Notes under the pieces: generated by a model
Told to the model about the DNA's origin: nothing
What the model saw: only the letters and a program-made list of their open reading frames with translations
The model's database searches: none
Assembly: GCF_007655485.1 (NCBI RefSeq)
Contig: NZ_VJXQ01000007.1
Location: 20,706-79,261, forward strand
Direction: 5' to 3'
DNA from: Halobellus captivus
GTDB lineage: Archaea; Halobacteriota; Halobacteria; Halobacteriales; Haloferacaceae
DNA: 58,556 bases
Program-made: the position numbers and the translations under genes
Shown: positions 1 to 58,556 of the stretch, piece after piece
Numbering within the stretch: the stretch's first letter is position 1
Layout of the letters: the number at the start of each line of letters is the position of its first letter

Positions 1-127
1 GGCTATGAGATCTACATTCTTCAGTCATTCAATAGGAGAGTCCTGAGTAATAGAACTCAGACAGAGCCGTTCTACCCCGTCCTCTAGTAAGACTTTTAAC
101 TGTTGCCGGATTATTGGTAACTACCAG

Positions 128-802
128 ATGTACGAGGTTCTCGACGACACCGCGGCGCAGGTCATCCTCGCTATCGAGAGTGGTGACTCCATCCGCCGTG
201 TCGCCCAACACCTCCACACACCGTACGAGACGGTGAGACAGGCCGTCAATCGGCTGGAAGACGCAGGCTACGTTTCCTATGACGACGGCCTCACTGTCGT
301 CGATGAGCGCGTACGCGACGCAGCACTCGAGCTCGTCGCTGCCAGCGCCAGCGTCAGTCCACCATCCATCGAGGAGGCCTACGTCATCCCGCAGTTCGGT
401 GACTGGCCGTTCGCGTTCACGCGGATCGACGCCGTCTACGTGTGGACTCAGGGCGGCTACCAGGTCGGTCGCGAGCCCGACGACTATCCACTATTCCTCG
501 CTGTTCGTGAGCAGGACGTCGACGCCTGGGAAACGTTTTTCGAATCGTTCGACCTCCCGACCGCATTCGAACGACAGCCCCGAGATGAGCTGGACCGACC
601 GCTGCAGATCGTCCTCGAGCCACGCCCGTCACTCGACATTGAACACGTCGAGGGGTACCCGGTTATCCCGAGAGCAGAGACGATCGAGTATATGCGTGAG
701 AACTACGCCCAGTTCCAGTCGGCGCTGGCGATGCTCGACCGGATGTACGAGGACCTCGACCTCGGCGTCACGTACCGGGAAACGGAACGAGCGCAACCAT
801 GA
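128..802 (+). CDS. HTH protein, AbiEi-like antitoxin partner of the downstream nucleotidyltransferase
   Basis: A 224-aa protein with a winged-helix N-terminus (about residues 8-60, with a PYETVRQAVNRLEDAGYV recognition-helix pattern) and an alpha/beta domain of unknown fold behind it. It overlaps the next gene by 4 bp (ATGA), so the two are translationally coupled. An HTH protein coupled to a nucleotidyltransferase is the layout of AbiEi/AbiEii and HEPN/MNT-like toxin-antitoxin pairs, where the HTH protein represses the operon and neutralises its partner. The ATG at 128 has a TTTTAAC box about 30 bp upstream, consistent with a short leader. Assignment to the AbiE family is inferred from gene order and fold; I see no diagnostic motif outside the HTH. 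Confidence 0.75.
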   Translation: MYEVLDDTAAQVILAIESGDSIRRVAQHLHTPYETVRQAVNRLEDAGYVSYDDGLTVVDERVRDAALELVAASASVSPPSIEEAYVIPQFGDWPFAFTRIDAVYVWTQGGYQVGREPDDYPLFLAVREQDVDAWETFFESFDLPTAFERQPRDELDRPLQIVLEPRPSLDIEHVEGYPVIPRAETIEYMRENYAQFQSALAMLDRMYEDLDLGVTYRETERAQP

Positions 803-1575
803 GTTTCCACAACCGGAGTGACGCACTCATCGAACTGCTCGAGGACCTCACTCAGGAGGGACACGAGTACGTCCTTGTCGGCGGCTACGCTGTCTCAGCA
901 TTCAACGCACGCTTCTCTACGGACCTCGATATCGTCGTGGCACCAGACTCCAAGGCCGAGTTCGGCGAATTCCTCGAACACGAGGCGCACTACGACTGGG
1001 TGGCGTTCGTACCGCAGCGCGAGAGCGACGCCGGCGCGCTGACGAAGTACTTCGGGAAGGACGCCGGCGACGACGACTTCAAGATCAGAGGCATCGAAGC
1101 CCGGCAGCGCTCAACCCCGCCGTTCATCGAGGACGTCCAGCGGGATTGTCTCGACCGGCTCGATGCGACGCGGTCACCGGACGCGGTACTCGGGCGTCTC
1201 GAAGGTGCAATCGACGAACTGCAGACGGGTAACGTAGCTGTGGAGCGGCTCGTCGAGCGGAATCGTGTCTCCAAGCCGCTGGAAGGCTACTCACAGAATA
1301 CCCAGAACGTGGCGGCCTTGAAGCGAGCTCGCGAGCAGGATCTGGCAGTCCACCCGGGGCAGGATATCGAGTACGTGGTCGTCGACGACGAAAAATCCTC
1401 GCGAGACCGTGTCGCCCTCGCCCACGAAGCGATCGAGACCTACGACGCCTCGTACTACGAAACGCAACTGGTCAGGGCTGTCGAGAGCGTGCTTTCTCCC
1501 CTGGGTTGGAATCGGAACGACATTCGACGCGAACTTGATAGGACACGTGTGGTTGGTATTACGGACTGGACGTGA
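799..1575 (+). CDS. Nucleotidyltransferase-fold protein (AbiEii/DUF6036-like, probable toxin)
   Basis: A 258-aa protein. Residues about 25-55 carry the minimal nucleotidyltransferase signature: VLVGGYAVSAFN followed by FSTDLDIVV, giving the GG-x-A and (S/T)-x-D-x-D metal-binding pattern. This group transfers a nucleotide to a target; in AbiEii-type toxins the target is tRNA. The start overlaps the HTH gene by 4 bp. The C-terminal half (about 170-258) has no recognised motif. The pair sits directly left of the replication origin, a place that suits a plasmid-stability (addiction) module. Substrate and toxicity are inferred, not visible. Confidence 0.75.
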   Translation: MSFHNRSDALIELLEDLTQEGHEYVLVGGYAVSAFNARFSTDLDIVVAPDSKAEFGEFLEHEAHYDWVAFVPQRESDAGALTKYFGKDAGDDDFKIRGIEARQRSTPPFIEDVQRDCLDRLDATRSPDAVLGRLEGAIDELQTGNVAVERLVERNRVSKPLEGYSQNTQNVAALKRAREQDLAVHPGQDIEYVVVDDEKSSRDRVALAHEAIETYDASYYETQLVRAVESVLSPLGWNRNDIRRELDRTRVVGITDWT

Positions 1576-1579
1576 CGAA

Positions 1580-1607
1580 CCCCCTCCCCCCTTTTTCGAG
1601 TTGTAAG
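1580..1607 (-). repeat. Origin recognition box, inverted outer copy
   Basis: On the minus strand this reads CTTACAACTCGAAAAAGGG followed by more G. It is the only well-preserved copy in inverted orientation. Together with the copy at 1941 it brackets the A/T-rich segment 1608-1940, the usual layout of a haloarchaeal unwinding region between inverted ORBs. Confidence 0.8.
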
Positions 1608-1940
1608 TCACGGAGTATAGGTCACCCAAGACATCGAGAAGGGGGAGCCAAATTAACGAAGATCTATCGAGAGCCGCTGAAACGACATAATACACGGAGG
1701 AGAAACCACAAACGAGATCTGGAGAACGTGAATTGTCAGAGATGTCGATTATCTAGTTTAGCTAGATAATCTGTTTTCTCATACTCCAGTACGGTTATGG
1801 TGAGTAAACACATAACATAAACTTTCGCATCTCTAGTTACAAGTTGTGAAATTAGACGTTCAGGCCGTCTATTGCGTGTATCTACCATATTGTCCGTCTT
1901 GCTATCGATTCTGCTGCTCACCCACCCCTTCATCACGAGT
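1608..1940. other. A/T-rich segment of the replication origin (candidate duplex-unwinding region)
   Basis: About 330 bp with no convincing gene, clearly richer in A/T than the flanks and bounded by two inverted origin repeats. It holds a perfect 10-bp inverted repeat (GATTATCTAG / CTAGATAATC, 5-nt loop) at 1747-1771. Haloarchaeal origins place the unwinding element between inverted ORBs next to orc1; that is the basis for the call. Nothing in the sequence shows the melting site directly. Confidence 0.65.
1747..1771. repeat. Perfect palindrome in the origin A/T-rich region
   Basis: Left arm GATTATCTAG at 1747-1756 and right arm CTAGATAATC at 1762-1771, with a 5-base loop TTTAG. No gene lies on either side. 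It is more likely an origin structural or protein-binding site than a terminator, because no transcription unit ends here except the convergent-free NTase gene 170 bp upstream. Confidence 0.7.
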
Positions 1941-1967
1941 TTACAACTCGAAAAAGGGGGGAGGGGG
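1941..1967 (+). repeat. Origin recognition box
   Basis: TTACAACTCGAAAAAGGGGG followed by GAGGGGG. It is a full-length match to the repeat family around orc1 and faces toward the orc1 gene. Confidence 0.85.
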
Positions 1968-2082
1968 TGGACTGTTCGAGATCAGCGAATTGACTTCAGT
2001 GCTAGTCGTGTTTACCGTCCGGTATTACTGTCATTCGAGAACCGCCCCCGGAAACGCCGTCCTTTCGCGACAATTCTAGTGC

Positions 2083-2109
2083 TTACTACTCGAAAACGGG
2101 GGGTGTGGG
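2083..2109 (+). repeat. Origin recognition box
   Basis: TTACTACTCGAAAACGGGGG then GTGTGGG; one substitution in the left half relative to the consensus. Confidence 0.85.
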
Positions 2110-2192
2110 GCAGACCGTTTCACCTACCTCATCATTCATAAAATCTAAACTATGTGGATTTTGCTTCTGTGCTCGATTCGACTCACTTGAAC

Positions 2193-2214
2193 TCACAACT
2201 CGAAAATAGAGAGG
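2193..2214 (+). repeat. Degenerate origin recognition box
   Basis: TCACAACTCGAAAATAGAGAGG. The left half is kept while the G-run is degraded. Confidence 0.55.
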
Positions 2215-2247
2215 ATCGCACCAAGTGTGTTACCACTTCTCAAAATC

Positions 2248-2274
2248 TTACAACTCGAAAACGGGGGGTCTGGG
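2248..2274 (+). repeat. Origin recognition box
   Basis: TTACAACTCGAAAACGGGGG then GTCTGGG, an exact match to the core seen at 4077 and 4162. Confidence 0.9.
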
Positions 2275-2314
2275 TCAAGCCAGAATTACGACGATGAAGA
2301 TCCTTGAGGATCTG

Positions 2315-2337
2315 TTACAACTCGACAATGGGGGGTG
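2315..2337 (+). repeat. Origin recognition box
   Basis: TTACAACTCGACAATGGGGG then GTG; two substitutions in the core. A weaker half-copy TTACAACTC with a short GG follows at 2414-2430, just before the orc1 promoter. Confidence 0.8.
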
Positions 2338-2436
2338 ATAGATTCCGAAGACGGTATCTAGCTCACTTCGAGAATACGCGGCTGTAGTTGTTAGATAGGC
2401 TGTTATCACTCGGTTACAACTCCACAAAGGTCCATA

Positions 2437-2443
2437 TTTTTAT
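2437..2443 (+). promoter_or_regulatory. TATA box of orc1
   Basis: TTTTATA about 28 bp upstream of the orc1 ATG at 2468. The spacing predicts a transcription start at or within a few bases of the ATG, so the mRNA is probably leaderless. The degenerate origin half-repeat at 2414-2430 lies immediately upstream, so Orc1 binding there could feed back on its own promoter (inference). Confidence 0.6.
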
Positions 2444-2467
2444 ACCAAGAGTTCGAGGGGGTTCATA

Positions 2468-3967
2468 ATGGGACGAGAGGGACGTAGAGCAGGATCGAAT
2501 CATCCAGAAGGTGAGAAAGGTCGTGAATCCTCCTCTGTTGATCCTGACAATCCCGAGTTGATGGGTGAGGAGATAGATTCTCCCGATACGTCACAGACGA
2601 CGTTCGAGGACGGCTCGGAACTTGCCGATTCTTCTCAAGAGGCAATAAACGGCGACGGTGGTGGCATCTCAATCCGGGATCGACTCCAAACCGAGTCGTC
2701 CGGCGGGGTCTTCGCGAACAAAGACCTCGTTCGATCAGATACCATCATCGACGAGGATCGTATCGTCGGTCGTGATGACCAGCTGGGACGTGTCGTCGAC
2801 AATCTGAAACCGGTACTCCAGAATGAAGGCATCCCGGATATGCTTCTGAGTGGTCCCTCTGGAACTGGGAAGTCGCTCATCATTCATGCAGTCTGCAAAC
2901 AGATCGTCGAACTGTGTGAATCTCAAGGCAAGACCTTCGGGGTCATCTCAATCAACTGCGAGGGGCCGAAGACTGCAGATCGGGCTGTCTATCGGTTAGT
3001 TAAAGCTGCTGCCGACGATCTCGGTGTTGAACCTGGTGTCCCCCAAACCGGTGTCTCAACGGATCAGAAGCTGGAGCGACTATACGAACTGATGCGCGAG
3101 TACTACGACGGTGTCATCTTTATCCTCGATGAGATCGATATGCTTGAGGGACCGTATCAGGAGGCAGAGTACAATTCTCTCATCTACCAGCTTTCACGGG
3201 CGCGAAAACTCGCCGATTTTGATGGTCCGATCTCACTTACGGCTATCACGAATTACGCCGATTTCATGAAAGACCTCAACAGCCGTGCACAGAGTTCTTA
3301 CAATCCTGACGATATCTTCTTCGACGATTACGATGCGACGCAGCTCCGTAGTATTCTCAAATATCGGCGAGACGCCTTCAAGCCAGAATCTCTTGCAGAT
3401 GACGTCATTCCGCTTGTTGCCGCGTTCGGATCTCAAACGCACGGGGATGCGCGAAAAGCGATTGACCTTCTCAGGTGGGCTGGCGAACTAGCCGAACGGC
3501 GTGGTGCTAACACGGTCACCGAGACTGATGTCCGTGAAGCCCAGGAAAAATATACCGAAAATCGAAAACTTCGCCATATTAGCGGGATCTCCACTCAAAA
3601 GAAACTCTGCATCTACGCTGTGGCGGCTACTGCCCACTATGCAAGAGAACATCCTGAGTGGATCCCTGCTGGACCTGCGTTCAAGACGTACCAATTCATT
3701 GCTGATACGATGGATGCGGATCAGTACAGTCGCGAGACGTTCGTAAATCACGTCACAGAGCAGAGTACGTATGGTGTACTGGACTTCGAGCGTCGAGGCA
3801 AGGGGCGAGGTAGAGGAGTGCATATGTATTTCTCCCTCTCCGAGGATCCGGAAACGATCATGGAGACGATTCGTGAGGATTCCCGATTCGAAGATCTAGC
3901 TCACGAAGAGGCGACTATCAGCGCTGTTGTCCGCGAACGGCTGAAGCAGTTCCGGAGTAAGAACTAA
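2468..3967 (+). CDS. orc1: Orc1/Cdc6 replication initiator
   Basis: A 499-aa AAA+ initiator that binds the origin repeats and loads the MCM helicase. Walker A GPSGTGKS is at about residues 129-136, Walker B FILDEID at about 218-224, followed by sensor-type segments (TAITNYADF) and a C-terminal winged helix (about 410-490). It is longer than typical Orc1/Cdc6 proteins (about 400 aa) because of an 85-residue acidic, probably disordered N-terminal extension; a later ATG (M32) is possible, but the TATA spacing supports 2468. It lies inside its own repeat array, with copies on both sides, so this is a self-contained origin-initiator cassette. Confidence 0.97.
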   Translation: MGREGRRAGSNHPEGEKGRESSSVDPDNPELMGEEIDSPDTSQTTFEDGSELADSSQEAINGDGGGISIRDRLQTESSGGVFANKDLVRSDTIIDEDRIVGRDDQLGRVVDNLKPVLQNEGIPDMLLSGPSGTGKSLIIHAVCKQIVELCESQGKTFGVISINCEGPKTADRAVYRLVKAAADDLGVEPGVPQTGVSTDQKLERLYELMREYYDGVIFILDEIDMLEGPYQEAEYNSLIYQLSRARKLADFDGPISLTAITNYADFMKDLNSRAQSSYNPDDIFFDDYDATQLRSILKYRRDAFKPESLADDVIPLVAAFGSQTHGDARKAIDLLRWAGELAERRGANTVTETDVREAQEKYTENRKLRHISGISTQKKLCIYAVAATAHYAREHPEWIPAGPAFKTYQFIADTMDADQYSRETFVNHVTEQSTYGVLDFERRGKGRGRGVHMYFSLSEDPETIMETIREDSRFEDLAHEEATISAVVRERLKQFRSKN

Positions 3968-3990
3968 TCTCGCCCGTATTCTCCCCGCAC

Positions 3991-4014
3991 TTACTACTTG
4001 AAAATGGAGGGTGT
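3991..4014 (+). repeat. Origin recognition box, right cluster
   Basis: TTACTACTTGAAAATGGAGG then GTGT. It begins 23 bp after the orc1 stop codon; three substitutions from the consensus. Confidence 0.75.
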
Positions 4015-4033
4015 CCGTATCCCGCGTGATGCG

Positions 4034-4057
4034 TTACAACTCGAAAATGAGGGGTGT
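4034..4057 (+). repeat. Origin recognition box, right cluster
   Basis: TTACAACTCGAAAATGAGGG then GTGT. Confidence 0.8.
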
Positions 4058-4076
4058 CATTCGTCGGGATATCTCG

Positions 4077-4102
4077 TTACAACTCGAAAACGGGGGGTGG
4101 GT
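4077..4102 (+). repeat. Origin recognition box, right cluster
   Basis: TTACAACTCGAAAACGGGGG then GTGGGT, a consensus copy. Confidence 0.9.
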
Positions 4103-4161
4103 GAGCTAAGAGATTTGACGTGCCGATCGATGTACTGTGCTATCTCCTTGCCCTCTCCCAT

Positions 4162-4186
4162 TTACAACTCGAAAACGGGGGGTGTG
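4162..4186 (+). repeat. Origin recognition box, right cluster
   Basis: TTACAACTCGAAAACGGGGG then GTGTG, a consensus copy. Confidence 0.9.
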
Positions 4187-4302
4187 TCCTACGATTTTCT
4201 TGTCGTCGATACCATCGGTGATGCGGAGACGGTGGAGAAACGACGGAAATGCGGGGGATGTGGTCCCTTCAAAATCTGCTTCACCCCTCCACCCACATCC
4301 AG

Positions 4303-4348
4303 TTACGACGGAAACGTGGGGTGGGTGTCCCCTCTCTTCGAGTTTTAC
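4303..4348. repeat. Two degenerate origin boxes, head to head
   Basis: A plus-strand copy at 4303-4327 (TTACGACGGAAACGTGGGG) is followed directly by a minus-strand copy at 4328-4348 (on that strand GTAAAACTCGAAGAGAGGGG). Their G-runs abut. They close the array on the right, mirroring the inverted copy at 1580 on the left. From 4349 to 4445 I see nothing further that I can name. Confidence 0.5.
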
Positions 4349-4445
4349 TCGTCCGGGTTGACCGATCCCATTCACACTCTGGGGGGTGCCGTCTGCTACG
4401 TCTCTAAGGTACTGAAAAGAACATCAGGCTACAGTTCAATCTCGT

Positions 4446-4769
4446 CTACTCGTCGGGATTCACCGGCCCTTTGTACTTCGACGTTACCGAATCTCCTTCC
4501 CGCCACTGCCAGTAGTAGTAGCGGTTGTCGTTGATTTCCTTGATCGTGATCGTCGCCTTCGCCGGCACGTCGTCCGGGAGGTCATCGGGGCGCTCCTCGA
4601 CGTCGGCGTCGTCCGTCTCCTCCTCGAGACGAGCTTCACGCTCCTTGTGTTCGGCCAACGCCTCGGCGTAGCTGGCAACGTTCCGAAGATGCTCCGGTGT
4701 GGCTTCGTTGAGGGCGTCGACGATCTCCGTCGGGAGGTTTGCCGGTGGGGACGGTGGTTCGTAGGACAT
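4446..4769 (-). CDS. Small conserved haloarchaeal protein (DUF6788-like)
   Basis: A 107-aa acidic protein: a helical, charged N-terminal half (ALAEHKEREARLEEE) followed by a compact C-terminal motif ITIKEINDNRYYYWQWREG...SKYKGPV. That Tyr/Trp-rich motif resembles the one that defines DUF6788, a small domain of unknown function found on plasmids and near mobile genes; the family name is from memory and should be checked. Its start lies 14 bp from a 41-bp dyad (4784-4824) that also precedes three other minus-strand genes in this window, so it is probably co-regulated with them. Confidence 0.8.
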   Translation of the reverse strand: MSYEPPSPPANLPTEIVDALNEATPEHLRNVASYAEALAEHKEREARLEEETDDADVEERPDDLPDDVPAKATITIKEINDNRYYYWQWREGDSVTSKYKGPVNPDE

Positions 4770-4783
4770 CGACTCTCTCCGTG

Positions 4784-4824
4784 TTAACCAACACGAACTC
4801 TCTATCTATAGTTTTGTTGGTTAA
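4784..4824. promoter_or_regulatory. TTAACCAACA dyad, copy 1 of 4
   Basis: Half-sites TTAACCAACA (4784-4793) and TGTTGGTTAA (4815-4824), a perfect 10-bp inverted repeat with a 21-nt spacer. The same dyad stands at 17655, 20220 and 48390, always just upstream of a minus-strand gene. Length and symmetry suggest a dimeric (or two-dimer) repressor site. Confidence 0.7.
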
Positions 4825-4877
4825 GACGATGGAGCAAGCTCTTGTTCCTCTCTGCCTGTAACACTACTCGAAACTTC

Positions 4878-4888
4878 TTTATATATAA
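4878..4888 (+). promoter_or_regulatory. TATA box for the second HTH/nucleotidyltransferase operon
   Basis: TTTATATATAA about 26 bp upstream of the GTG start at 4909; the spacing fits a leaderless transcript starting at or next to the GTG. Confidence 0.7.
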
Positions 4889-4908
4889 GCTTCGTACTAT
4901 GTTACATC

Positions 4909-5835
4909 GTGCTCCGGCGCATCGAACTCGAGGTCCTCGCCACGGTCGACCGCGGCGACACGATCTCCGAACTCGCGACGAAGCTCGACCACAGCGAGAG
5001 TTACCTCTCTCGTGCCGTCGCCGACCTCGTCGAGAAAGGGCTCGTCTACACGGAACGCGATGGCCGGCGAAAACGCGTCGTCCCGTCGGATGCTCGCGCC
5101 GTCGAGCTCTACCAGGACCTCGTCCGCCAGCACTCCCACATCGAGTTCCCCGAGCTGCTGACCGGCAAGGCACTCGAGGTGCTGTACTACCTCGACCAGC
5201 CGCGAACTGTCTCCGAGATCGCCGACCGGAGTGACAACTACCGCAACACGGTCAACCGCGTCCTCAAGCGGTTTCGCGACCGGGGTCTCGTCGGAACAGC
5301 CGACGGCCACTACGAGTTCAACGCCGACTTCGACCGCCTCCACGAGTTCGCCCGGGAACTCGCACATCATCTACATCGCCAGCGCCTCGAAGCCGTTGCC
5401 CCGAAGGGCACGATTCTCTGGGAGGACTACGACGAATTCCTCGCGCAGGCCGAGAAGGAGATCGACGCAGAGGGGTTCCACGAAACCGGCCTCGCTCGGT
5501 TCGCGGCCTTCGACCTCCAGTTCCTGCTCACCGGCCACCGCTACTACCTCTACTCCGAGGATCTCGACGCAGTCTCGCCGGCGGAGCTCTGCTGTCACAC
5601 GCTACTGATCGACGACGGCAGCCGTCACCGCTCGTACTGTCTCCTCCTGCTCAGCCACGTCGACGTCGACGAGGCGGACCTCCGAGAGCAGGCGGCGAAG
5701 TATGGCCTCGAAGACGAAATCGACGCCTTGCTCCGTTACCTCGAGACGCACGGCGAGGTCGACGACGACCGGCTCCCGGAGTGGGACGAGTTCCAGGAGC
5801 TGGCGGCTGACTACGAGGTGCCACTACCACAATGA
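4909..5835 (+). CDS. Tandem winged-helix protein, probable antitoxin/regulator
   Basis: A 308-aa protein with two winged-helix domains: residues about 1-60 (TISELATKLDHSESYLSRAVADL) and about 80-135 (TVSEIADRSDNYRNTVNRVLKRF), then an alpha/beta region (about 150-260) that may contact the partner. GTG start, placed by the strong TATA box 26 bp upstream. It overlaps the downstream nucleotidyltransferase by 4 bp (ATGA). Gene order and coupling match the cassette at 128-1575, but the two HTH proteins are not close copies, so these are two different modules of the same general type. Confidence 0.8.
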   Translation: MLRRIELEVLATVDRGDTISELATKLDHSESYLSRAVADLVEKGLVYTERDGRRKRVVPSDARAVELYQDLVRQHSHIEFPELLTGKALEVLYYLDQPRTVSEIADRSDNYRNTVNRVLKRFRDRGLVGTADGHYEFNADFDRLHEFARELAHHLHRQRLEAVAPKGTILWEDYDEFLAQAEKEIDAEGFHETGLARFAAFDLQFLLTGHRYYLYSEDLDAVSPAELCCHTLLIDDGSRHRSYCLLLLSHVDVDEADLREQAAKYGLEDEIDALLRYLETHGEVDDDRLPEWDEFQELAADYEVPLPQ

Positions 5836-6635
5836 GACCAACATTCGGACGTGAGTACATCGAGAACGAATTCCAGCGGATCGGGGACGGGCTATCTGAA
5901 CCGCTCACGGTCTACCTGATCGGTGGTGGCGCGATGTCGCTGCGCGACCTCAAAGGGGCGACGAAAGACATCGACCTGGTCGTCCCGGATGGCGACGCGT
6001 ACGGTCAGCTGTGGGCCGTCCTGATGGACCTCGGGTATGCGGAGGTCCAGTCGCTGGATCCAGATTACCGGGCGCTTGGCGCGACGAGCTGCGTCGAGAA
6101 CGACGACGGGTGTCGTCTCGACATCTTCAACCAGCAGGTCGCGAACAAGCTCGTGCTCACCGACGGGATGCAAGAGCGCAGCGAGCAGTTCCTCGACACG
6201 GATCGACTGACGGTCCGGCTGGTCAGCAACGAAGATATCTTCCTGTTCAAGGCGATCGCAGGCCGCGATGACGACATCGAGGACATGAATATGCTCGTGC
6301 AGGCCGGCCTCGATTACGACGTCGTCCGGGATGAACTCGAAACCCAGATCGAACGCCTGGGTGACGATCAATTCGCCACGTTCGCGAACGAGGCCCTGGT
6401 CGAACTCGAGGAGCGGTACGGAGTGACCACGCCGATCGAGGCCCGCGTCCAGGAACTCACGAATAGGTACTACCGAGGGCTCGAAGTCCTCCAGGCACTC
6501 GATGAGCCGATGACCGTCGACGAACTGGCCGCCGATTTGGAGTTGGATACCGACGAGGTTCACGACCGGCTCGCGTATCTCTCAACGTTCGACCGGGTCC
6601 ACCGAGATGGCGACAGCGTCAGTACGACAGAGTAG
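5832..6635 (+). CDS. Nucleotidyltransferase with C-terminal winged helix (DUF6036-like)
   Basis: A 267-aa protein. The nucleotidyltransferase motif is at about residues 29-50: YLIGGGAMSLRDLKGATKDIDLVV, with a further Asp in CRLDIF. A coupled LFKAIAGRDDDIEDM segment is typical of these enzymes (helix with conserved Asp pair). The last 60 residues (about 205-265) look like a winged helix (TVDELAADLELDTDEVHDRLAYL), an addition not seen in the enzyme at 799-1575. It could therefore bind its own operator without the partner. Role as a toxin is inferred from the coupled HTH gene. Confidence 0.8.
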   Translation: MRPTFGREYIENEFQRIGDGLSEPLTVYLIGGGAMSLRDLKGATKDIDLVVPDGDAYGQLWAVLMDLGYAEVQSLDPDYRALGATSCVENDDGCRLDIFNQQVANKLVLTDGMQERSEQFLDTDRLTVRLVSNEDIFLFKAIAGRDDDIEDMNMLVQAGLDYDVVRDELETQIERLGDDQFATFANEALVELEERYGVTTPIEARVQELTNRYYRGLEVLQALDEPMTVDELAADLELDTDEVHDRLAYLSTFDRVHRDGDSVSTTE

Positions 6636-6714
6636 AGCCAAGGGCTTTGTTGAGACCTATTGACGGCGCTCTTACTAACACGGGGACTGTCAATGGTCAA
6701 GCGGTGCTCGAACG

Positions 6715-8952
6715 TTAGTCGGCGGGTTGAGGACGCTCTGATGCGGACACGCCCGGAAGCGAGGGCAGCTCTAAATCCACTCGTCGGAGGAACTGGGCGT
6801 TGATTGCCACAATCACCGTCGAGAGCGACATCAACAACGCTCCCACTGCCGGCGAGAGCAGGATCCCAATTGGGGCCAGCACGCCAGCGGCGAGTGGGAT
6901 GGCGAAGACGTTATATCCGGCCGCCCAGACGAGGTTCTCCTGCATCTTCCGATAACTCGCCTTGCTCAGTTTCACGAGGCGGACTACGTCCGTCGGATTG
7001 TTCTGGACGAGGATGATGTCCGCCGATTGTACCGCGACGTCCGTCCCGGAACCGATAGCGATGCCGATGTCGGCCCGGGTGAGCGCCGGCGCGTCGTTCA
7101 CGCCGTCACCGACCATTGCAACGAGATTCCCCCGTTCTTGCAGCTCTTGGACCTTCTCGTCCTTGTCTTCGGGGAGGACCTCGGCGAACACCGTGTCGAT
7201 GCCGAGTTCGTCAGCGACCGCATTAGCGACGTCCTCGGAGTCACCGGTGAGCATCGCAACCTCGATGCCGAGTTCGTGAAGCGCATCGACGACGTGATAG
7301 CTCTCCTCCCGTATCACGTCCGCCAAGGCGAACGCCGCGGTGAGCTCGCCGTCGCGGATCAGGTATACCACGGTGCGTGCATTCTCGCCGGAACGCTCGG
7401 CAAACGTTCGTAGTTGATCGGGAACCTCGCTCTCCAAGGTCGAAAGGAGGTTCGGTCCACCGACGTGGACGCTCTGCCCATCGACGCGTGCCCGAACCCC
7501 CCGTCCTTTGATCGCCTCGAAGTCGGCCGCCCGGGGACTGGCGACATCGCGTTCGTTGGCCGCCTCACGGATGGCCTCGGCGATCATGTGCTCGGAGTCG
7601 GCCTCGACGGCCGCCGCTAACCCTAGCGCCTCTTCTTCGGTCACACCCTCGACGGTCTCGATGTCTACGACGCCCTGCTCGCCCTCGGTGAGCGTTCCCG
7701 TCTTGTCGAAGATGATCGTATCGAGCTCTCGTGCTTGTTCCATGGCGATGCGGTCCCGGATGAGCATCCCGTTGCGAGCGGCCAGCGATGTGTTTATCGC
7801 CACGACCAGCGGGATTGCGAGCCCAAGCGCGTGTGGACAGGCGATGACCAGCACCGTGACGACGCGCTCGATCACTTCGGCATTGAATGAGATGGCGACG
7901 GTCCAGGAGACAGCGGTCACGACGGCCGCACCCAGAGCGACGTAGAATAGCCACCCCGCTGCCCGGTCAGCGAGCATCTGCGTCTTCGACTTACTCTGCT
8001 GAGCGTCTTCGACGAGCCGCATAATGCCGGCCAGTGTCGTTTCGTCGCCAGTCGCGTCGATGCGGACTCGGAGGCTGCCGTCCCCGTTGACCGTCCCGCC
8101 GATGACCTCGTCGCCGGGCGCCTTCGAGACGGGCTTGGATTCGCCGGTGATCATCGCCTCGTTCACGTCGGAGTCGCCCTCTTCGACAACGCCGTCGGCT
8201 GGGACGCTCGCCCCCGGACGGACGAGCACGAGATCTCCCTCTTCGAGCTGGTTCACGGGGACCTCCTCAGTGTCACCTGATTCAGTGATTCGCTCGGCCG
8301 TATCGGGCATTAGCTTCGCCAGTTCATCGAGGGCGCTGGAGGCTCGCCGGACCGACCGCATCTCGATCCAGTGGCCCAGCAGCATGATGTCGATCAGCGT
8401 CACGAGTTCCCAGAAGAACGCTGACTGGGTCGGGAACACGACGCTCGCAAGACTGTAGACGAAGGCGACGGTGATCGCCATGGAAATGAGCGTCATCATT
8501 CCGGGCGAACGGTCTCGCAACTCGGGGACGGCCATCTGCAGGAAGGGAATCCCACCGTAGGCGAACACGATCACCGCGAAGACAGGATTAATCCACTCGC
8601 TGCCGGGGAACGCTGGAACCGAGAATCCAAGCCACTCTTGAAGGGTTTCGCTGTATAGGAGGACTGGAATCGAGAGCAGTGTCGAGATGAAGAACCGCCG
8701 CCGGAACATCTGCTCGTGGCCCTCGTGCATCCCACCGTGGTCGCCATGGCCGTTGTCTCCACTGTGATCGCCATGACCATCGTGGGCAGTCTTTGATACT
8801 TCTGCCTCCTCTTCCAACATCTCCTGCTCAACGTGTGCTTCCTTGTGATCTACGTTCTGCCGAGGTGAACGTCCATCAGGTTGGTCCTGATCCGAACCTG
8901 AGGGCATCTCGTCTCCATTCTCGTCAGGATTGTGGTTATCGTGATTTGTCAT
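6715..8952 (-). CDS. copB: CopB-type heavy-metal P-type ATPase (P1B-3, copper export)
   Basis: A 745-aa membrane ATPase. The transmembrane metal-site motif is CPH ([11 protein letters not shown]), which marks the P1B-3/CopB group rather than the CPC of CopA. Phosphorylation motif DKTGTLT and hinge [11 protein letters not shown] are present. No HMA domain; instead a His-rich N-terminus (about 58-85, repeated HGHGDH and MHEGHEQMF) for metal binding. The usual HP dipeptide of the nucleotide domain reads SEHM here, so the His is kept and the Pro is not. Divergent from the Lrp-TRASH sensor, with a shared candidate operator at 9053-9073. Confidence 0.93.
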
Positions 8953-9037
8953 TTGGTGTCTCCGTTTAGTGGAGCAGTTTCATCTGTAACCTGGCCAGTG
9001 GTTCGGATCCGCTCACTCATTCACCTATACGGGTTCC

Positions 9038-9046
9038 ATTTATATG
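9038..9046 (-). promoter_or_regulatory. TATA-like box for copB
   Basis: Minus strand CATATAAAT, about 90 bp upstream of the copB ATG, predicting a leader of about 60 nt. The candidate operator at 9053-9073 adjoins it, at the position of a BRE. Confidence 0.5.
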
Positions 9047-9052
9047 CCATCT

Positions 9053-9073
9053 TTGCCTAGCAGATATAGGAAA
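9053..9073. promoter_or_regulatory. Candidate copper-responsive operator, copy 1
   Basis: A 21-bp site whose halves read TTGCCTA and TAGGAAA around a CAGAT centre. It matches the site at 12127-12147 at 17 of 21 positions; together the two copies define an ideal TTGCCTA-N7-TAGGCAA dyad. It lies between copB and the divergently read Lrp-TRASH gene, so the Lrp-TRASH protein is the natural candidate to bind it. Confidence 0.6.
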
Positions 9074-9136
9074 ACCTCTCTCTGAAGTTTCCGAATTAAG
9101 GAAAACAGGTAATTGGATGCGCAATCTAATCACCGT

Positions 9137-9736
9137 ATGCGCACCTTAGACGACACGGACTTCGAAATCCTTCGGCTTCTCACCGAAGATGCACGCCGGC
9201 CCTACCGTGAAATCGCCGACGCCGTCGATCTCAGTTCACCGTCGGTGTCTGACCGCGTTAGTCGGCTACAAGACATGGGAATAATCCGGCGGTTCACGCT
9301 CGATCTCGACCGTTCAAAACTCCGTGGCGGTGTTCCCGTTCTCGTTGAACTCGCAGTCCAACCCGACATGGTCGATGATATCCGGGATACCCTTGCACTG
9401 GCAGATGGCGTTGAGCACGTGTTCACTGCCTCTGATCCTCGCGTATTCTTCCAATCCCGTCTCCCGAATGCAGATGTTCGGACATTCTTGCTGGACACGT
9501 TCGATACTGAGGAGTGGGAAGCGATCACTGATTACGAGGTGGTCGTCCTCACGAGTGCCGACTGGACGCCCCAAATCAGTGGGACCGACCTTGCAGTCAC
9601 CTGTGCCCAGTGTGGCAACGACGTGAGTGAGGACGGTGAGACGCTCGAAATCGACGGCAGTTTGTACTATCTCTGTTGTCCCTCCTGTCTTGACCAGTTC
9701 AAATCACGGTATGACCAATTCAGCGCGAACGCCTGA
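9137..9736 (+). CDS. Lrp/AsnC-family regulator with C-terminal TRASH metal-binding domain
   Basis: A 199-aa regulator. N-terminal HTH (about 8-55: LRLLTEDARRPYREIADAVDLSSPSVSDRVSRL without a break), central RAM-like alpha/beta domain, and a C-terminal TRASH motif with CAQCG near 155 and CCPSC near 182, a Cys-rich treble-clef that senses copper or other soft metals. I use the ATG at 9137; the in-frame TTG at 9113 would add eight residues before the canonical RTLDDTDFEIL start. Proteins of this type control copper ATPases in haloarchaea. Divergent from copB and close to copA, it is likely the local sensor. Confidence 0.88.
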   Translation: MRTLDDTDFEILRLLTEDARRPYREIADAVDLSSPSVSDRVSRLQDMGIIRRFTLDLDRSKLRGGVPVLVELAVQPDMVDDIRDTLALADGVEHVFTASDPRVFFQSRLPNADVRTFLLDTFDTEEWEAITDYEVVVLTSADWTPQISGTDLAVTCAQCGNDVSEDGETLEIDGSLYYLCCPSCLDQFKSRYDQFSANA

Positions 9737-9752
9737 CTGAGTTGCTCCCCTG

Positions 9753-9767
9753 CTTTTTTGGCTTTTT
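9753..9767 (+). terminator. T-rich archaeal terminator after the Lrp-TRASH gene
   Basis: Two T-runs (CTTTTTTGGCTTTTTAG) 17-30 bp after the stop codon; there is no stem, as is usual for archaeal termination. Confidence 0.55.
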
Positions 9768-9827
9768 AGAACCCATCCAGGATTTCGAGACGAAAGGGAT
9801 AACCGACCAGTCTAGAGTAGCAAACGT

Positions 9828-10280
9828 ATGCAGAAGGTTACGCTGGATGACTTGGAGAATGACCCCTTCCACGCCGACGTAACGAAACATGCGACGGAGC
9901 CGCTGAACCTCAACAGTCTGGCATTGAACTACTTCGAACTTGAACCAGGTGACGAGCTTTCCGGCGGGTTACACACGCACATGAACCAAGAAGAGGTCTT
10001 CTACGTCGTCGAGGGAACTGCGACGTTCCATACGAAAGGCGACGAGATGACCGTTGAAGCCGGCGAAATCGTCAGGTTCGCACCGGGGGAGTACCAGTCC
10101 GGGAAAAATGAGGGCGAACAACGAGTTCGCGTGATTGCACTCGGCGCCCCACAGGACGCTGGTGAGACTCGTGTTGCTGCTCCATGTCAAGAATGTGGCG
10201 CGGACTATCACGTTGCCGAAGCTGGTGACGACGGAATTTCGCTTTCGTGTCCGGACTGCGGAAACGAGCCCGAACAGTAG
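9828..10280 (+). CDS. Cupin protein with C-terminal zinc ribbon
   Basis: A 150-aa protein. Residues about 30-100 form a single cupin barrel with a metal-binding pattern (GGLHTHMNQEEVFYVVEG, then a second motif ending in APGEYQSG). The last 45 residues hold two CxxC pairs (CQEC, CPDC), a rubredoxin-like zinc ribbon. The substrate is unknown. Position between the TRASH regulator and the exporters suggests a role in copper stress or metal handling, which is inference from context only. Confidence 0.85.
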   Translation: MQKVTLDDLENDPFHADVTKHATEPLNLNSLALNYFELEPGDELSGGLHTHMNQEEVFYVVEGTATFHTKGDEMTVEAGEIVRFAPGEYQSGKNEGEQRVRVIALGAPQDAGETRVAAPCQECGADYHVAEAGDDGISLSCPDCGNEPEQ

Positions 10281-10407
10281 GGCCCCTTGGAGGATTGATA
10301 GGTACTGAAGCATTGGCCTGTGAATGAACCCTCGACTCAGGCTTTCCGTCAGACGTGGTAATTATCCCCCGACAGAATAGGAGGTGCTATGAAACCCTCC
10401 CGTGAGA

Positions 10408-12013
10408 CTAGTCGAGGGATTGGGTTGCTTCTCCTCCTGTCTCGTTTTCGACGGGGACCTCTTCACCAAGTTCGGCATTCGGAAGCGTGAGCGCAACCAC
10501 GAATCCAACTGCCATGATCGCTGCCGCTACTAGGAAGACCGCGCTGAAGCTGTTCGAGAGTACGGTTGTCACGATTTGAGCGGCCTCCGGGGGCAAGCTG
10601 TTTAGCATCGACGGGGTGATTTCCTCGCCGCCTTCGATGAGGTGCTGTGCAGTTGATTCATCGAGGGTCGTCCCCGTGAGCCGGGTCGAGAGTTGGTTTC
10701 CGAGGACGGCACCGAGGATTGCGACGCCAACCCCCTCCCCGAGCGTACGGCTGAACATAACTGACGACGTCACAACCGCCAAATCTTCTCTCTCAACGGC
10801 GTTCTGGATGCCCACTTCGAGTGTGGGCATCGTCAACCCGAGGCCGCTCCCGGTCACGAACATAAACACGCTCGCCCAGAGGAGGCTGGTGTTGACACCC
10901 ATCGTACTGAGGAGATAGTAGCCACCAGCAGCGAGGGCGGCACCCAGGACGGTGAACGGCTTGTAATAGCCGACCTTGCTCATCAGCTGCCCGGTGACAG
11001 CGGATAAGACGATGAATCCGCCGATGAGTGGCAGGAGGAGGAGGCCAGCGTTCGTCCCGGAAACGTCGAGGACGGTCTGGAGGAAGATCGGAATATAGGT
11101 CAGCCCCCCGAGCAGGCCGATGCCGACAACAGCAAAGCCGATAAAGTCGATACCAGCAATCGTCCGGTTCCCAAGGAGCGAGACTGGGAAGATTGGCTCG
11201 TCGATGCGGAGCTCTTGGTAGACGAAGAGGATAGTGCTGGCGAGAAAAACTGCCGCGAGGGAGAGTATCTGCCCAGAGTCCCACGCGAAGCGAGAGCCAC
11301 CCCACGTCGTGATGAGTAACAGGGTGATCGTGGCGACGGTCACCAGCAGGGCACCAAGATAGTCGATGGTGTGATCTTCGTTGGGAACGGGGAGGTCAAG
11401 ATGTGTCTGAACTACTCCCAGGGCAACGAGCCCGATGGGGATGTTGATGAAGAAGATCCAACGCCACGTGAAGTGTTCAGTGAGGTACCCACCGAGAACG
11501 GGCCCGCCCATCGTGGCCAGGCCGAAGTACCATCACGTAGCTGATGTACTTCCCGCGCTCACGGGGGCTGAAGAGGTCGCCGACGATGATGGTTGCCATC
11601 GAGAGGAGCCCGCCACCACCGATCCCCTGGATTGCACGGAAGATCGTGATCTGTGCCATGCCACTCAGATACTGATCAAGTATCGGGATTTGCCCGGCGA
11701 AGCCGCTCAGGACGCTCCCGATGAGGAACGTGACGATGGCGAAACTGTAGACTGGCCCCCGACCGTAGATGTCTGAGAGCCGCCCGTAGAGTGCGATTGT
11801 GACGGTTACCGTAATGAGGTAGCCCGTAACGAGCCAGGAGTAGCTCCCTCCACCACTGAGATCCCCGACAATCGTCGGAAGTGCGGGAGCGATGATGGAC
11901 TGGTCCATTGCCGCCATGAGCATCCCGGCTATCACGCCCAGGAAGATGATCATACGCTGGCGATTCGTCCCACTGAAGGAAGCCTCGCCGTCGTCCCGGG
12001 GCTGCTCATTCAT
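10408..12013 (-). pseudogene. DHA2-type MFS drug exporter, frameshifted
   Basis: Two overlapping reading frames together make one 14-TM MFS transporter. The upstream frame (12013 to about 11530) has the start MNEQPRDDGEASFSG, the first helices (MAAMDQSIIAPALPTIVGDL) and the ERGKYISY loop. It then runs off-frame to a stop at 11477. The downstream frame resumes with FGLATMGGPVLGGYLTEHF and continues to 10408. The shift lies at about 11524-11531 and is +1 (or a 2-nt loss; family spacing between GKY and GP suggests two missing bases). Either a sequencing error or a recent inactivation. Family exporters use proton motive force to expel drugs. Confidence 0.85.
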
Positions 12014-12126
12014 AGCTGTTCACCTTGCGCGTACTGACGAGCGTCCCGCTCGGTACCTCCAAGCGAGCTCGGATTGACTGTCTTCGCATCACTCCTATCT
12101 ATACGTACTACTGTTTAACGCGGTTT

Positions 12127-12147
12127 TTGCTTACCAGATTTAGGCAA
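12127..12147. promoter_or_regulatory. Candidate copper-responsive operator, copy 2
   Basis: Halves TTGCTTA and TAGGCAA around a CAGAT centre, 17/21 identical to the site at 9053. It lies 113 bp upstream of the MFS start (minus) and 250 bp upstream of copA (plus), so its target could be either. Confidence 0.6.
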
Positions 12148-12242
12148 ATTGGGGAACAGGCCTTTCCTTCAAAGGCTACTGATGAGTTTCGGCTGTACAA
12201 CCTGACGATACTGATTTCGATTCAGACTGCGGCTTTCACCGT

Positions 12243-12272
12243 GTGAAGTCGTTTTCATTGAAAACGATTCAC
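12243..12272. promoter_or_regulatory. Extended dyad upstream of copA
   Basis: Inner arms TCGTTTTC (12249-12256) and GAAAACGA (12260-12267) with a 3-nt centre, flanked by outer arms GTGAA (12243-12247) and TTCAC (12268-12272) with one bulged base. It is nearly perfect over 30 bp and lies in the 383-bp gap between the MFS gene and copA. It resembles a protein-binding operator more than a terminator, since neither neighbouring gene ends here. Confidence 0.55.
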
Positions 12273-12396
12273 CGTCTGTAGCCCTCTGGTTTATGGGTGA
12301 TATTCTCATTCCGCTTGATTCCGAAGGCCAAGGGCTCAGAATTCCTAATACCTGAAAGGGAAACTCCACTGAATAAGGACCCCGTATGTATAGGTG

Positions 12397-15000
12397 ATGA
12401 GTCAGCGAAGAACCCACATCGAAATTCAGGGGATGAGCTGCGCGAACTGTTCGCAGACCATCTCCGACGCTGTCAGTTCACTTGACGGTGTCTCGGAGGC
12501 GAACATCAACTTCGCCACCGACGAGGGATCGGTCGCATACGACCCCGAGCAGGTCTCACTCAGCGAGATATTCGGCGCAATCGAGGACGCTGGGTATTCG
12601 CCAGTGACCGACTCGGTGACGATTGCGATCACCGACATGTCGTGTGCGAACTGCTCGGAGACAATAGAAGACGCACTCGAAGGGACGCCAGGCGTCGTCA
12701 ATGCCAACGTGAACTTTGCAACTGACGAGGCAAAAGTCACGTACGACCCGGCCGAGGTGAAGGTGAGAACCCTCTACGAGGCCATCGAAGATGCCGGCTA
12801 TTCGCCTGTCCAAGAGGATGCCGAGACCGACGATGGTTCAACTGGCGATGCCCGAGAGGAAGCCCGGCAAGGGGAGATCCAGCGGCAACTGCGATTGACG
12901 CTGTTCGGGGGCGTGCTGTCCCTCCCCTTACTGGTGTTCATGGCAGACCATCTGTTGGAGCTTGGCATCGTCGGCGACGCCCTCCTCGGCATTCCGTCTG
13001 GGTGGGTCGCCTTCGCTCTAGCGACACCCGTCCAACTGGTGCTTGGTCGGCCGTTCTACAAGAACTCCTACAAGGCGCTCGTCAAGAACGGCCGGGCCAA
13101 CATGGACGTACTGATCGCGCTGGGATCGACCACCGCATTCGTCTACTCTGTGGCGGTGTTGCTCGACCTCATCGCTGGTGGGCTGTACTTCGACACGGCG
13201 GCATTCATCCTGGTGTTCATCACGCTCGGTAACTACCTGGAGGCTCGCTCGAAAGGGCAGGCCGGCGAGGCGCTCCGAAAACTCCTCGAGATGGAGGCCG
13301 ACACCGCCACCATCGTCGATGAAAACGGGAATGAGGAAGAAATTCCGCTCGAAGATGTCGACGTCGGCGACCGAATGAAGGTCCGCCCCGGCGAGCAGAT
13401 TCCGACCGACGGTGTCGTCGTCGATGGCCAGTCGGCTGTCGACGAGTCCATGGTCACCGGCGAGTCAGTCCCCGTCGAGAAGTCCGAGGGAGACGACGTC
13501 GTTGGCTCGACGATTAACGAGAATGGTGTCCTCACCGTTGAGGCGACGAAAGTTGGGACGGACACCGCGCTCCAGCAGATCGTCCAGACGGTGAAGGAGG
13601 CACAGTCTCGACAACCCGACATCCAGAACGTCGCCGACCGCATCTCTGCGTACTTCGTCCCTGCAGTCATCGTGAACGCGGTCATCTGGGGCGCCGTCTG
13701 GTACGTGTTCCCCGAGGTGCTCGCGGGTTTCGTCGACGTCCTCCCGCTATGGGGACTCGTCGCAGGTGGCCCCGTCGCCGCAGGCGGGGTCTCAGTCTTC
13801 GAGTTCGCGATCATCGTGTTCGCCTCGTCCGTGCTAATCGCCTGTCCCTGTGCGCTGGGGCTGGCGACGCCCGCGGCGACGATGGTTGGAACGACCCTCG
13901 GTGCACAGAACGGCGTCCTGTTCAAGGGCGGCGACGTCCTCGAGCGCGCCAAAGACGTCAACACGGTCGTCTTCGACAAGACCGGGACGCTCACGAAGGG
14001 CGAAATGGAGCTGACCGATGTCGTTGTCTTCGACGGCGACGGCCAACCTCTCACCGAGGGTGGGAATCCTGCTACTGATGGCGGGCAACTCGCTGCTGCT
14101 GAGCGGCTTGGTGAGGATGACGTACTTCGGCTCGCAGCGATCGCGGAGAGCGGGAGCGAACACCCGCTTGCCCGGGCGATTGTCGATGGAGCGAAAGCTC
14201 GCGGTATCGACGTGGCCGATCCCGACGATTTCGAGAACGTCCCCGGTCACGGCATTAAAGCGAACGTGAGCAGCAGCGAGGTGCTGGTCGGTAATCGGAA
14301 GCTCCTGCGTGACAACGGGATCGACCCCTCGCCCGCTCAGGAGACGATGGAGCGCCTCGAGAACGAGGGGAAGACGGCGATGTTAGTCGCTTACGAAGGT
14401 GAACTCGTGGGCGTCGTTGCCGACGCCGACACGGTCAAGGAGAGTGCGAAGGACGCCGTGCGCCAGCTGCAGGAGCGCGGCGTCGACGTGATGATGATCA
14501 CCGGCGACAACGAGCGTACTGCACGCGCCGTCGCTGAACAGGTCGGTATTGACCCGACAAACGTCCGTGCGGAAGTCCTGCCCGAGGACAAGTCGGACGC
14601 GGTTGAGTCCATCCAGGCCGACGGCCGGCAGGCGATGATGGTCGGTGACGGGGTCAACGACGCACCCGCACTAGCGGTTGCGTACGTCGGGACGGCCATC
14701 GGCTCGGGTACGGACGTGGCGATCGAGGCGGCGGACGTCACATTGATGCGCGACGACCCTCTGGACGTAGTGAAGGCAATCCGCATCTCGGACGCAACGC
14801 TCGAGAAAATAAAGCAGAACCTCGTGTGGGCGCTGGGGTACAACACAGCGATGATCCCGCTGGCCTCGCTTGGGCTGCTCCAGCCCGTACTCGCTGCCGG
14901 CGCGATGGCGTTCTCGAGTGTGTCGGTGCTGTCGAACAGCCTGCTGTTCCGCCGGTATACGCCCGACCACGACTACATGCTACTCGGTCGTCTTCGCTAA
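12397..15000 (+). CDS. copA: CopA-type copper-exporting P-type ATPase (P1B-1)
   Basis: An 867-aa ATPase. Two N-terminal HMA domains with GMSCANC (about residue 13) and DMSCANC (about 79), eight predicted TM helices, CPC metal site ([11 protein letters not shown]), DKTGTLT, GSEHPLA and [11 protein letters not shown]. These mark a Cu(I) exporter. I use the ATG at 12397; a GTG directly in front would add one residue. With copB it gives the cluster two different copper pumps (CPC and CPH). Expression is probably controlled by the sites at 12127 and/or 12243. Confidence 0.96.
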
Positions 15001-15020
15001 ACACCTCACTGCGATTCTGA

Positions 15021-15033
15021 TTTAGTATTTTTC
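15021..15033 (+). terminator. T-rich terminator after copA
   Basis: TTTAGTATTTTTC, 20 bp after the copA stop, with no stem. Confidence 0.5.
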
Positions 15034-15121
15034 GAGCATCGTACCTACCTTGCCTGATGATTAACGTGCGGGACCACTTCTCCTACCAAGATTAAACACG
15101 ACAAGCGAGAATGTGTAGTAC

Positions 15122-15889
15122 ATGCGTGAATTTGTCTTTACCATCGAGTACGACAAGGGTGTTGACGAGGTGATGGATCTCTTCATCGACAATCCGGACT
15201 TGACCGCTCGCTCGATGGAGATCAATGCGACCAGCGAGGCAGTATGGGGGATTGAGAAGGTGGTCGGCCCCGCTGCTGTTCTCAACGAGTTCGACGACGC
15301 ACTGGAACGCGTCGCTAATTCTCCGGACACAACCGGAATGTGTGGGGCACCCGTGACTGAATACGAATACACGATCCTCTCGTCGAATGCGGAATCTCGG
15401 AAGATTCACTGGCTTCGCCGGGAAGGTGATGGTCCACGGTCGATTCCCTTGGTCGCGGCGAAACACATCGGCGAGGGATTGATAATGCGTACGGAGCGAC
15501 GTGGTGACCAATACCGGTGGCGGATGCTTATCGACGGGCCAGTATCAGCGATTCACGAGGAAGTCCGAGCGAACCTGCGAGAGGGGCTGTCGCTGACTGT
15601 TGAACGACTCGGTACACCGCCATGTTTGGTCGACGACGGCCGCGTCCAGCAAACTCTCACGCCCGAACAGAAGTCTGCGCTTGAAGCTGCAATCGAACGT
15701 GGGTACTACGAAGAGCCACGGCAGCAATCGGTCGCGGAAATCGCTGAAGATGTCGGTGTGTCACGGTCGACCTTCCAGTACCGTCTCAACCGAGCGGAAG
15801 CGTGGCTGGCACAACAGTTCGCCGCCGATTCGCTCGACGTGGATCTCGACGTGGATCTCGACCCCGAGGACATTGAGTTCATCCAGTAA
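15122..15889 (+). CDS. HTH_10 (bacterio-opsin activator-like) transcription regulator
   Basis: A 255-aa protein: an N-terminal sensory region of about 150 residues followed by the HTH_10 domain (about 180-240: LTPEQKSALEAAIERGYYEEPR, then SVAEIAEDVGVSRSTFQYRL when read on). This family is abundant in haloarchaea and includes Bat. The C-terminus has a short DVDLDVDLD repeat. The ligand is unknown. Position right after copA suggests a further stress or metal regulator, and it is followed by an MBL-fold hydrolase on the same strand. Confidence 0.88.
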   Translation: MREFVFTIEYDKGVDEVMDLFIDNPDLTARSMEINATSEAVWGIEKVVGPAAVLNEFDDALERVANSPDTTGMCGAPVTEYEYTILSSNAESRKIHWLRREGDGPRSIPLVAAKHIGEGLIMRTERRGDQYRWRMLIDGPVSAIHEEVRANLREGLSLTVERLGTPPCLVDDGRVQQTLTPEQKSALEAAIERGYYEEPRQQSVAEIAEDVGVSRSTFQYRLNRAEAWLAQQFAADSLDVDLDVDLDPEDIEFIQ

Positions 15890-15964
15890 ACTGCACGTCG
15901 AACTCCTCGACGGTTGGAATATGTCGAAGTAAATCCCATCCCTAAGAATCTCGTAGGGCCGGGT

Positions 15965-16723
15965 ATGGCAACGACTGGTGCGAGTGTTCAGCTGATTCGT
16001 AACGCGACTATCCTCCTGGACGTCGGTGACACGACGTTCCTCGTGGATCCGATGTTCACGCCGGAGGGCGAGATGCCGACGGTGACAGACAACCCGGCAG
16101 TTCCGGAGTTCCTCACCACGGCGAATCAGGATCGGAATCCGCTTGTTCCGCTGCCCGACGTTGATCTCACCTACGACGCTGTGGTCGTTACGCACCGCCA
16201 CCCCGACCACTGGGACGAGGCGGCCAGAGAGGAACTCGATGCCGACGTGCCGCTGTTCTGTCAGCCCGAGGAGGCCGACGCCTTCACTGACGAGGCCTTC
16301 ACTGATGTTCGCCCCGTCGACGACGAAACCACCTTCGAGGGGGTCACAATCCACCGGACGCCGGGCCAGCACGGGCACGGCGAGCTCGCCGAGGGAATGG
16401 GTCCGGTCTCGGGCTTCGTTTTCGAGGGCGACGAGACAGTGTATGTCGCCGGGGACACGATCTGGTACGAACCGGTCGAGGAGACACTTGACCAGTACGA
16501 ACCCGATCTGGTGGTTCTCAACGGCGGCGAAGCGCAGTTCGATCAGGGCGAACCCATCACGATGGGGGTCGAGGACATCAACGCTGTCCGAGAGGCCACT
16601 GACGCCGAAATAGTGGTCGTCCACATGGAGGCGATCAACCATTGCTTGCTGTCGCGCGAGGAACTGCGGGCAGAGACAGAGGATGTACACGTTCCCGAGG
16701 ACGGCGAGCGGTACAGTCTATAA
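15965..16723 (+). CDS. MBL-fold metal-dependent hydrolase
   Basis: A 252-aa protein of the UlaG-like metallo-beta-lactamase group: THRHPDHWD (HxHxDH-type site), TPGQHGHGE (third His), YVAGDTIWYEP (bridging Asp) and a C-terminal VVHMEAINH His. I prefer the ATG at 15965 over an upstream TTG at 15914, because family homology begins with the VQLIRNATILLDVGD strand. The substrate cannot be told from the sequence. It is co-oriented with the HTH_10 gene, 75 bp apart. Confidence 0.88.
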   Translation: MATTGASVQLIRNATILLDVGDTTFLVDPMFTPEGEMPTVTDNPAVPEFLTTANQDRNPLVPLPDVDLTYDAVVVTHRHPDHWDEAAREELDADVPLFCQPEEADAFTDEAFTDVRPVDDETTFEGVTIHRTPGQHGHGELAEGMGPVSGFVFEGDETVYVAGDTIWYEPVEETLDQYEPDLVVLNGGEAQFDQGEPITMGVEDINAVREATDAEIVVVHMEAINHCLLSREELRAETEDVHVPEDGERYSL

Positions 16724-16777
16724 CGCGGGAACGCCCGCCTACAACTGTCCCATGTTGTAACCATTGGTTCGGGGTAG

Positions 16778-17605
16778 TTACTCCGCTAGCTCAGCTGGGA
16801 GTCGGCCATCCGGACGCGGAACACGGCCCCGTTTGATCTCGTGATCGACGCGACGCAGGTGTTTGCAGCCGCCTTCGGGTGAACGCTGCTGCCAGTCGGG
16901 ACAGGTACACGATTCGTCGACGACGTCGACTTCGTACCTGTTGCCGGACGCGGACTGCACCTCGTAGCGGCCACCTTTCGAGAGGAGTGAGACGTCCATC
17001 GCTTCGGCGACGGCACGCTTCGTGCGGGGCTCGAGATCGTCCTTCGACTGTGCGTTCTCGTCGACGACCAGTCGGTCGCGAACGTCACCCGTTCGGCCAC
17101 CGTCGGGAGCGACGGCTTTCGCAGGGCCACTGAGCCGCTCGTGGAGCACTTCCTCCACCGGATGGCCTTCCGGCCACAGGTAGTGGACCTCACGGCGCTC
17201 GCGATGGTCATAGGAGCCGCACGCGGCTGCGCTCCCGGTCCAGACGCGCCAGGCACCGAGTGTGGCCATCACGTCGACGATGTCGCGGGGGACCGTCTGG
17301 TGGTCGTCCGGGAAGAACACCCGGAAGCGGGTACACGCCTCCTGCGGCGGGACGGTCTCCCACCAGTCTTCGCTGGAGCCCCAGCTGTCGTACATCGCGT
17401 CGTCGCTCCCGTAGCCGACGGTCACGCCGTCGACCGGCGTCCAGTCCGCCGGGAGGTGTTCCGCCGCGCCTTCGAGCACCCGGAGGGCGGCGTATCGGAG
17501 GTACTCGTGGGCTTGGTTGTCTGTCGTTCTGGCGACTTGGTCGTGCTGCTCGGCAACGTGCTCGGCTTCCTCGAGGACCGTCGTGAGATAGGGTTCAGTC
17601 ATCAT
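16778..17605 (-). CDS. SWIM zinc-finger protein
   Basis: A 275-aa protein. Near the C-terminus (about 225-255) is a SWIM finger: CTCPDWQQRSPEGGCKH, i.e. CxC...CxH, a zinc module that binds DNA or protein. The N-terminal 190 residues show no motif I know. I use the ATG at 17605 (MMTEPYL); the longer frame runs through the leader palindrome at 17624, which argues against it. SWIM proteins of this size are common on haloarchaeal plasmids. It carries both the leader palindrome and the TTAACCAAC dyad upstream. Confidence 0.85.
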   Translation of the reverse strand: MMTEPYLTTVLEEAEHVAEQHDQVARTTDNQAHEYLRYAALRVLEGAAEHLPADWTPVDGVTVGYGSDDAMYDSWGSSEDWWETVPPQEACTRFRVFFPDDHQTVPRDIVDVMATLGAWRVWTGSAAACGSYDHRERREVHYLWPEGHPVEEVLHERLSGPAKAVAPDGGRTGDVRDRLVVDENAQSKDDLEPRTKRAVAEAMDVSLLSKGGRYEVQSASGNRYEVDVVDESCTCPDWQQRSPEGGCKHLRRVDHEIKRGRVPRPDGRLPAELAE

Positions 17606-17623
17606 TCGACGGAGGTCTGAATG

Positions 17624-17653
17624 CGCCTCCGCCCCTCCGCGGGCGCAGAAAAA
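17624..17653 (-). promoter_or_regulatory. Leader palindrome element (SWIM gene)
   Basis: Plus-strand order is GCCTCCGCCCCTCCGCGGGC, then GCAG and five A. In the coding direction it reads A/T run, short palindrome, gene start 19 bp later. One of about fifteen such elements; the palindrome here is imperfect. Confidence 0.6.
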
Positions 17654-17654
17654 C

Positions 17655-17696
17655 TTAACCAACAGAACGGAAGGGATCCATCACTCTGTTGGTTAA
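17655..17696. promoter_or_regulatory. TTAACCAACA dyad, copy 2 of 4
   Basis: Half-sites TTAACCAACAGA (17655-17666) and TCTGTTGGTTAA (17685-17696), a perfect 12-bp inverted repeat with an 18-nt spacer. It overlaps the stop codon of the upstream ArdC/ImmA gene and precedes the SWIM gene. Confidence 0.75.
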
Positions 17697-18640
17697 CTGT
17701 GTTGGGACGAGGATTCGCTTTCGAGCACGTCGATGAGCTCTTCTGCTGTGGAACTGATCCGTCCGAGCCGCTCGCGAACGACCTCGGAATCGTCCGACTC
17801 CCACGCAGCGAGGTAGAACGCCGATCCGCTCGTGTCGAGCCCGCAGTACCGCCCAACGACGTACGCGACGGCTTCGGCCTCGACTTCGCGTTTTGCCCGC
17901 TCGGTGTCGTCGTCGACGTCGAAGTGGAGCAGAGCGTGGGCGTACTCGTGAATTAGCGTCCGCGCGAGGTCGGCCTCGTTCTCCCGATCACGCACCTCGA
18001 CGAGCGGCTGAACGTCGACGAGGCTCAGCTGCTCGCAGATGCCCTTTGCCTCGCCGTGGGTCCACTCCTCGGCTGGAACGATCTGCACCGTCACGCCGAG
18101 GTCGTCAGCGGCGTCAGTCAACTGTTCGACGAGATTGCCGGCGTCGCCGGTCGCTTCCGTGTCCAGGTCGGGAAGCGGTTCGCCCTCGGTCTGGGAGACG
18201 TCGAACACCGGCGCAGGCTTGAATCCGACCAGGCCCTCGGACCACTCCTCGGGCGGCGTCTCGTCGTACTCACAGTCACTGTCCTCGTGGTAGCTCGGCG
18301 AATTCTCGCACTCCGGGCACTGCTTGGTGATGATCGGCGCCCAGATCCAGATGGCCGATTCGCCCTCCGTGACGTGACGGTTGAACTCCTCCTGCCACGT
18401 CCGGTAGCCCGCCACCCGGCTCGCCTCGGGACACTGCCGCTTGATGAGGAGCGTGTTCCGGTAGGAGTAGTCGTGGAAACGACTCTGGACATCGAGCCAC
18501 TCCTGGAACTCGTCGCTGGTCTGTGCGTCGTCGACGCCGGCGACGAGGTCGTCGATCCACTGTTCGATGGTACTGTTCATCTCGTCTGATCGCGTGTCGG
18601 TCTGGTCGAAGGAGACCGACGAGTCTCTGGTCGTAGACAT
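17693..18640 (-). CDS. ArdC-like N-domain fused to ImmA/IrrE zinc metallopeptidase
   Basis: A 315-aa protein. Residues about 25-105 resemble the ArdC N-terminal ssDNA-binding domain (FHDYSYRNTLLIKRQCPEAS then GYRTWQEEF), and about 105-125 hold a Cys/His cluster. The metallopeptidase motif HEYAHALLH is at 231-239, with a downstream E-x-E (253-255) as third zinc ligand. ArdC proteins are plasmid anti-restriction factors that protect entering DNA; ImmA-type peptidases cleave repressors. I use the ATG at 18640, since the leader palindrome (18689-18715) excludes the upstream start. Role in establishment after transfer is inferred. Confidence 0.85.
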   Translation of the reverse strand: MSTTRDSSVSFDQTDTRSDEMNSTIEQWIDDLVAGVDDAQTSDEFQEWLDVQSRFHDYSYRNTLLIKRQCPEASRVAGYRTWQEEFNRHVTEGESAIWIWAPIITKQCPECENSPSYHEDSDCEYDETPPEEWSEGLVGFKPAPVFDVSQTEGEPLPDLDTEATGDAGNLVEQLTDAADDLGVTVQIVPAEEWTHGEAKGICEQLSLVDVQPLVEVRDRENEADLARTLIHEYAHALLHFDVDDDTERAKREVEAEAVAYVVGRYCGLDTSGSAFYLAAWESDDSEVVRERLGRISSTAEELIDVLESESSSQHS

Positions 18641-18688
18641 CGTGTTCACCGAATCGAGTTCACGGCGACAGCGTCTGTTCAGACCGCG

Positions 18689-18715
18689 CCGCACCCCTCA
18701 GGGGCGTTCAAAAAC
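18689..18715 (-). promoter_or_regulatory. Leader palindrome element (ArdC/ImmA gene)
   Basis: CCGCACCCCTCAGGGGCGTT followed by CAAAAAC on the plus strand. The palindrome is CCCCTCAGGGG; the start codon lies 49 bp downstream. Confidence 0.75.
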
Positions 18716-18726
18716 CGCTCTGTCGG

Positions 18727-19074
18727 TCAGCGGAGCTCGTGGCGTTCGTCCGCGAAGCCGACCATGACGAGGTACTCAAGGAACTCGTCGAACCGCTCGA
18801 CGTCACTGGGCGTGTCGGTCGCAAGATGACGCGCCCACTCGATGGCCCACTGGAAGGCGGGATCCGTGCCGCCCTTGCCGTGAATGTACCACCACCGGGC
18901 CGCTTTCAGCACGACGAGCGGATTCGTCGGCGGCTGCTCGCCGGCGAGCCCACGGGTGATAGATTCGATTTCGTCGGGGACGTCGGCGGGATCGACCTCC
19001 GTTGATTGCGTGTTGTCGATATCGACCGGAATCTCGTCGATCGAGACGTTGTCAGGACGCTGTTGTTGACTCAC
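18727..19074 (-). CDS. Small haloarchaeal plasmid protein, function unknown
   Basis: A 115-aa acidic protein that I do not recognise. The N-terminal 50 residues are rich in Asp/Glu/Pro and probably disordered; the C-terminal part (about 52-110: NPLVVLKAARWWYIHGKGG) looks like a small helical domain with conserved Trp/Tyr. The start at 19074 is fixed by the leader palindrome 34 bp upstream. It lies between the ArdC/ImmA and DUF6610-like genes, each with its own leader, so these are separate transcription units under a common type of control. Confidence 0.75.
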   Translation of the reverse strand: MSQQQRPDNVSIDEIPVDIDNTQSTEVDPADVPDEIESITRGLAGEQPPTNPLVVLKAARWWYIHGKGGTDPAFQWAIEWARHLATDTPSDVERFDEFLEYLVMVGFADERHELR

Positions 19075-19107
19075 TGGAAGTCACCTCTGAGAGCTTTCGA
19101 AGAAGCC

Positions 19108-19134
19108 CTCGCCCTCTCTGGGGGCACGAAAAAC
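19108..19134 (-). promoter_or_regulatory. Leader palindrome element (115-aa protein gene)
   Basis: CTCGCCCTCTCTGGGGGCAC followed by GAAAAAC on the plus strand; the start codon is 34 bp away. Confidence 0.65.
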
Positions 19135-19145
19135 AGGTCGAGAAG

Positions 19146-20147
19146 TCACGCCGGCGGGAGGTAGACGCTCTGCTCGCCGACGATCTCCTCCAGGTTGTTT
19201 CGATGGCGGTGGCTGAAGTAGCACTCGTAGCTGCAGTATCCACAGATCGCGCCGGTATCGTATTCGACCACGTACGGGCCGCGGCGAGTTCGCCAGACGT
19301 TCGTCCCGCACTCGGTACAGGCGGCGTCCTCGAGATCGGCAGGACTCGGTCCCTCGTACTCGACGTTGAGCCCCTCGTTTTGCGGTGTCGTTTCGGGCCA
19401 GATTCCGTGGGTCTTCCAAAACTCACGGACGCAAGCGAGGCTGTGGCGCACCGTCTTTCGCACGGTGACGTGGTCGGCGTCGCGACCGCTGTCGTCCCAG
19501 CCGTCGGCCGTCCAGAACTCACCGAACTGCGCGCCGCGATGCAGCCCGTTCCAGTCGACGCCGACGATGTCGGCTGGTGGCTCGTCCGTGAGTGTCGGTC
19601 GGGTCAACTGTCGAATGGCATCGAGCTGCTTAGGCGGACTCCCGCCGAGGATGTGGACGCGCCGCCCTCTCCAATCGGCAGGGTCGGAGAACTCGTGGGC
19701 CAGGCGGTCGGCGTATCCCCGTGAATACCCGAGGACGAGGGTCTCGGGAATCGCGCCGATCACCGCCTGCGACTTCGGAACGACGATGAGCTCGGCCTCG
19801 GGGTAGCTCGCTTGGATCTCACGAGCCGCAGCGACGTGGGCGTCGACGTCGTCGATTTCGTCGACGTCCCCGATGACCCCGACCTGTGGTTCGTACTCGA
19901 AGAAACGGTCGACGAACCGCTCCAGATCGGGATTCCGGAAATCGTTGTCGAGCATCCCGACGGGGAGGCTAAGGTTCTGATACTGCGCCTCCTGGTACCC
20001 ACAGTCCTCGCGAAAGCCGGGAAGGAACCCGAGGCCGAAAGCGTCGACGACAAACGGGGCTCGATGCAGAAACGCCACGTAGTCTGCCTGTCTGGCGGCG
20101 GCGATTTCGCGGGCGGTGCTGGTGCTGGAGCTCAGCTCGAGGGACAT
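19146..20147 (-). CDS. DUF6610-like plasmid protein with C-terminal zinc ribbon
   Basis: A 333-aa protein. The central part (about 85-175) has a TIM-barrel look, with strand motifs such as ELIVVPKSQ, LVLGYSRGYAD and VHILGGSP, which recall tRNA-guanine transglycosylase-like folds. The C-terminus (about 283-325) has CTECG and CGYCSYEC, a zinc ribbon. The DUF6610 label is from memory of haloarchaeal plasmid proteins. No catalytic residues can be assigned with confidence. It is preceded by both the leader palindrome (20179) and the TTAACCAAC dyad (20220). Confidence 0.75.
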   Translation of the reverse strand: MSLELSSSTSTAREIAAARQADYVAFLHRAPFVVDAFGLGFLPGFREDCGYQEAQYQNLSLPVGMLDNDFRNPDLERFVDRFFEYEPQVGVIGDVDEIDDVDAHVAAAREIQASYPEAELIVVPKSQAVIGAIPETLVLGYSRGYADRLAHEFSDPADWRGRRVHILGGSPPKQLDAIRQLTRPTLTDEPPADIVGVDWNGLHRGAQFGEFWTADGWDDSGRDADHVTVRKTVRHSLACVREFWKTHGIWPETTPQNEGLNVEYEGPSPADLEDAACTECGTNVWRTRRGPYVVEYDTGAICGYCSYECYFSHRHRNNLEEIVGEQSVYLPPA

Positions 20148-20178
20148 GATTAGGATCGCGAGGCCGCTGCTGGTTGCC

Positions 20179-20206
20179 CCGCACCCTTTCAGGGGCCCGA
20201 AAAACC
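20179..20206 (-). promoter_or_regulatory. Leader palindrome element (DUF6610-like gene)
   Basis: CCGCACCCTTTCAGGGGCCC followed by GAAAAACC on the plus strand; the start codon is 32 bp away. Confidence 0.7.
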
Positions 20207-20219
20207 GAGACTCAGGCAG

Positions 20220-20261
20220 TTAACCAACAATAAGGAAACCCACGCGGAATGTGTTGGTTAA
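20220..20261. promoter_or_regulatory. TTAACCAACA dyad, copy 3 of 4
   Basis: Half-sites TTAACCAACA (20220-20229) and TGTTGGTTAA (20252-20261), spacer 22 nt. It lies between the leader of the DUF6610-like gene and the stop of the next gene upstream. Confidence 0.75.
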
Positions 20262-20270
20262 GAACAGAAC

Positions 20271-20492
20271 TTACTCTTCGCCCTTACGTAGCTCTTCAGC
20301 CTTCCACTTGAGTCGGCGCAGGATCTGCGTCCGATTCTGGTGGGCGTTCTCGTAGGCAACGCACTCCTGGAGGGTTTCCATATCAGGAATCGTCTCGATC
20401 CCTGCCTTGATCAGGCGCGTGTTCGGTGCTTCAAGCCGCTTTTCAGGCGGAAATTCGTCTGACGCCTCTGAGTCGTCTGTAGAAGTACCCAT
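20271..20492 (-). CDS. Small helical protein, function unknown
   Basis: A 73-aa protein that I do not recognise; a disordered acidic N-terminus followed by two helices (TLQECVAYENAHQNRTQILRR without a break is helical and charged). The start is the ATG at 20492; an upstream GTG-type start would fall into the leader element at 20501-20527. It ends 10 bp before the third TTAACCAAC dyad. Confidence 0.65.
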   Translation of the reverse strand: MGTSTDDSEASDEFPPEKRLEAPNTRLIKAGIETIPDMETLQECVAYENAHQNRTQILRRLKWKAEELRKGEE

Positions 20493-20500
20493 AACGGATG

Positions 20501-20527
20501 CCTCCACCTATCGAGGGCACGAGCAAC
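20501..20527 (-). promoter_or_regulatory. Leader palindrome element, weak copy
   Basis: CCTCCACCTATCGAGGGCAC followed by GAGCAAC on the plus strand. The arms CCT/AGG are shorter than in other copies. Confidence 0.5.
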
Positions 20528-20632
20528 AGCAGAGAATTGAAGCAGTAGATCTTGAGAAGATGTAGCCACTGCGAATGAGACCATCAAAATAGAGACCTGC
20601 CACGACAGGATTCGCACTACCTCGAAGCCCAA

Positions 20633-20944
20633 TCAGGCTTCCGAGGATTCGAGCAAAACGAGGTTCTGAACAGGGTATGGGTTATTCTCGCCGGCGAACT
20701 CGTCCTCAGGGACGTAATGCCAGAGGTGGCCGTCTACCTGGTAGAGAAACGACTCGCCGCCTTCTGCTTCAACTCGTACTCGCTTCCCGACATTATCGTC
20801 TTCTTCCCAGCCGATCACGGTCAACGGCTCGACGGGCCATTCAAAGAATTTGACCGAGTCACCACGCTCCAACTCTTCAAAAGTCTCTATATCCCCCTGC
20901 TGTGGCTCTCGCGCGTCGAGAGTCGGATTATGCTCAATAGACAT
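20633..20944 (-). CDS. Small beta-rich haloarchaeal protein, function unknown
   Basis: A 103-aa protein: LERGDSVKFFEWPVEPLTV then KRVRVEAEGGESFLYQVDGHLWHYVPE suggests a small beta barrel. I do not recognise a family. Start ATG 20944. No clear leader palindrome is present, unlike its neighbours; a TATTAAG box lies about 25-30 bp upstream. Confidence 0.65.
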   Translation of the reverse strand: MSIEHNPTLDAREPQQGDIETFEELERGDSVKFFEWPVEPLTVIGWEEDDNVGKRVRVEAEGGESFLYQVDGHLWHYVPEDEFAGENNPYPVQNLVLLESSEA

Positions 20945-21041
20945 GGTCTCTGGGTACGCCCCTACTCACTTAATACTGTCAGCAGTGGATTCCAGCCGCT
21001 AGAACGGAAGCACGCCTGGCGAATCTTCAATCCGACTGCTC

Positions 21042-22199
21042 TTAGCCCATCGCCTCTTGGAATCGCTCACGTAGCGCATCTTCGCGTTCTTCGAATTGCT
21101 CGACTTTCTCCTGCAGGTCGTCGCTGACGCGCTCGATGCTCGCCAGCGCTCGTTCGCCGGCCAGCGACGCCTGTGACCCGTCGTCACCGTCCGCCGCTAA
21201 CTCCTGCTCGTACGCCTGTTCGACGCGCTCGATCGTGCCTTCCGGATTGAACAGGATGTCGTTGGCGATCCGAACGTACTGATCGAGGGATGCCCCCTCT
21301 TTCCCCTGGAAGAAGTGGGTGAGGGCGTACGTCGCGCCGGAATGCAGCGTCCACATATCGATCTCGAAGGGGGACGCCGCATTGGCTTCTGCATCGCCGG
21401 CGGCACGCTCGGCTAGGTAGTCCGGGAAGCCCAGGAGCGTGTAGAACTCCGTGACGGTGAACGGAAGTTCGGAGAAGTCGAGGTCGATTTCCTGGGCGTC
21501 CCGGATGAACTCGAAGAGGTCATCGGCGACGAGTTCGACCTGTGCGAGGAGTTCCTCCCACCAGGTGCGGAAGTTCCGTACGTCGCCGATGTGTTTGATG
21601 ACCTCTTTGTCGGTGAGCGAGCGCATCGTGTTCGAGCAGTAGCCGTCCTGGGCGAACCCCTCCACGTAGACGGCGTGCTCGCCGAAGAAGTCGTAGCCCG
21701 ACGTGACGCCCATCGTGATCGGGTCCGACCGGCCAGGAAGGCGCACCTCGAGGCCATCGAACATGATGTCCATGTGGACCTCGCCGCCGCCCCGGTAGCG
21801 CCGAATCTCGCCGAACATCACCTCGCCCAGCGGCGTCCCGTCGATGGTCTCCTCGCGGAGGACCTCCTCCAGCGGCCCGTAGACGTCGACCGGGTTGATG
21901 ATCGAGTACGAGTCAGTCGGAATGTGAAATAGTGACTCTTCCTCGGCGTCTCCATCTGCCTCTGCTTGTAACCGCGACGGCTCGACAATTGCGTTGAACC
22001 GCTCTGTTTCGACCCACTCGTCACTGTACGGATTGCGATACGCGACTGCTGTATCGACCGCTTGCGGGAGGGTTCGAATCGCTTCACTGAAGCTGATCGG
22101 TTCGGGACCTCCGTGTTGCTCGGCGTACCACTCGGGTAGTTCGGTGTCGGTTCGCCCATCGAGGCCTGCGAAGACCGTAGCTGTCTCTGGGTCTTTCAT
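21042..22199 (-). CDS. DUF932-like plasmid/phage-type protein
   Basis: A 385-aa protein. The middle part (about 130-230) contains VEVRLPGRSD-like strands and a VTSGYDFFGEHAVYVEGFAQ / CSNTMRSLTDKEVIKHIGDV region. That pattern fits the DUF932 (phage/plasmid-like) family: a beta-rich core, a conserved GC-x-NT motif and then a long helical tail. The C-terminus (about 345-385) is a probable coiled coil (VSDDLQEKVEQFEEREDALRE). I use the ATG at 22199; the longer frame crosses the leader palindrome at 22234. The function of the family is not established. Confidence 0.7.
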   Translation of the reverse strand: MKDPETATVFAGLDGRTDTELPEWYAEQHGGPEPISFSEAIRTLPQAVDTAVAYRNPYSDEWVETERFNAIVEPSRLQAEADGDAEEESLFHIPTDSYSIINPVDVYGPLEEVLREETIDGTPLGEVMFGEIRRYRGGGEVHMDIMFDGLEVRLPGRSDPITMGVTSGYDFFGEHAVYVEGFAQDGYCSNTMRSLTDKEVIKHIGDVRNFRTWWEELLAQVELVADDLFEFIRDAQEIDLDFSELPFTVTEFYTLLGFPDYLAERAAGDAEANAASPFEIDMWTLHSGATYALTHFFQGKEGASLDQYVRIANDILFNPEGTIERVEQAYEQELAADGDDGSQASLAGERALASIERVSDDLQEKVEQFEEREDALRERFQEAMG

Positions 22200-22233
22200 A
22201 TGTACTCCGAAGGCGCGAAGCGTTCCGATCTGC

Positions 22234-22260
22234 GCCTCCACCCATCGAGGCGCAAAAAAC
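22234..22260 (-). promoter_or_regulatory. Leader palindrome element (DUF932-like gene)
   Basis: GCCTCCACCCATCGAGGCGC followed by AAAAAAC on the plus strand; the palindrome arms are GCCTC and GAGGC. The start codon is 35 bp away. It overlaps the 3' end of the adjacent upstream gene by only a few bases. Confidence 0.65.
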
Positions 22261-22264
22261 GACG

Positions 22265-22507
22265 CTACGGTTGCCGACACTCGTGAGCTTGGATTCGCTC
22301 TGGAAGCCCGACTCTTCCACAGAGCGGACACTCGACGAGTGGTGTCGGCGGGAGATTCTGCCACGCAGCAAGGGCTCCTCGGAGATGGGCCTTCGTCTCC
22401 GCCGACTTGGCGCTTGCGAGGGCATTGGTGAGGTGCCAGTGGAGTTGTTCTCTGTTCGTGAAATCGTCTGTATCGGGCGTCGGGATAGACTCGTCTGTCT
22501 CTCGCAT
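22265..22507 (-). CDS. Small zinc-finger protein following the HNH gene
   Basis: An 80-aa protein ending in CPLCGRVGLPERIQAHEC, a C2HC-type finger. A longer start at 22600 is possible but would overlap the HNH gene by 77 bp; the ATG at 22507 lies 17 bp after that gene's stop, so I prefer it. Third gene of the unit 23479-22265 (44-aa protein, HNH, zinc finger). Function unknown. Confidence 0.65.
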   Translation of the reverse strand: MRETDESIPTPDTDDFTNREQLHWHLTNALASAKSAETKAHLRGALAAWQNLPPTPLVECPLCGRVGLPERIQAHECRQP

Positions 22508-22523
22508 TCGAATCACGAGGGAG

Positions 22524-23348
22524 TTACCCCTCATCCCCTCGTACGGGGAGAGAAACACCCTCGGGACCACCTCGCTCTGGTGGCCGTGTGGCGTCGACAA
22601 TCGTATCCAATCGCTGCGGGGCGACGGCTTCCCAGATGAGATGATGCTTCGAACAGACCGTCACGAGATTCGAAACTCGGTTTGCCTGTTCGTAGTCAAA
22701 CTGCCCGTCGGGGCCGACGAAGAATTTCCGTGGGAGCAGATGGTGGACAGAGATGTCCTTCCCAACCTGCTCTTGATGATCTGCTTGAGTCATCTTACAC
22801 CACGGCGTTTGGCACTGGAAATCATCACGTTCCAATGCTTGCCGCCGTTGCTCCGGCCAATTTGGCCCGTACGGAATCTCTGAACGTTCTTGGTAGGACC
22901 GTGGTTGTGAGAAGCCAGCTTGGTTGAGTGCCTCTTCCCACCCGCCAAACCGGTGGTCATACGTCCATCTGTGATACTCCCCAATCCGATCCATCTCCCC
23001 GCTCGATGGCGGGCGACCGAGTTGCTCCGCAAGGCGGTCAATCTCATCCACCAGGTCCTGATCGGTGAGTCGGAACTTTCGATTCGGAGCGTAGCCAGCC
23101 TCACGAAGCGCCTCGTTCCAGCTCCCGAATTTCTTCTGGCAGACGCGCTGGGAGTACTCCCCGTGCTCGCTCATCTCCTTTGCCGTCGGCGGTTTTCCTA
23201 ATACGTCTGCGACACGCTGAATGTCGTCGAGAATTATGTCCGCGTCCGTTACGATCTGGTCGCGGCGATGGACCGCGGTTACGTGGCCTCCCAACTCATG
23301 GGAGGTCGAAAATGCCTCGCCACAGTAGTCACAGGTATGGTCGGTCAA
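22524..23348 (-). CDS. C2H2 finger + homing-associated repeats + HNH endonuclease
   Basis: A 274-aa modular protein: a C2H2-like finger at about 5-26 (CDYCGEAF...HVTAVH), two copies of the homing-endonuclease-associated repeat (about 38-88 and 92-145, each ending F-G-(S/G)-W-x-EAL-x-x-AG), then an HNH nuclease domain (CQTPWC...VHHLLPRKF...NLVTVCSKHH). The start is a TTG (23348) overlapping the stop of a 44-aa gene, with a strong Shine-Dalgarno-like GGAGGTGA just upstream. The paralogue at 56119-57081 has three repeats. These nucleases may act as free-standing homing enzymes or as restriction-like defence; the sequence does not decide. Confidence 0.88.
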   Translation of the reverse strand: MTDHTCDYCGEAFSTSHELGGHVTAVHRRDQIVTDADIILDDIQRVADVLGKPPTAKEMSEHGEYSQRVCQKKFGSWNEALREAGYAPNRKFRLTDQDLVDEIDRLAEQLGRPPSSGEMDRIGEYHRWTYDHRFGGWEEALNQAGFSQPRSYQERSEIPYGPNWPEQRRQALERDDFQCQTPWCKMTQADHQEQVGKDISVHHLLPRKFFVGPDGQFDYEQANRVSNLVTVCSKHHLIWEAVAPQRLDTIVDATRPPERGGPEGVSLPVRGDEG

Positions 23349-23479
23349 AGCTCCGTCACCTCCCTCCGCGGTTCCCCCCGTAATGCATTATAAACTCTAG
23401 ACCCCGTACTCAACTCCTGTTCCCAGTAGAGTTCGTAGAGGAGCGACACGTCTAGCCAAGGGTGTTCTAAATCGGTCAT
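23345..23479 (-). CDS. 44-aa protein, first gene of the HNH operon
   Basis: A small ORF (MTDLEHPWLDVSLLYELYWEQ as its start) of 44 residues. Reasons to believe it: its ATG lies 27 bp from the leader palindrome at 23506, the same geometry as for larger genes; its stop TGA overlaps the TTG start of the HNH gene; and the ribosome-binding site of the HNH gene lies within its last codons. Function unknown; it may only serve translational coupling. Confidence 0.6.
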   Translation of the reverse strand: MTDLEHPWLDVSLLYELYWEQELSTGSRVYNALRGEPRREVTEL

Positions 23480-23505
23480 AACTCGGTGATGGGGAGTGGA
23501 ACCTC

Positions 23506-23532
23506 CCGCACCCCTCTCAGGGGCAATAAATA
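23506..23532 (-). promoter_or_regulatory. Leader palindrome element (HNH operon)
   Basis: CCCGCACCCCTCTCAGGGGC followed by AATAAAT on the plus strand; on the coding strand the ATTTATT run is a good TATA box, and the palindrome CCCCTGAGAGGGG sits just downstream of it. Confidence 0.75.
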
Positions 23533-23796
23533 CTATCCGCCCGGAATCGTACTTGAATCTCAGCCCGATGAATAACCTACAGGAGGCCGGAAAATGCTCG
23601 ATGACCTATCAACGTACTACGAGTGTTTCTATCCGTTCGTAAAATAATTCTGCGAGTCGTGCTGAATTCAGAGGAGCTACTCACTGATATCCTCCATCAG
23701 AATTTATTAGCCGACGAGCGTTTTAACAGAGCAGTCTCGGTAACTTTCCAATAACCCGGAAATTATGACTGGAATGATAAATGGCCACTAAGCCAG
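23533..23796. other. Intergenic region without recognised gene
   Basis: About 260 bp, A/T-richer than the flanks, between the HNH operon promoter and the stop codon of the 298-aa HTH gene. No ORF with coding character, repeat or palindrome of note. Confidence 0.6.
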
Positions 23797-24693
23797 TTAT
23801 TCAACGGTAGCAGAACAGATTTTGAGTTCGTCGCTAACAGTAATCTCAGCGACGGCGTCGTCATACGTGATGCTGATCGTGGCATAGAACGGATCGTCGG
23901 AGCTGACCCAACCGGTTACGTCAGGGAGCACTTGCTCCGTCGCTCGCATGCTACTTGACTTACTGAGCGGAACACCAAGTTCGAGCAACGCCTTCGTCAC
24001 CTGCGGTTCGAACTGGAGTGCACTGACGATATCGACAGTAATGAACCACGAGCACGTCTCACAGGTCAACTCCGCAGTCGGTGTTGAGTCCTCATCGAGG
24101 CGCTCCCGTGGCACAGTAACGCTGGTGAGACCAGCGCATGACGGACACTGCCCCGTGCGGGCCAGTCCGACGTGGTGCATCATGCGGTCGTAGAGCGCTT
24201 TGTAGACGCCCTCTCCCTCGCGGACGGCGAGTCCGTTCTTCGGGAATCGATACGTGGCCCCCCAGAACAACTCACACGGGGGACACTCGACGGTCAGGAA
24301 CTCCTGTTCGTACTTCCCTCGGAGCCCGGACCCACAGTTCGGGCAGGACTCGTCGATATCGAAGCCCGACGGTATCGACTCGGTCGGTCGGTTCGCGATA
24401 ACCGCCTCGTAGAGCGCGATGGCGCTCGCCGTCGGAACGTACCCCTCCTCGATTTCTTCGACGTAGACACCGCGAAGCTTCCCGAGGTGGTAGTTGAACT
24501 TGCCGCTGTCCTCCATATCTGTTGCTGCCATCAGCTCCGCGTACGAGAGCGTGCGCCGTTCCCGCATCTCCGAGCGCGAATCCGGGTCGACCGGCGCGTA
24601 GCGCTCGAAGAACGCGCGTAGGATGGCGAGTCTGATCTCGTGGCCGAGCAACGCGAACGCCTCCTCCGATGCCGCTCCCCCGCTGTTCGTCAT
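23797..24693 (-). CDS. ArsR-like winged-helix protein with zinc-ribbon domain
   Basis: A 298-aa regulator: wHTH at about 10-105 (FALLGHEIRLAILRAFFERY... GKFNYHLGKLRGVYVEEIEEGY, read in two parts), then a haloarchaeal zinc-binding region with CPNCG, CPPC, CPSC and CETC. The effector is unknown. It starts 127 bp from, and diverges from, the M23 peptidase gene, so it most likely regulates that envelope block. The C-terminal 60 residues are beta-rich. Confidence 0.85.
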   Translation of the reverse strand: MTNSGGAASEEAFALLGHEIRLAILRAFFERYAPVDPDSRSEMRERRTLSYAELMAATDMEDSGKFNYHLGKLRGVYVEEIEEGYVPTASAIALYEAVIANRPTESIPSGFDIDESCPNCGSGLRGKYEQEFLTVECPPCELFWGATYRFPKNGLAVREGEGVYKALYDRMMHHVGLARTGQCPSCAGLTSVTVPRERLDEDSTPTAELTCETCSWFITVDIVSALQFEPQVTKALLELGVPLSKSSSMRATEQVLPDVTGWVSSDDPFYATISITYDDAVAEITVSDELKICSATVE

Positions 24694-24820
24694 GCGGATT
24701 CGTTGAATGGAAGGGGTATTGAGTGCTGTCCCCCGTCTAAGTGTGTGGGTTATTCTCGTGAAATTCGGTTCACAGAACGCTTACGTCCCGAAGCGGCCAC
24801 ATCTCGCGTACTACCTCCGC

Positions 24821-26317
24821 ATGTCAAATCAAGTCACGTCACGGTCGCTGGCTTCGCGTCTCCGCGAACGGCTCCAGTCCGTTAGTCCATTCTCCCTGAC
24901 GCTGCTGGGATTGGTCGGGGTTCTCGGGAACATATTTCCGCAAGTAGAGATACTCAAGCTGTTTCACGTCTTCTGGTTCTTCGCGTTCTGGCCGTTCGTG
25001 TCGATGCTGATCAGCGGCAGCAAGCAATCGATAGGGCTCGACACTGACGACGAGGCGGGGCCGCGCGACTGGCTCGACATGGACAGCGGCTGGCGGGGCC
25101 ACCTCGCTTTCCTGCTCGGGGTTCCGCTGTCGTTTTTCAACCCGCTCGTGTTTCGCCAGGACGCGATGCAACTCCTCGGGAGCCTCGTCGCTATCGGGAG
25201 ACACCGCGGCTCGCTTCCCGAGCCGGAAACGCACGCCCAGTCCACCGACTACCGATTGCCCGTCGAGGGGACGTGGACCGTCGTGAACGGCAGTCCGATC
25301 AAGGAGCACTCCCACTCGTGGTTCCCGGCGACCCAGCGCTACGCCTACGATTTCGTGATCACCGACGAGGAGGGGCGGAGCCGTCCCGCCGGCACGGATA
25401 CGAGCATCGAGAACTACTACTGCTACGAGGAACCCGTCCTCGCACCCGCCGACGGCGTCGTCGTCGACGTCCACGACGGCGACCCGGAGCTCGGGCGAGC
25501 CGGTGGGTTTTCTCACCCGTTCAAACGGAGTATGACCGGGAACGCCGTCACGGTCCGCCACGCGGAAGACGAGTACAGTTGCCTCGTCCATCTCGTCCCG
25601 GGCAGCATCGAGGTCGAACCCGGAGACAGCGTGACGCGCGGCGAGCGGATCGGCCGCTGCGGGCATTCCGGGAACTCCGCGGAGCCCCACCTCCACTTCC
25701 AGGTGCAAGACCACCCGACGTTCGAAGTTTCAGCCGGACTGCCCGTCCGGTTCCACGGCGTCGACGTGGACACGCCCGGTGTAGACGTTACTGAGCAGAC
25801 TGGCTGGACGGAGCCGGACGGTTCTGGCCGCTACGTTCACGTCGGTCAGCGGGTCTCGGCTCCCAGCGGCGGCGAGCCAACCCGGCGCGACGACACGGCG
25901 GGTTCTTCCGAGGCGATGGCGTCTTCGGGACTCAGTCGCGCGCGGATGCTCGGCCGGGTCGGCATCGGCTTCTCCATCGGCGGCTTCGTCACCGTACTCG
26001 CGGGGGCTATCGCGCCGTCGTTGCAGACCGTTGCGCTCGCGCTCGCAGCCCTCGCCGGTCTCGGACTGTTCTACCAAGTCGGCCGGGACCTCATCGACGG
26101 GAACCGGATCGGTTTCGGGTCCCTCGGAACAGTGTGTGGTGTCGGCGTGGCGTCGGCGTTGGTCGGTGCCTTTGCCGCGCAAGATATATTTACGACACTT
26201 GATTCATCTGGGGTCGGAACGGGAATGTTCGTGACTGGGTTCCTATTATACATCGCGGTGTGGGAATACGGGCAGCGAGACCTGTTCCAAGTTATTAGTG
26301 GGGTAGCTGATAAATGA
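24821..26317 (+). CDS. Membrane-anchored M23 (LytM-like) peptidase family protein
   Basis: A 498-aa protein. Two N-terminal TM helices (about 25-65), an M23 domain at about 140-320 with H...AYDFV (zinc His/Asp), a LAPADGVVVDVHDG barrel strand, HLVPGS and EPHLHFQV (HxH motif), then four TM helices (about 380-490). I use the ATG at 24821; the upstream ATG at 24707 would overlap the divergent promoter. M23 enzymes cut peptidoglycan cross-links in bacteria. Haloarchaea have no murein, so the substrate here must be something else, or the domain is a scaffold. Confidence 0.88.
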   Translation: MSNQVTSRSLASRLRERLQSVSPFSLTLLGLVGVLGNIFPQVEILKLFHVFWFFAFWPFVSMLISGSKQSIGLDTDDEAGPRDWLDMDSGWRGHLAFLLGVPLSFFNPLVFRQDAMQLLGSLVAIGRHRGSLPEPETHAQSTDYRLPVEGTWTVVNGSPIKEHSHSWFPATQRYAYDFVITDEEGRSRPAGTDTSIENYYCYEEPVLAPADGVVVDVHDGDPELGRAGGFSHPFKRSMTGNAVTVRHAEDEYSCLVHLVPGSIEVEPGDSVTRGERIGRCGHSGNSAEPHLHFQVQDHPTFEVSAGLPVRFHGVDVDTPGVDVTEQTGWTEPDGSGRYVHVGQRVSAPSGGEPTRRDDTAGSSEAMASSGLSRARMLGRVGIGFSIGGFVTVLAGAIAPSLQTVALALAALAGLGLFYQVGRDLIDGNRIGFGSLGTVCGVGVASALVGAFAAQDIFTTLDSSGVGTGMFVTGFLLYIAVWEYGQRDLFQVISGVADK

Positions 26318-26420
26318 GAACTATCATTTACCAGAATCGTCATCTTCTGAGCCGAAACGATGATGTATCTTTCCAGAATATCTCCACAACGTATACGAAA
26401 ATAGATCGAGGTGCGGACAC

Positions 26421-26711
26421 ATGCTGAGTTGGATCGGGAGCCCCGAATTCCACTTCGTAATGGTCGTTTTCGGGATTGTGATGGTTGTGCTTGGCATACG
26501 CGGCTATTCCCGCGAGACCCTCTCACGGTCCGAACTACTGTTCGTGCTGGTCGCATCCGTTGCTTGGATCGCTTACTCACTAGCGGACGCTACAGCATTC
26601 CTCTCTCTACCAAACTTCATCTCAAGTTTGTTCACGGGAGTTCTATCTCTCCTGTTCATCTCGCTGTTCTTCTACTGGGGATACATGCGACGAGGGGGGG
26701 AGGGCGATTGA
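26421..26711 (+). CDS. Small three-TM membrane protein
   Basis: A 96-aa protein with three predicted TM helices (FVMVVFGIVMVVLGI; LLFVLVASVAWIAYSL; ISSLFTGVLSLLFISLFFYW). No family recognised. Same strand and spacing (about 100 bp) as the M23 gene before and the 470-aa membrane protein after it, so probably part of the same envelope locus. Confidence 0.7.
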   Translation: MLSWIGSPEFHFVMVVFGIVMVVLGIRGYSRETLSRSELLFVLVASVAWIAYSLADATAFLSLPNFISSLFTGVLSLLFISLFFYWGYMRRGGEGD

Positions 26712-26786
26712 TTCGTCCCCCGTGGACGACTGCTTCGTCACAGAGACTCAAAAACAGAGGATAAACGGGTGAGGAGGCCCACACCG

Positions 26787-28199
26787 ATGAATAATAGATC
26801 GGTGGATCCCCAATCAAACGATTCGTCTGCCGTGTTTCTGGTGACAGTCGCGGCGAACGTCGTCCCGCTGGTCGGCGTGTTCCACCTCGGGTGGAGCGCC
26901 CAGACGTTCGCGGTCGTCTACGCGATAGAGCTGGTCGTCGCTGTCCCGTTCGCCGGGTTGAAGGCGTTGTTCGCGCGCCGCCCGCCGAGCTACGACGAGC
27001 TGGAGCGCCCACAGGAGGGGAACCCGCTCAAGCCCGACGAGTGGGGCGGGGTCTCCGTTGGACCGAGCGACCTCAACCGCCGGCGCGGGAGCGTCGCGAT
27101 CATCGACGCGCTCCCCCCGATCTACCCTCGAAACGTCCCGTTTGCCTTGCGGGCGTTCGGGGCTGCCGTCTCGCTCGCCGGGGCGTTCCTCTTCGTGTTG
27201 GGCCGGTTCATCGACGTGCCGGCAACGCTCACCGACCCAAGCGTGGCGGCGAGCATCGTCTTCCTCATCGGTTCCCAGATCGGCGTCATCGAGCGCGAGT
27301 ACTTCCGGACGCGACGCTACGAAATGAGCACGCCCCGAGACGTCGTCGCGAGCGCGACGACTGAAGGCACGCTGGCCGTGGTGGCACTCATAGTCGCGAT
27401 CGTCGGCGGCCCGGCCGGCGCTCTGGTCGCGTTCGTCGCAGTGAAGTTGTTCGCGGAGTGGCGCGGCTACCGCAGCGGGGTGGCGTTCGACCCAGAGGAG
27501 GGAGAAGGAACGCTCCCGCCGGTGGCGGCTCCGGACGCACTACCGGCAGCCGAGGTCCGTCCGGGCCGGCACGCCGTTCGGGCCACCGCGCTCTGGCAGG
27601 GCGCGACGGCCGCTGTCAGCAGCGGGCCAGTATATCTCTTCGCGTGGGTCGGGCTCACCGCCGGGTCGGTAAAGGCGCTCACCGCCGCGGTGGTCTGTTT
27701 CGGCCTCCTACCAGCCGGCATCGGCGGGCTGAAAGCCATCGAGTACGCTCTCACCCACGGCACGCTGACGTACCAGCGCCGCGACGATACGGTAGTCGCG
27801 TACGACGACCTCACCAAGACAGTCCAGTGGGCGACCCCCATCGACGACATCCGGGACGCCGATCTGTGTGAAGGAGAGCTCGTCGACCGCGCCTGCGGCA
27901 CTCGGACGTTCTCGATCACTACGTTTGCGGGAGAGTACGATTACAGCGTCGCACACCTCCGAGAGTACGACCAGGCCGTCGAGGCGTTCGAACTCCCCGT
28001 CAAGACGACGGCGTTCGGCCCGCTCGATCGTCGCATCGCCGCAGTGATAGCCGTGGTCGGAGCCTGTGGTGCCGCCGCCGTCGTCGGGCTCGCCTACTCC
28101 GCTCCCTCCGTTGGGGCGGTCGCCGCCGGGTTCGGTGGCCCATTCGGTGTTGTCACCCTCAGGTCGGCGTGGCAGTGGGCGCTCCCGGCGACGCCGTGA
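26787..28199 (+). CDS. Polytopic membrane protein with PH-like domain (DUF6498-like N-half)
   Basis: A 470-aa protein. Residues about 15-215 carry several TM helices and the AANVVPLVGVFHLGWSAQTF type start of DUF6498 membrane proteins; about 240-320 have two further helices. About 330-410 form a soluble beta-rich PH-like domain (LTYQRRDDTVVAYDDLTKTV, FSITTF), and the last part has two more helices. I use the ATG at 26787; a GTG at 26769 adds six residues. Transport or signalling role unknown. Confidence 0.75.
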   Translation: MNNRSVDPQSNDSSAVFLVTVAANVVPLVGVFHLGWSAQTFAVVYAIELVVAVPFAGLKALFARRPPSYDELERPQEGNPLKPDEWGGVSVGPSDLNRRRGSVAIIDALPPIYPRNVPFALRAFGAAVSLAGAFLFVLGRFIDVPATLTDPSVAASIVFLIGSQIGVIEREYFRTRRYEMSTPRDVVASATTEGTLAVVALIVAIVGGPAGALVAFVAVKLFAEWRGYRSGVAFDPEEGEGTLPPVAAPDALPAAEVRPGRHAVRATALWQGATAAVSSGPVYLFAWVGLTAGSVKALTAAVVCFGLLPAGIGGLKAIEYALTHGTLTYQRRDDTVVAYDDLTKTVQWATPIDDIRDADLCEGELVDRACGTRTFSITTFAGEYDYSVAHLREYDQAVEAFELPVKTTAFGPLDRRIAAVIAVVGACGAAAVVGLAYSAPSVGAVAAGFGGPFGVVTLRSAWQWALPATP

Positions 28200-28582
28200 G
28201 AGCGCTCGGCTGGTATCGGCAGTCCGTAAGATCGTTTTGATGTTCGCCATTATCAACATAGAATTGCTGTGTGAACCGCTGTAACCGTGACTCTGAATCC
28301 ATTTTGACACAGCAGATGCAAGAACGAGTGAATCCCCAAGTAGGTTCCCGGTGAACCGTCAGAGCAGGTCAAATCCCATAGACGAACTTGTCGATCATCA
28401 GTCCGCAGCCCAGCAAGAAGAAGGCTTGAGAAGAGTGCACCACCGACAGTACCGAACTCGACCTATCCGCCGATGAATCCCGCGCTGAGCACGAATCCAC
28501 CGAGAGGAATCGTCAGTTCATATCGGTGGCTTCCATGATTGTCTCTCTGTGTTGGTACAGTTTCGATATCCACGATAGCGTG
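28200..28582. other. Intergenic region, convergent 3' ends, nothing recognised
   Basis: About 380 bp between the stop codons of the PH-domain membrane protein (plus) and the GIDE-like protein (minus). I find no gene, repeat or hairpin that stands out. It may hold terminators for both sides. Confidence 0.6.
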
Positions 28583-29497
28583 TTAGCTCCGTATCCACTC
28601 CAGAAAGGTTCCGGCATCTTGTACAAAGTTGTAGGCTCCATAGAGGAGCCAGCCGACGATCAGTACCCCCAGCGGAATGTAGACTCCGAACCAGAGACTC
28701 GCGGCGACGACAAGCAACCCAGTTATGAACGCCGCTTTCCGCAGCACTCGTCGTTTGAGCCAGCGTCGGTGTCCGTCGAATCCTTTGTCGGAAAGCAACA
28801 GCGGCACGTCGTCAGTCCCGCGGAGAACCGGTTCACCCTGATCAACCTGTATCTCACCGCAAACGCTCACTTCGTCATCTTCCAGCAGCGGACGCGCCTC
28901 CAGCAGATAGCGATTCAAATCAATCTCATCGTTTTGTCGCTGCACGTATCCTGCAAACCGCCGGAAGGATCGATGTTCGATGCGATTCCTGACATAAGTG
29001 TACCAGGAGTCCCAGAGATACACGGATAGCCGGTCGTGCTTGTTGATGCCGCCGATTTCTAACTGCTTCAGTCGTTCGGCGTCAAGTGCGGTTCGAAGCC
29101 ATGACGGATCGATACGAACCGTCTGACTCCCAGCGTCAACACCGAACCGACCCCATTCGATGCCTGAGGCGAACGTGTGCCAATGCTGGCGCTCCCACCC
29201 CCAGTCTTCGATTGTGAGGTCACTGTTGGAGTTGTCCGAGAACCGACCCTGCCAAAGATACGCACCAACAGGCCGGTCAGCGTCTTTTACGGCCGCAGCA
29301 GCTGTTTCAACTGGTTCTTCGACCGTCAGCTCTCCCGTGAGAGCGACTGACTCACCGTCGATGATTGACGACGGCGTGTCGGTATCGCCCGACGGAAGCG
29401 ACCGAAGAACGAACAACGCAGTCAGCATGCGGTATCCGTGGGCCAGTACGATAATCACGAAGACGGCGATCAGGATCAGGACAATCGTGGGCGGCAT
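28583..29497 (-). CDS. GIDE-domain-like membrane protein
   Basis: A 304-aa protein: one N-terminal TM (PPTIVLILIAVFVIIVLAHGY), a soluble domain (about 40-245) with the layout of the GIDE/MULAN intermembrane domain (VALTGELTVEEPVE, then AYLWQGR and W...F-GRFGVD repeats), and two C-terminal TMs (about 250-300). In eukaryotes this domain belongs to a mitochondrial E3 ligase; in archaea it lacks the RING finger and its role is unknown. I use the ATG at 29497; the longer frame to 29755 is low-complexity and not coding. Confidence 0.7.
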   Translation of the reverse strand: MPPTIVLILIAVFVIIVLAHGYRMLTALFVLRSLPSGDTDTPSSIIDGESVALTGELTVEEPVETAAAAVKDADRPVGAYLWQGRFSDNSNSDLTIEDWGWERQHWHTFASGIEWGRFGVDAGSQTVRIDPSWLRTALDAERLKQLEIGGINKHDRLSVYLWDSWYTYVRNRIEHRSFRRFAGYVQRQNDEIDLNRYLLEARPLLEDDEVSVCGEIQVDQGEPVLRGTDDVPLLLSDKGFDGHRRWLKRRVLRKAAFITGLLVVAASLWFGVYIPLGVLIVGWLLYGAYNFVQDAGTFLEWIRS

Positions 29498-29922
29498 GCG
29501 TGGATGGAGATGGGGTTGAGGGAACCTCAGTGGACGATCGTTCAGCGTTATTTCGCTGTGGAGACGGTCCTCGGCCGGGCTTGCTGGCTGTATAAGTCTC
29601 CCGTGATGAGTGCACGGGGGAGAGCCTTGCGCCACAGGGGGGGGAGGCGGCATCACACACCGAAGAGTGCGATTCGGTTGAATATTTTGAGAGGTGAACT
29701 TCACAAGAACTGATGCCATTGCACACGATTTTCGGGACCGTATTCGAGAACGCAATCACGAGATAGTCTCAGCATGCCCGTCGAGATCGGTGTCGTAATT
29801 GAACACATCAGCGTACGTCGGTTCGGTGACCCCCGCACCCCTCTCAGGGGTTCAACAAACAGGATGGCGTAGCGTTCGGCAACGTATTTGGCAGTTGCAA
29901 CGTACAGTCCACATAATTGAGG
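29498..29922. other. Gap with an orphan leader palindrome and a possible gene remnant
   Basis: No intact gene in 425 bp. On the minus strand a short frame after the palindrome reads EPTYADVFNYDTDLDGHAE then a stop at about 29757; it has codon use like a real C-terminus but no proper start. An alternative 35-aa ORF (29701-29808) in another frame looks non-coding. Confidence 0.5.
29832..29860 (-). promoter_or_regulatory. Leader palindrome element without an intact gene
   Basis: CCCGCACCCCTCTCAGGGGT followed by TCAACAAAC on the plus strand, one of the best-preserved copies. It faces the gap 29498-29822, where no full gene exists. Confidence 0.65.
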
Positions 29923-31287
29923 ATGGCTGTACTGGACGATCTCTCGGGGTTCGAGTTCGAGGACGTGATGGAGGACGTGTTCCGGAACCTCGGCTACGAG
30001 AACGTCCGCCAGGCCGACCGCACTGCTGACGAGGGTCGCGACGTCATCATGGAGGAGGTCGTCGACGGCACCCGCCGCGCGATTATCGTCGAGTGCAAGC
30101 ACACGGGGACAGTCGGGCGGCCGGTCGTCCAGAAGCTTCACTCAGCGATCGCGACGTTCGACTTCGACGGCCCGAAACGCGGAATGGTCGTCACGACCGG
30201 CCGGTTTACGAACCCTGCTCAGGAGTACGCCGACCGCCTCCAGCAGAACGACGACCCACATCCAATCGAGCTGCTCGACGGCGAGGACCTCCGGGAGATC
30301 GCCGACGAGATCGGCCTCGACCTCTACAACGGTCGCATCGAGATTCTCTGCGACGAGACCCTGCGCCCGTACGACCCGGCTGTCGACGTCGACGCGCCAG
30401 TCACGGAGGCGTTCCGCGACATTGAGAACATCGAGGCCGCCGACCTCCCAGACCCACACTCATCGGTGACGTTCCGCCCGGTGGTCGCGGTCACCACGGA
30501 CACGAACGCTGTCTTCGAGACATCGGTGGGCGTCATCCACCGGATCAACGACCGGACCCGATTCGTCGCCCACGCCGAACGCGGGCAGCCACAGGTCGCG
30601 GACAAGGACGTCGCGACGCTGGTCACCGAGAACCTCCACGCGACGGTCGACCTCGACACCGAGCAGTTCGCGGAGGTGTTCGACGACGCCGAGGAGCGCC
30701 GGTTCGGGCAGACGCAAACGGAGTACAAGGAGTGGGCCGTCGAGCGCCTCCAGCAGCACCACACGACGACGGTCACCTACACCGGCGACAACAACGTCAC
30801 CTACAACAAGACCTGCGAGCCGAACCGCTCGGACATCTCCGTGCAGTCGATCGAACCAGTGTACCTCCCTGAAGTTCGGCACACCACCGACATCCAGGCG
30901 TACACCTACCCCTACGAGTATCACGCGGCAGGCCCGTCACGAGTGACCGCCGAGGACGGCATCCATCGGTGCATCCACTGTGACACGAGCGGCGGCGACG
31001 AGACGTACACCTACTGTCCGAACTGCGGGGCAATCGCTTGCTCCAGCCACATCAAAACGGAGCGGCTGGAATGCGAGCCGATCTGTACGGGCTGTGCAGT
31101 CACCGAGCGGTTCGCGCTGAAAACGAAGTACTTCTACGACGAGGAGAACCTCGAAGCGTTCCACGAGGAGTACGCCGACATGCCCCTCCACGAGAAAGCG
31201 ATGGAGAACAAGTGGCTGGCCGGTGGGAGCGTGGTCGCGACGCTGCTGCTCGTCGTCGGACTACTCGTCATCGGCGGCTTCATCTGA
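29923..31287 (+). CDS. Mrr-like restriction endonuclease-fold protein with zinc ribbons and C-terminal TM
   Basis: A 454-aa protein. N-terminal Mrr-type nuclease domain (about 1-120): GFEFEDVMEDVF, EGRDVI (catalytic Asp), IIVECKHTG (the E-x-K) and VVTTGRFTNPAQEYA, a complete PD-(D/E)xK site. A middle region without known fold follows (about 150-330). About 345-400 has CIHC, CPNC and CTGC zinc ribbons, and the last 25 residues are a TM helix. Mrr enzymes cut modified DNA; a membrane anchor could place this one at the DNA entry site (inference). Start at ATG 29923 rather than TTG 29917. Confidence 0.85.
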   Translation: MAVLDDLSGFEFEDVMEDVFRNLGYENVRQADRTADEGRDVIMEEVVDGTRRAIIVECKHTGTVGRPVVQKLHSAIATFDFDGPKRGMVVTTGRFTNPAQEYADRLQQNDDPHPIELLDGEDLREIADEIGLDLYNGRIEILCDETLRPYDPAVDVDAPVTEAFRDIENIEAADLPDPHSSVTFRPVVAVTTDTNAVFETSVGVIHRINDRTRFVAHAERGQPQVADKDVATLVTENLHATVDLDTEQFAEVFDDAEERRFGQTQTEYKEWAVERLQQHHTTTVTYTGDNNVTYNKTCEPNRSDISVQSIEPVYLPEVRHTTDIQAYTYPYEYHAAGPSRVTAEDGIHRCIHCDTSGGDETYTYCPNCGAIACSSHIKTERLECEPICTGCAVTERFALKTKYFYDEENLEAFHEEYADMPLHEKAMENKWLAGGSVVATLLLVVGLLVIGGFI

Positions 31288-31300
31288 GCGGGCTCGGTGT

Positions 31301-31729
31301 TTACGCCGGCTCAGCGACCAGCTCTTCGAGCGCGTGCTCAAGCGGGCCGTTGAATTGCCAGCTAGCCCGCTCGAATGCCTCGTCGGTCGGTCCATCCCAG
31401 CGTGGGAACGCAGAGTGACCACTCACCTTGACGGTCCACTCGGACAGCTCCTCGAACGGATTCCGTGTCGGGAGTTCGACGACATAGAGGTACTCCTCGT
31501 CGCCGTGAATGCCGTTTGCTGGGTTCTCGACGCCGTGACCGAGCAGGAACAGCGGCTGATCAAGATGCTCCATATTGTCCGGCTCGAGGAGATCCGAGGG
31601 TTGGTCGGCGTGGATGCTCCGGTTACGCCCTTCGTCCACGTAGAGGGTCATCGTCGAGAGCGTGTCGAGGAACAGGAACGGGACAGCAGCGTACGCAGAC
31701 CCGCGCTCTGTTCGCGTCTCATCGAGCAA
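31301..31729 (-). CDS. Haloarchaeal protein of unknown function, true 5' end unclear
   Basis: A 142-aa frame from a TTG at 31729, ending 13 bp from the convergent Mrr gene. Coding character continues upstream in the same frame for about 34 residues (YEPSEGNWIAQNYRHSDDD, then TASVLRELEQLKQL) to a stop near 31840, but that extension has no ATG, GTG or TTG start. The thiDN stop and an ATG overlap at 31821-31824 (ATGA), yet that ATG is in another frame. So either a 1-nt error or mutation lies near 31822, or translation starts at an unusual codon. No family recognised. Confidence 0.65.
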   Translation of the reverse strand: MLDETRTERGSAYAAVPFLFLDTLSTMTLYVDEGRNRSIHADQPSDLLEPDNMEHLDQPLFLLGHGVENPANGIHGDEEYLYVVELPTRNPFEELSEWTVKVSGHSAFPRWDGPTDEAFERASWQFNGPLEHALEELVAEPA

Positions 31730-31820
31730 CTGCTTCAGCTGCTCAAGCTCACGGAGGACGCTGGCGGTATCGTCGTCCGAGTGTCGGTAGTTTTGTGCAA
31801 TCCAGTTGCCCTCGGACGGT

Positions 31821-33182
31821 TCATAACTCCTCAGCTATCGAGAGTGCACGGGCCGCAAGATCGGCGGCGTCGCTTGCAAGCATGCGCGTGATCGGTTCCT
31901 TGCCAACGTCACCTCGGTCGAAGACGACCGCCGGCGTGGTTTCGACCTGCTCGAAGGCTCGCTCGGCCGCCCAGCCCATGGTCGAGCCTTCCTCGTCAGG
32001 TTCCGGTTCGTTTGAGCGGTCGATCTCGACAACTGGGGCATCAATCTTCTCCAGGGCTGCCTCGATGGAATCGTCGAACCGGAGGTTCGCGGCGAACCGG
32101 ATGTCGGGGTCGTGCTCCCGCGCCGACAGCAGGAAGCGGGCGACGTGGCTCGAGGCGCCGAAGCGTGTTCCCCGCGTCACGCGGATTCCGGTCATCGTCC
32201 GGGCGATCCGTCCCTCGACGGCGACGGTCTCCTCCGGCCGTTCTGCGTAGGGCGTGGCCCCGACCACGTTCATCCCAACCTCCGGAACGATCGACGACAC
32301 GCCAGCAGAGACCAGCTGCTCCACGACGGACTCGACAGCTTCCTGAGTGGGCTGTCTGGCTGACCGATCCCGGATATTCGCGAGGTGGTGGACCGGTCCT
32401 GGTCCCTCGCCGACGTCGAGCGGGTATCTGATGGCGCGGGTCATGAATGCCACGCCGGATTCGATCGCCTCCGGGATGTCATCGCCGTGAGCCAGTCGTG
32501 CCGCGATCGCACTCGAAAGTGTACATCCCGAACCGTGTGTCCCGTCCGAGTCTACTCTCGAGTGCTCAAGTGTGGTTACGTCGTCCCGAGTCACGATGAC
32601 ATCTCGAACGACATGCTCATCGCCGACATGGCCACCTTTCACAAGTGCTGTGTCGGCTCCCATCTCCACGAGTCTCTGCCCCGCAGCCTGCATCGAGTCC
32701 GGATCCTCGATCGGGATATCTGTGAGTATTTCAGCTTCGTCAGCGTTTGGCGTCACGACCGTCGACTCAGCGATCAACCCCTCGTAGGCGGCTGCAGCGT
32801 CATGATCGAGCAATTGGTCGCCCGAGGCGGCGACCATAACCGGATCGACGACGAAGGGCACGTCCATGTCAGCAGCGTACGACGCAACCCTCTCTACGAC
32901 GGGTTCAACACCCAACATGCCTGTCTTGACGGCCTGTAAATCGAAATCGGTACGGATAGCCTCGACCTGGGCCTCGATTGCCTCGACCGGGACGGGATGG
33001 ATCGACTCCACGCCAACGGTGTTCTGTGCCGTGAGGCTCGTGATTGCACTCGTCGCGAAGGTGTCGAGTGCCTCCATCGTCTTGAGGTCCGCTTGGATGC
33101 CGGCGCCACCGCCCGAGTCACTCCCGGCGATCGTCATGACCTGGGGGAGCTCAACCGGGGCTGGCCCTCGTACTGTGGGCAT
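31821..33182 (-). CDS. thiDN: ThiD-ThiN fusion: HMP kinase / HMP-P kinase and thiamine-phosphate synthase
   Basis: A 453-aa bifunctional enzyme. ThiD part (about 12-265): MTIAGSDSGGGAGIQADLKT without the last residue is the substrate-binding start, with DPVMVA, VVTPNADEAE, VKGGH and GTHGSGCTLSSAIA. ThiN part (about 285-450): VPEVGMNVVGATPYA, GRI, GASSHVARFLL and MGWAAE. ThiD phosphorylates hydroxymethylpyrimidine twice; ThiN joins HMP-PP and thiazole phosphate in archaea that lack ThiE. I use the ATG at 33182. Next to thiR and salvage/transport genes, so this plasmid copy serves pyrimidine salvage. Confidence 0.93.
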   Translation of the reverse strand: MPTVRGPAPVELPQVMTIAGSDSGGGAGIQADLKTMEALDTFATSAITSLTAQNTVGVESIHPVPVEAIEAQVEAIRTDFDLQAVKTGMLGVEPVVERVASYAADMDVPFVVDPVMVAASGDQLLDHDAAAAYEGLIAESTVVTPNADEAEILTDIPIEDPDSMQAAGQRLVEMGADTALVKGGHVGDEHVVRDVIVTRDDVTTLEHSRVDSDGTHGSGCTLSSAIAARLAHGDDIPEAIESGVAFMTRAIRYPLDVGEGPGPVHHLANIRDRSARQPTQEAVESVVEQLVSAGVSSIVPEVGMNVVGATPYAERPEETVAVEGRIARTMTGIRVTRGTRFGASSHVARFLLSAREHDPDIRFAANLRFDDSIEAALEKIDAPVVEIDRSNEPEPDEEGSTMGWAAERAFEQVETTPAVVFDRGDVGKEPITRMLASDAADLAARALSIAEEL

Positions 33183-33229
33183 ATCAGTGATATAACCGAC
33201 GAGTACAAATCGGTAATGGTCGAGCCGCG

Positions 33230-34159
33230 TCACTCGGCTTCCTGGACCGTCTCGAGGAGCGAGACCGCGAGGCGAGCGGCGTCTTCCGCGGTCTCCCCGA
33301 GGACGTAGGTAATGGGTTCGATCCCGAATGCGCCGCTGTGGTAGATGACTCGCGGAACGACATCCCGAGACGCGAACCGATCCAGGAGTCGCTGGTTCCG
33401 GTCATCGTACTCGGCGTCGAACTCCATCGGGTCGAGCCCCCGGGCCCGAGCGGTCGAGAGGAGCGCATCGTCGGTTGCGATGTTGACCGCACCACGTAGC
33501 CCGTCGTCCTGGGCCATCGCAGCTAGCACGACCGTCGCGACGTGTCGCGATGCCCCGAATTCCGGGTTTGCTGGGATTTCGACGCGACCGTCGACCGCAT
33601 AGATCCGCCCGGGAATCGCTGCAACCTCGGAAACGTCGTTCGCACCGGGGAGCGCAGATCCGACGTTCGTCCCGACGTTGGGGACGTATGTCGCCATCCC
33701 GGGTGCTGTCGCAAGGATGCGTGCCGCCGTCCGGACGTCCGTCAACGTCTCCCGTTCTGCGGCGAGGCGCTCGTCGGTGCCACGGACACAGAGGTCACAG
33801 CCGAGACCGGCGAGCGAGGGCATCGCCTCCTCGTGCAGTTCACACACCGGGCCACGGTCTTCAAACGCCCGAACGAGCGCGAGCAGTTCGTCGAGCGCCT
33901 CGTACCCATCCATGTGTCCGGAGGCGAACCCCTCGGCGATACGCGTAACCGTCTCGGCGGTCAGCGGATGGTCTTCGATGCGTTCTTCGACTGCCACGTC
34001 GCCGCTGATGTACTTCGAGACGGCGGCCTGGGAGACGCCGATATGTTCCGCCACCTCTTGCTGAGTCATCCCACGATTAGCCAGTTCCCCGGCAAGACAG
34101 ACACGGATGGTGGGGAGGACCCGCTCAACGACGATCTCGCTCGGGAGGTGGAGTGACAT
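33230..34159 (-). CDS. thiR: ThiR: HTH regulator with ThiN-like ligand domain
   Basis: A 309-aa protein. HTH at about 10-60 (RGMTQQEVAEHIGVSQAAVS), a short Cys motif (CELHEE...CDLC), then a ThiN-type domain (about 130-305): VPNVGTNVGSALPGAND, GRIYAVDGRVEIP, GASRHVATVVLAAM and GIEPITYVLG. Archaeal ThiR proteins of this architecture bind thiamine phosphate through the ThiN domain and control thiamine genes. I use the ATG at 34159, as the extension to 34444 runs through the promoter region of the divergent permease. Its ThiN half is a paralogue of the one in thiDN next door. Confidence 0.92.
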   Translation of the reverse strand: MSLHLPSEIVVERVLPTIRVCLAGELANRGMTQQEVAEHIGVSQAAVSKYISGDVAVEERIEDHPLTAETVTRIAEGFASGHMDGYEALDELLALVRAFEDRGPVCELHEEAMPSLAGLGCDLCVRGTDERLAAERETLTDVRTAARILATAPGMATYVPNVGTNVGSALPGANDVSEVAAIPGRIYAVDGRVEIPANPEFGASRHVATVVLAAMAQDDGLRGAVNIATDDALLSTARARGLDPMEFDAEYDDRNQRLLDRFASRDVVPRVIYHSGAFGIEPITYVLGETAEDAARLAVSLLETVQEAE

Positions 34160-34325
34160 ACGGATAGGATCAGTTGCCCCACAATAAATCGTGCCCACCG
34201 GTGAACGAAGTCCGTATCTCATCGAAACCGTACGCATCGAGTGACACAGGCCTAACCGGGCCAGGCCGACTCCTCGGCGTCCGCATCGGGGTACTTTTTT
34301 ACCCAACCCAATATTCTCTGGTAGT

Positions 34326-35639
34326 ATGACTAGCGAATACTCACTTGAGGTCGGGACAGTCCGCGAGTATTTCGGCGCGATGGGGCCCTCCTGGGTCGCG
34401 GGGGCAATCGCCGCCGGTCCAGCGACGATGGCGAGTCTAATCACCGCGGGGGCGATCTTCGACTATCAACTCCTCTGGGTTGTCGTGCTCTCTGCCGTCG
34501 CTGGCACCCTAGCACAGTACCTCGCGATGCGGCTGGGGCTGCTTACTGAGCGGGGAATTGTCGGCGTCGTCGAGGACCATCTTGGAGAGACCTGGGCGTG
34601 GATCCTGGTCGCGGACGTCGTCATCGCGGCCGGTGTCGCCCAGCTCGTCATCATGAAGACGGTCGCTTCCGTTTCGGCGACGATCACTGGGATTGACCCA
34701 CGCCTCTGGGGCATTGCCTGGGGCGGCATCCTCGTTTTGGGTCTGGCCGGTCAGGGATACCGATTCGTCGAGCTCTTCGCGAAGCTGCTAGTCACCGCGG
34801 TCGTCCTGGCCTTCGTTGCCTCACTATTCGTCGTCTCGATCGACATCGGCCAGGCTACCCAGGGGTTGATACCGACGCTGCCCGGCGGCAGCGCACTGGT
34901 CGCTGCAGGCATCCTCGGGGGCGCGGTCCACATCACGCTTATCACCATGCACTCCTACACGATGCGAGCCCGGGGCTGGACGGAACGTGACTATGACCTC
35001 GCGACGGTGGATGTACTCGCGTCGATGCTCGTCGCGTTTGGCATCTACAGCATCGCCATCTTCCTTGTCACAGCGAGTACTCTGACCGATCCGGATCTGA
35101 CGACCGTCGGTGCAGCCCAAGCCCTCGGACCTCTGGTCGGCCCGGCCGCCAAGTGGCTGTTCCTGCTCGGTCTCGGCGCCGCTGCCGTCTCGACGCTCGG
35201 TGGCAACACCATCGTTCCGCCGTTCCTCGTTGCCGACAAACTTGGCTGGGGCACGACCGTCGAGGATACGCGGTACCGGGTGCTCCTCGCACTCTTTGCT
35301 GTGTTATCGGTGCCGGGTGCGTTCATCGGCGGTGAGGTTATCGGCCAGCTCGTCCTCGTTCTGGCTCTTGGCACGGTTGGCACGCCCTTCGCCATCGCCG
35401 TCGTCCTCTATCTGTTGAACGCTGAGAGTGTCGGCGCCTCGAACTCAACGCTCGCGAACCTCGGCGGGCTTGCCTTACTCGCCGTTTCGGGCGGCCTTGC
35501 GGCCAACTTCGTCAGGGAACAGATCGCGACCGGCCTCGATCTGCTTTCCGGACTCGTACTCATATTCGCGCTCGTTCTCGCTGCCGCGACGCTCGTCCTC
35601 TTTGGACAGTACGTCCGCGAGGAGGTGCCTCTAGCGTGA
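34326..35639 (+). CDS. Nramp-fold permease lacking the metal-binding motifs
   Basis: A 437-aa transporter with about eleven TM helices and an Nramp/SLC11 pattern (AGAIAAGPATMASLITAGA, TLAQYLAMRLGLLTERGIV, GQGYRFVELFAKLL). In Nramp metal carriers TM1 has DPGN and TM6 has MPH. Here TM1 reads AGPATMAS and TM6 reads VHITLITMHSY, so the metal ligands are missing. It starts divergently from thiR (166 bp) and leads the thiamine-locus operon, so the likely cargo is a thiamine precursor or a metal other than Mn/Fe (inference). Confidence 0.8.
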   Translation: MTSEYSLEVGTVREYFGAMGPSWVAGAIAAGPATMASLITAGAIFDYQLLWVVVLSAVAGTLAQYLAMRLGLLTERGIVGVVEDHLGETWAWILVADVVIAAGVAQLVIMKTVASVSATITGIDPRLWGIAWGGILVLGLAGQGYRFVELFAKLLVTAVVLAFVASLFVVSIDIGQATQGLIPTLPGGSALVAAGILGGAVHITLITMHSYTMRARGWTERDYDLATVDVLASMLVAFGIYSIAIFLVTASTLTDPDLTTVGAAQALGPLVGPAAKWLFLLGLGAAAVSTLGGNTIVPPFLVADKLGWGTTVEDTRYRVLLALFAVLSVPGAFIGGEVIGQLVLVLALGTVGTPFAIAVVLYLLNAESVGASNSTLANLGGLALLAVSGGLAANFVREQIATGLDLLSGLVLIFALVLAAATLVLFGQYVREEVPLA

Positions 35640-36187
35640 CTGGGCTTCCGTTCCCGTTGACCGGCTCGACGCTGATCGTCGGGCCGTCCCAGGCCGGAAA
35701 GACTCGTCTCACGGCCCGCGCCCTCGAGGCCTGGGTTGGACGGCATGGTACTGATGGGGTCGTGGTTCTGGAGTTCGCACCCGAACTAGAACGCGACGGC
35801 CAGATCCTTGGCGGTCGCTTGGACCGGTTCACTACTATTCCTGACGGTGTCTGGCACGGCGTCCTCGACGCGCATGCCCCCCGGGCGGAAGGGGCCGACG
35901 AGGCAGAATCGGCGACACTTGCGAAGGACAACGCCACCCGTGGTATCGAGGTTCTGGACACTGCCCCGGATCCAACCGCTGTCTTCGTCAACGACGCGAC
36001 CATCCCGCTCCAGCACACGTTCGTCGAGGTGGATACGCTCACAGGCTACTGCGACCGTGCGACATGTGCTGTTCTCAACGCGTTCGATTCCGACGAGCTT
36101 GGAACGGACGACCCGGTGTCACGTCAGGAACGGGCAGCACTGTCGGAACTCCGTTCTTGGGCGAATCGGACGATCGAACTGGACTGA
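35636..36187 (+). CDS. P-loop NTPase in the thiamine locus
   Basis: A 183-aa protein with Walker A GPSQAGKT at about residues 15-22 and a plausible Walker B (GVVVLEFAPELE). The GTG start overlaps the stop of the permease gene by 4 bp (GTGA), so the two are coupled. The ATP/GTP-binding fold is clear; the role is not. Such a small ATPase coupled to a secondary transporter may regulate it or handle the imported compound. I do not recognise a named family. Confidence 0.75.
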   Translation: MTGLPFPLTGSTLIVGPSQAGKTRLTARALEAWVGRHGTDGVVVLEFAPELERDGQILGGRLDRFTTIPDGVWHGVLDAHAPRAEGADEAESATLAKDNATRGIEVLDTAPDPTAVFVNDATIPLQHTFVEVDTLTGYCDRATCAVLNAFDSDELGTDDPVSRQERAALSELRSWANRTIELD

Positions 36188-36330
36188 CCGTCGGAACCGA
36201 AGCGGATCTATTGCATCGGTTCGATAGTGAAATCGCCGTCAACTACAGGTTTGGAGCCATTGACAACGTTCGAGATATAACTAACTAATATAGGCAAGTT
36301 ATATCCTCTCTCGGACGGTACGGCTCGCTA

Positions 36331-36990
36331 GTGCCATTCAGCGATACCCTTCTTGAGGCGGGACAGGATGTATGGGCGGCCCAGAAGGAGCACCCCTTCG
36401 TCCGCGAACTCGCGACCGGAACTCTCGACGAGGCGGCGTTCGAGCACTGGATCAAACAGGATTACCGCTACCTCCTGGACTACGCTCGGTTGTTCGCGAT
36501 TGCGGGCACGAAGGCCACCAACGAGAAGACGATGACGCACTTACTCGGCGTGGCCCACCAAGTGCTCGACCACGAAATGGATCTTCACCGTGGCTTAGCG
36601 GCCGATTACGGAATTTCCGACGGCGAGCTCGAAGCAGTCGAGAAGGCGCCCACATGCGTGGCCTACACAAATTTTTTGATCCGAACGGCGTACGAGGGCT
36701 CGATTGCGGAGATCGCGGCCGCACTGTACCCGTGCATGCAGGGCTACCTCGACGTCGGAGAGCATATGGCGTCGCTCGCCACCGACAAACACCGGTACAC
36801 ACCCTTCATCGAGATGTACACCAGTGACGAGTTCCGTGACGCGACAAGCTGGTGTCGCGACTTCGTTGACCGATGTGGCGAACAGTCTCCCGGTGAACAC
36901 GACGCTATGAGGGAGGCGTTTCTAACTAGCGCGAAGCTCGAGTATCGGTTCTGGGAGATGGCCTACACGCAAGAAGGGTGGGGTCTATGA
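36331..36990 (+). CDS. tenA: TenA family aminopyrimidine aminohydrolase, Cys type (TenA_C)
   Basis: A 219-aa protein. The active-site Cys is in ALYPCMQGYLDVG, with the conserved DYRYLLDYARL and EYRFWEMAY segments. TenA hydrolyses aminopyrimidine breakdown products of thiamine to HMP, feeding ThiD. GTG start at 36331, placed by family homology (FSDTLLEAGQDVWAAQKEHPFV). A TATA-like run (ATATAACTAACTAATATAGG) lies about 40-60 bp upstream. Translationally coupled to the second TenA gene. Confidence 0.92.
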   Translation: MPFSDTLLEAGQDVWAAQKEHPFVRELATGTLDEAAFEHWIKQDYRYLLDYARLFAIAGTKATNEKTMTHLLGVAHQVLDHEMDLHRGLAADYGISDGELEAVEKAPTCVAYTNFLIRTAYEGSIAEIAAALYPCMQGYLDVGEHMASLATDKHRYTPFIEMYTSDEFRDATSWCRDFVDRCGEQSPGEHDAMREAFLTSAKLEYRFWEMAYTQEGWGL

Positions 36991-37724
36991 CGGACGTCCC
37001 CGATAGCTACGACGACTACCGGGCCACCGTCAGCGACCCCCGGTTCACTGACTGGCTGCGGGAGCGTGCCGAACCCGACTGGACGAACGCCGTCGATCAT
37101 CGGTTCACCCGTGAGATCGGTAGTGGCGCGCTCTCCGAGACGGTCTTCGCCGACTACCTCATCCAGGACTATGCGTTCGTGGACGTCCTCGTGAGTACGT
37201 TCGGCTTCGCAGTGGCCCAAGCACCCGATGTCTCAGCGAAGCGTGCGCACGTCAAATTTCTCGACACCCTGACTGACGAGGAAAACGATTACTTCGAGCG
37301 TTCCTTCGACGCGCTCGGCGTCGACGACGCCCGGTGGGACCAGCCAGAACTGTCCACGACCACAGCCGCGTTCGTCGACTTTCTCGGTCGTACTGCCCGC
37401 GAGGGCGGCTACGCCGAAACACTCGCAGCCATTGTTCCAGCCGAGTGGATCTACGCCGAGTGGGCGACACGCGAAGCTTCAATCCACGAAGCGACGGCCG
37501 GACTTCCGTTCTACTTCGCCGACTGGATAGAGCTGCACGCAAACCCCTCTTTCGAGGAGTTCGTGACCTGGCTCCGTTGCCAGTTGGACGCTTATGGCCC
37601 GACGGTCTCTCCTGGACGGGAACGGGAGATCGAGCGAATCTTCTGCCGGACCGTCGACCTCGAAGTTGCTTTCTTTGACGACGCCTACGCGGCCGTTGAG
37701 ACCGACGGGGAGGGTAGACAGTAA
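36987..37724 (+). CDS. TenA-like protein of the non-Cys (TenA_E) type
   Basis: A 245-aa TenA paralogue. The position of the catalytic Cys is Ala (IVPAEWIYAEWATREAS), and the adjacent Glu residues match the TenA_E subgroup, which acts on a formylamino precursor upstream of TenA_C in thiamine salvage. It overlaps the first tenA by 4 bp (ATGA at 36987); the earlier GTG at 36978 is less likely. Having TenA_E and TenA_C side by side gives both steps of aminopyrimidine salvage in one operon. Confidence 0.88.
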   Translation: MTDVPDSYDDYRATVSDPRFTDWLRERAEPDWTNAVDHRFTREIGSGALSETVFADYLIQDYAFVDVLVSTFGFAVAQAPDVSAKRAHVKFLDTLTDEENDYFERSFDALGVDDARWDQPELSTTTAAFVDFLGRTAREGGYAETLAAIVPAEWIYAEWATREASIHEATAGLPFYFADWIELHANPSFEEFVTWLRCQLDAYGPTVSPGREREIERIFCRTVDLEVAFFDDAYAAVETDGEGRQ

Positions 37725-39244
37725 TGGTTTCAACAGCTGTCGCACTCACCGCTGTCGTGCTCACAGTACTGACCGTTACCGCTTTCGGCCTATTAGCGGC
37801 TCGCGGCCGGGTTCGATCCGTCGAGGATTATATTTCCGCCCGCGACTCAGCCGGTCCTGGAACCCTCACCGCTACGATCATCGCGTCGATGATGGGCGTC
37901 TGGATACTGTTCAGCCCTGCCGAGGCCGGGGCTGCCTTCGGCGGGCTCCCGGCCATCCTCGGATACGCAATCGGGAGTGCGGTTCCGCTCCTCCTGTTCA
38001 TTCCAGTTGGCACACGCATCCGTGCCATTGTTCCGGCCGGCCACTCACTCACCGAATTCGCGTACGCTCGCTTCGGGACCGGAATGTACCTGTTCGTGCT
38101 CGTCGTGTCCGTGTTCTACATGTTCATCTTCCTCGCGGCCGAGATGACGGGGATTGCCGGCGCCCTCTCACTCGTCATCGGGATCCCCCAGTGGCAGACG
38201 GCCCTGCTCGTAGGCGGATTCGTCTTGATATACACGGCTTACGGGGGACTCGTGGCGAGCATCGTCACCGATACCGTCCAGACGCTCGTCCTGCTCCCGC
38301 TGCTCGCCCTCGGTTTCGGTGGCGCCGTGCTCGCGTTGGGCGGAACCGGTGAAATACACGCTGCAGCGATCGCCACGGACGCGCCATTGCTGGATCCGAC
38401 GTTCGGTCCCGGGCTAAAGTTCGGCGTGTACGTTGCCTTCGCCATCCTCGGTGCGAATATGCTGAACCAGGGGATGTGGCAGCGCGTCTACGCTGCCAAC
38501 GGCGAATCGTCGCTTCGGTGGGGATTCGGCGTCGCGGCCGTCGTAGTCGTTCCAATGATTCTGCTAGCCGGCTTGTTCGGTATCGCTGCGGCCGCTCTCG
38601 GCCTGACCGACTCCGGCGGTGCCAGTATCGCGTTCTTCCTCGTCCTCGAGTCAGCCTTCCCGAGTTGGGTAACGCTCGCGGTCGTCGTCCTCGCGGTCCT
38701 GCTCGTGATGAGTTCCGCGGACACGATGTTCAATGCCATCGCGAGCGTCGTCACCGCCGATCTCGCGCGGCTGCTCGACCAGCCAACCCAGCGGTCGTTG
38801 TGGGTGGGTGGACGCGCCCTCACCGGGATCGTCGGGATCGGCGCGATTGTCATCGGTTCGCAAGGGTATAGCGTGCTTGAACTGTTCCTGACGGCAGACC
38901 TGCTCGCGGCTGGAATTTTTGTCCCGTTTCTCGCCGGCCTGTATTCCGAGCGGCTTTCAGGAGCTGGGGCTATTGTCTCGAGTCTGGGTGGGCTTGTGGT
39001 CGGTGTCGCCTACTTCCCGCTCCTGCGTGGACCGGTCGCGTCGATTCCGAGGCTTGGCCCGCTGCTGCCCGCACCCGAGTTTCTACCCGCTTTTGTCGGG
39101 GCGACTGTCGTGTCAACCGGCGGGACGATTCTCGCTATTGCCCTCTGGGACGCCGACGTCGACCTCTCCAGCGTGGATCGTGATATCCGGAGCTTGGATG
39201 AACCGGTCGCCGATGGGGGTCCGAACGGGGGGGAAAACCAATGA
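37724..39244 (+). CDS. Sodium:solute symporter (SSS), probable thiamine-precursor importer (ThiV-like)
   Basis: A 506-aa SSS/SLC5 family transporter with about 13 TM helices; the RVRSVEDYISARDSAGPG start, GGLPAILGYAIGSAVP and YTAYGGLVASIVTDTVQT segments are typical. It begins 1 bp into the stop of the TenA_E gene and overlaps the 47-aa gene after it by 4 bp. SSS proteins clustered with tenA and under thiamine control have been predicted as HMP or thiamine-precursor carriers (ThiV); applying that name here rests on context. Confidence 0.88.
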   Translation: MVSTAVALTAVVLTVLTVTAFGLLAARGRVRSVEDYISARDSAGPGTLTATIIASMMGVWILFSPAEAGAAFGGLPAILGYAIGSAVPLLLFIPVGTRIRAIVPAGHSLTEFAYARFGTGMYLFVLVVSVFYMFIFLAAEMTGIAGALSLVIGIPQWQTALLVGGFVLIYTAYGGLVASIVTDTVQTLVLLPLLALGFGGAVLALGGTGEIHAAAIATDAPLLDPTFGPGLKFGVYVAFAILGANMLNQGMWQRVYAANGESSLRWGFGVAAVVVVPMILLAGLFGIAAAALGLTDSGGASIAFFLVLESAFPSWVTLAVVVLAVLLVMSSADTMFNAIASVVTADLARLLDQPTQRSLWVGGRALTGIVGIGAIVIGSQGYSVLELFLTADLLAAGIFVPFLAGLYSERLSGAGAIVSSLGGLVVGVAYFPLLRGPVASIPRLGPLLPAPEFLPAFVGATVVSTGGTILAIALWDADVDLSSVDRDIRSLDEPVADGGPNGGENQ

Positions 39245-39384
39245 CTCCGTCGGTCATGGCTGTGTTCGGTCTTGCGATCGGTCCGACCGGCTTTTCGGTA
39301 CTCGTGTGGGGCGCTATACTCGTCGTCGTACTCGTGTTCATCTTCATCGTCAGAGCGTTGATTCTGGACACCCAGCGAACCTGA
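39241..39384 (+). CDS. 47-aa symporter accessory protein
   Basis: A single-TM peptide (VLVWGAILVVVLVFIFIV helix, charged C-terminus RALILDTQRT). The ATG overlaps the symporter stop codon by 4 bp (ATGA). Small TM proteins coupled to SSS symporters are known as accessory subunits needed for transport or stability, as in other SSS pairs. Last gene of the thiamine operon; nothing coding follows until the convergent gene at 39530. Confidence 0.75.
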   Translation: MTPSVMAVFGLAIGPTGFSVLVWGAILVVVLVFIFIVRALILDTQRT

Positions 39385-39529
39385 CTCGGACGCCCACGGT
39401 GTGTACGAGTCGAACTACTTTCCGGGATACTCAGCGCGAATATAAAAAGTGGGTGAAATAGCAGGTACGCATCCGCCATGCAGCAGAGTCGCTGACACCT
39501 ATCACCGACTGAGGGTTACAACTAAACCA

Positions 39530-39925
39530 CTACGCCAAATGTGACACCTCTTCTGGTTCCTCGATGTCGTCGAATTCTCCGCGCTCGACAGGTTCCCAGT
39601 CCTCACCCGGATCCGGACTCCACCAATCGACCTCGTAGGCGCCCGGTGCGCCGAAGATCTTTACGCGCGCTGATCCATCGGGCAGGTCGCGACGCAGTTT
39701 CTCGTCGACGTGGAGATTCCAGGTCGTGGCGGTATCGAAGCAGGCGAGCACGGCCTCCTCGTAGCCGCGTGTCTCTCGGGATTCCTGGAGTTCGACCTGG
39801 GTGTTGCAGTTCTTGCAGAACACCCCCTCGAAGGGGATGTGAGTGAAGACCTCCTGCCCGCAGACGGGACACCAGAGGAACTCGAACAGTGCCTCACTGT
39901 GTCGGTCAAGTACTTCGAGACTCAT
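39530..39925 (-). CDS. Zinc-ribbon haloarchaeal protein (DUF7567-like)
   Basis: A 131-aa protein: zinc ribbon at about 18-42 (CPVCGQEVFTHIPFEGVFCKNC, in two halves) and a beta domain (VKIFGAPGAYEVDWWSPDPG). It ends in FDDIEEPEEVSHLA; a very similar ending (DDVEEPADVFHLT) survives as a remnant at 47970-48044. Function unknown; the DUF number is from memory. I use the ATG at 39925. A leader palindrome lies at 39948. Confidence 0.75.
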   Translation of the reverse strand: MSLEVLDRHSEALFEFLWCPVCGQEVFTHIPFEGVFCKNCNTQVELQESRETRGYEEAVLACFDTATTWNLHVDEKLRRDLPDGSARVKIFGAPGAYEVDWWSPDPGEDWEPVERGEFDDIEEPEEVSHLA

Positions 39926-39947
39926 TTGTTGACTCACCCGGTCGTCC

Positions 39948-39979
39948 CGGGCCACCACCTCGTGCCCGGCCGAAAAAAC
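39948..39979 (-). promoter_or_regulatory. Leader palindrome element, variant
   Basis: GGGC...GCCC arms (GGGCCACCACCTCGTGCCC) followed by GGCCG and six A on the plus strand. Same order of parts as the CCCCT/AGGGG copies but different arm sequence; start codon 23 bp away. Confidence 0.55.
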
Positions 39980-39999
39980 AGCGCCCAGCGCTCACCCAC

Positions 40000-40365
40000 T
40001 CACCGCTCGCCGCCGTAGACGATGCGGGAGGGGGCTTCGTATCCACAGTCGGGGCAGTCGTACCATCGCTGGATTTTCGCCCCGTCTGCTGCCTTCTCGC
40101 CGACGCGAACGTCGTCGTTCGGACACTCCGGGCAGCTGAGGTCCGGTGCGGGCCGCTTCCGGAGCTCGTCACGGAACGACGTCGCGTCCTTTGTCTCGTA
40201 TCCCCGCGACCACACTGGATAGCCGTCGACGAGAATCACTCCGCGCCATTTGTACCGGTAGGAATCCGGCGCTCGATGCAGGACGGCTCGCGCACCGGTC
40301 TCGGTGTTCCGATACGCGAGCGTCGGCGAGCGGCTCTCGCGTCGCCAGTTGGTGATCCTGGGCAT
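40000..40365 (-). CDS. Zinc-ribbon haloarchaeal protein (DUF7568-like)
   Basis: A 121-aa protein: beta-rich N-terminus (SYRYKWRGVILVDGYPVWSRG) and a C-terminal zinc ribbon with CPECPNDDVR and CPDCGYEAPS. Found in haloarchaeal genomes next to the DUF7567-like gene, as here; the DUF number is from memory. It begins 3 bp after the stop of the 163-aa gene upstream, so the two probably form one transcript. Confidence 0.75.
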   Translation of the reverse strand: MPRITNWRRESRSPTLAYRNTETGARAVLHRAPDSYRYKWRGVILVDGYPVWSRGYETKDATSFRDELRKRPAPDLSCPECPNDDVRVGEKAADGAKIQRWYDCPDCGYEAPSRIVYGGER

Positions 40366-40368
40366 TGT

Positions 40369-40860
40369 TTAGAAATGCACGTCAGCGGGTACGATCCAGA
40401 GCTCTTCACTCTCCTCGAGGAGTCGATCCAGCTGTCCACGGTGGCGAATGCCGGTTCCGTGTTCGGTGTACAGGAAGATCGTCGGGCCGTCGTACGCACC
40501 GACCTGGTGGAAGGCGTGCCGGGCGAGGTCCTCGTCGCGCATGATCTCCTCGTCGGAGAGCTCGTCGATGGCCTCCTTCACCCGATCGAGATTACGCTCG
40601 AACTCTTCCTTCGTCGCCTCCCAGCCACGCTCGAGCAGGTTTTCGCCGTCATCGGAGTCGACGGGGGCTGCAGTCGGGAGCTCACCCCATCGCGCCTTCC
40701 CTGCAACGGACGTGTCCTCCTCGTCGAAGGTCACAAAATAGTCGAATACTGCGCAGGAAGACGGCTCAGCGCCAGTTAACCGATTGAACACTGTTTTCCC
40801 TGTCGCTAATGCTTCGTTTTCTGTCGATGCCTCTACGAGCGCGTAGATAACCATATGCAT
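40369..40860 (-). CDS. Haloarchaeal protein of unknown function, full-length paralogue of 43515-43724
   Basis: A 163-aa protein starting MHMVIYALVEASTENEALAT, then an acidic helical middle and a beta C-terminus (PTIFLYTEHGTGIRH). The first 45 residues are clearly paralogous to the short gene at 43515-43724 (MHMVIYTLVEESTHDDAVAT, GKTVFDRLVGA). I see no catalytic motif. Start ATG 40860; ATG 40854 is an alternative. Leader variant at 40898. Confidence 0.75.
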   Translation of the reverse strand: MHMVIYALVEASTENEALATGKTVFNRLTGAEPSSCAVFDYFVTFDEEDTSVAGKARWGELPTAAPVDSDDGENLLERGWEATKEEFERNLDRVKEAIDELSDEEIMRDEDLARHAFHQVGAYDGPTIFLYTEHGTGIRHRGQLDRLLEESEELWIVPADVHF

Positions 40861-40897
40861 CTGAACCACTCTAACGCTCGTCGGTACGGTCACCGAC

Positions 40898-40926
40898 GCG
40901 CGCCACTCTCTCGCTGGCGCGAATAG
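40898..40926 (-). promoter_or_regulatory. Leader palindrome element, variant
   Basis: Arms GCGCCA and TGGCGC around CTCTCTCGC, followed by GAATAGA on the plus strand; start codon 38 bp away. Confidence 0.5.
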
Positions 40927-41051
40927 ACGACTACTGGAGAAGGCGATGATTCAGATTATTTCACGAAACAGGTCTCCCATCCTGTATCAGTGGGGGCGGA
41001 TTCGTTCAATACAGCCAATCCCTCGACAATTTAGGGACACTTTCGACATTC

Positions 41052-41888
41052 TCAGGCGCTGTACGCGTACCAGAGTAGCACCATCCCGAACAGTCCGAAC
41101 ATCGCTCCTGCGTACAACGCAACAACCTGTCCATCTCCCGGCGGGAGAAGCAGCCAGAGAACTGGACCTATGGCTACCATACCGAGTCCGAACAGTACAG
41201 TGATAAGTCGCTCAGTTCGATCCGTCGTCGATCGTTCCCCGCTCGAAGTGCCGAAATCCTCCTCAATCAGATTCGAAACGATATTGAGATACCTAGACGG
41301 GAGGCATATGATACGGGGTGCAGTCGGAACCCCTCGTGTATACGAGAGCCAACAGACGGCGAATGTACCCACAGAAACTGTCCGAAATGCGTTTACTGCG
41401 TCGAGCGGAACTTCTGTATCGTCGACGACGAGTGTTTTCCCCGGTCGGTCAACATACCCACTCGTTGGAAACCCAGCAGTAAGGATAACCGGCACCCAGC
41501 TGGCGATGAAGACCGCAAACGGTGCCACGGGATGTAACTGTGCGCTTCCAAGGAGGACGAGTGCCCCTACTACACTCCCGATGATGAATCCTCGTAGCGA
41601 GAATCGGCTCCACAATGGGTCAATGAGATTTGTAGCGAGCAATGCCGGAAAATAGCGACGAGCTAACAGCGCGAGAATTGCGAAGACGACAACTCCGATT
41701 GCCCGAGCGAAGTTACCATCCAGCAACGCCGATCCGACCAAGTAAAGCAGTAGTCCTCCGGCCAGGATAGCGATGCCACCGAAGATGCTGGGCCCCACAT
41801 ACGCGAGAGTCTGTAAGAGGGGTGAATCCATCACGTCAAGTTCCCAACTTACTGTGGCGTCCTCTGTATCGGAAGTAGCCTGTACCAT
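41052..41888 (-). CDS. Polytopic membrane protein with PH-like central domain
   Basis: A 278-aa protein: about four TM helices in residues 25-145, a soluble beta-rich stretch (TLVVDDTEVPLDAVNAFRTV) as in PH-like inserts, and two C-terminal helices. Similar in plan to the 470-aa protein at 26787 but not a close copy. Start ATG 41888. No operon partner: the TnpB element lies upstream and the 163-aa gene downstream. Function unknown. Confidence 0.7.
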   Translation of the reverse strand: MVQATSDTEDATVSWELDVMDSPLLQTLAYVGPSIFGGIAILAGGLLLYLVGSALLDGNFARAIGVVVFAILALLARRYFPALLATNLIDPLWSRFSLRGFIIGSVVGALVLLGSAQLHPVAPFAVFIASWVPVILTAGFPTSGYVDRPGKTLVVDDTEVPLDAVNAFRTVSVGTFAVCWLSYTRGVPTAPRIICLPSRYLNIVSNLIEEDFGTSSGERSTTDRTERLITVLFGLGMVAIGPVLWLLLPPGDGQVVALYAGAMFGLFGMVLLWYAYSA

Positions 41889-42071
41889 TATTTCACCACT
41901 AAGAATCGTGCTCGTAGAACTAAACGCACTACCGATGAAAACCTTCGGATGAGCAGGTCATTCACCCTAACTGGAAAATCAAAGTTTGCCACGTCTTCGT
42001 CAAACGTAACGTATTGACGTCCACCTCGATCTGAGGCTCCTCCACGCTGGACACTGGTCCACGGGAGTGAC
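41889..42071 (-). other. 3' flank of tnpB, possible right end and omega-RNA
   Basis: 183 bp without coding character directly after the tnpB stop. In IS200/IS605-type elements the guide (omega) RNA is made from the end of tnpB and the right end. A segment near 41945-41960 reads, on the minus strand, GTGAATGACCTGCTCATCCG, similar in feel to haloarchaeal right ends, but I cannot define the boundary or a target site here. Confidence 0.35.
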
Positions 42072-43334
42072 TTACGGGTTTGTGCGCTGTTCGTTGGGAT
42101 TTGTCCCGAGTTCGGGGGCGTCTGTGGTCGAACGCCACTCGTGATTGCCCCACTGGAACCGCACGGGCCGCGCCATCGGCCTGACTTGCTTATCCGTGTT
42201 CCGCCTGAGGAACGTCTCCGAGGCGGTGAGATCTGAGTGTCCTTCGAAGCCACAGGGACAGGTCAGTGTCTCCCGATGCCGAACCGTATCCGTTTGCTCG
42301 CCACACTCCGGACATGTCTGGCTCGTCCAGGCTTCGCTTTCCTCTTCTACCGCAATTCCATGTTCCTCACAGACCGACTGAAGCTGGTCGATGAACTTCT
42401 TGAATGCCCAGAAGTTCTCTAATTTCTCGTTGATTTCAGGGGATGGTTGTGTCTTGATGACCCCCGTTAGATCGCCAAAATACACCGTTGCGATCCCTTC
42501 GTCGTACAACCGCTCGACGAGGTCACGGATGAGGTCCTTCTGGGCATGGGTCCGTTGGCGGGAGCGTTTGCGGTAAAGTCGGCGGATACGCTGGCTCGTG
42601 TCCTGATCTGGCGGCAGCTTGCACGATAAACGTGCAATCTCTTCGGTTGTTGATCGGAACTGCTCGAACAGCTCCTCACCATCGTAGAGGTATTGCTCAC
42701 CAGTAGTGGTCGTACAGGCAACGAGGTTGTTGACACCCAGATCGAGGGCGGCTTCCTCCGAAGCCAGTGGTGAATCCAGTTCCGATTCGTCAATCGTCAC
42801 TGGTTGATATGCCCGATAGGTGTCTTCGACCTCATCATACTGGATCTCCAGCTCACCCTGTTCGCCGGACCATTTCGGATCTCCACGGACCTCCAATCGA
42901 AGGCGCTCGAAATAGCCCATGTGGTACTCGTCTTTGAGGTCCTGGCCGACCGGAATTTCGACCCGGGAGTGTTCGCCCCACTGGATTTCGTATGAGTCGT
43001 TTCGAACGAACAGCCGGAGGTCACGCCCGTCGTCTGCGTTTCCCCAGTAGCCGGGCGGGGACGCGTCCTCACCGCTTTCCAACAGCGCGAAAAACGAGTT
43101 CCAGGCGGCGTTATTCTTCCGTGTCACCGTCTGGACGCCGGCCGCGCCGAGCTGGCCTTTGTATTGGCCGCGAAACTCATCTGTCTCCCAGATGCTTTCG
43201 TCGTCGAAGAACTGCTGCCGGCGGGCATAGGTCAGCTCGTTCCAGAAGCTCGCCGTCGCGTCCATAACCTCCTGTAACAGGGCCTCATCCGACTCCGAGC
43301 GGGGCCGCACTTCGAAGGTGTTGGTCCGCTTCAT
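42072..43334 (-). mobile_element. tnpB: TnpB of an IS200/IS605-type (IS1341-like) element
   Basis: A 420-aa TnpB, the RNA-guided nuclease ancestor of Cas12. RuvC pieces: [13 protein letters not shown] (first Asp), [10 protein letters not shown] (second motif), [11 protein letters not shown] (third Asp). The zinc finger is [13 protein letters not shown]...CPCGFEG. In most TnpB proteins the second motif has a Glu before D-L; here it is G-D-L, which appears usual for haloarchaeal members. No TnpA is nearby, so this is a stand-alone tnpB. Its ATG overlaps the stop of a 64-aa gene (ATGA), an odd coupling for a transposon gene. Confidence 0.9.
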
Positions 43335-43525
43335 CGTTGGCTCACCTCCTGGTCAAGCTGTGCCCACCGACGTGGAATGTAGCCGTAGCGCTCGATCTCG
43401 GCGGCCTGTTCACGGAGGAGCCCGACGAGGACTTGCTCGGGGACACCTGCCTGAGCCTGTTCGGCCAACAGCCTCTGGAGCGCATTACGGGCGTCCCCGA
43501 TTTCCGCAGGATCGCTATCGTCCAT
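43331..43525 (-). CDS. 64-aa helical protein coupled to tnpB
   Basis: A small protein ([20 protein letters not shown], then [18 protein letters not shown]), mostly helical and charged. Its stop overlaps the tnpB start by 4 bp, and its ATG lies inside the 3' end of the gene at 43515-43724. No family recognised. It may belong to the plasmid gene set with the tnpB inserted after it, or be a TnpB partner; co-occurrence elsewhere would decide. Confidence 0.65.
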
Positions 43526-43724
43526 CGATGCGCTCCTGGGTATCCCCGGTTTGGTATTTGAATGTTGGCGGGGTGATCCCGCTCGGAGAATTACTCTGTT
43601 TCTGTTCAAACACGGCGCCGGCGTGTGGGTCAGCGCCGACCAGACGGTCGAACACCGTCTTTCCGGTGGCCACCGCGTCGTCGTGGGTCGATTCCTCTAC
43701 TAGTGTGTATATGACCATGTGCAT
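43515..43724 (-). CDS. Truncated paralogue of the 163-aa protein
   Basis: A 69-aa frame whose first 40 residues match the N-terminus of the protein at 40369-40860 (MHMVIY, GKTVF-RL-GA, AVF), after which the sequence diverges (EQKQSNSPSGITPPTFKYQT) and stops early. Either a short form of the family or a gene cut by rearrangement. It has its own leader palindrome (43780). Confidence 0.6.
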   Translation of the reverse strand: MHMVIYTLVEESTHDDAVATGKTVFDRLVGADPHAGAVFEQKQSNSPSGITPPTFKYQTGDTQERIDGR

Positions 43725-43779
43725 CTCGAACACCTCGAAGCGCCGACGCACCGAGGATCGTTGCTCGCTCTCCCGGCTG

Positions 43780-43810
43780 CACCGGCAATGGGTGCCGGCG
43801 CAAAACAAAC
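43780..43810 (-). promoter_or_regulatory. Leader palindrome element, variant
   Basis: Arms CACCGGC and GCCGGCG/GGTGCCGG-type repeats (GCACCGGCAATGGGTGCCGG) followed by CGC and AAAACAAAC on the plus strand; start codon 56 bp away. Confidence 0.5.
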
Positions 43811-43958
43811 GCTACCCGCTCAGCAGAATGGAATTCAAGAACGAGGCGTCTGGCACGTCCGGGTAGTACTCTACGGGGTGGGTGTCATGAAATGCGGACT
43901 GACTACGATGGCCGGGGCTTCGAGAACGCCTCGTCCCTGAGCAAGCGCCTCGATCGGT

Positions 43959-44735
43959 TCACTTCTGGTGGCGACGGGCTACCAAGAGCGCGCTGGCGGC
44001 CAGTACTGCGACGACAGCAACGCCGATACCGAATCCAGGTGCGCCAGCTCCACTCGTCCCATCATCGGCGTCAGTCGCGGTTCCACCCACTGCGGGTGCA
44101 AACACCGCCTCGAATCCCTCGAACTGCGTGGTCGCACTCCACCTCGCGCTGTTCTGCTGTTGGTTGGTCGGCGTCGGGGTGGCCGTACCCAGCGCGTAGC
44201 CGTCGGGACCGACGATTCTAAACGGCCGATCGATGTCGAACCCGCTGGCAAACGGTTCCCGGAGCACGAGTCGGTCGCCCTCCTGGGCGGCGAGCCCGTC
44301 CCACGTCACCGACAGGCCGACGATGCCGGTGTCGTTCTCGGTCGAGAACGTCATATCGGGGTTTCGAATCGCCATCTCACGACCGGTGTCGTTTTCTGCC
44401 CGGTTTGCGATGGCCCGCATTCGGGCCGCAAACCGATTTGTTCGCTGTTCTCGGGCAGTCTCGTTCGCGCGCAGTGCCTCGAACGCCTCGCGTTCGCTGT
44501 CGGTGGTCAGATCGAAGGTGGTGACCAGCGTCACGTGAGCCGATCCGTCGGTCTCGAGGTCGACGACGAACGCTGGCTCCGCGGGTAGCGACGCTGCCGA
44601 TTCGGTGGATTGTGCTGTCGCCGCCGTTGCAGCCACAGACGCCATCACGAGCAGGACGAGGGCGACGAGGACGCAGCCGAGACGGATCCTCTCCGTTGCC
44701 GCGAGACGTGTGGTCAAGTCGGGACGGTCAGTCAT
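43959..44735 (-). CDS. Secreted surface protein, DUF7345-like, with PGF-CTERM-like tail
   Basis: A 258-aa protein: N-terminal signal/TM (VLVALVLLVMASVAATAATA), a DUF7345-like extracellular domain (about 52-200) with TGREMAI and TWDGLAAQEGD motifs, and a C-terminus PGFGIGVAVVAVLAASALLV followed by ARRH. That tail fits the PGF-CTERM signal processed by archaeosortase A. The extracellular domain is paralogous to the one in the membrane-bound regulator at 46825-47940. A GTTTATT box lies about 40 bp upstream. Confidence 0.78.
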   Translation of the reverse strand: MTDRPDLTTRLAATERIRLGCVLVALVLLVMASVAATAATAQSTESAASLPAEPAFVVDLETDGSAHVTLVTTFDLTTDSEREAFEALRANETAREQRTNRFAARMRAIANRAENDTGREMAIRNPDMTFSTENDTGIVGLSVTWDGLAAQEGDRLVLREPFASGFDIDRPFRIVGPDGYALGTATPTPTNQQQNSARWSATTQFEGFEAVFAPAVGGTATDADDGTSGAGAPGFGIGVAVVAVLAASALLVARRHQK

Positions 44736-44830
44736 GGATGTGTATCATAGGTCAGTGGAAACTGTCATTACTGAATAAACGTAGTGCTTGGTACAGTTGA
44801 CAACCTGAAATCGCACGCGTAGGACGTTAC

Positions 44831-46600
44831 CTAGCTTTCGTCGTTCTCGTCAGTGTCGTCTTCGGGGGTCTCAGTTTCTTCTTCCTCTTCCTCGTCGGAA
44901 TCCTCCTCGTCATCGCCTTCCTCATCTTCCTCGTCGGCCTCTTCCTCACGTTCCTCTTCGTCTTCTTCGTCCGCATCAGCGTCGCCCTCACTCTCGTCTT
45001 CTTCGTCCGCTTCGCGTTCTTCCTCCTCGTCTTCAGCCTTGTCACCGTCGCCTTCATGCGCTTCCTCGGTCAGCGTGAGCGAGCCGTTCTGCACCGTGAA
45101 TTCGAGCTCGGCCTCGAAGGCGCCTTTGACGACCTCGAGTTCGAGCTCCTCGGTCGAATTCGCGTCGATCGTGAACGTCACCGTCCCGTCAGAGTTGGTC
45201 GTCCCGACTGCCTGCCCGTTCGCGTAGACCGTCGCGTTCGCGACACTCGAGCCGTTGTAGGAGACGGCCACCGAGACGGTATCGTCAGCAAGCGAGGCAT
45301 CCACGTTCAGCTGCCGGAAGACCTCGCTCTCCTCGTCTTCCTCCTCGAACTCGAATTCGAGCTCACCCTCGGCCTCACCCTTCTGGGCCGTGAGTTCCGC
45401 CTCGCCGCTCTCGGGGAGCGTCACCGTCACCGTTCCGTTGGCGTCGGTCGTCCCGACGACCTGCTCGTTCAGGAAGACGGTGACGTTCTCGGCGGGCGCC
45501 CCGTTCGAGAGGACTGTGATTGTGACCGTCGCATTCGGACCGGGCCTCCCGTCGGAGACGACCATCGCGAGTTCGCCGTCTTCCGCATCTTCGTCATCCT
45601 CACTGTCTTCACCTTCGTCCTCACGTTCCTTCTCGTCTTCCTCGTCCTCGGCGCCACGGCGTTCGATCTCCTCTTCGAGCGAGAAGACCTCACCCGAGGA
45701 GCCGTCGACGCTGACTTCGGCCTCGCCGGTCTGATTGTCCGCACCCCGGAGAACGAACGCGAACTCGTAGGCACCCTCGTCCTGCTTGATTTTCGCCTCC
45801 GTGAGCGTCCAGGAACCGTTTTCGGGCGTCGAAAGCGCTGCTCGCGCCGTGTCCAGAGCATCGGCCTGGCTCACTGTGATGTTCCGATCGTCGTCACGTG
45901 GGCGCTCGATCTCGCGGGACTGCTCGCCGTCTTCACTCTGTATCTCGATCGAGAGACCATCGGCGGTTTCGAGTTCGATCTCACCCTCTGACTGGCCAGT
46001 GAACTGCTTGAGCAGTGCGGCGGCCCCAGTGCCGCTGACGCTACTCAGGTTTTCGACGGATGCACGCAGCGACGACTGGTTCATGTCGGCCGCCCGAAGT
46101 TCGAGTGCGGAGACGTTCTGGGCGCGCTTCTGAAGCTGCTCGTAGCTGTTGAGGAGATTCGTCGCCCGCGCGTTCAGCGTGGCGAGGCGCGGGGCGTACT
46201 CGGATTTGCTAATCTCGCCCTCCTCATACGCCTCGGTGGCCTCTTCGTAGTCCTCGCGGATGTCCTCGGCACGCTCGCGCAATTCCTCTGCGCGGTCGGC
46301 GATGGCCTCGGCCTGCTCTTCTTCGTTCGCGCCTTCGACCGACACTTCAAAGGCGGTGTTCTCGAAGTCGGTCTGTACTTCGTCGCTCGAGACGTCGATA
46401 ACCGTCGAGAGTTGCTGTCCGACGGTGACGTTCACGCTCGAGTTGTTCTGCGTTGCATTCTCTTGGGCGGTGGCAGCCACTGCCGCGTTCCCATCGATGG
46501 CTGACACGCCACCGGTTGTCGACACTGCCGCCGCCGGGACTGTCAGCCCGACGACGAAGAACAGTGCGAGCAGTGCATATCCGAGTGACTTTGCTTTCAT
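44831..46600 (-). CDS. Large secreted protein (DUF7096-like) with acidic tail
   Basis: A 589-aa protein: signal peptide (about 1-25), a helical coiled-coil region (about 95-165: EEQAEAIADRAEELRERAED), a PepSY-like segment (about 245-305), and two beta-sandwich modules of carboxypeptidase-regulatory type (NVTVFLNEQVVGTTDANGTV and NATVYANGQAVGTTNSDGTV). It ends in a 75-residue Glu/Asp run. Many N-x-T/S sites suggest glycosylation. Family label from memory. Divergent from the regulator gene at 46825, which may control it. Confidence 0.75.
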   Translation of the reverse strand: MKAKSLGYALLALFFVVGLTVPAAAVSTTGGVSAIDGNAAVAATAQENATQNNSSVNVTVGQQLSTVIDVSSDEVQTDFENTAFEVSVEGANEEEQAEAIADRAEELRERAEDIREDYEEATEAYEEGEISKSEYAPRLATLNARATNLLNSYEQLQKRAQNVSALELRAADMNQSSLRASVENLSSVSGTGAAALLKQFTGQSEGEIELETADGLSIEIQSEDGEQSREIERPRDDDRNITVSQADALDTARAALSTPENGSWTLTEAKIKQDEGAYEFAFVLRGADNQTGEAEVSVDGSSGEVFSLEEEIERRGAEDEEDEKEREDEGEDSEDDEDAEDGELAMVVSDGRPGPNATVTITVLSNGAPAENVTVFLNEQVVGTTDANGTVTVTLPESGEAELTAQKGEAEGELEFEFEEEDEESEVFRQLNVDASLADDTVSVAVSYNGSSVANATVYANGQAVGTTNSDGTVTFTIDANSTEELELEVVKGAFEAELEFTVQNGSLTLTEEAHEGDGDKAEDEEEEREADEEDESEGDADADEEDEEEREEEADEEDEEGDDEEDSDEEEEEETETPEDDTDENDES

Positions 46601-46788
46601 CGTGATCCATTTGTATACGGGATAGAGTCATAAACTGGCGAGATAGTCAGAGTGATTCGCGGACGTTTGCACTCATTTGCACCGAACGTGTTCGTTCAAA
46701 TCACCTCACTGCGGGGTGATACGGCCCTGTCCGCAATCAAGCACTCCACGGGTGATTTGGTCTGCAGACGCGTCCGATGAACAAACAA

Positions 46789-46796
46789 TTTATACG
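46789..46796 (+). promoter_or_regulatory. TATA box for the membrane-anchored regulator
   Basis: TTTATACG, 30 bp upstream of the ATG at 46825; spacing predicts a leader of only a few bases. Confidence 0.6.
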
Positions 46797-46824
46797 TATT
46801 TCGTCGAAATCCGGATGCAACTGA

Positions 46825-47940
46825 ATGACTAAGTCACTGCGGAAGCCTTGGGTGGCTGTCTTTTCGGTGTGTGTTCTCGGTCTCTTGCTCACTGCGACCT
46901 TTCTGCCGATGGCGGCTGTGAACGCTGCAGGACAGACGGCACAACCCGAGACGGATAACACGGTCACTCGGATTCATGTCTATCCGAACGGGTCGGCGCA
47001 GTGGACGATTCAGATTCGAACTCGGCTCGACAGCGACGACCGCGTCACCGAGTACGAAGCGTTCCAGGAGCGCTTCCGAGAGAACACATCGCGCTATCTC
47101 GACCCGTTCCGCCAGCGGATGCAGGGTGTCGTCGCCAATGCGGCCAACGCGACCGGCCGCGAGATGCGTGCCGTGAACTTCACTGCCTCGACGAGCATCC
47201 AGGAGGTTCCTCGTCGCTGGGGGATCGTCACCTACCAGTTCACCTGGACGGGCTTCGCCGCCCAGCAGAACGACTCGCTCGTCGTTGGAGACGTGTTCCA
47301 GGGCGGTTTCTTCCTGGCAGCGAACGATACGCTCGAAATCGAGGCACCGACTGAGTACGAAATCACCCGCGTAGAACCGACGCCCAACAGCCGGGACGAT
47401 GGGGTCGTGACGTGGGTCGGTCGCGAGGACTTTGCTAACCGCCACCCTCACGTGGTGTTCAACCCCACCACTGAACCACAACAAACCGGTGGGCAGTCAT
47501 CGACGCCGAACGGGGCGACGTCGTCGCCGTTCAGTGATACCGGACCGGGAATGGTCCTGGGCGGGGTACTCCTGGTGGCCCTCGTCGGCATCGGTGCGTA
47601 CATCGGCTGGCGCCGCCGCGACGATGCGAGCGGCAGCGAACCCCCTGAGCCGGTGAACGAGGCTGTGGATACAGATGGTCCGGCGCAGGCACCGACAGGT
47701 GATGAGGTGCCGGCAGATGACACGGCAACAGGCGGGGCGGTCATGACCGATCCCGAACGCGTCCAGGAACTACTCGAAGCGAACGGTGGACGCATGCGCC
47801 AAGCCGCCATCGCCGACGAGTTTGACTGGTCGGCCTCGAAAACGTCACGCGTCATCGGGAATATGGTCGACGAGGGAACGATTGAGAAACTCCAGCTAGG
47901 CCGCGAGAACCTGATCGAGATCGCCGACGCTGACGAGTGA
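46825..47940 (+). CDS. Membrane-anchored transcription regulator: DUF7345-like sensor, TM, wHTH
   Basis: A 371-aa protein: signal/TM (about 8-32), an extracellular DUF7345-like domain (about 45-215, with TGREMRAV and TWTGFAAQQND), one TM helix (GMVLGGVLLVALVGIGAYIGW, about 245-265), a flexible acidic linker, and a cytoplasmic winged helix (about 310-368: LLEANGGRMRQAAIADEFDW, then SASKTSRVIGNMVDEG). A one-component system that reads the outside and binds DNA inside. The paralogous secreted protein (43959) and the DUF7096-like protein (divergent) are likely targets or ligands. Confidence 0.85.
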   Translation: MTKSLRKPWVAVFSVCVLGLLLTATFLPMAAVNAAGQTAQPETDNTVTRIHVYPNGSAQWTIQIRTRLDSDDRVTEYEAFQERFRENTSRYLDPFRQRMQGVVANAANATGREMRAVNFTASTSIQEVPRRWGIVTYQFTWTGFAAQQNDSLVVGDVFQGGFFLAANDTLEIEAPTEYEITRVEPTPNSRDDGVVTWVGREDFANRHPHVVFNPTTEPQQTGGQSSTPNGATSSPFSDTGPGMVLGGVLLVALVGIGAYIGWRRRDDASGSEPPEPVNEAVDTDGPAQAPTGDEVPADDTATGGAVMTDPERVQELLEANGGRMRQAAIADEFDWSASKTSRVIGNMVDEGTIEKLQLGRENLIEIADADE

Positions 47941-47969
47941 CGCGGTCGGGAATTCGTCCCCGTCAACCC

Positions 47970-48044
47970 CTAGGTCAAGTGGAAGACGTCTGCAGGTTCC
48001 TCGACGTCGTCGCAGCTTGCAGTGTCGCCATGTCTGGACTTCAC
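47970..48044 (-). pseudogene. 3' remnant of a DUF7567-like gene
   Basis: A 24-codon frame (GTG start possible at 48044) ending CDDVEEPADVFHLT then stop. It matches the C-terminus of the gene at 39530 (FDDIEEPEEVSHLA). The zinc ribbon and the rest are gone, but the leader palindrome (48053) stands at the normal distance, so a deletion has removed the body of the gene. Confidence 0.6.
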
Positions 48045-48052
48045 GGGGTCGC

Positions 48053-48082
48053 CCCCGCACCCCCTGTCGGGGGCGATAAACC
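48053..48082 (-). promoter_or_regulatory. Leader palindrome element before a gene remnant
   Basis: CCCCCGCACCCCCTGTCGGG followed by GGCGATAAAC on the plus strand; palindrome CCCCCTGTCGGGGG. Confidence 0.7.
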
Positions 48083-48123
48083 GACGCGAGAGCTGCCTCC
48101 CGAGGCGTGGCCGGCGACGCCAG

Positions 48124-48366
48124 TTAGGAGTCTGCGTGGGCGTTCGCCCCGGCTCCGTCGCCCGGCCGGGTGAGAAGGTTCACCGCTTCCAGGAGGTCTC
48201 TCGCGGTCTCGACTCGCTCTCGATCTGCGTCGTCCAACCGGTCGACGTCAAGTCGATTGAGATTGCTGAGTACACGATGCATCCGGTAGCCCTGTTTGAA
48301 CTCTTGCTCCATCGGAAGCGCCTCGCTGCTCGCCGGCGCGGAAAGACTCCCCATCGAGACTGGCAT
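48124..48366 (-). CDS. Small helical plasmid protein, function unknown
   Basis: An 80-aa protein; the middle (FKQGYRMHRVLSNLNRL, then ERVETARDLLEAVNLL) looks like a helical bundle. Start at 48366 or the ATG four codons later. The fourth TTAACCAAC dyad lies 24 bp upstream, tying it to the genes at 4446, 16778 and 19146. No family recognised. Confidence 0.65.
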   Translation of the reverse strand: MPVSMGSLSAPASSEALPMEQEFKQGYRMHRVLSNLNRLDVDRLDDADRERVETARDLLEAVNLLTRPGDGAGANAHADS

Positions 48367-48389
48367 CGGGCTTGCAGGAGATCACGGCC

Positions 48390-48431
48390 TTAACCAACGA
48401 ACCTCGACACTACTCGCAGGCTGTTGGTTAA
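48390..48431. promoter_or_regulatory. TTAACCAACA dyad, copy 4 of 4
   Basis: Half-sites TTAACCAAC (48390-48398) and GTTGGTTAA (48423-48431), total span 42 bp, as in copies 2 and 3. Confidence 0.75.
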
Positions 48432-48450
48432 CCGACGCCCAGTACTGGTG

Positions 48451-49332
48451 CTACTCGAGACTGGGTCCGTAGCGAGCCGAGCCACACACCTGGCACTCCC
48501 AGATCGGCTGTCCCGTCCACGCCTCATCCGGTACCGACTCGTGGGTCTTGAACCGATGGTCGGTCGCCCGTCCACAGGGTTGACAGTCGAGTTCCTGAGT
48601 CGTCGGTACCGACGACTCTTGCCGATCAGCTGCAGCTTCGCCAGTAGATTCGGTCAGCGCCATCGCTGGGACCAGCCACACCGCGTCGTCGGCGCCGTCG
48701 AGGACCGCGTCGAGACGCGACGCGTCGCGGAGGCCATCTCCACGCTGGTCGTAGAGCCGCGTCGGGGGCTGCTCCTGACGCTCCGACGCGTCCTGCCCGT
48801 GCCACCCAGTCCGGTCACGGGCGGCACTGTGAAGCCGCTTTCCCTCTGCTGACGCCACCTGTACCGCGTCGGGGAGTGAGGGCCATTGCTCAGCCAACTG
48901 GCGCGCCGGCGCCTCGTCGAGGTCGTAGATGAGCGTGTAGTCGTCGACGGCCGGCTCCGCCTCGTTGGCGGAGAGGAGGTTCGCCGCGGCGCCGCCCTTC
49001 GCCACGGCGCCGTAGAACGTGGTCGACTCGACGACCAGGTGGACGATGCCGAGGCACGTCGTCGACGCTGCCTCGTCCGTGCCAGTCACGTCACCACCGA
49101 GATGGTTGCTGAGACAGAACCGGCATTTCGTCTGGCCATCTGGGACTGACGCCCCACAGGACCGGCACTCGCCGTCGGCGGCCGTCGGCGCATCAGGGTA
49201 GCCACCAGAGCTCGTCGCGACGCGTTGCCGCCGGGGGGCACCCTCACAGCCGTCGTCCAGCCTTGTATCCGGAATGTGGGACGCCTCGCCGGTCGGCCGC
49301 AGTTCCTCAAAGTCGGAGTAACGACCGTTCAT
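48451..49332 (-). CDS. Haloarchaeal plasmid zinc-ribbon protein ('biosurfactant protein 1'-type)
   Basis: A 293-aa protein with an N-terminal zinc ribbon (CRSCGASVPDGQTKCRFC), a central alpha/beta part (CLGIVHLVVESTTFYGAV) and a C-terminal ribbon (CQPCGRATDH...CQVCGSARYG). Similar haloarchaeal plasmid proteins carry the label 'biosurfactant protein 1', which I do not trust as function. I choose the ATG at 49332, because a TATA box (TTTAAA, 49368-49373) would place the transcript start near 49345, downstream of the alternative ATG at 49353. Confidence 0.75.
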   Translation of the reverse strand: MNGRYSDFEELRPTGEASHIPDTRLDDGCEGAPRRQRVATSSGGYPDAPTAADGECRSCGASVPDGQTKCRFCLSNHLGGDVTGTDEAASTTCLGIVHLVVESTTFYGAVAKGGAAANLLSANEAEPAVDDYTLIYDLDEAPARQLAEQWPSLPDAVQVASAEGKRLHSAARDRTGWHGQDASERQEQPPTRLYDQRGDGLRDASRLDAVLDGADDAVWLVPAMALTESTGEAAADRQESSVPTTQELDCQPCGRATDHRFKTHESVPDEAWTGQPIWECQVCGSARYGPSLE

Positions 49333-49367
49333 AGAGTAGTCTACAGAGAACATGGCTCGTCTTAGTG

Positions 49368-49373
49368 TTTAAA
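49368..49373 (-). promoter_or_regulatory. TATA box of the zinc-ribbon protein gene
   Basis: TTTAAA (same on both strands), 36 bp upstream of the chosen ATG. This gene has no leader palindrome. Confidence 0.5.
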
Positions 49374-49426
49374 TCGTAGCGTGGATAGAACGATGTGCAG
49401 TACAGACTGAGAGACAGTGATCTGCC

Positions 49427-50353
49427 TCAGGCGACCTGTTCCTCCAACGTATCCCGGTGTGCCCGAACAGTCGCCTTCGAGGCGTTCGCCACGTCCGCGG
49501 CCTCGGATTGCGTCAGCCATCGGCCCTCTTCGCGACCGGCCTTGTAGAGGCAGGCTGCGGCGAACCCGGCCGGATGAACGCCCGTCGTGACGCCCCGATC
49601 CTCGGCCTGCTCCGCCAGGGTTCGGGCCCGCTGTCGAATTTCGTCCGGACACTCGAGGTCCGAGGCGAGTCGCGGCACGAACATGCTGGGGGAGACGGGC
49701 TCAGCGGGGAGGCCCAGCTCTTCGTTCAGCGTTTTGTACGCGTTCGTGACTCGTGACTCCGCGACGCGGGCCATCTCGCTGACGTCGTCCACTAACCGCG
49801 AGAGGCCGTTGCACCGGCAGGCCCCGTAGACGCTGGCCGCGGCGATGGCCTCGATGGATCTGCCACGAAGCAGATCCTCGTTCTGGGCGCTCCGGAAGAG
49901 CTGGCACGCCTGGTCACGGACCGAATCGGAGAGTTCGAGGGCACTCGCCAACCGACGCACTTCGCCCAACCCGTGTGCGAGATTCCGTTCCGCTTTCGAG
50001 CGCCAGCGACCACGGGTCTGCTCACGACGCATCCGCGCGAGTCGCCGTCGCTTCTGCCCCGAGAGTTCGTTCCCCTTCGCGTCGGTACCGCACCCGATCT
50101 CCGTCGACAGGCCGCGGTCGTGGCGGGCCGCAGTGAGTGGAGCACCCGTTCGCTCGCGCTCCTCGTCGTCGTACGCCCGCCACTCCGGCCCGTGATCGAT
50201 ACGCTGTTCGTCGATAACCAGGCCACAGTCCTCGCAGACCGTTTCGACCGCGTTCGTGGTGACTCGGCCGTCGCACTCGGGACACTGATTCGCACTCGAT
50301 TCCGTTCGGACGTCTTCGTCGAATCCGCTCTCGTAGATGTCTCTGGTTGCCAT
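49427..50353 (-). CDS. tfb: Transcription initiation factor TFB, plasmid-encoded
   Basis: A 308-aa TFB: N-terminal zinc ribbon (CPECDGRVTT...CEDCGLVIDE), B-reader/linker (EWRAYDDEERERTGAP), and two cyclin-like repeats (about 115-205 and 215-305) with SIEAIAAASVYGACR and GFAAACLYKAG. TFB recruits RNA polymerase after TBP binds TATA. Haloarchaea carry several TFBs that tune gene sets, so this one may serve the plasmid's own promoters, including its own leader type (50391). I use the ATG at 50353. Confidence 0.95.
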   Translation of the reverse strand: MATRDIYESGFDEDVRTESSANQCPECDGRVTTNAVETVCEDCGLVIDEQRIDHGPEWRAYDDEERERTGAPLTAARHDRGLSTEIGCGTDAKGNELSGQKRRRLARMRREQTRGRWRSKAERNLAHGLGEVRRLASALELSDSVRDQACQLFRSAQNEDLLRGRSIEAIAAASVYGACRCNGLSRLVDDVSEMARVAESRVTNAYKTLNEELGLPAEPVSPSMFVPRLASDLECPDEIRQRARTLAEQAEDRGVTTGVHPAGFAAACLYKAGREEGRWLTQSEAADVANASKATVRAHRDTLEEQVA

Positions 50354-50390
50354 CGTTTTCACCGTGTTCAGGGACCCGCCAGTACAGCGA

Positions 50391-50418
50391 GCCCCTCACC
50401 CATTGAGGGGTAAAATAG
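50391..50418 (-). promoter_or_regulatory. Leader palindrome element (TFB gene)
   Basis: GCCCCTCACCCATTGAGGGG followed by TAAAATAG on the plus strand; arms CCCCTCA/TGAGGGG. Start codon 38 bp away. Confidence 0.7.
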
Positions 50419-50506
50419 AAACAACGACAGGCTCGGCTACTTCTGCTATCTGCTATGGTTGGGGCGGTTGATTAATGGTTGTCCGCTCATATTTTCTTTA
50501 TAAGGC

Positions 50507-51328
50507 ATGATTAACCGACGGACAGCTGCTCTGTCGTCAGCAATCGTAATCGCTGTCGTCTTTGCTGTTTTCCTGACGTTCATACTCCACACTGTCTTCG
50601 ATCTTGGGGCCACGTCGCTCATTTCATTCCCTCTCTCTTTCGTTGGGACGTTGCTCACGGTTCAACAGTACTTAGAGAAACCAGCGGAAGGGACGAAATT
50701 CCAAGTTATCCAACACAAGAACGTAACGACACAGACTATGCCCGAAAAATCGGATGGTGGACGGAACTGGTCAGAAATGACCGATGAAGAGATTGTAGAA
50801 GAAATGCAAAGTAGTCCGGATTGGCGGAGCTATCAGGACACCGCCTTCAAGAATTATCGGTCACTTGGGAGGGGATTTAATTGGTTGTCCTCAGTCGCGC
50901 TCAAGTCTCAGTACGTCACCAGACAGAGAATTATGCTCCTTCTTTTTGCTATCTCAACTATCGGTGGGATGTGGCTCTTTCTCATTTTCGCTGAGGTGAT
51001 TGGGACCTCTTGGCCAAACCAGAACTATATGACTACAATTGCGCAATTGTCACCACTTTCGATCGATATGGGAATCGCAATCATCTCTATTTTCCCTGCA
51101 GTGATACTTCTATTCACCCCACTGGCGTACCTGCAATTCAAGTCAGACTACACGTGTCCGGACTGTGGACACTCATTCGGTCTGGCAAGTGAGGGCCGGT
51201 ACTATCGTCCAAATAAGGACGTACAAGAGACAGACAATGGGCGAGAAGTGAACGGTCACCGAATCCTCCGTTGCGAATACTGTAATAATCTCGAATTAGA
51301 AGAAACGAATTGGTCACCTCAGAACTGA
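50507..51328 (+). CDS. Membrane protein with C-terminal zinc ribbon, island gene 1
   Basis: A 273-aa protein: two N-terminal TM helices (AIVIAVVFAVFLTFILHTV; SFPLSFVGTLLTV), a soluble acidic helical region (about 75-125), two further TMs (about 140-210) and a C-terminal ribbon CPDCGHSFG...CEYCNNLE. Codons are clearly A/T-richer than in the rest of the window. No family recognised. It precedes a second membrane protein by 11 bp, so the pair is an operon, convergent with the KAP NTPase gene. Confidence 0.75.
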   Translation: MINRRTAALSSAIVIAVVFAVFLTFILHTVFDLGATSLISFPLSFVGTLLTVQQYLEKPAEGTKFQVIQHKNVTTQTMPEKSDGGRNWSEMTDEEIVEEMQSSPDWRSYQDTAFKNYRSLGRGFNWLSSVALKSQYVTRQRIMLLLFAISTIGGMWLFLIFAEVIGTSWPNQNYMTTIAQLSPLSIDMGIAIISIFPAVILLFTPLAYLQFKSDYTCPDCGHSFGLASEGRYYRPNKDVQETDNGREVNGHRILRCEYCNNLELEETNWSPQN

Positions 51329-51339
51329 TTCATCCTAGT

Positions 51340-52176
51340 ATGATAGAAAACTACGGAATAATATCCTATTCTGAGTTTCAAGATCGACTCTATCGGTTCT
51401 ATCGCCTATTTGCAGGAGTCGCTGGCCTGACAGTGGTAGTCGCTCTCCCAGCACTGACTGGTCTACTCTACACCACGCTGTACGACAAGATACACAGTAC
51501 AGGTGATGAATTCGGATATTATTCTTTCTGGCGAGACGACATCGGTGATCTGCTTGTGTGGCTCTCTATCGCCCTTTTCGTTGCAGTAGCAGCAGTCTAC
51601 TTCCTTCGTCTGCTCTTCTGGCTTCGCCATGTGATGCAGACATCGTGGAAAGAACATACGCCACCGTTTGAAAGCGCCGAGAAAGAGAAAGATTCCATAG
51701 AGAAACCAGTAGCTGATCTTCTTCCAGAGGCGGAGAGGAGGGCTGTGCGGTGGCTAAAACGCGGTCTCTCCTTCTACGCCGGAACTGTGATTCTCTTAAT
51801 TAGCTTCGTACTGACTGTGGAGTATTTTGGTTTCACCGGCGCAATTAACTCATCAGTCGAAGGGAATCTCATCCCTCCGGAGTGGATGGAATATATCGCC
51901 AAAACAATCAAGATGCTCCCCTTTGTCGGGGACTTGTCTATATTCCTCGGAATGCTACCCGGAGATGGACCGCTCCAAAAATTCCTCATTAACGGTGCTG
52001 CAGTATTCTTCACCGTAGCCATACGGAACCTATCCTATATCTTCGAGAATATCGGATTTGTCTATGGAAGAGCACAGTGGTGGCGTCCGAATCGTTTTGC
52101 GGTATACTTGGCAATAACTGGATCTGGTCAGGTAGTTCTTGTCCTCATAGGTGTACTGTTTGGTTTTGGTGGATGA
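51340..52176 (+). CDS. Polytopic membrane protein, island gene 2
   Basis: A 278-aa protein with about six TM helices (for example AGLTVVVALPALTGLLYTTL; DLLVWLSIALFVAVAAVYFL; FLINGAAVFFTVAI). I use the ATG at 51340; the track-like longer frame from 51310 overlaps the upstream stop. A charged loop (about 108-145: SAEKEKDSIEKPVADLLPEA) separates the helices. Unknown family. It ends 19 bp before the KAP gene's stop, tail to tail. Confidence 0.75.
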   Translation: MIENYGIISYSEFQDRLYRFYRLFAGVAGLTVVVALPALTGLLYTTLYDKIHSTGDEFGYYSFWRDDIGDLLVWLSIALFVAVAAVYFLRLLFWLRHVMQTSWKEHTPPFESAEKEKDSIEKPVADLLPEAERRAVRWLKRGLSFYAGTVILLISFVLTVEYFGFTGAINSSVEGNLIPPEWMEYIAKTIKMLPFVGDLSIFLGMLPGDGPLQKFLINGAAVFFTVAIRNLSYIFENIGFVYGRAQWWRPNRFAVYLAITGSGQVVLVLIGVLFGFGG

Positions 52177-52195
52177 GCCGTATTTCCTCACTAGA

Positions 52196-55100
52196 TTATA
52201 ATTTCAGATGGTGCTCCCGGATTTCTTCAATTTTGGTTTCATCTATTCCGTCGTGCTCCTCAAGGGTAGCAAGCTTCTTTTTGGTGGTCTGGTGGAGCTG
52301 GTTCTGCGAGTTCTGTTTCAACATTCCTTCGATACGAGTTAGGACCAGATCCTCCTGCCCGGCGAGGTCGTCGAATGCGGCAAGTTGGCCCACGATGTCC
52401 TGTTTCTGTTGCCATCCGACGTTTCCATCTGTCAGTTTATCACTCAGCCGTTGAATGAACTCTTCGTGTGCGTTTGTAGCGAGGTCGTCGGTCACCGATT
52501 GGAGAACTTTGACCAAGTTATCAGTCGGAACCTGTTGATTCTGGTCACTCACTTCGTCTTCCAGAATGGAGAGTACGTTTTGACCCACCTTGCGACGATG
52601 ATTAGACGTTAGGTTTGATTTGACTTCATTCCATACACGGTAGAACGCTTGCTTGTCCTTATTGTTCCCACGCGCAAGGTCGGTTAGCCGACTGAGGAAC
52701 AGTTCCTGATCACTGTCGGTAAGGTCAGTAAACACTTCGGCAACAGCAGTCAGATAGATCTGTTTACTGCTCGTGTCGTTTGTCTTGTTTACTTTTTTAA
52801 GACATGTACTGACTACCTTGTCTTGAACACTCTCGAATCGCTTTGGTGCGGTGGAAAACATCTCTGCACCAAGCTGTGCACGAGAGTCATCGTTGTTGTC
52901 CAAGATCTCAATCAACTTCGGCGAGGTCAGTTCTTCGTCGAACTCCTTAGGTATCAGCGTTAAGACTGTGTTGGTGAGGAGCCCCGTGTTCGTATTCTGG
53001 TCCGGGAACGGGTCCAGTGCTGCCGTCACTGCGTCTTCTGAATCAAGCAGGGGCACATCGTATTGTTGAGCCCACTTCAGATACTGCTGTCCGGTTCCAC
53101 CCCAGTTCTGAATCTGCTTCATACATTCCTGACGGAATCGGTTCTGGTCACTCGACGAGAGAGTGTCATAGTGATAGAAGAGCGTCTCAACCAGATTCTT
53201 CTCATTATTACTCGGGGCATTCACCATCCCGTGGAATTCGTTGTAGAGATGACTCGCAGTTAGACGTGGTAGGTCAGATTCGATCTTGAGGAGGATATTC
53301 GAAATACTGTCGTTGATATGGTTGATATTGTTATCTTCAACTTCGTTCCGGAGATCAAACAATTTTTCGATGAACGTACCTCGGGCCTCAGTAGATGCAT
53401 CCGAGTCGAACTTCTGGTAGTAGTCCTCGTTCTCAAACTGACGTTCGTTATTACCCAACTCAATCAGCTTGATGGCCTCCGTCAGCAGCTTCGTGGTGGC
53501 GAATTTGTCCCGTGCGGCTGCCGAACTGTGAATTTTGTCGAGCGCCGTTTTGAACACGTCTTCCTGCTGGTTCTCACGTAGCTGAACAAGACTCTCGGTC
53601 AGGGGTCGTTTCGCAGACTCCGGAATTCCTTCGGCGTGTTTAACGAACGCATCAAGGATATTCTCCTGAAGGGTTTCTGAATCAGCGACCAGTTCACCAT
53701 ATGCCCCAAAGAGCACACGCGAGTCACGTGGTTGCATTTTGAGTATCATCGGGAACGAGATGCTGGGATCCAAATCTTCCAAGAAGTGCCGCCTGTCTAC
53801 GGAGACCAGGTACTCACTTACCATTCGGGATACCTGAGTCTGGGCGTCGTCATCCAGAGCATCGAATACCTCCATCAACCCCTCGATGATGTTGAAGAGC
53901 TCGGAATCAAGATGACTCCACTCGTCAAGCGTATCGTCAATTGCCTCGCGGTATGGCCCGAAGTCACCCTCGTCTTCAAATAGGGCATCCAGTTCGTCGC
54001 GAACCTTATCGACCTGTCGCGCACGTAGATCTTCGACGAAGCGGTCACCGTCTTCAAGTGTTAGCGTGTACGGTGGCTCGCTCAGATAGATGAATCGGCG
54101 TGGGTTATTGTCTGTGATATACCGTGTAGATGACAGAAACTCTCGAAGCCCCTCCACGGACTTTCCGTTCCCGTCTTGTGTTGGCTCGAAATGTGATGCC
54201 AGTTCTTCCTCTCGTTCCGGGTCCATCACACGACCGGCGAAGTAGTCATTGAACTCCTCAAGTAGACGTGGGTTCGCTTGTAGGGACCGATAGAACTCTG
54301 GAAAGTCCTCCTGCAGTATTGAGATCTTCGCCAAGAACGGGAGGTTGCCGGTAATCACTCCTTCACGCATTCGTTGAGTGTCCTCTATTTCCTCGGCCAA
54401 CATCCGTAGCGTCGTCAGACGGTTGAGTGCCTGTTTTATACGGCGCGGGTTTCGGACGTATGCTTTCGTGATGACCGAGAGAACCTCCTCATCGTAACTG
54501 TCCTTGAGTTGATCGTTTAGTTCAGCAGCATAATCGGAGATAGCGTCACTGGTGAACGGCGGAATACGGACGTGGGCTTGGAAGAGTTTCCGTAGGAACT
54601 CCCGCTCATTTTCGTTCTCTTCGAAGTATTCCCCTCGGTCGATAGACTGGATGTGGCTGAGAAGCGCCTCATCGTCGCAGGGAATAATATAGAGGCAGCG
54701 GTCGTTGCCCATGAACGTCTTGAGTGAGACCAGGACATCGTAGACGGTGTCGCTCTCGCACCGGTCCAGATTGTCGACGGAGATGATGATCTGTTCGTAC
54801 TCTGTCTTTTCCATCAGCTCGTCCAGCATTTCGTCGAAAAGCTGCTCATACGCACCGGACCAATCATTACGTGGATACCGCTGACGAAGGGTCGATGTCG
54901 CGTCCTCGACCTGCTTCGCCATGAAGATGAAAAGACTGAGGAACAGAGGCAAGATCGCAATCTGGAGGATGCTATTAGCTGTCCCCATTAGATCCTGGCC
55001 CGGAGTGAAGATACCGAAAGCGTTCAGGGCATTGATGACTACCCCTGTTATCAGGATTACTGCGGTTATCGCGACAATCGCCGTTACGAACTTCGATTGG

Positions 55101-55546
55101 GTAAGGAGTTGCTGTGCATACTCACGCAGATCTGGGTCATCGCTACTGGTATCTTCCGTAATGTCGTAGAGTTCCTCTGTGATGTAGTCCTCTCCGAGAA
55201 TACCGTACTCACTATCGACTTTCGTGTCTGTCTTCTCACCGAGCTCGTGGTCGATACCGAGAAGCAGGTCTGTCCGAATCGACTCTTCCGCGTGTGTCCA
55301 TGCATCGAATTCTACACAGACAGTGTTCTCAAACTCGGGATTGTCACTCAGTCGGTCGAACAGGAGGTTGATTATTGAGCTCTTGCCCGTCCCCCACTTC
55401 CCGAATACACCGATGTTCCATCGTGGCTCTGCGTTCTCCAGTATCTGTTCAAGTGCGTCGACGTACTCTTGATGCTCGAACCGATCTTGGTTTGCCGACT
55501 CTATCGGCTCATCAGAGAGAAAGACACGTCCATCGTCACCGGTCAT
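52196..55546 (-). CDS. KAP family P-loop NTPase with transmembrane insert, large C-terminal helical region
   Basis: A 1,116-aa protein. Walker A GKWGTGKS at 49-56; two TM helices inserted at about 153-172 and 192-210; Walker B IIISVDNLDRC at about 253-263. This is the KAP layout, where the TM pair sits inside the NTPase and holds it on the cytoplasmic side of the membrane. Residues about 450-1116 are a long alpha-helical, probably repeat-like region of unknown role. KAP NTPases include phage-exclusion proteins such as PifA. Start ATG 55546; A/T-rich like the two genes beside it. Confidence 0.9.
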   Translation of the reverse strand: MTGDDGRVFLSDEPIESANQDRFEHQEYVDALEQILENAEPRWNIGVFGKWGTGKSSIINLLFDRLSDNPEFENTVCVEFDAWTHAEESIRTDLLLGIDHELGEKTDTKVDSEYGILGEDYITEELYDITEDTSSDDPDLREYAQQLLTQSKFVTAIVAITAVILITGVVINALNAFGIFTPGQDLMGTANSILQIAILPLFLSLFIFMAKQVEDATSTLRQRYPRNDWSGAYEQLFDEMLDELMEKTEYEQIIISVDNLDRCESDTVYDVLVSLKTFMGNDRCLYIIPCDDEALLSHIQSIDRGEYFEENENEREFLRKLFQAHVRIPPFTSDAISDYAAELNDQLKDSYDEEVLSVITKAYVRNPRRIKQALNRLTTLRMLAEEIEDTQRMREGVITGNLPFLAKISILQEDFPEFYRSLQANPRLLEEFNDYFAGRVMDPEREEELASHFEPTQDGNGKSVEGLREFLSSTRYITDNNPRRFIYLSEPPYTLTLEDGDRFVEDLRARQVDKVRDELDALFEDEGDFGPYREAIDDTLDEWSHLDSELFNIIEGLMEVFDALDDDAQTQVSRMVSEYLVSVDRRHFLEDLDPSISFPMILKMQPRDSRVLFGAYGELVADSETLQENILDAFVKHAEGIPESAKRPLTESLVQLRENQQEDVFKTALDKIHSSAAARDKFATTKLLTEAIKLIELGNNERQFENEDYYQKFDSDASTEARGTFIEKLFDLRNEVEDNNINHINDSISNILLKIESDLPRLTASHLYNEFHGMVNAPSNNEKNLVETLFYHYDTLSSSDQNRFRQECMKQIQNWGGTGQQYLKWAQQYDVPLLDSEDAVTAALDPFPDQNTNTGLLTNTVLTLIPKEFDEELTSPKLIEILDNNDDSRAQLGAEMFSTAPKRFESVQDKVVSTCLKKVNKTNDTSSKQIYLTAVAEVFTDLTDSDQELFLSRLTDLARGNNKDKQAFYRVWNEVKSNLTSNHRRKVGQNVLSILEDEVSDQNQQVPTDNLVKVLQSVTDDLATNAHEEFIQRLSDKLTDGNVGWQQKQDIVGQLAAFDDLAGQEDLVLTRIEGMLKQNSQNQLHQTTKKKLATLEEHDGIDETKIEEIREHHLKL

Positions 55547-55900
55547 AGCTACAAATCTGCCAGCACCCAGATAAAAGATAACCATATACTGAAATTGGAG
55601 TTTGAAAATCAGACGAACTGATTAAAAGTTACAACTCCTCTGCCCCGTTTCAGGTTTCGCCGGCCTTCGATCCACACTTATGCTGCTTATTCGCTCTGTC
55701 AATCCGACTTTCCCACAGACGGGGCACTCCTGCGAGGGTGTTCACGGCAGGTCGTTCTAGGCGTCCAGCACGGTGTCTAAATGTACTTCCACTATCGGTG
55801 AGTCTGTCGTGTGTCGGGCTTCGCAGAGGTAAATCCGAAGCCGTTCTAGGTCCGTAAGACTGCGTTCCTCGGATACCGGTACTCGGGGGTACGTTCTGGG

Positions 55901-55930
55901 TGCCTCCGCGCCATCATGGGGGACACAAAC
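55901..55930 (-). promoter_or_regulatory. Leader palindrome element, degraded
   Basis: TGCCTCCGCGCCATCATGGG followed by GGACACAAAC on the plus strand; the arms are weak. It faces the possible remnant at 55757-55900. Confidence 0.4.
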
Positions 55931-56026
55931 AGACTCCATCGCGACAGCGGTCTTGCTCCTCGATATGCCACTCTTGAAGCCTGTGACTCCGGTTGTGGCT
56001 GCCGGCCGACCGTAGGGAGGCCGGAA

Positions 56027-56063
56027 GCGGAGGGTGGGGTGGTGGGGCTTGGGCTGGTCCGGC
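56027..56063 (+). repeat. G-quadruplex-type repeat, copy 1 (3' side of the HNH gene)
   Basis: A 37-bp G-rich block with runs GGG, GGGG, GGGG and GGG separated by 1-4 bases, enough for a quadruplex. It matches the block at 57230-57266 at 31 of 37 positions. The two stand on either side of the HNH gene. Confidence 0.7.
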
Positions 56064-56118
56064 GATAGACTCTCACCTTCCGTCCTTGACTGGGGGGCAG
56101 CTGGGACCGCTTTGTGGC

Positions 56119-57081
56119 TTACCGCGTATCGAGTCGGAGCGGCGACGCTCGTTCCCAGAGATGGTGGTGTTCAGCACACACCGTAACGAGGTTATCCAGC
56201 CGGTTGGCCCGCTCGAAATCCACCTCACTCTCGTCGTCGCCGAAGACGCTTAGCGGTCGGATATGATGCACGTGGAGTCCTCTCGTGAATGATTCGAGAT
56301 GCGCCTCCTGCGTCCACTCACAGCCCGGCGTTTGACAGGTATAATCGTCGCGTTCAAGGGCTTTCTGACGTTGTTCATCCCAGTTGTCCCCGTACTCGCG
56401 CCACTCGTGGACTGGCTGTTCTTTCCAGTTGTGATGGTCTGGGCCAGCTGGACGGCCGACCGGTTCGTAGCCAGCGGCTCGGATCGCGGCTTGCCAGCCC
56501 TCCCAGCGAGTAAAGTAGGGTCGATGCGAGAACTCTCCGTGGTCTTTCATCTCCTGCGCTGTCGGAACCTTTCCTAATTCGTCGGCCAGCCGATGAATCT
56601 CTTCGAGTAATTCCGCATCCGAGATCCGATGCCGCTGGTTGGGGTCGTAGCCTGCTGCCTCGAGTGCTTCGTTCCAGCTTCCAAAGCGATTCTGTGCGAT
56701 TGTGACCGTGAACTCGCCCTCCGAGCGCATGTCGGCCGCCGTTGGCGGCGTCCCGTCCTCCGTTGCGAGCCGTCTAATTTCGTCGAGAAGTGCGTCTTTG
56801 GATACCCGGTGCTGCTTCACCGGTTCGTATCCCGCTTCCTGGAGTGCCTCTGCCCAGCTGCCAAATCGGTTTTTGTACGTTCCAGCTGAATACGCTCCTA
56901 GTTCATTCATCTCTGTAGTTGTTGGAGAACGACCCAGATGGTCGACGAGCCGATCTATCTCGGTCAGTAACTTCGTATCAGAGATCCAGCGGCTGTGGCT
57001 ACTGTTGTGGCCCCCCAGCGCGTCCTGGGTGTCGAAGGATTTTCCACAGACATCGCAGGTTAGGTCACGTTCACCCGTCAT
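56119..57081 (-). CDS. C2H2 finger + three homing-associated repeats + HNH endonuclease
   Basis: A 320-aa paralogue of the protein at 22524. C2H2 finger CDVCGKSFDTQDALGGHNSS, three homing-associated repeats (about 32-85, 88-140, 142-195, each ending F-x-x-W-x-(E/A)A(L/I)-x-x-AGY), and an HNH domain (CQTPGCEW...VHHIRPLSVF...NLVTVCAEHHHLW). One repeat more than its paralogue. The repeats probably read DNA sequence, so a change in number would change target length. I use the ATG at 57081, downstream of a leader palindrome (57105). Confidence 0.88.
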   Translation of the reverse strand: MTGERDLTCDVCGKSFDTQDALGGHNSSHSRWISDTKLLTEIDRLVDHLGRSPTTTEMNELGAYSAGTYKNRFGSWAEALQEAGYEPVKQHRVSKDALLDEIRRLATEDGTPPTAADMRSEGEFTVTIAQNRFGSWNEALEAAGYDPNQRHRISDAELLEEIHRLADELGKVPTAQEMKDHGEFSHRPYFTRWEGWQAAIRAAGYEPVGRPAGPDHHNWKEQPVHEWREYGDNWDEQRQKALERDDYTCQTPGCEWTQEAHLESFTRGLHVHHIRPLSVFGDDESEVDFERANRLDNLVTVCAEHHHLWERASPLRLDTR

Positions 57082-57104
57082 CTGTCCTACCCGGAGCGCT
57101 CGTA

Positions 57105-57134
57105 CGCCCACACCCTTCTCGGGGCCAGATAAAC
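57105..57134 (-). promoter_or_regulatory. Leader palindrome element (second HNH gene)
   Basis: CGCCCACACCCTTCTCGGGG followed by CCAGATAAAC on the plus strand; start codon 24 bp away. Confidence 0.6.
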
Positions 57135-57229
57135 TCGCTCGAGTCGCACACTCCTTCCCCCGGTTTGCCGGATAAATGTTGGACTGGTGAGCGAGGTCGT
57201 GGCTGCGCGCGCAGCGAAGCGAGCACGGA

Positions 57230-57266
57230 GCGGTGGGTGGGGCGGTGGGGTCTGGGTCGGTCCGGC
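57230..57266 (+). repeat. G-quadruplex-type repeat, copy 2 (5' side of the HNH gene)
   Basis: Runs GGG, GGGG, GGGG and GGG within 25 bp; 31/37 identical to the copy at 56027. It lies between the HNH leader and the stop of the RPA-like gene. Confidence 0.7.
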
Positions 57267-57297
57267 ACACAGCAAAAAAGAAGGCTGCGTCAGTTGG

Positions 57298-58164
57298 CTA
57301 TTCTTCCCACCACCGACCGCGCTCTGGGAACTCGATCCTGCTCCAGCCCGTGATGGCGAGACTGCACCGTCCCTGGTACCAGTTTTTCTTGACCGCTCTG
57401 AACCGGACTGTCTGCCCTTCTCGAACCACCGTCTTCTTGCTCTTCTCCCAGATCGTGAATTTCGTACGCCCGCTTTCGTCTTCGATGAGTCCGACTTGGG
57501 CGATTGCTGGGGAACTGGGATCCCAGAGTTCGCTCACTGTGCCTTCGACCGTCACCTCACCGACCGGAACGTCCGGCACGTCCGCGATGGGCACGATCGC
57601 CCCCGGCGCCGCCTTCAGCTCTTCGAGGGTTTCCAGCACCGCCTTCGTGACGTCCCGCCCGCGCTGCACCTTCTCGGCCAGCTGTTTCGCGACGACCGCC
57701 CTCGACCAACCGCCCTGCACTTCGTCGCTGATCCGCATCGCCTGCTTGTTCACCTTCGCGAGTTCGTCTTGCGTCAGCTTCTCACGGGGATCCGTGCGCT
57801 CCGTCGGCGCCGGCTCGTCACGACCACACAGCTCGCTGACGACCTCCCGCGTGCGCTGCTCCCGGCCCTTCTGCGTTCCCAGCTCGGCCTGGGCACTGAT
57901 GCGCTCCAGTTCGGCTTCCCGCGCCTGAATGCGCTCTTCCTGTTCGAGGGTGACTCCGTGAATCCGGTCCTCGCTCGTGTCCGCGATCCCGTCCGGATGG
58001 TTCGCATCCACCTTCGCCTGCGTCTCCTGCTCGACTGCCGCCTCGAACTCCGGCGTCTCGTCGACGACCGGGAAGCCGTCTTCATCGACGGCCTGACCGC
58101 CCGCTTTCTCGAATGCCTGTTCATCGACCGAAACGACCTTTCCGCTAGCGTTGTTACTAGACAT
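57298..58164 (-). CDS. RPA-like single-strand DNA-binding protein (OB fold), plasmid type
   Basis: A 288-aa protein. The C-terminal half (about 190-285) is an OB fold of RPA type: VPVGEVTVEGTVSELWDPSS, then GLIEDESGRTKFTIWEKS and VREGQTVRFRAVKKNWYQG, read in parts. The N-terminal half is acidic and helical (about 75-150), perhaps for protein contacts. Binds ssDNA in replication or repair. I use the ATG at 58164 (MSSNN). Common on haloarchaeal plasmids. Confidence 0.85.
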   Translation of the reverse strand: MSSNNASGKVVSVDEQAFEKAGGQAVDEDGFPVVDETPEFEAAVEQETQAKVDANHPDGIADTSEDRIHGVTLEQEERIQAREAELERISAQAELGTQKGREQRTREVVSELCGRDEPAPTERTDPREKLTQDELAKVNKQAMRISDEVQGGWSRAVVAKQLAEKVQRGRDVTKAVLETLEELKAAPGAIVPIADVPDVPVGEVTVEGTVSELWDPSSPAIAQVGLIEDESGRTKFTIWEKSKKTVVREGQTVRFRAVKKNWYQGRCSLAITGWSRIEFPERGRWWEE

Positions 58165-58213
58165 TGGAATCACTCACAAGGTGATTTCCGACGAAGGCGC
58201 TCACGCGCCGACA

Positions 58214-58235
58214 CCGCGATGCTCCTACATCGCGG
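58214..58235. promoter_or_regulatory. Hairpin upstream of the RPA-like gene
   Basis: Perfect 8-bp arms CCGCGATG (58214-58221) and CATCGCGG (58228-58235), loop CTCCTA. In the coding direction an A-run (GGAAAA) precedes it, as in the other leader elements; start codon about 50 bp away. Confidence 0.55.
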
Positions 58236-58556
58236 TTTTCCGACGACAACGACCGACAGAACCATCTGCGCGCTCTCGCTCGCGCCTTCGCGAGCGCCCT
58301 ACCGGGCGCGAGCGAGAGCGCGCCTGCATGAGGTGGCCCCAACCAGCACCGCGCGCCGACCCGCCCGGAGCGAGCGCCCAGCGCATTCCCCGTTCGCCGC
58401 GACGCAACCACGTCCGTCGCGGTCGGCTGTGCCGAGGTCCGAAGGACCCGAGCGGGTGAAGCGCTGGCGTCGAGGGCACATACACTTTAGCCCGGCAGGA
58501 ACCGCACCTACTGGAGCGGAAGCCCGCCCGGAATGGTCGGTCGCGAGCGACGCGGA
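58236..58556. other. Right-end region without a recognised gene; contains a 19-bp inverted repeat
   Basis: About 320 bp of very GC-rich DNA. It holds an inverted repeat with arms 58268-58286 and 58305-58323 (GCGCGCTCTCGCTCGCGCC and its complement), loop 18 nt. No ORF here has a start, codon use or protein pattern that I would trust. The window ends inside this region. Confidence 0.6.

Follow-up and report, generated by a model that had tools for sequence, protein, structure and literature searches.

Hairpin elements ahead of one-strand gene blocks on haloarchaeal plasmids: candidate single-strand promoters

Introduction

What is the function of a short palindrome and adjoining A/T run that recur just ahead of start codons on a haloarchaeal plasmid? 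The question is raised by a 58,556-nt stretch of DNA from Halobellus captivus (contig NZ_VJXQ01000007.1, positions 20,706 to 79,261; hereafter the window), in which an earlier note had listed about fifteen copies of this pattern in front of unrelated genes. To our knowledge, little is known about the establishment of conjugative plasmids in archaea.

Results

Detection and spread of the element

The listed copies do stand at the positions given. From 22 copies in the H. captivus genome, eight of them in the window, we derived a covariance model (R1). Applied to the window, R1 recovered 14 of the 15 copies previously listed, six of them outside its training set, with scores of 16.6-33.1 bits. 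All 14 were on the minus strand, as had been claimed, and one (43776-43815) also scored on the plus strand because its loop is reversed. The count of about fifteen copies thus stands but for the one at 55901, which gave no R1 match and has no ORF of at least 50 aa starting within 260 nt. A looser structural descriptor was discarded in favor of the covariance model, as its counts in shuffled sequence overlapped the real ones. Rfam gave 0 matches in the window at the gathering threshold.

Elements and associated features of the window (coordinates, strand, description):
17620-17659, minus: element upstream of gene 16778-17605, whose SWIM match (Pfam) is weak and below cut-off; R1 23.4 bits
18683-18721, minus: element upstream of ArdC-like gene 17693-18652 (Pfam ArdcN); R1 20.0 bits
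19102-19140, minus: element upstream of small gene 18727-19074; R1 20.6 bits
20172-20211, minus: element upstream of DUF6610 gene 19146-20147 (Pfam); R1 33.1 bits
20495-20534, minus: element 2 nt upstream of small gene 20271-20492 (ORF list); R1 17.7 bits
22229-22268, minus: element upstream of gene 21042-22199; R1 29.0 bits
23499-23538, minus: element upstream of HNH-repeat gene 22524-23348 (putative TTG start); R1 18.0 bits
29826-29865, minus: element upstream of ORF 28583-29755 (putative start), in the divergent gap with an Mrr gene; R1 29.8 bits
39946-39985, minus: element upstream of DUF7567 gene 39530-39937 (Pfam); R1 30.5 bits
40895-40934, minus: element upstream of gene 40369-40893; R1 19.4 bits
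43776-43815, minus: element with reversed loop upstream of short ORF 43515-43751; R1 16.6 bits (plus strand 18.3 bits)
48048-48087, minus: element with a 9-bp stem; R1 31.4 bits
50387-50426, minus: element upstream of TFB gene 49427-50362 (Pfam TFIIB); R1 20.1 bits
57101-57140, minus: element upstream of HNH-repeat gene 56119-57081 (Pfam); R1 28.3 bits
57298-58173, minus: gene of the same block with a weak Ssb-like OB-fold match (Pfam Ssb-like_OB, E 6e-4, below the curated cut-off)
4458-4769, minus: relative of a ~106-aa gene (tblastn, 75% identity)

Across the whole genome, 41 of the 42 R1 matches of at least 20 bits fell on three plasmid-like contigs (C19, which is the window contig, C21 and C2; 200,000 of 3,351,536 bases), which exceeds chance. 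Each of the 41 is a minus-strand match, and the set includes most of the 22 training copies; the remaining match was on C12. The sampled Halobacteria genomes numbered 292, and the element occurs in 138 of them.

Architecture and stem pairing

The element consists of a T-rich run (approximately GTTTTTY) followed, in fixed geometry, by a hairpin of 6-9 bp. The loop, approximately GAnGGGTG, is conserved and asymmetric; in the arms, sequence differences between copies are compensatory. The T-run is not part of the conserved stem; in the fold of one copy, some of it is paired. The hairpin is too short to provide a full archaeal promoter duplex. Folded as single-stranded DNA, the copy at 48048-48087 reached -13.4 kcal/mol.

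To measure pairing, 60 model hits from other genomes were aligned with MAFFT, without fitting them to the model. In this alignment 89.5% of cells were paired, compared with 67.4% in shuffles, covariation was 0.508 versus 0.131, and 17 versus 12.5 further pair types were seen; for each of these three measures 0 of 500 shuffles was as high. When the register of the stem was slid, covariation was at most 0.114. The first alignment, of 22 rows, had two of five measures not clearly above shuffles (5 versus 5.0; 14 versus 11.3, with 37 of 500 as high). As a held-out test, a profile of the T-run and loop without the stem columns was trained on 24 own-genome rows. It gave 231 matches (191 distinct) in 49 loci of other genomes or records; an equal length of shuffled sequence yielded 16. 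These matches averaged 4.08 Watson-Crick pairs out of 6, compared with 1.69 out of 6 in shuffled sequence, and at least five pairs were formed in 102 of the 231 but in 0 of the 16. G-T and A-C cells numbered 20 and 14 in the elements (p 0.39 for the elements alone), compared with 18 and 3 in 12 tRNAs (p 0.04, a weak test).

The palindrome reported earlier is a hairpin with an asymmetric conserved loop and variable arms. Its proposed role as a protein-bound duplex operator is not upheld, since the arms differ between copies with compensating changes and the loop is constant. An operator for a dimeric repressor, which needs conserved arms, was rejected because here the arms are variable and the loop is fixed.

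Position relative to genes

Five annotated plasmids gave 67 R1 matches of at least 16 bits, of which 66 precede a gene on the same strand and one lies inside a gene. They do not fall at random places or equally within genes, an outcome that would have counted against the earlier note. The start codon is 1-53 nt downstream of the element in 65 of the 66 and past the 3′ arm in all of them. Distances to the upstream gene range from -5 to 817 nt, several elements beginning no more than 6 nt after the upstream stop codon or overlapping it by up to 5 nt. The short downstream and widely varying upstream distances therefore indicate that the element belongs to the downstream gene. These data support the view that the elements before many, unrelated genes form one plasmid-borne, start-proximal class, as originally suggested. 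A terminator of the upstream gene, with the T-run as U-tract, cannot be the sole role, given that at 12 of the 66 the neighboring upstream gene runs in the opposite direction.

Strand preference was examined in the complete gene tables of five loci, using R1 matches and genes preceded by a gap of at least 45 nt. In the stretch over which the elements extend, 64 of 110 same-strand genes had an element, compared with 0 of 27 opposite-strand genes (p 4e-9). The other 46 same-strand genes had no element at threshold, several of them having weak or variant copies. On the opposite strand of the annotated plasmids, no match exceeded 13.6 bits. The best 150 matches were spread over 49 loci, none with both strands; exceptions were, at contig level, G051:C7, with a cluster on each strand, and weak opposite matches of 17-18 bits in loci L037 and L041. 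As the genes on the opposite strand are for the most part cargo, a one-way gene array might account for the one-strand rule.

The T-run and the TATA box

Canonical haloarchaeal TATA/BRE promoters carry an A/T-rich run upstream of the presumed start, a feature that the element shares, but the run of the element is nearly all T, is fixed relative to the hairpin and lies away from -28/-27. AT content at -28/-27 was 0.23/0.23 for 64 element genes, whereas 51 genes on the opposite strand in these loci had 0.78/0.78; the latter show an AT peak where element genes are GC-rich. A TATA-like regular expression matched 8 of 38 opposite-strand genes and 1 of 65 element genes in a hand-picked subset, a weak test. 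The run had been placed where a TATA box should be, yet its upstream distance from the start codon is about 32 nt or more, instead of the usual 27. Nor is it a canonical TATA box, as its five core columns hold 24 A among 640 letters and the -28/-27 positions are GC-rich. Upstream of the T-run, no AT-rich signal at a fixed distance was found in 49 own-genome copies.

Plasmid context

The element block is usually on the strand of the type IV secretion operon. VirB4 and DUF6610, the latter an element gene in all six records examined, shared a strand in 28 of 31 records, and in 20 of 20 with a single copy of each. VirB4 was found in 18 of 20 relatives with at least five elements and in 11 of 39 others (p 6e-6, kinship ignored). 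Among the matches listed, 22 contigs show both elements and VirB4, with polarity in agreement in 18; their relative polarity is reversed on G029:C103 and G030:C1, G051:C7 has its two clusters on different strands, and on G008:C1 elements and VirB4 are opposed and about 370 kb apart.

Downstream of VirB4 the block holds TFB and ArdC-like genes as well as genes annotated as DNA-binding or RPA. A TFB gene is in the block in the window and on NZ_CP098519, NZ_AP017571, NZ_CP070334 and pNG600 of Haloarcula marismortui; for PHS1 of Halobacterium salinarum R1, none was found in the block within the 50 kb examined. The gene order TFB, DUF6735, DUF6166, DUF6610, ArdC-like is common to four plasmids. By analogy, the block likely resembles the 'leading region' of bacterial conjugative plasmids. 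The five annotated plasmids are all typed as non-mobilizable in PLSDB, three of them with MPF_T. A candidate oriT beyond the block end, from a comparison of 11 loci, was rejected; the corresponding gap in the window contains about five direct repeats, lies next to a Cdc6 gene and resembles a replication origin.

Discussion

The computation identifies a folded element of fixed geometry that lies ahead of same-strand start codons, has no AT peak at -28/-27, is nearly always confined to one strand per plasmid and is linked to VirB4. Quite possibly, and this is the reading we tentatively favor, the elements serve as DNA-hairpin promoters in the establishment or 'leading' region of a large group of haloarchaeal conjugative plasmids, functionally analogous to bacterial Frpo. 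A single strand would pass through the type IV secretion channel into the recipient, and hairpins would fold on it. Each hairpin with its adjacent T/A-run would then direct transcription from a point close to where the 3′ arm ends, ahead of second-strand synthesis. The result would be early expression of ssDNA-binding, ArdC-like, TFB and further proteins. The incoming strand would presumably be the template strand, with the 3′ ends of the genes entering first; both the promoter role and action at the level of DNA are inferred, and the plasmid's own TFB would be the first candidate for recognition. Against this reading stand the shortness of the hairpin, the position of the T-run outside it, the non-mobilizable typing of all five plasmids, the exceptions in polarity relative to VirB4 and the same-strand genes that have no element at threshold.

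Frpo/ssi were reportedly described by Masai and Arai in 1997 as single-strand promoters of bacterial conjugative plasmids. Hairpin promoters are known as well for the virion RNA polymerase of phage N4, and these are likewise short DNA hairpins with specific loop letters just upstream of the start; N4, however, has its own RNA polymerase, and no enzyme of that type was found in the subset of plasmid proteins searched. Frpo/ssi sites, as outlined by Samuel et al. 2024 (PMC11541004), are structured DNA on one strand, ahead of leading-region genes for ssDNA-binding and anti-restriction. The element is similar in being structured DNA before leading-region-type genes on one strand of a putatively conjugative element. 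It differs in that the folded Frpo duplex mimics bacterial -35/-10 boxes, whereas here the T-run is outside a short GGGTG-loop hairpin, and in that archaeal hosts use TBP/TFB; transcription from ssDNA by the element is our proposal.

Several other readings bear on the same observations. A 5′ UTR RNA element, in which a plasmid or host RNA-binding protein would act on a U-run and hairpin to control translation or mRNA stability, is rather unlikely; the evidence against it is weak. The element does sit between the start of the gap and the start codon, and variable arms with a conserved loop are typical of RNA hairpins, but no fixed-distance AT-rich signal precedes the T-run, several elements abut or overlap the upstream stop codon, the excess of G-T over A-C is below that of tRNAs (at p 0.04 only) and Rfam gave no match at its gathering threshold. 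We also consider it unlikely that the element is a non-canonical double-strand promoter read by the plasmid TFB, with the T-run replacing TATA, transcription beginning where the 3′ arm ends and the palindrome serving either as a protein site or as a supercoiling-extruded cruciform. A TFB gene in the same block on most plasmids examined is consistent with such a promoter, as are similar G-T and A-C counts, expected if both strands matter, and the spacing from T-run to presumed start, which fits because all start codons are past the 3′ arm. A duplex binder would, however, fix the arms and not the loop, the reverse of what is seen; the A-poor T-run core argues against it as well, and such a promoter would on its own leave the restriction to one strand per plasmid unexplained.

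That the element is a single-strand initiation (ssi) site, at which a plasmid-encoded primase recognizes the hairpin and primes the complementary strand on entering DNA, is quite improbable. Primase genes follow VirB4 on NZ_CP098519, although the match is to the PriS domain only and below cut-off. The element loop ends in GTG, which the pRN1 primase requires in its template (PMC8076596); there, the primer begins with two bases that pair immediately 5′ of GTG, a geometry that misfits, as these bases would here be GG and not the T-run. Priming would also need no location fixed to start codons. Least credible of all, and very improbable, is a recombination site of an integron-like cassette or a dispersed repeat (REP, MITE): a same-orientation array among small genes and a nearby tyrosine-recombinase-like gene fit this, but the sites lie before genes, gene order is kept across four plasmids and the arms differ between copies, unlike those of mobile repeats. 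Integron attC sites follow the cassette gene, whereas these elements are tied to the downstream start and not to the upstream stop.

Returning to hairpin promoters on the incoming strand, the elements would possibly, and a little more tentatively still, be the first archaeal single-strand promoters: a plasmid-borne hairpin signal that differs from Frpo in both sequence and build and is used by TBP/TFB-type machinery to launch an establishment program from incoming ssDNA in Halobacteria. The earlier note knew of no description of the pattern, and none for archaea was found in the literature searched, preprints and most subscription papers being outside its scope. Rep-Arvir replicons, as described in PMC13107129, have one hairpin origin at the end of the rep operon; this too is a conserved DNA hairpin on haloarchaeal mobile elements, but a single one, with no array before start codons described there. 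To the earlier note, the present analysis adds the conserved loop, the connection with conjugation genes and the restriction to one strand.

As a single computable mark, the element would flag the leading region and predict the transferred strand, and it would mark DUF6610, DUF6735, DUF6166 and DUF7567 as candidate anti-defense or establishment families. If the single-strand promoter reading is true, every hairpin-led gene becomes a candidate of this kind; if ssDNA is indeed transcribed, archaeal machinery would be capable of it and the bacterial solution would have arisen twice. Even if acting in dsDNA or RNA, the element would be a widespread regulatory element with no description in the literature searched. 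As a minor observation, in other plasmids the ~106-aa gene lies downstream of the one resembling SWIM, and in the window the two are about 12 kb apart.

Architecture of the element

An earlier note had described about fifteen copies of an A/T run and palindrome before unrelated plasmid genes, and the letters of these copies are indeed present at their positions in the window. On the minus strand they consist of a T-rich run (approximately GTTTTTY) followed by a hairpin, whose arms differ between copies (GCGCC-, CCCC-, GCGCCGGC- and others) and whose loop is common to them. In a first alignment of 22 copies from the same genome, stem covariation was 0.328 versus 0.163 shuffled (0 of 500 shuffles as high) and dropped once the partners were slid; two of the five stem measures were not clearly above shuffles. 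A second alignment was made with MAFFT from 60 sequences of other genomes, picked as matches of the covariance model built from those copies and not fitted to it. Paired cells here amounted to 89.5% versus 67.4% shuffled, covariation to 0.508 versus 0.131 (at most 0.114 when slid) and further pair types to 17 versus 12.5, each with 0 of 500 shuffles as high; pairs changed on both sides showed no excess (5 versus 4.9). Among 128 distinct model-aligned rows, pair 17-35 was C-G in 62, G-C in 49 and T-A in 6, C-G stood at pair 18-34 in 126 and at pair 19-33 in 122, and the loop consensus was approximately GA[GT]GGGTG. A stem-free profile, comprising the T-run and loop alone and trained on 24 rows of the window's genome, gave 231 matches (191 distinct) in 49 other loci versus 16 in shuffled sequence of the same total length; on average, 4.08 of the six stem pairs were Watson-Crick in real matches and 1.69 in shuffled ones. 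By folding energy, one of the four copies tested lacked a notable z-score on either strand.

A variant element also combines a T-run with a hairpin, but its arms and loop are different (in one example, GGGGC-type arms enclose the loop GACGGACTG); it scored low with the profile and was observed at the following places in the compared loci (L numbers).

Upstream of L064 19475, variant element, low profile score
Upstream of L018 7092, variant element, low profile score
Upstream of L021 27199, variant element, low profile score
Upstream of L065 22905, variant element, low profile score

Distribution and position relative to genes

At 20 bits or more, 41 of the 42 matches in the window's genome, among them most of the 22 training copies, lay on three contigs (C19, which holds the window, C21 and C2), all 41 on the minus strand. 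Matches at E ≤0.5 occurred in 45 of 60 genomes, this one included, where single weak matches may be due to chance; at E ≤0.01 they occurred in 138 of 292 Halobacteria genomes, again including this one. A phylum-wide sample of 196 genomes yielded 21 with a match, all labelled as the same order or closer. The compared loci (1.26 Mb) gave 314 matches up to E 2, and the best 150 of these fall in 49 loci, in none of them on both strands. Weak opposite-strand matches (17-18 bits) were found in L037 and L041, and one relative's contig, G051:C7, carries element clusters on each of its two strands.

Position was examined on five publicly annotated plasmids: all of NZ_CP098519, 100-kb portions of NZ_AP017571 (103,081 bp) and NZ_CP070334 (105,947 bp), and 50-kb portions of PHS1 (NC_010366) and pNG600 (NC_006394). 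Of 67 matches of at least 16 bits, 66 stand before a same-strand gene, the sole exception (L020:33814) lying within an annotated P-type ATPase gene of the other strand. The distance from element end to annotated start was 1-53 nt in 65 of the 66 and 497 nt in one, and that to the upstream gene -5 to 817 nt. According to the complete gene tables of the five loci, and counting gaps of at least 45 nt, an element was present for 64 of 110 same-strand genes versus 0 of 27 opposite-strand genes within the element span (p 4e-9), and for 64 of 145 versus 0 of 51 over whole loci; several same-strand genes without an element carry weak or variant copies. AT content at -28 and -27 was 0.78, the peak, for opposite-strand genes versus 0.23 for element genes, and in 49 copies of the window's genome no AT-rich signal recurred at constant spacing upstream of the T-run. 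Judging from its position, the element seems to stand in for the usual promoter signal rather than being added to it.

Plasmid context

Three plasmids were read across their transfer operon, and all showed xseA/xseB, hypothetical genes, VirB4 and a large ATPase in that order, followed in two of them by a primase. Next on the same strand is a gene annotated as DNA-binding or replication factor A (the latter name is the annotators' only, the protein being without a Pfam match); it is followed by TFB, numerous small genes, DUF6610 and an ArdC-like gene. All three plasmids also carry, further along, a relative of the SWIM-like gene seen in the window. The 60 rows listed for each of VirB4 and DUF6610 (86 and 30 further records lay outside) share 31 records, and in 28 of these the two genes were on the same strand; the exceptions, CP002989, CP007061 and NZ_CP054586, hold several copies, and records with a single copy of each agreed in 20 of 20. 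Among the matches listed, VirB4 and the elements agreed in strand on 18 of 22 relatives' contigs, were reversed on G029:C103 and G030:C1 and mixed on G051:C7; on G008:C1 they are opposed and lie about 370 kb apart. VirB4 was present in 18 of 20 relatives with at least five elements versus 11 of the 39 others (59 relatives). The genome that contains the window has its VirB4 on a separate contig, C4, so that for this plasmid the link to VirB4 is by homology.

In the window, NZ_CP098519, NZ_AP017571 and pNG600, a restriction endonuclease gene runs opposite to the element genes and has no element itself.

Window 29917-31287, plus strand, restriction endonuclease gene, Mrr by Pfam
L018 11024-12391, opposite to element genes, restriction endonuclease gene by annotation
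L021 29081-30445, opposite to element genes, restriction endonuclease gene by annotation
L065 26475-27839, opposite to element genes, restriction endonuclease gene by annotation

Window region 31821-37724 holds, on both strands, thiamine-related genes (a kinase-ThiN fusion, ThiN-HTH and two TENA/THI-4) and an Nramp transporter, all probably cargo inside the block. Two ORFs (40369-40893 and 43515-43751, the second short) have similar starts, MHMVIY..., and an element before each; an OrfB_IS605/TnpB-like gene (42072-43334) lies between them. In L009, a transposase-like ORF (4162-5403, TnpB by appearance) has an element 32 nt upstream (5436-5475), and a second element is at 5758-5797.

Proposed mechanism

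Some leading-region genes of bacterial plasmids are described as expressed from incoming single-stranded DNA via folded promoters, Frpo/ssi; of the 300 most prevalent families, those with anti-defence, SSB, methyltransferase and toxin-antitoxin functions lay on the transferred strand only (passages of PMC11541004). The word 'archaea' occurs 0 times in that article. The haloarchaeal arrangement resembles such a leading region in its use of one strand, its ArdC-like and DNA-binding products, its secretion operon and the folded element before many genes. The mechanism we prefer, tentatively and as somewhat short of probable, is that the elements are DNA-hairpin promoters, which would act on the plasmid strand entering the recipient, where transcription is predicted. 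DNA is only mildly favoured over RNA as the acting molecule, since A-C mismatches are not much rarer than G-T and no separate promoter was seen upstream: the elements hold 20 G-T versus 14 A-C (1:1 not rejected, p 0.39), whereas 12 tRNAs of the same genome hold 18 versus 3 (p 0.04 against the elements). The boxes of Frpo lie inside the folded duplex, whereas the T-run lies outside the stem; since, in addition, transcription from single-stranded DNA is only predicted, the element is not classed as Frpo and, in our reading, may work like one without being a member.

The tests applied exclude the canonical TATA promoter and the duplex operator, as well as an attC site or membership of a described Rfam family. 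Among the matches listed from open-access literature without preprints, no archaeal description of such elements was found; the nearest archaeal hairpin met, a replication origin in the excerpts of PMC13107129, differs from the element.

Other motifs

A second plasmid-wide motif is an inverted repeat, TTAACCAACA-N20..23-TGTTGGTTAA with at most one mismatch per arm; 108 pairs were counted in loci that total 1.36 Mb and are partly redundant, 93 of them with a spacer of 21 or 22. It resembles a duplex operator or a site of the partition type, and some copies adjoin the T-run of an element. Beside the Cdc6 gene (2468-3967), at its 3′ end, stand about five direct repeats, which mark a probable replication origin.

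Window 17655-17696, inverted-repeat motif
Window 20220-20261, inverted-repeat motif
L014, L018, L021, L023, L028 and others, inverted-repeat motif
Window ~3967-4458, about five direct repeats resembling CACCCCCCGTTTTCGAGTTGTAA

What the first reader, a model, noticed from the sequence alone, without database searches (positions are those of the whole stretch)
34326..35639. Nramp-fold permease without DPGN/MPH in a thiamine locus
The protein keeps the Nramp scaffold but has AGPATMAS for DPGN in TM1 and HITLITMHSY for the MPH region in TM6, so Mn/Fe transport is unlikely. It is divergent from thiR and coupled to a P-loop protein, next to TenA and ThiD-ThiN. A thiamine, HMP or thiazole carrier of the Nramp fold would be new.
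Basis: partly seen in the sequence, partly recalled or inferred. Interest (0 to 1): 0.7.

Follow-up and report, generated by a model that had tools for sequence, protein, structure and literature searches.

The report
Nramp-like permease in vitamin-B1 regulon
A haloarchaeal protein built like a manganese/iron transporter, but with the metal-binding residues gone, is controlled by the same DNA switch as the vitamin B1 genes, so it most likely carries thiamine or one of its building blocks instead of a metal.

Summary
ORF 34326-35639(+) is an Nramp-fold protein (Pfam Nramp 235 bits; AF2 model matches DraNramp at Z 42). The DPGN and MPH metal motifs and the TM3 acids are replaced in all 37 aligned homologues. 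It diverges from thiR, overlaps a P-loop gene by 4 bp and sits beside thiDN, two tenA genes and a ThiV-like symporter.

Two new results support a thiamine role. (1) A motif trained only on thiC/thi4 promoters recurs upstream of the homologues: 10 of 20 in a phylum-wide sample against 0 of 7 haloarchaeal Nramp-related controls, including loci without thi neighbours. (2) The P-loop family was found only directly downstream of this permease (10 of 10 hits, 295 genomes); its fold resembles CobA/CobU and thymidine kinases.

The host genome lacks ThiC, Thi4, ThiM and TPK, so it must import vitamers. I conclude: a ThiR-regulated importer of thiamine or a precursor (0.7); substrate not fixed. An organic substrate for an Nramp-related protein has a precedent (PxpT/YcsG, 5-oxoproline), though a rival paper reports Mn2+ import. 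New variant of a known kind. The main ThiR regulon paper could not be read here and may already list this gene.

The parts
34326..35639 (+). Nramp-related permease, 437 aa; DPGN->GPAT, MPH->HIT, TM3 acids lost
34316..34337 (.). ThiR-box-like palindrome CTCTGGTAGTATGACTAGCGAA overlapping the permease start codon (score 11.9 with a motif trained on thiC/thi4 promoters)
35636..36187 (+). P-loop (GPSQAGKT) RecA-fold protein, 183 aa, overlaps the permease stop by 4 bp; found only beside this permease
36278..36301 (.). ThiR-box-like palindrome upstream of tenA1 (score 16.6 on +, 15.3 on -)
36331..36990 (+). TenA1, thiaminase II (TIGR04306 166.6 bits, above cut-off 130)
36978..37724 (+). TenA2, divergent TenA paralogue (80.7 bits, below the TIGR04306 cut-off)
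37724..39244 (+). Sodium:solute symporter of SSF family, ThiV-like by context
33230..34159 (-). ThiR: HTH + ThiN regulator, divergent from the permease
31821..33233 (-). ThiD-ThiN: HMP(-P) kinase / thiamine-phosphate synthase

Best explanation
The gene encodes an Nramp-fold (LeuT-like) secondary importer that brings thiamine or a thiamine building block (thiamine first, HMP/aminopyrimidine second, hydroxyethylthiazole third) into the cell. It is repressed through a palindromic box shared with thiC, thi4, tenA and thiB, so it is made when TPP is scarce. The TM1/TM6 break that holds a metal in Nramps is rebuilt with G31-P-A-T34 and G199..H202-I-T204 and is proposed to hold the organic substrate. 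The linked P-loop protein is proposed to act on the incoming substrate, probably by phosphorylating it. Shown: fold (by model), residue loss, gene linkage, shared promoter motif, exclusive P-loop linkage, missing biosynthesis genes. Inferred: that ThiR binds the box, direction of transport, substrate, kinase activity.
For: The metal and proton residues are lost and fixed in 37 homologues. The model has the Nramp fold (Z 42 to 6d91, 2.5 A over 377 residues). A motif trained only on 36 thiC/thi4 upstreams scores >=15 upstream of 17/55 homologue loci against a shuffle mean of 0.08, and >=12 in 10/20 orthologues from a phylum-wide sample against 0/7 Nramp-related controls. It is enriched against other ORFs of the same loci (Fisher p 7e-15, related sequences). 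The same motif marks tenA in about 14 genomes and the genome's own thiB, so it behaves as a thiamine-regulon mark. A thi gene lies within 6 kb in 7/20 phylum-sampled loci and in many genera with different gene orders, including Halobaculum and Haloferax larsenii plasmids. The host lacks ThiC, Thi4, ThiM and TPK but keeps ThiL, so it depends on imported vitamers. Because ThiC and Thi4 are absent, no metal supply for them is needed.
Against: No transport assay exists. About half of the homologues lack a clear box and most lack a thi neighbour. The box at the window gene itself is modest (11.9). The host also has a ThiB importer and a ThiV-like symporter, so the permease is not the only candidate. 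The related protein YcsG was reported as a Mn2+ importer despite belonging to a group outside the canonical Nramps (PMC10448178, PMC12873925).
Confidence: 0.7

Rival explanations
1. It is still a divalent-metal importer (Mg2+, Mn2+ or Fe2+) that supplies metal to thiamine or TPP enzymes, with an altered site as in NRMT or as claimed for YcsG/MntG.
For: All characterised Nramp-related proteins with in vitro data move divalent metals (EleNRMT, PMC8806188); YcsG overexpression raised cell Mn (PMC10448178). H202 is an invariant possible ligand at the M230 position.
Against: TM1 Asp, TM1 Asn, TM6 Met, TM6 His and both TM3 acids are absent; NRMTs keep the TM1 Asp (DxxG) and this family does not. Haloarchaea live in high Mg2+. 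The host has no ThiC or Thi4 to feed with iron.
Confidence: 0.15
2. A more specific form of the best explanation (not exclusive of it): the pair (permease + P-loop protein) is a transport-coupled phosphorylation system. The permease imports thiamine or hydroxyethylthiazole and the P-loop protein is its kinase, replacing the missing TPK/ThiK or ThiM.
For: The P-loop family occurs only directly downstream of the permease (10/10 hits, none elsewhere in 295 genomes). Its fold is closest to CobA/CobU and type II thymidine kinases (Z about 12). TPK is absent in 13/13 genomes and ThiM is below cut-off in the host.
Against: Fold similarity at Z 12 also covers Rho, KaiC and RecA; many permeases (Haloferax, Halorubrum salinum) lack the P-loop gene. 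Haloarcula mostly lack thiM and have the P-loop gene, but a Natrinema with it breaks a simple anticorrelation with thiM (PMC12029414).
Confidence: 0.25
3. The permease carries an unrelated small molecule, for example an amino-acid derivative as PxpT does, and its place in thiamine loci reflects plasmid gene packing.
For: Many copies are on plasmids next to unrelated genes; PxpT/YcsG shows that Nramp-related proteins can serve amino-acid-like substrates (PMC13274462).
Against: Recurring adjacency to tenA/thiR in different gene orders and the shared box upstream of copies without thi neighbours.
Confidence: 0.1

Closest known systems
Canonical Nramp/MntH (SLC11), e.g. Deinococcus radiodurans DraNramp
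   Same: LeuT-like fold, 20-24% identity, Z 42 over 377 residues
   Different: No DPGN, no MPH, no TM3 Asp/Glu; below all curated Nramp cut-offs
NRMT, Nramp-related Mg2+ transporter (EleNRMT)
   Same: Nramp-related, non-canonical site, same fold (Z 38)
   Different: NRMT signature is DxxG-TxxA/T (PMC8806188); here GxxT and GxxH
PxpT / YcsG (MntG), Nramp-related protein of the 5-oxoprolinase operon
   Same: Nramp-related permease beside a catabolic or salvage operon and a divergent regulator; required for an organic substrate (PMC13274462); YcsG model is close in fold (Z 36)
   Different: pxpABC linkage and 5-oxoproline there; thiamine genes and ThiR box here. Sequence relation to YcsG not measured here. 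YcsG is also reported as a Mn2+ importer (PMC10448178)
ThiV sodium:solute symporter (HMP) and ThiBPQ (thiamine ABC)
   Same: Thiamine-regulon importers; an SSF symporter and a ThiB-like protein occur in this genome
   Different: Different transporter families; ThiV is SSF, not Nramp (PMC11452348)
CobU / type II thymidine kinase (for the P-loop partner)
   Same: RecA-like P-loop fold, Z about 12 over 115-145 residues
   Different: 11-18% identity; no family assignment; activity unknown

Membership tests
Pfam Nramp superfamily (PF01566) | Score above curated cut-off | tested here: met
   235.3 vs 29.8 bits
Pfam Nramp superfamily (PF01566) | Nramp/LeuT fold | tested here: met
   AF2 pLDDT 78; best matches DraNramp, EleNRMT, human NRAMP1, Z 36-42
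Canonical Nramp/MntH | TM1 DPGN metal motif | tested here: not met
   GPAT/GPAS in 37/37
Canonical Nramp/MntH | TM6 MPH metal motif | tested here: not met
   H-I/V-T in 37/37
Canonical Nramp/MntH | TM3 acidic proton-path residues | tested here: not met
   D131->A, E134->V/L
Canonical Nramp/MntH | NCBIfam curated cut-offs | tested here: not met
   92/430, 57/272.5, 35/50 bits
NRMT Mg2+ transporters | DxxG-TxxA/T signature | tested here: not met
   G31xxT34 and G199xxH202 (signature from PMC8806188)
PxpT/YcsG 5-oxoproline carriers | Linkage to pxpABC | tested here: not met
   Not annotated in the eight plasmid neighbourhoods viewed closely; not seen beside the window gene
PxpT/YcsG 5-oxoproline carriers | Close sequence similarity to YcsG | not tested
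   YcsG sequence was not compared; only the fold match to 9a52
Haloarchaeal ThiR regulon | Promoter palindrome shared with thiC/thi4 | tested here: met
   10/20 phylum-sampled orthologues >=12 vs 0/7 controls; window gene itself 11.9
Haloarchaeal ThiR regulon | Binding by ThiR / thiamine-dependent expression | not testable with these tools
   Needs EMSA or expression data
CobU / type II TK-like kinases (P-loop partner) | Shared fold | tested here: inconclusive
   Z 12 to CobA, CobU and TK1, but RecA-like Rho and KaiC within about 1 Z

The most novel reading that the evidence does not exclude
An Nramp-fold carrier turned vitamin importer, working with a dedicated kinase that traps imported thiamine (or its thiazole) by phosphorylation, fills the missing thiamine/thiazole kinase step of haloarchaea that lack TPK and ThiM.
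Probability: 0.2. Interest if true: 0.8.

Novelty: new variant of a known kind. Interest (0 to 1): 0.57.

Why it matters
Databases call these genes 'divalent metal cation transporter', and the Nramp field treats most Nramp-related groups as uncharacterised and probably metal-moving (PMC12873925, PMC13060092). A thiamine-vitamer carrier of this fold would be a clear case of an Nramp scaffold moving from an ion to an organic molecule, after the contested PxpT/YcsG case. It would also name a missing step in haloarchaeal vitamin B1 salvage. It is directly testable in genetically tractable Haloferax species that carry the gene.

Tried and rejected
A TPP riboswitch as regulator: no Rfam match in 31-40 kb. 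Identity of the P-loop protein by sequence: only weak generic AAA matches and no significant PDB relative. Aminopyrimidine as the general substrate: three genomes with the permease (G004, G007, G008) have no TenA. Sole thiamine importer: the host has ThiB under a ThiR box. The controls were first picked as canonical Nramps but proved to be GPGT-type Nramp-related proteins; they remain valid as non-thiamine controls. The degenerate box pattern with 2 mismatches was uninformative (45 hits vs 37 for the reversed pattern), so a weight matrix was used. The key ThiR papers (10.1128/JB.00743-16, PMC5350279) were not held.

Full report
OBSERVATION. The ORF 34326-35639(+) is real, 437 aa, open throughout. 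It matches Pfam Nramp at 235 bits but stays far below the curated NCBIfam Nramp/MntH cut-offs. Alignment to DraNramp puts G31-P-A-T34 on DPGN and H202-I-T204 on MPH; the TM3 acids are A105 and V108. In 37 homologues these replacements are fixed or nearly so. The AF2 model (pLDDT 78) has the Nramp fold: best matches DraNramp (Z 42.1, 2.5 A, 377 residues), EleNRMT (Z 38), human NRAMP1 (Z 37).

LOCUS. ThiR (HTH + ThiN, ATG at 34159) and ThiD-ThiN run leftwards; permease, P-loop gene (4-bp overlap), TenA1, TenA2 and an SSF symporter run rightwards with overlapping or closely spaced genes. SSF symporters called ThiV carry HMP in SAR11 (PMC11452348); that this one does is inferred from context. The genome has a second permease + P-loop + TenA set with a ThiN-domain gene nearby (C1).

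HOMOLOGUES. A genome scan gave 44 haloarchaeal loci, most at 66-80% identity. In 295 genomes of the phylum the clear orthologues score above 570 bits and the next matches fall to 123 bits or less; no orthologue was seen outside the window's order. The family is thus distinct and patchy in haloarchaea. In 20 phylum-sampled orthologous loci a TenA, ThiR or ThiDN gene lies within 6 kb in 7. With about two thi clusters per 3.5-Mb genome, chance would give about 1% per locus (my estimate). Gene order differs between genera: TenA upstream (Haladaptatus, Halobacterium), downstream (window), or on the other strand (Halobaculum roseum).

REGULATION. A 22-bp matrix trained only on thiC and thi4 upstream regions has consensus ACCTAGTGGTATCACTAAGTGG, 23.6 bits. 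It found strong sites upstream of many permease genes, including Haloferax, Halosimplex and Natronomonas copies that have no thi neighbour within the locus or only at its edge. Phylum sample: 10/20 at >=12, usually the best site of the whole 13-kb locus; 0/7 for haloarchaeal Nramp-related controls. Against other ORFs of the same loci the enrichment is about 8-fold at >=12 (26/63 vs 44/828); related sequences inflate the p-value. Independent validation: the matrix also marks tenA in about 14 genomes, and the best exact-pattern hit of the whole host genome lies just upstream of its only ThiB. In the window the boxes are at 34316-34337 (modest, over the start codon) and 36278-36301 (upstream of tenA1). 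That ThiR binds them is inferred; ThiR as the archaeal thiamine regulator is taken from my own knowledge of the field, as the two key papers were not readable here.

METABOLIC NEED. The host genome has no ThiC, no Thi4 (only weak FAD-domain hits), no ThiM above cut-off and no TPK, but has ThiL and ThiB. It must import vitamers (the assembly is 99% complete, so a missed gene is possible but unlikely). As it lacks both metal-dependent synthases, a metal-supply role for them is not needed. Three genomes with the permease have no TenA, which argues against aminopyrimidine as the only substrate. A same-genus genome with the permease (G120) has no ThiB above cut-off, consistent with, not proof of, thiamine transport.

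P-LOOP PARTNER. The 183-aa protein (invariant GPSxxGKT and VNDxxI-type motifs) was found in 295 genomes only directly downstream of the permease (10/10 hits at E <= 1e-10). Its model (pLDDT 91) is RecA-like, with CobA, CobU and type II thymidine kinases at Z about 12 and Rho/KaiC within about 1 Z. A kinase that traps the substrate is attractive because TPK and ThiM are missing, but remains inference.

KNOWN CONTEXT. Canonical Nramps need DPGN and MPH; Nramp-related groups are paraphyletic, lack these motifs, and are mostly uncharacterised (PMC12873925). EleNRMT moves Mg2+ (DxxG-TxxA/T; PMC8806188). PxpT/YcsG is the key precedent: deletion and complementation show that it is needed for 5-oxoproline use in C. 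glutamicum (PMC13274462), while PMC10448178 reports YcsG as a Mn2+ importer. So an organic substrate on this scaffold is not wholly new; a vitamin B1 role would be.

VERDICT. Most likely a ThiR-regulated importer of thiamine or a precursor on an Nramp-related scaffold, with a dedicated P-loop partner. Substrate and mechanism need experiment.

Noticed in passing
G000:C1:195969-200097 (L001): Second permease + P-loop + TenA set, with a ThiN-domain gene nearby, in the same genome, 74% identical permease, with a ThiR-box-like site (17.7) upstream.
   Followed up: partly
G000:C15:49925-51061 (L163): ThiB-like thiamine-binding protein gene with the best ThiR-box pattern match of the genome just upstream.
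   Followed up: partly
G000 whole genome: Predicted thiamine auxotroph: no ThiC, Thi4, ThiM or TPK found; ThiL, ThiDN, TenA and ThiB present.
   Followed up: partly
L191-L197: Haloarchaeal Nramp-like proteins of the ordinary annotated kind also lack DPGN (GPGT in TM1, VGY in TM6) but keep the TM3 Glu; their usual annotation as metal transporters is doubtful.
   Followed up: partly
L034:10471-11715: A second, very divergent Nramp-like protein (25% identity, TM1 SYFGSGSVFIASS) lies next to the permease/P-loop pair in Halobacterium sp. CBA1126.
   Followed up: no
36978-37724: TenA2 is a divergent TenA paralogue, below the thiaminase II cut-off, kept in tandem with TenA1 in many haloarchaea; its role is unclear.
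   Followed up: no
2395-2416 and 52188-52209: Two more ThiR-box-like matches (16.0, 17.9), near an Orc1/Cdc6-like gene and a large P-loop NTPase gene; probably chance, and a measure of the false-positive rate.
   Followed up: partly
31301-31729: 142-aa hypothetical next to ThiDN, no Pfam or NCBIfam match; among the fetched loci seen only in the near-identical Halorubrum sp. CSM-61 genome.
   Followed up: no

What the first reader, a model, noticed from the sequence alone, without database searches (positions are those of the whole stretch)
50507..55546. A/T-rich island with a 1,116-aa KAP NTPase and two membrane proteins: candidate defence system
The three genes form a compact convergent unit with base and codon use unlike the flanks (many AAT, ATT, TTT codons), a sign of transfer. 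The large protein is a KAP NTPase with a TM pair inside the NTPase fold and a 650-residue helical C-terminus. Both partners are membrane proteins, one with a zinc ribbon. KAP NTPases are linked to phage exclusion. The combination with these two membrane partners does not match any system I can name.
Basis: partly seen in the sequence, partly recalled or inferred. Interest (0 to 1): 0.8.

Follow-up and report, generated by a model that had tools for sequence, protein, structure and literature searches.

The report
Plasmid-borne KAP NTPase, probable antiviral gene
A salt-loving archaeon's plasmid carries a large membrane-anchored ATPase of a type known to block viruses; the two membrane genes beside it are a separate optional insert, so this is probably one more single-gene defence protein and not a new three-gene system.

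Summary
The three ORFs and the A/T-rich island are real. The KAP protein has the family's hallmark layout: Walker A, two membrane helices, Walker B, then a helical-repeat C-terminus. The three-gene unit is not supported. Across the haloarchaeal genomes searched, KAP relatives occur in about 14 genomes. Only one other, Halolamina pelagica on a near-identical plasmid segment, has the two membrane genes beside it. Halonotius terrestris has a 90%-identical KAP gene next to the same TFB gene, with about 230 unrelated bases where the membrane genes sit here. Both membrane families also occur elsewhere without KAP. The KAP gene instead belongs to a conserved plasmid block (KAP, TFB, a replication-factor-A-like OB-fold protein) seen in five plasmids or plasmid-like contigs. 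Elsewhere its relatives sit in defence neighbourhoods: McrBC, type IIG and Mrr/HNH nucleases, methylases, helicases. Against PADLOC, 162 models matched 78 KAP neighbours but only 7 matched 120 control proteins. Best reading: a plasmid-borne, membrane-anchored sensor ATPase that excludes viruses or rival elements by itself, comparable to PifA or Tmn. No function was tested. It is a new member of a known kind.

The parts
52196..55546 (-). KAP-family P-loop NTPase, 1,116 aa; core of the finding
   Evidence: Pfam KAP_NTPase E 5.7e-23; full-length relatives 34-97% identical in haloarchaea
55379..55402 (-). Walker A motif GKWGTGKS (residues 49-56)
54905..55108 (-). two predicted membrane helices inserted between Walker A and Walker B (residues 147-214)
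   Evidence: hydropathy; helices in the low-confidence model
54761..54790 (-). Walker B region IIISVDNLDR (residues 253-262), mostly invariant in 11 relatives
52463..53905 (-). C-terminal HEAT/ARM-like helical repeat (about residues 548-1028)
   Evidence: AlphaFold2 model with pLDDT 60-89 over the better part; matches to HEAT-repeat proteins, Z up to 14.8
50507..51328 (+). ORF1: membrane protein with C-terminal zinc ribbon; part of an optional insert, not an established partner
   Evidence: absent from the Halonotius KAP-TFB locus
51155..51283 (+). zinc-ribbon cysteines of ORF1 (C217, C220, C256, C259)
   Evidence: invariant in six aligned members
51340..52176 (+). ORF2: membrane protein, likely ATG start (TTG at 51310 also possible); part of the same insert
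   Evidence: best model too poor to use (pLDDT 43)
49427..50362 (-). TFB (archaeal TFIIB); conserved neighbour of KAP in five plasmids or plasmid-like contigs
   Evidence: Pfam TFIIB E 2.4e-36; synteny
57298..58173 (-). OB-fold, replication-factor-A-like protein; conserved neighbour of KAP
   Evidence: NCBIfam PRK07217 E 1.3e-18; found near KAP in L004, L005, L007, L017
48451..49353 (-). conserved plasmid gene, NCBIfam MBSP1
   Evidence: E 6.1e-136; collinear with other plasmids
56119..57270 (-). HNH endonuclease with C2H2 finger and homing-endonuclease repeats, upstream of KAP
   Evidence: Pfam HNH_repeat E 1.8e-64; related gene upstream of KAP in Halonotius

Best explanation
The core is one gene, a plasmid-borne KAP NTPase of about 1,116 residues that most likely acts alone as an antiviral or anti-element exclusion protein, in the manner of PifA (F plasmid) or Tmn. 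Proposed mechanism: two helices inserted in the NTPase domain hold it at the membrane; the long C-terminal helical repeat binds a trigger made during infection or DNA entry; ATP-driven assembly of the NTPase then blocks the process at the membrane or stops the cell. Shown here: KAP fold and motifs, helix pair, helical-repeat C-terminus, patchy spread, plasmid carriage, and defence neighbourhoods of relatives. Inferred: membrane placement, the trigger, assembly, and any effect on viruses. ORF1 and ORF2 are a separate mobile pair inserted between KAP and TFB.
For: KAP domain, Walker motifs and inserted helices. The NTPase part of the model resembles RdrA, the ATPase of the RADAR defence system (Z 13.3, rmsd 4.0, 186 residues, 18% identity). 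Best PADLOC models are PifA E 1.1e-18, QatA 2.5e-18 and PDC-S20. Patchy spread: 11 of 391 haloarchaeal genomes in 11 of 86 genera. Neighbours of relatives: McrB (1.3e-46) and McrC (1.8e-56) beside the second KAP gene of the same genome; type IIG enzyme; Mrr nuclease; HNH; methylase; DrmD/BrxH-like helicase; HerA. PADLOC models matched: 162 by 78 neighbours against 7 by 120 control proteins. Papers: Tmn is a single KAP NTPase blocking phages (PMC11846954); QatA is a KAP NTPase (PMC13279940).
Against: No functional test. The PADLOC contrast counts redundant models, so one helicase alone adds 45; counted as proteins the contrast is smaller. The plasmid copy itself sits beside TFB and an OB-fold protein, not beside a known defence operon. 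PifA and QatA similarity is confined to the NTPase part. The NTPase region of the model is low in confidence (mean pLDDT of the model 52).
Confidence: 0.6

Rival explanations
1. Plasmid housekeeping: the KAP NTPase works with TFB and the RPA-like OB-fold protein in plasmid replication, segregation, or entry exclusion of related plasmids, not against viruses.
For: KAP, TFB and the OB-fold gene are neighbours in five plasmids or plasmid-like contigs. In the G049 contig the backbone is 73-99% identical but the KAP-TFB zone only 36-65% with the order kept, as expected of an incompatibility or exclusion locus.
Against: Several KAP relatives lie on chromosomes or in islands without TFB or OB genes but with restriction-type genes.
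Confidence: 0.25
2. Three-gene defence system as read at first: KAP senses, the two membrane proteins execute.
For: Compact tail-to-tail layout; all three kept together in Halolamina pelagica (97, 92 and 89% identical).
Against: Halonotius KAP-TFB locus at 90% identity lacks both; no other KAP genome has them; ORF1 and ORF2 families occur apart from KAP and apart from each other; opposite strands.
Confidence: 0.1
3. KAP is a decayed or selfish passenger with no current function.
For: One relative is split by frameshift (G112); TFB of Halonotius is interrupted.
Against: Intact reading frame, with motifs and full length kept across relatives at 34-97% identity.
Confidence: 0.05

Closest known systems
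PifA of the F plasmid (KAP NTPase that excludes phage T7; role from general knowledge)
   Same: plasmid-borne KAP NTPase; PADLOC PifA model matches the NTPase part, E 1.1e-18
   Different: PifA model is 720 positions and its best stretch matches residues 24-191 only; the C-terminal 650 residues are not covered; archaeal host
Tmn (single KAP-family NTPase with two transmembrane domains, PMC11846954)
   Same: KAP NTPase with two inserted membrane helices, apparently acting as a single gene
QatA of qatABCD
   Same: KAP NTPase part, NCBIfam E 2.3e-22
   Different: 79 bits against a cut-off of 600; no QatB, QatC or QatD identified in the neighbours
RdrA of RADAR
   Same: NTPase part of the model aligns with 8hrb, Z 13.3
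   Different: no RdrB deaminase identified nearby; alignment covers residues 16-328 only; low-confidence model

Membership tests
KAP NTPase family | KAP_NTPase domain above the curated cut-off | tested here: met
   82 bits against cut-off 20, E 5.7e-23
[quoted passage not shown]
   segments 147-214 between motifs at 49 and 253
qatABCD | QatA above the NCBIfam cut-off | tested here: not met
   79.4 bits against 600
qatABCD | QatB, QatC (QueC-like) and QatD (TatD) in one operon | tested here: not met
   neighbours are TFB, MBSP1, HNH, OB-fold and two membrane proteins
RADAR | adenosine deaminase RdrB beside the ATPase | tested here: not met
   no deaminase among neighbours
RADAR | RdrA-like ATPase fold | tested here: inconclusive
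   Z 13.3 over 186 residues, but model confidence is low
PifA | full-length similarity to PifA | tested here: inconclusive
   significant match, best stretch 24-191 only
Tmn | KAP NTPase with two membrane helices acting as a single gene | tested here: inconclusive
   layout met; single-gene action inferred from synteny only
Tmn | sequence similarity to characterised Tmn proteins | not testable with these tools
   no Tmn sequence or model at hand
any defence system | protection against virus infection | not testable with these tools
   needs an experiment

The most novel reading that the evidence does not exclude
KAP and its conserved neighbour TFB form a plasmid-borne module in which the membrane ATPase senses infection and a dedicated transcription factor B reprogrammes host or virus transcription, a response route that I know of in no defence system.
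Probability: 0.06. Interest if true: 0.75.

Novelty: new member of a known kind. Interest (0 to 1): 0.38.

Why it matters
It shows that long KAP NTPases with a helical-repeat C-terminus are a patchily spread, defence-associated family in haloarchaea, one copy of which is part of a mobile plasmid backbone. That makes an archaeal counterpart of PifA and Tmn testable with haloarchaeal viruses. It also removes a three-gene system that comparison does not support.

Tried and rejected
Viral origin: no relatives of KAP or ORF2 in viral contigs, with single proteins or profiles; ORF1 likewise with the single protein, its profile being too diverse to search; no KAP match in phage records. ORF1-NTPase pairing: one ORF1 relative (61%) lies about 200 bp from a STAND-type NTPase with a Dsr1-like C-terminus, but other relatives sit by integrases or an IS, so no rule. 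Apparent fusion of an ORF1 relative in G409 is an artefact of a run of N. ORF2 weak matches in many genomes (E about 1e-5) cover one stretch of about 430-aa proteins and were not counted as relatives. ORF2 model unusable. RNase HII hit of KAP in the PDB (E 0.007) is marginal and was judged chance. No paper on KAP proteins of haloarchaea was found. The original KAP family paper was not held. Further fetched regions L101-L104 were not analysed beyond the matches already listed.

Full report
Observation. The three ORFs are present where stated: ORF1 50507-51328 (+), ORF2 51310-52176 (+, more likely starting at ATG 51340), and KAP 52196-55546 (-). The stretch is the A/T-richest 5 kb of the window, GC 0.496 against 0.594 overall. 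KAP scores E 5.7e-23 against Pfam KAP_NTPase. Walker A is at 49-56, two hydrophobic segments at 147-214 and Walker B at 253-262, which is the KAP hallmark. The AlphaFold2 model is weak overall (pLDDT 52), but about 590-1000 is a helical repeat, much of it at 60-89, resembling HEAT-repeat proteins; the NTPase part aligns with RdrA of RADAR, Z 13.3.

Where the window lies. It is part of an 88-kb contig, C19, of a 3.35-Mb haloarchaeal genome, with an Orc1/Cdc6 gene and an ArdC-like gene. It is collinear with a 97.7-kb contig (G049) and with a 50-kb contig of Halolamina pelagica (G090). In those comparisons KAP, TFB and their neighbours are part of the backbone order. Against G049 the collinear genes outside this zone are 73-99% identical (the Orc1/Cdc6 gene, 31%, is an exception), but the zone holding MBSP1 (36%), TFB (65%) and KAP (41%) is strongly diverged while keeping its order. 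In Halonotius terrestris KAP (90%) and TFB (88%) are close relatives, but the genes around them are 41-72% identical. So KAP and TFB travel together, and the backbone is mosaic.

The two membrane genes are an insert. Between KAP and TFB, Halonotius has about 230 unrelated bases where the window and Halolamina have ORF1-ORF2; the TFB upstream sequence is conserved in all three. Whether ORF1-ORF2 were gained by the window's lineage or lost by Halonotius is not decided. KAP relatives were found in 11 of 391 class genomes and in three further family genomes. Strong ORF1 and ORF2 matches in a KAP genome were found only in the window's own genome and Halolamina. ORF1 relatives elsewhere lie by integrases, an IS transposase, or a STAND NTPase; ORF2 relatives lie in one other genus (Natrinema), twice beside a conserved 197-aa gene.

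Defence context of KAP. The same genome has a second full-length KAP gene (36%) beside McrB (NCBIfam E 1.3e-46) and McrC (Pfam E 1.8e-56). Other relatives lie with an integrase and an Mrr nuclease (L008), an integrase, HNH and IetA-like genes (L009), a type IIG enzyme and helicase (L067), a methylase and DrmD/BrxH-like helicase (L076), a McrB-like gene and HerA (L075), an integrase and an AAA_5 gene (L006), and Orc1/Cdc6-like genes by reading (L071, L072). A paper reports KAP NTPases coupled with Orc/Cdc6 in defence-type neighbourhoods (PMC10853773). With 16-kb control regions from the same genomes, 78 KAP neighbours matched 162 PADLOC models at E 1e-8 or better, and 120 control proteins matched 7. 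The models are redundant, so this is a qualitative contrast. The control sites were drawn at random, away from KAP.

Composition. KAP genes have GC 0.41-0.51 in all hosts examined, at or below their surroundings. Low GC is thus a trait of the family, consistent with transfer, but it does not tie ORF1-ORF2 to KAP.

Mechanism. The most likely reading is a single-gene exclusion protein: membrane-anchored NTPase, C-terminal repeat as sensor, ATP-driven assembly leading to block or arrest. The fold, motifs, spread and neighbourhoods are shown; localisation, trigger, assembly and effect are inferred. The main rival is a plasmid function shared with TFB and the OB-fold protein; the diverged but syntenic zone fits either exclusion of related plasmids or recognition of fast-changing invaders.

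Compared with what is known. [quoted passage not shown] It is not a qatABCD or RADAR system (partner genes absent; QatA 79 bits against a cut-off of 600). It works like PifA or Tmn at most by analogy; full-length similarity to PifA is not shown and Tmn could not be compared. Tmn is described as a KAP-family NTPase with two transmembrane domains that blocks several phages, mechanism unknown (PMC11846954).

Verdict. Observation confirmed; defence reading plausible for KAP alone; three-gene system not supported; new member of a known kind.

Noticed in passing
L073 (own genome, contig C1:962000-981000), KAP at 8022-11366: A second full-length KAP NTPase (36% identical) lies on a large contig next to McrB and McrC and near a PD-(D/E)XK nuclease gene and a UvrD-like helicase (the last by reading).
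   Followed up: partly
L062:5297-10360: A 61% relative of ORF1 lies about 200 bp from, and divergent to, a 1,347-aa STAND-type NTPase whose C-terminus matches PADLOC Dsr1 (E 5.6e-17).
   Followed up: partly
window 48451-49353: A plasmid backbone gene scores E 6.1e-136 against NCBIfam MBSP1, 'biosurfactant protein 1', and lies in the fast-diverging zone next to TFB.
   Followed up: no
window 29917-31287: Mrr-type restriction endonuclease gene, 89% identical in the collinear G049 contig, so part of the conserved plasmid backbone.
   Followed up: no
window 42072-43334: Transposon protein with OrfB_IS605 and Cas12f1-like TNB domains (TnpB-like); related TnpB-like genes lie at C19:83423-84664 and, interrupting TFB, in L004.
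   Followed up: no
window 31821-39244: Cargo cluster with two ThiN-domain proteins, two TENA/THI-4 proteins, an Nramp and a sodium:solute symporter, not shared with the collinear plasmids.
   Followed up: no
L072:9587-12860: KAP relative split into two frames (518 and 583 aa), probably a pseudogene or a sequencing error, next to Orc1/Cdc6-like genes.
   Followed up: no
L064:8387-10059 and L077:8245-9904: ORF2 relatives in two Natrinema genomes are each paired, divergently, with a conserved 197-aa membrane-anchored protein.
   Followed up: no
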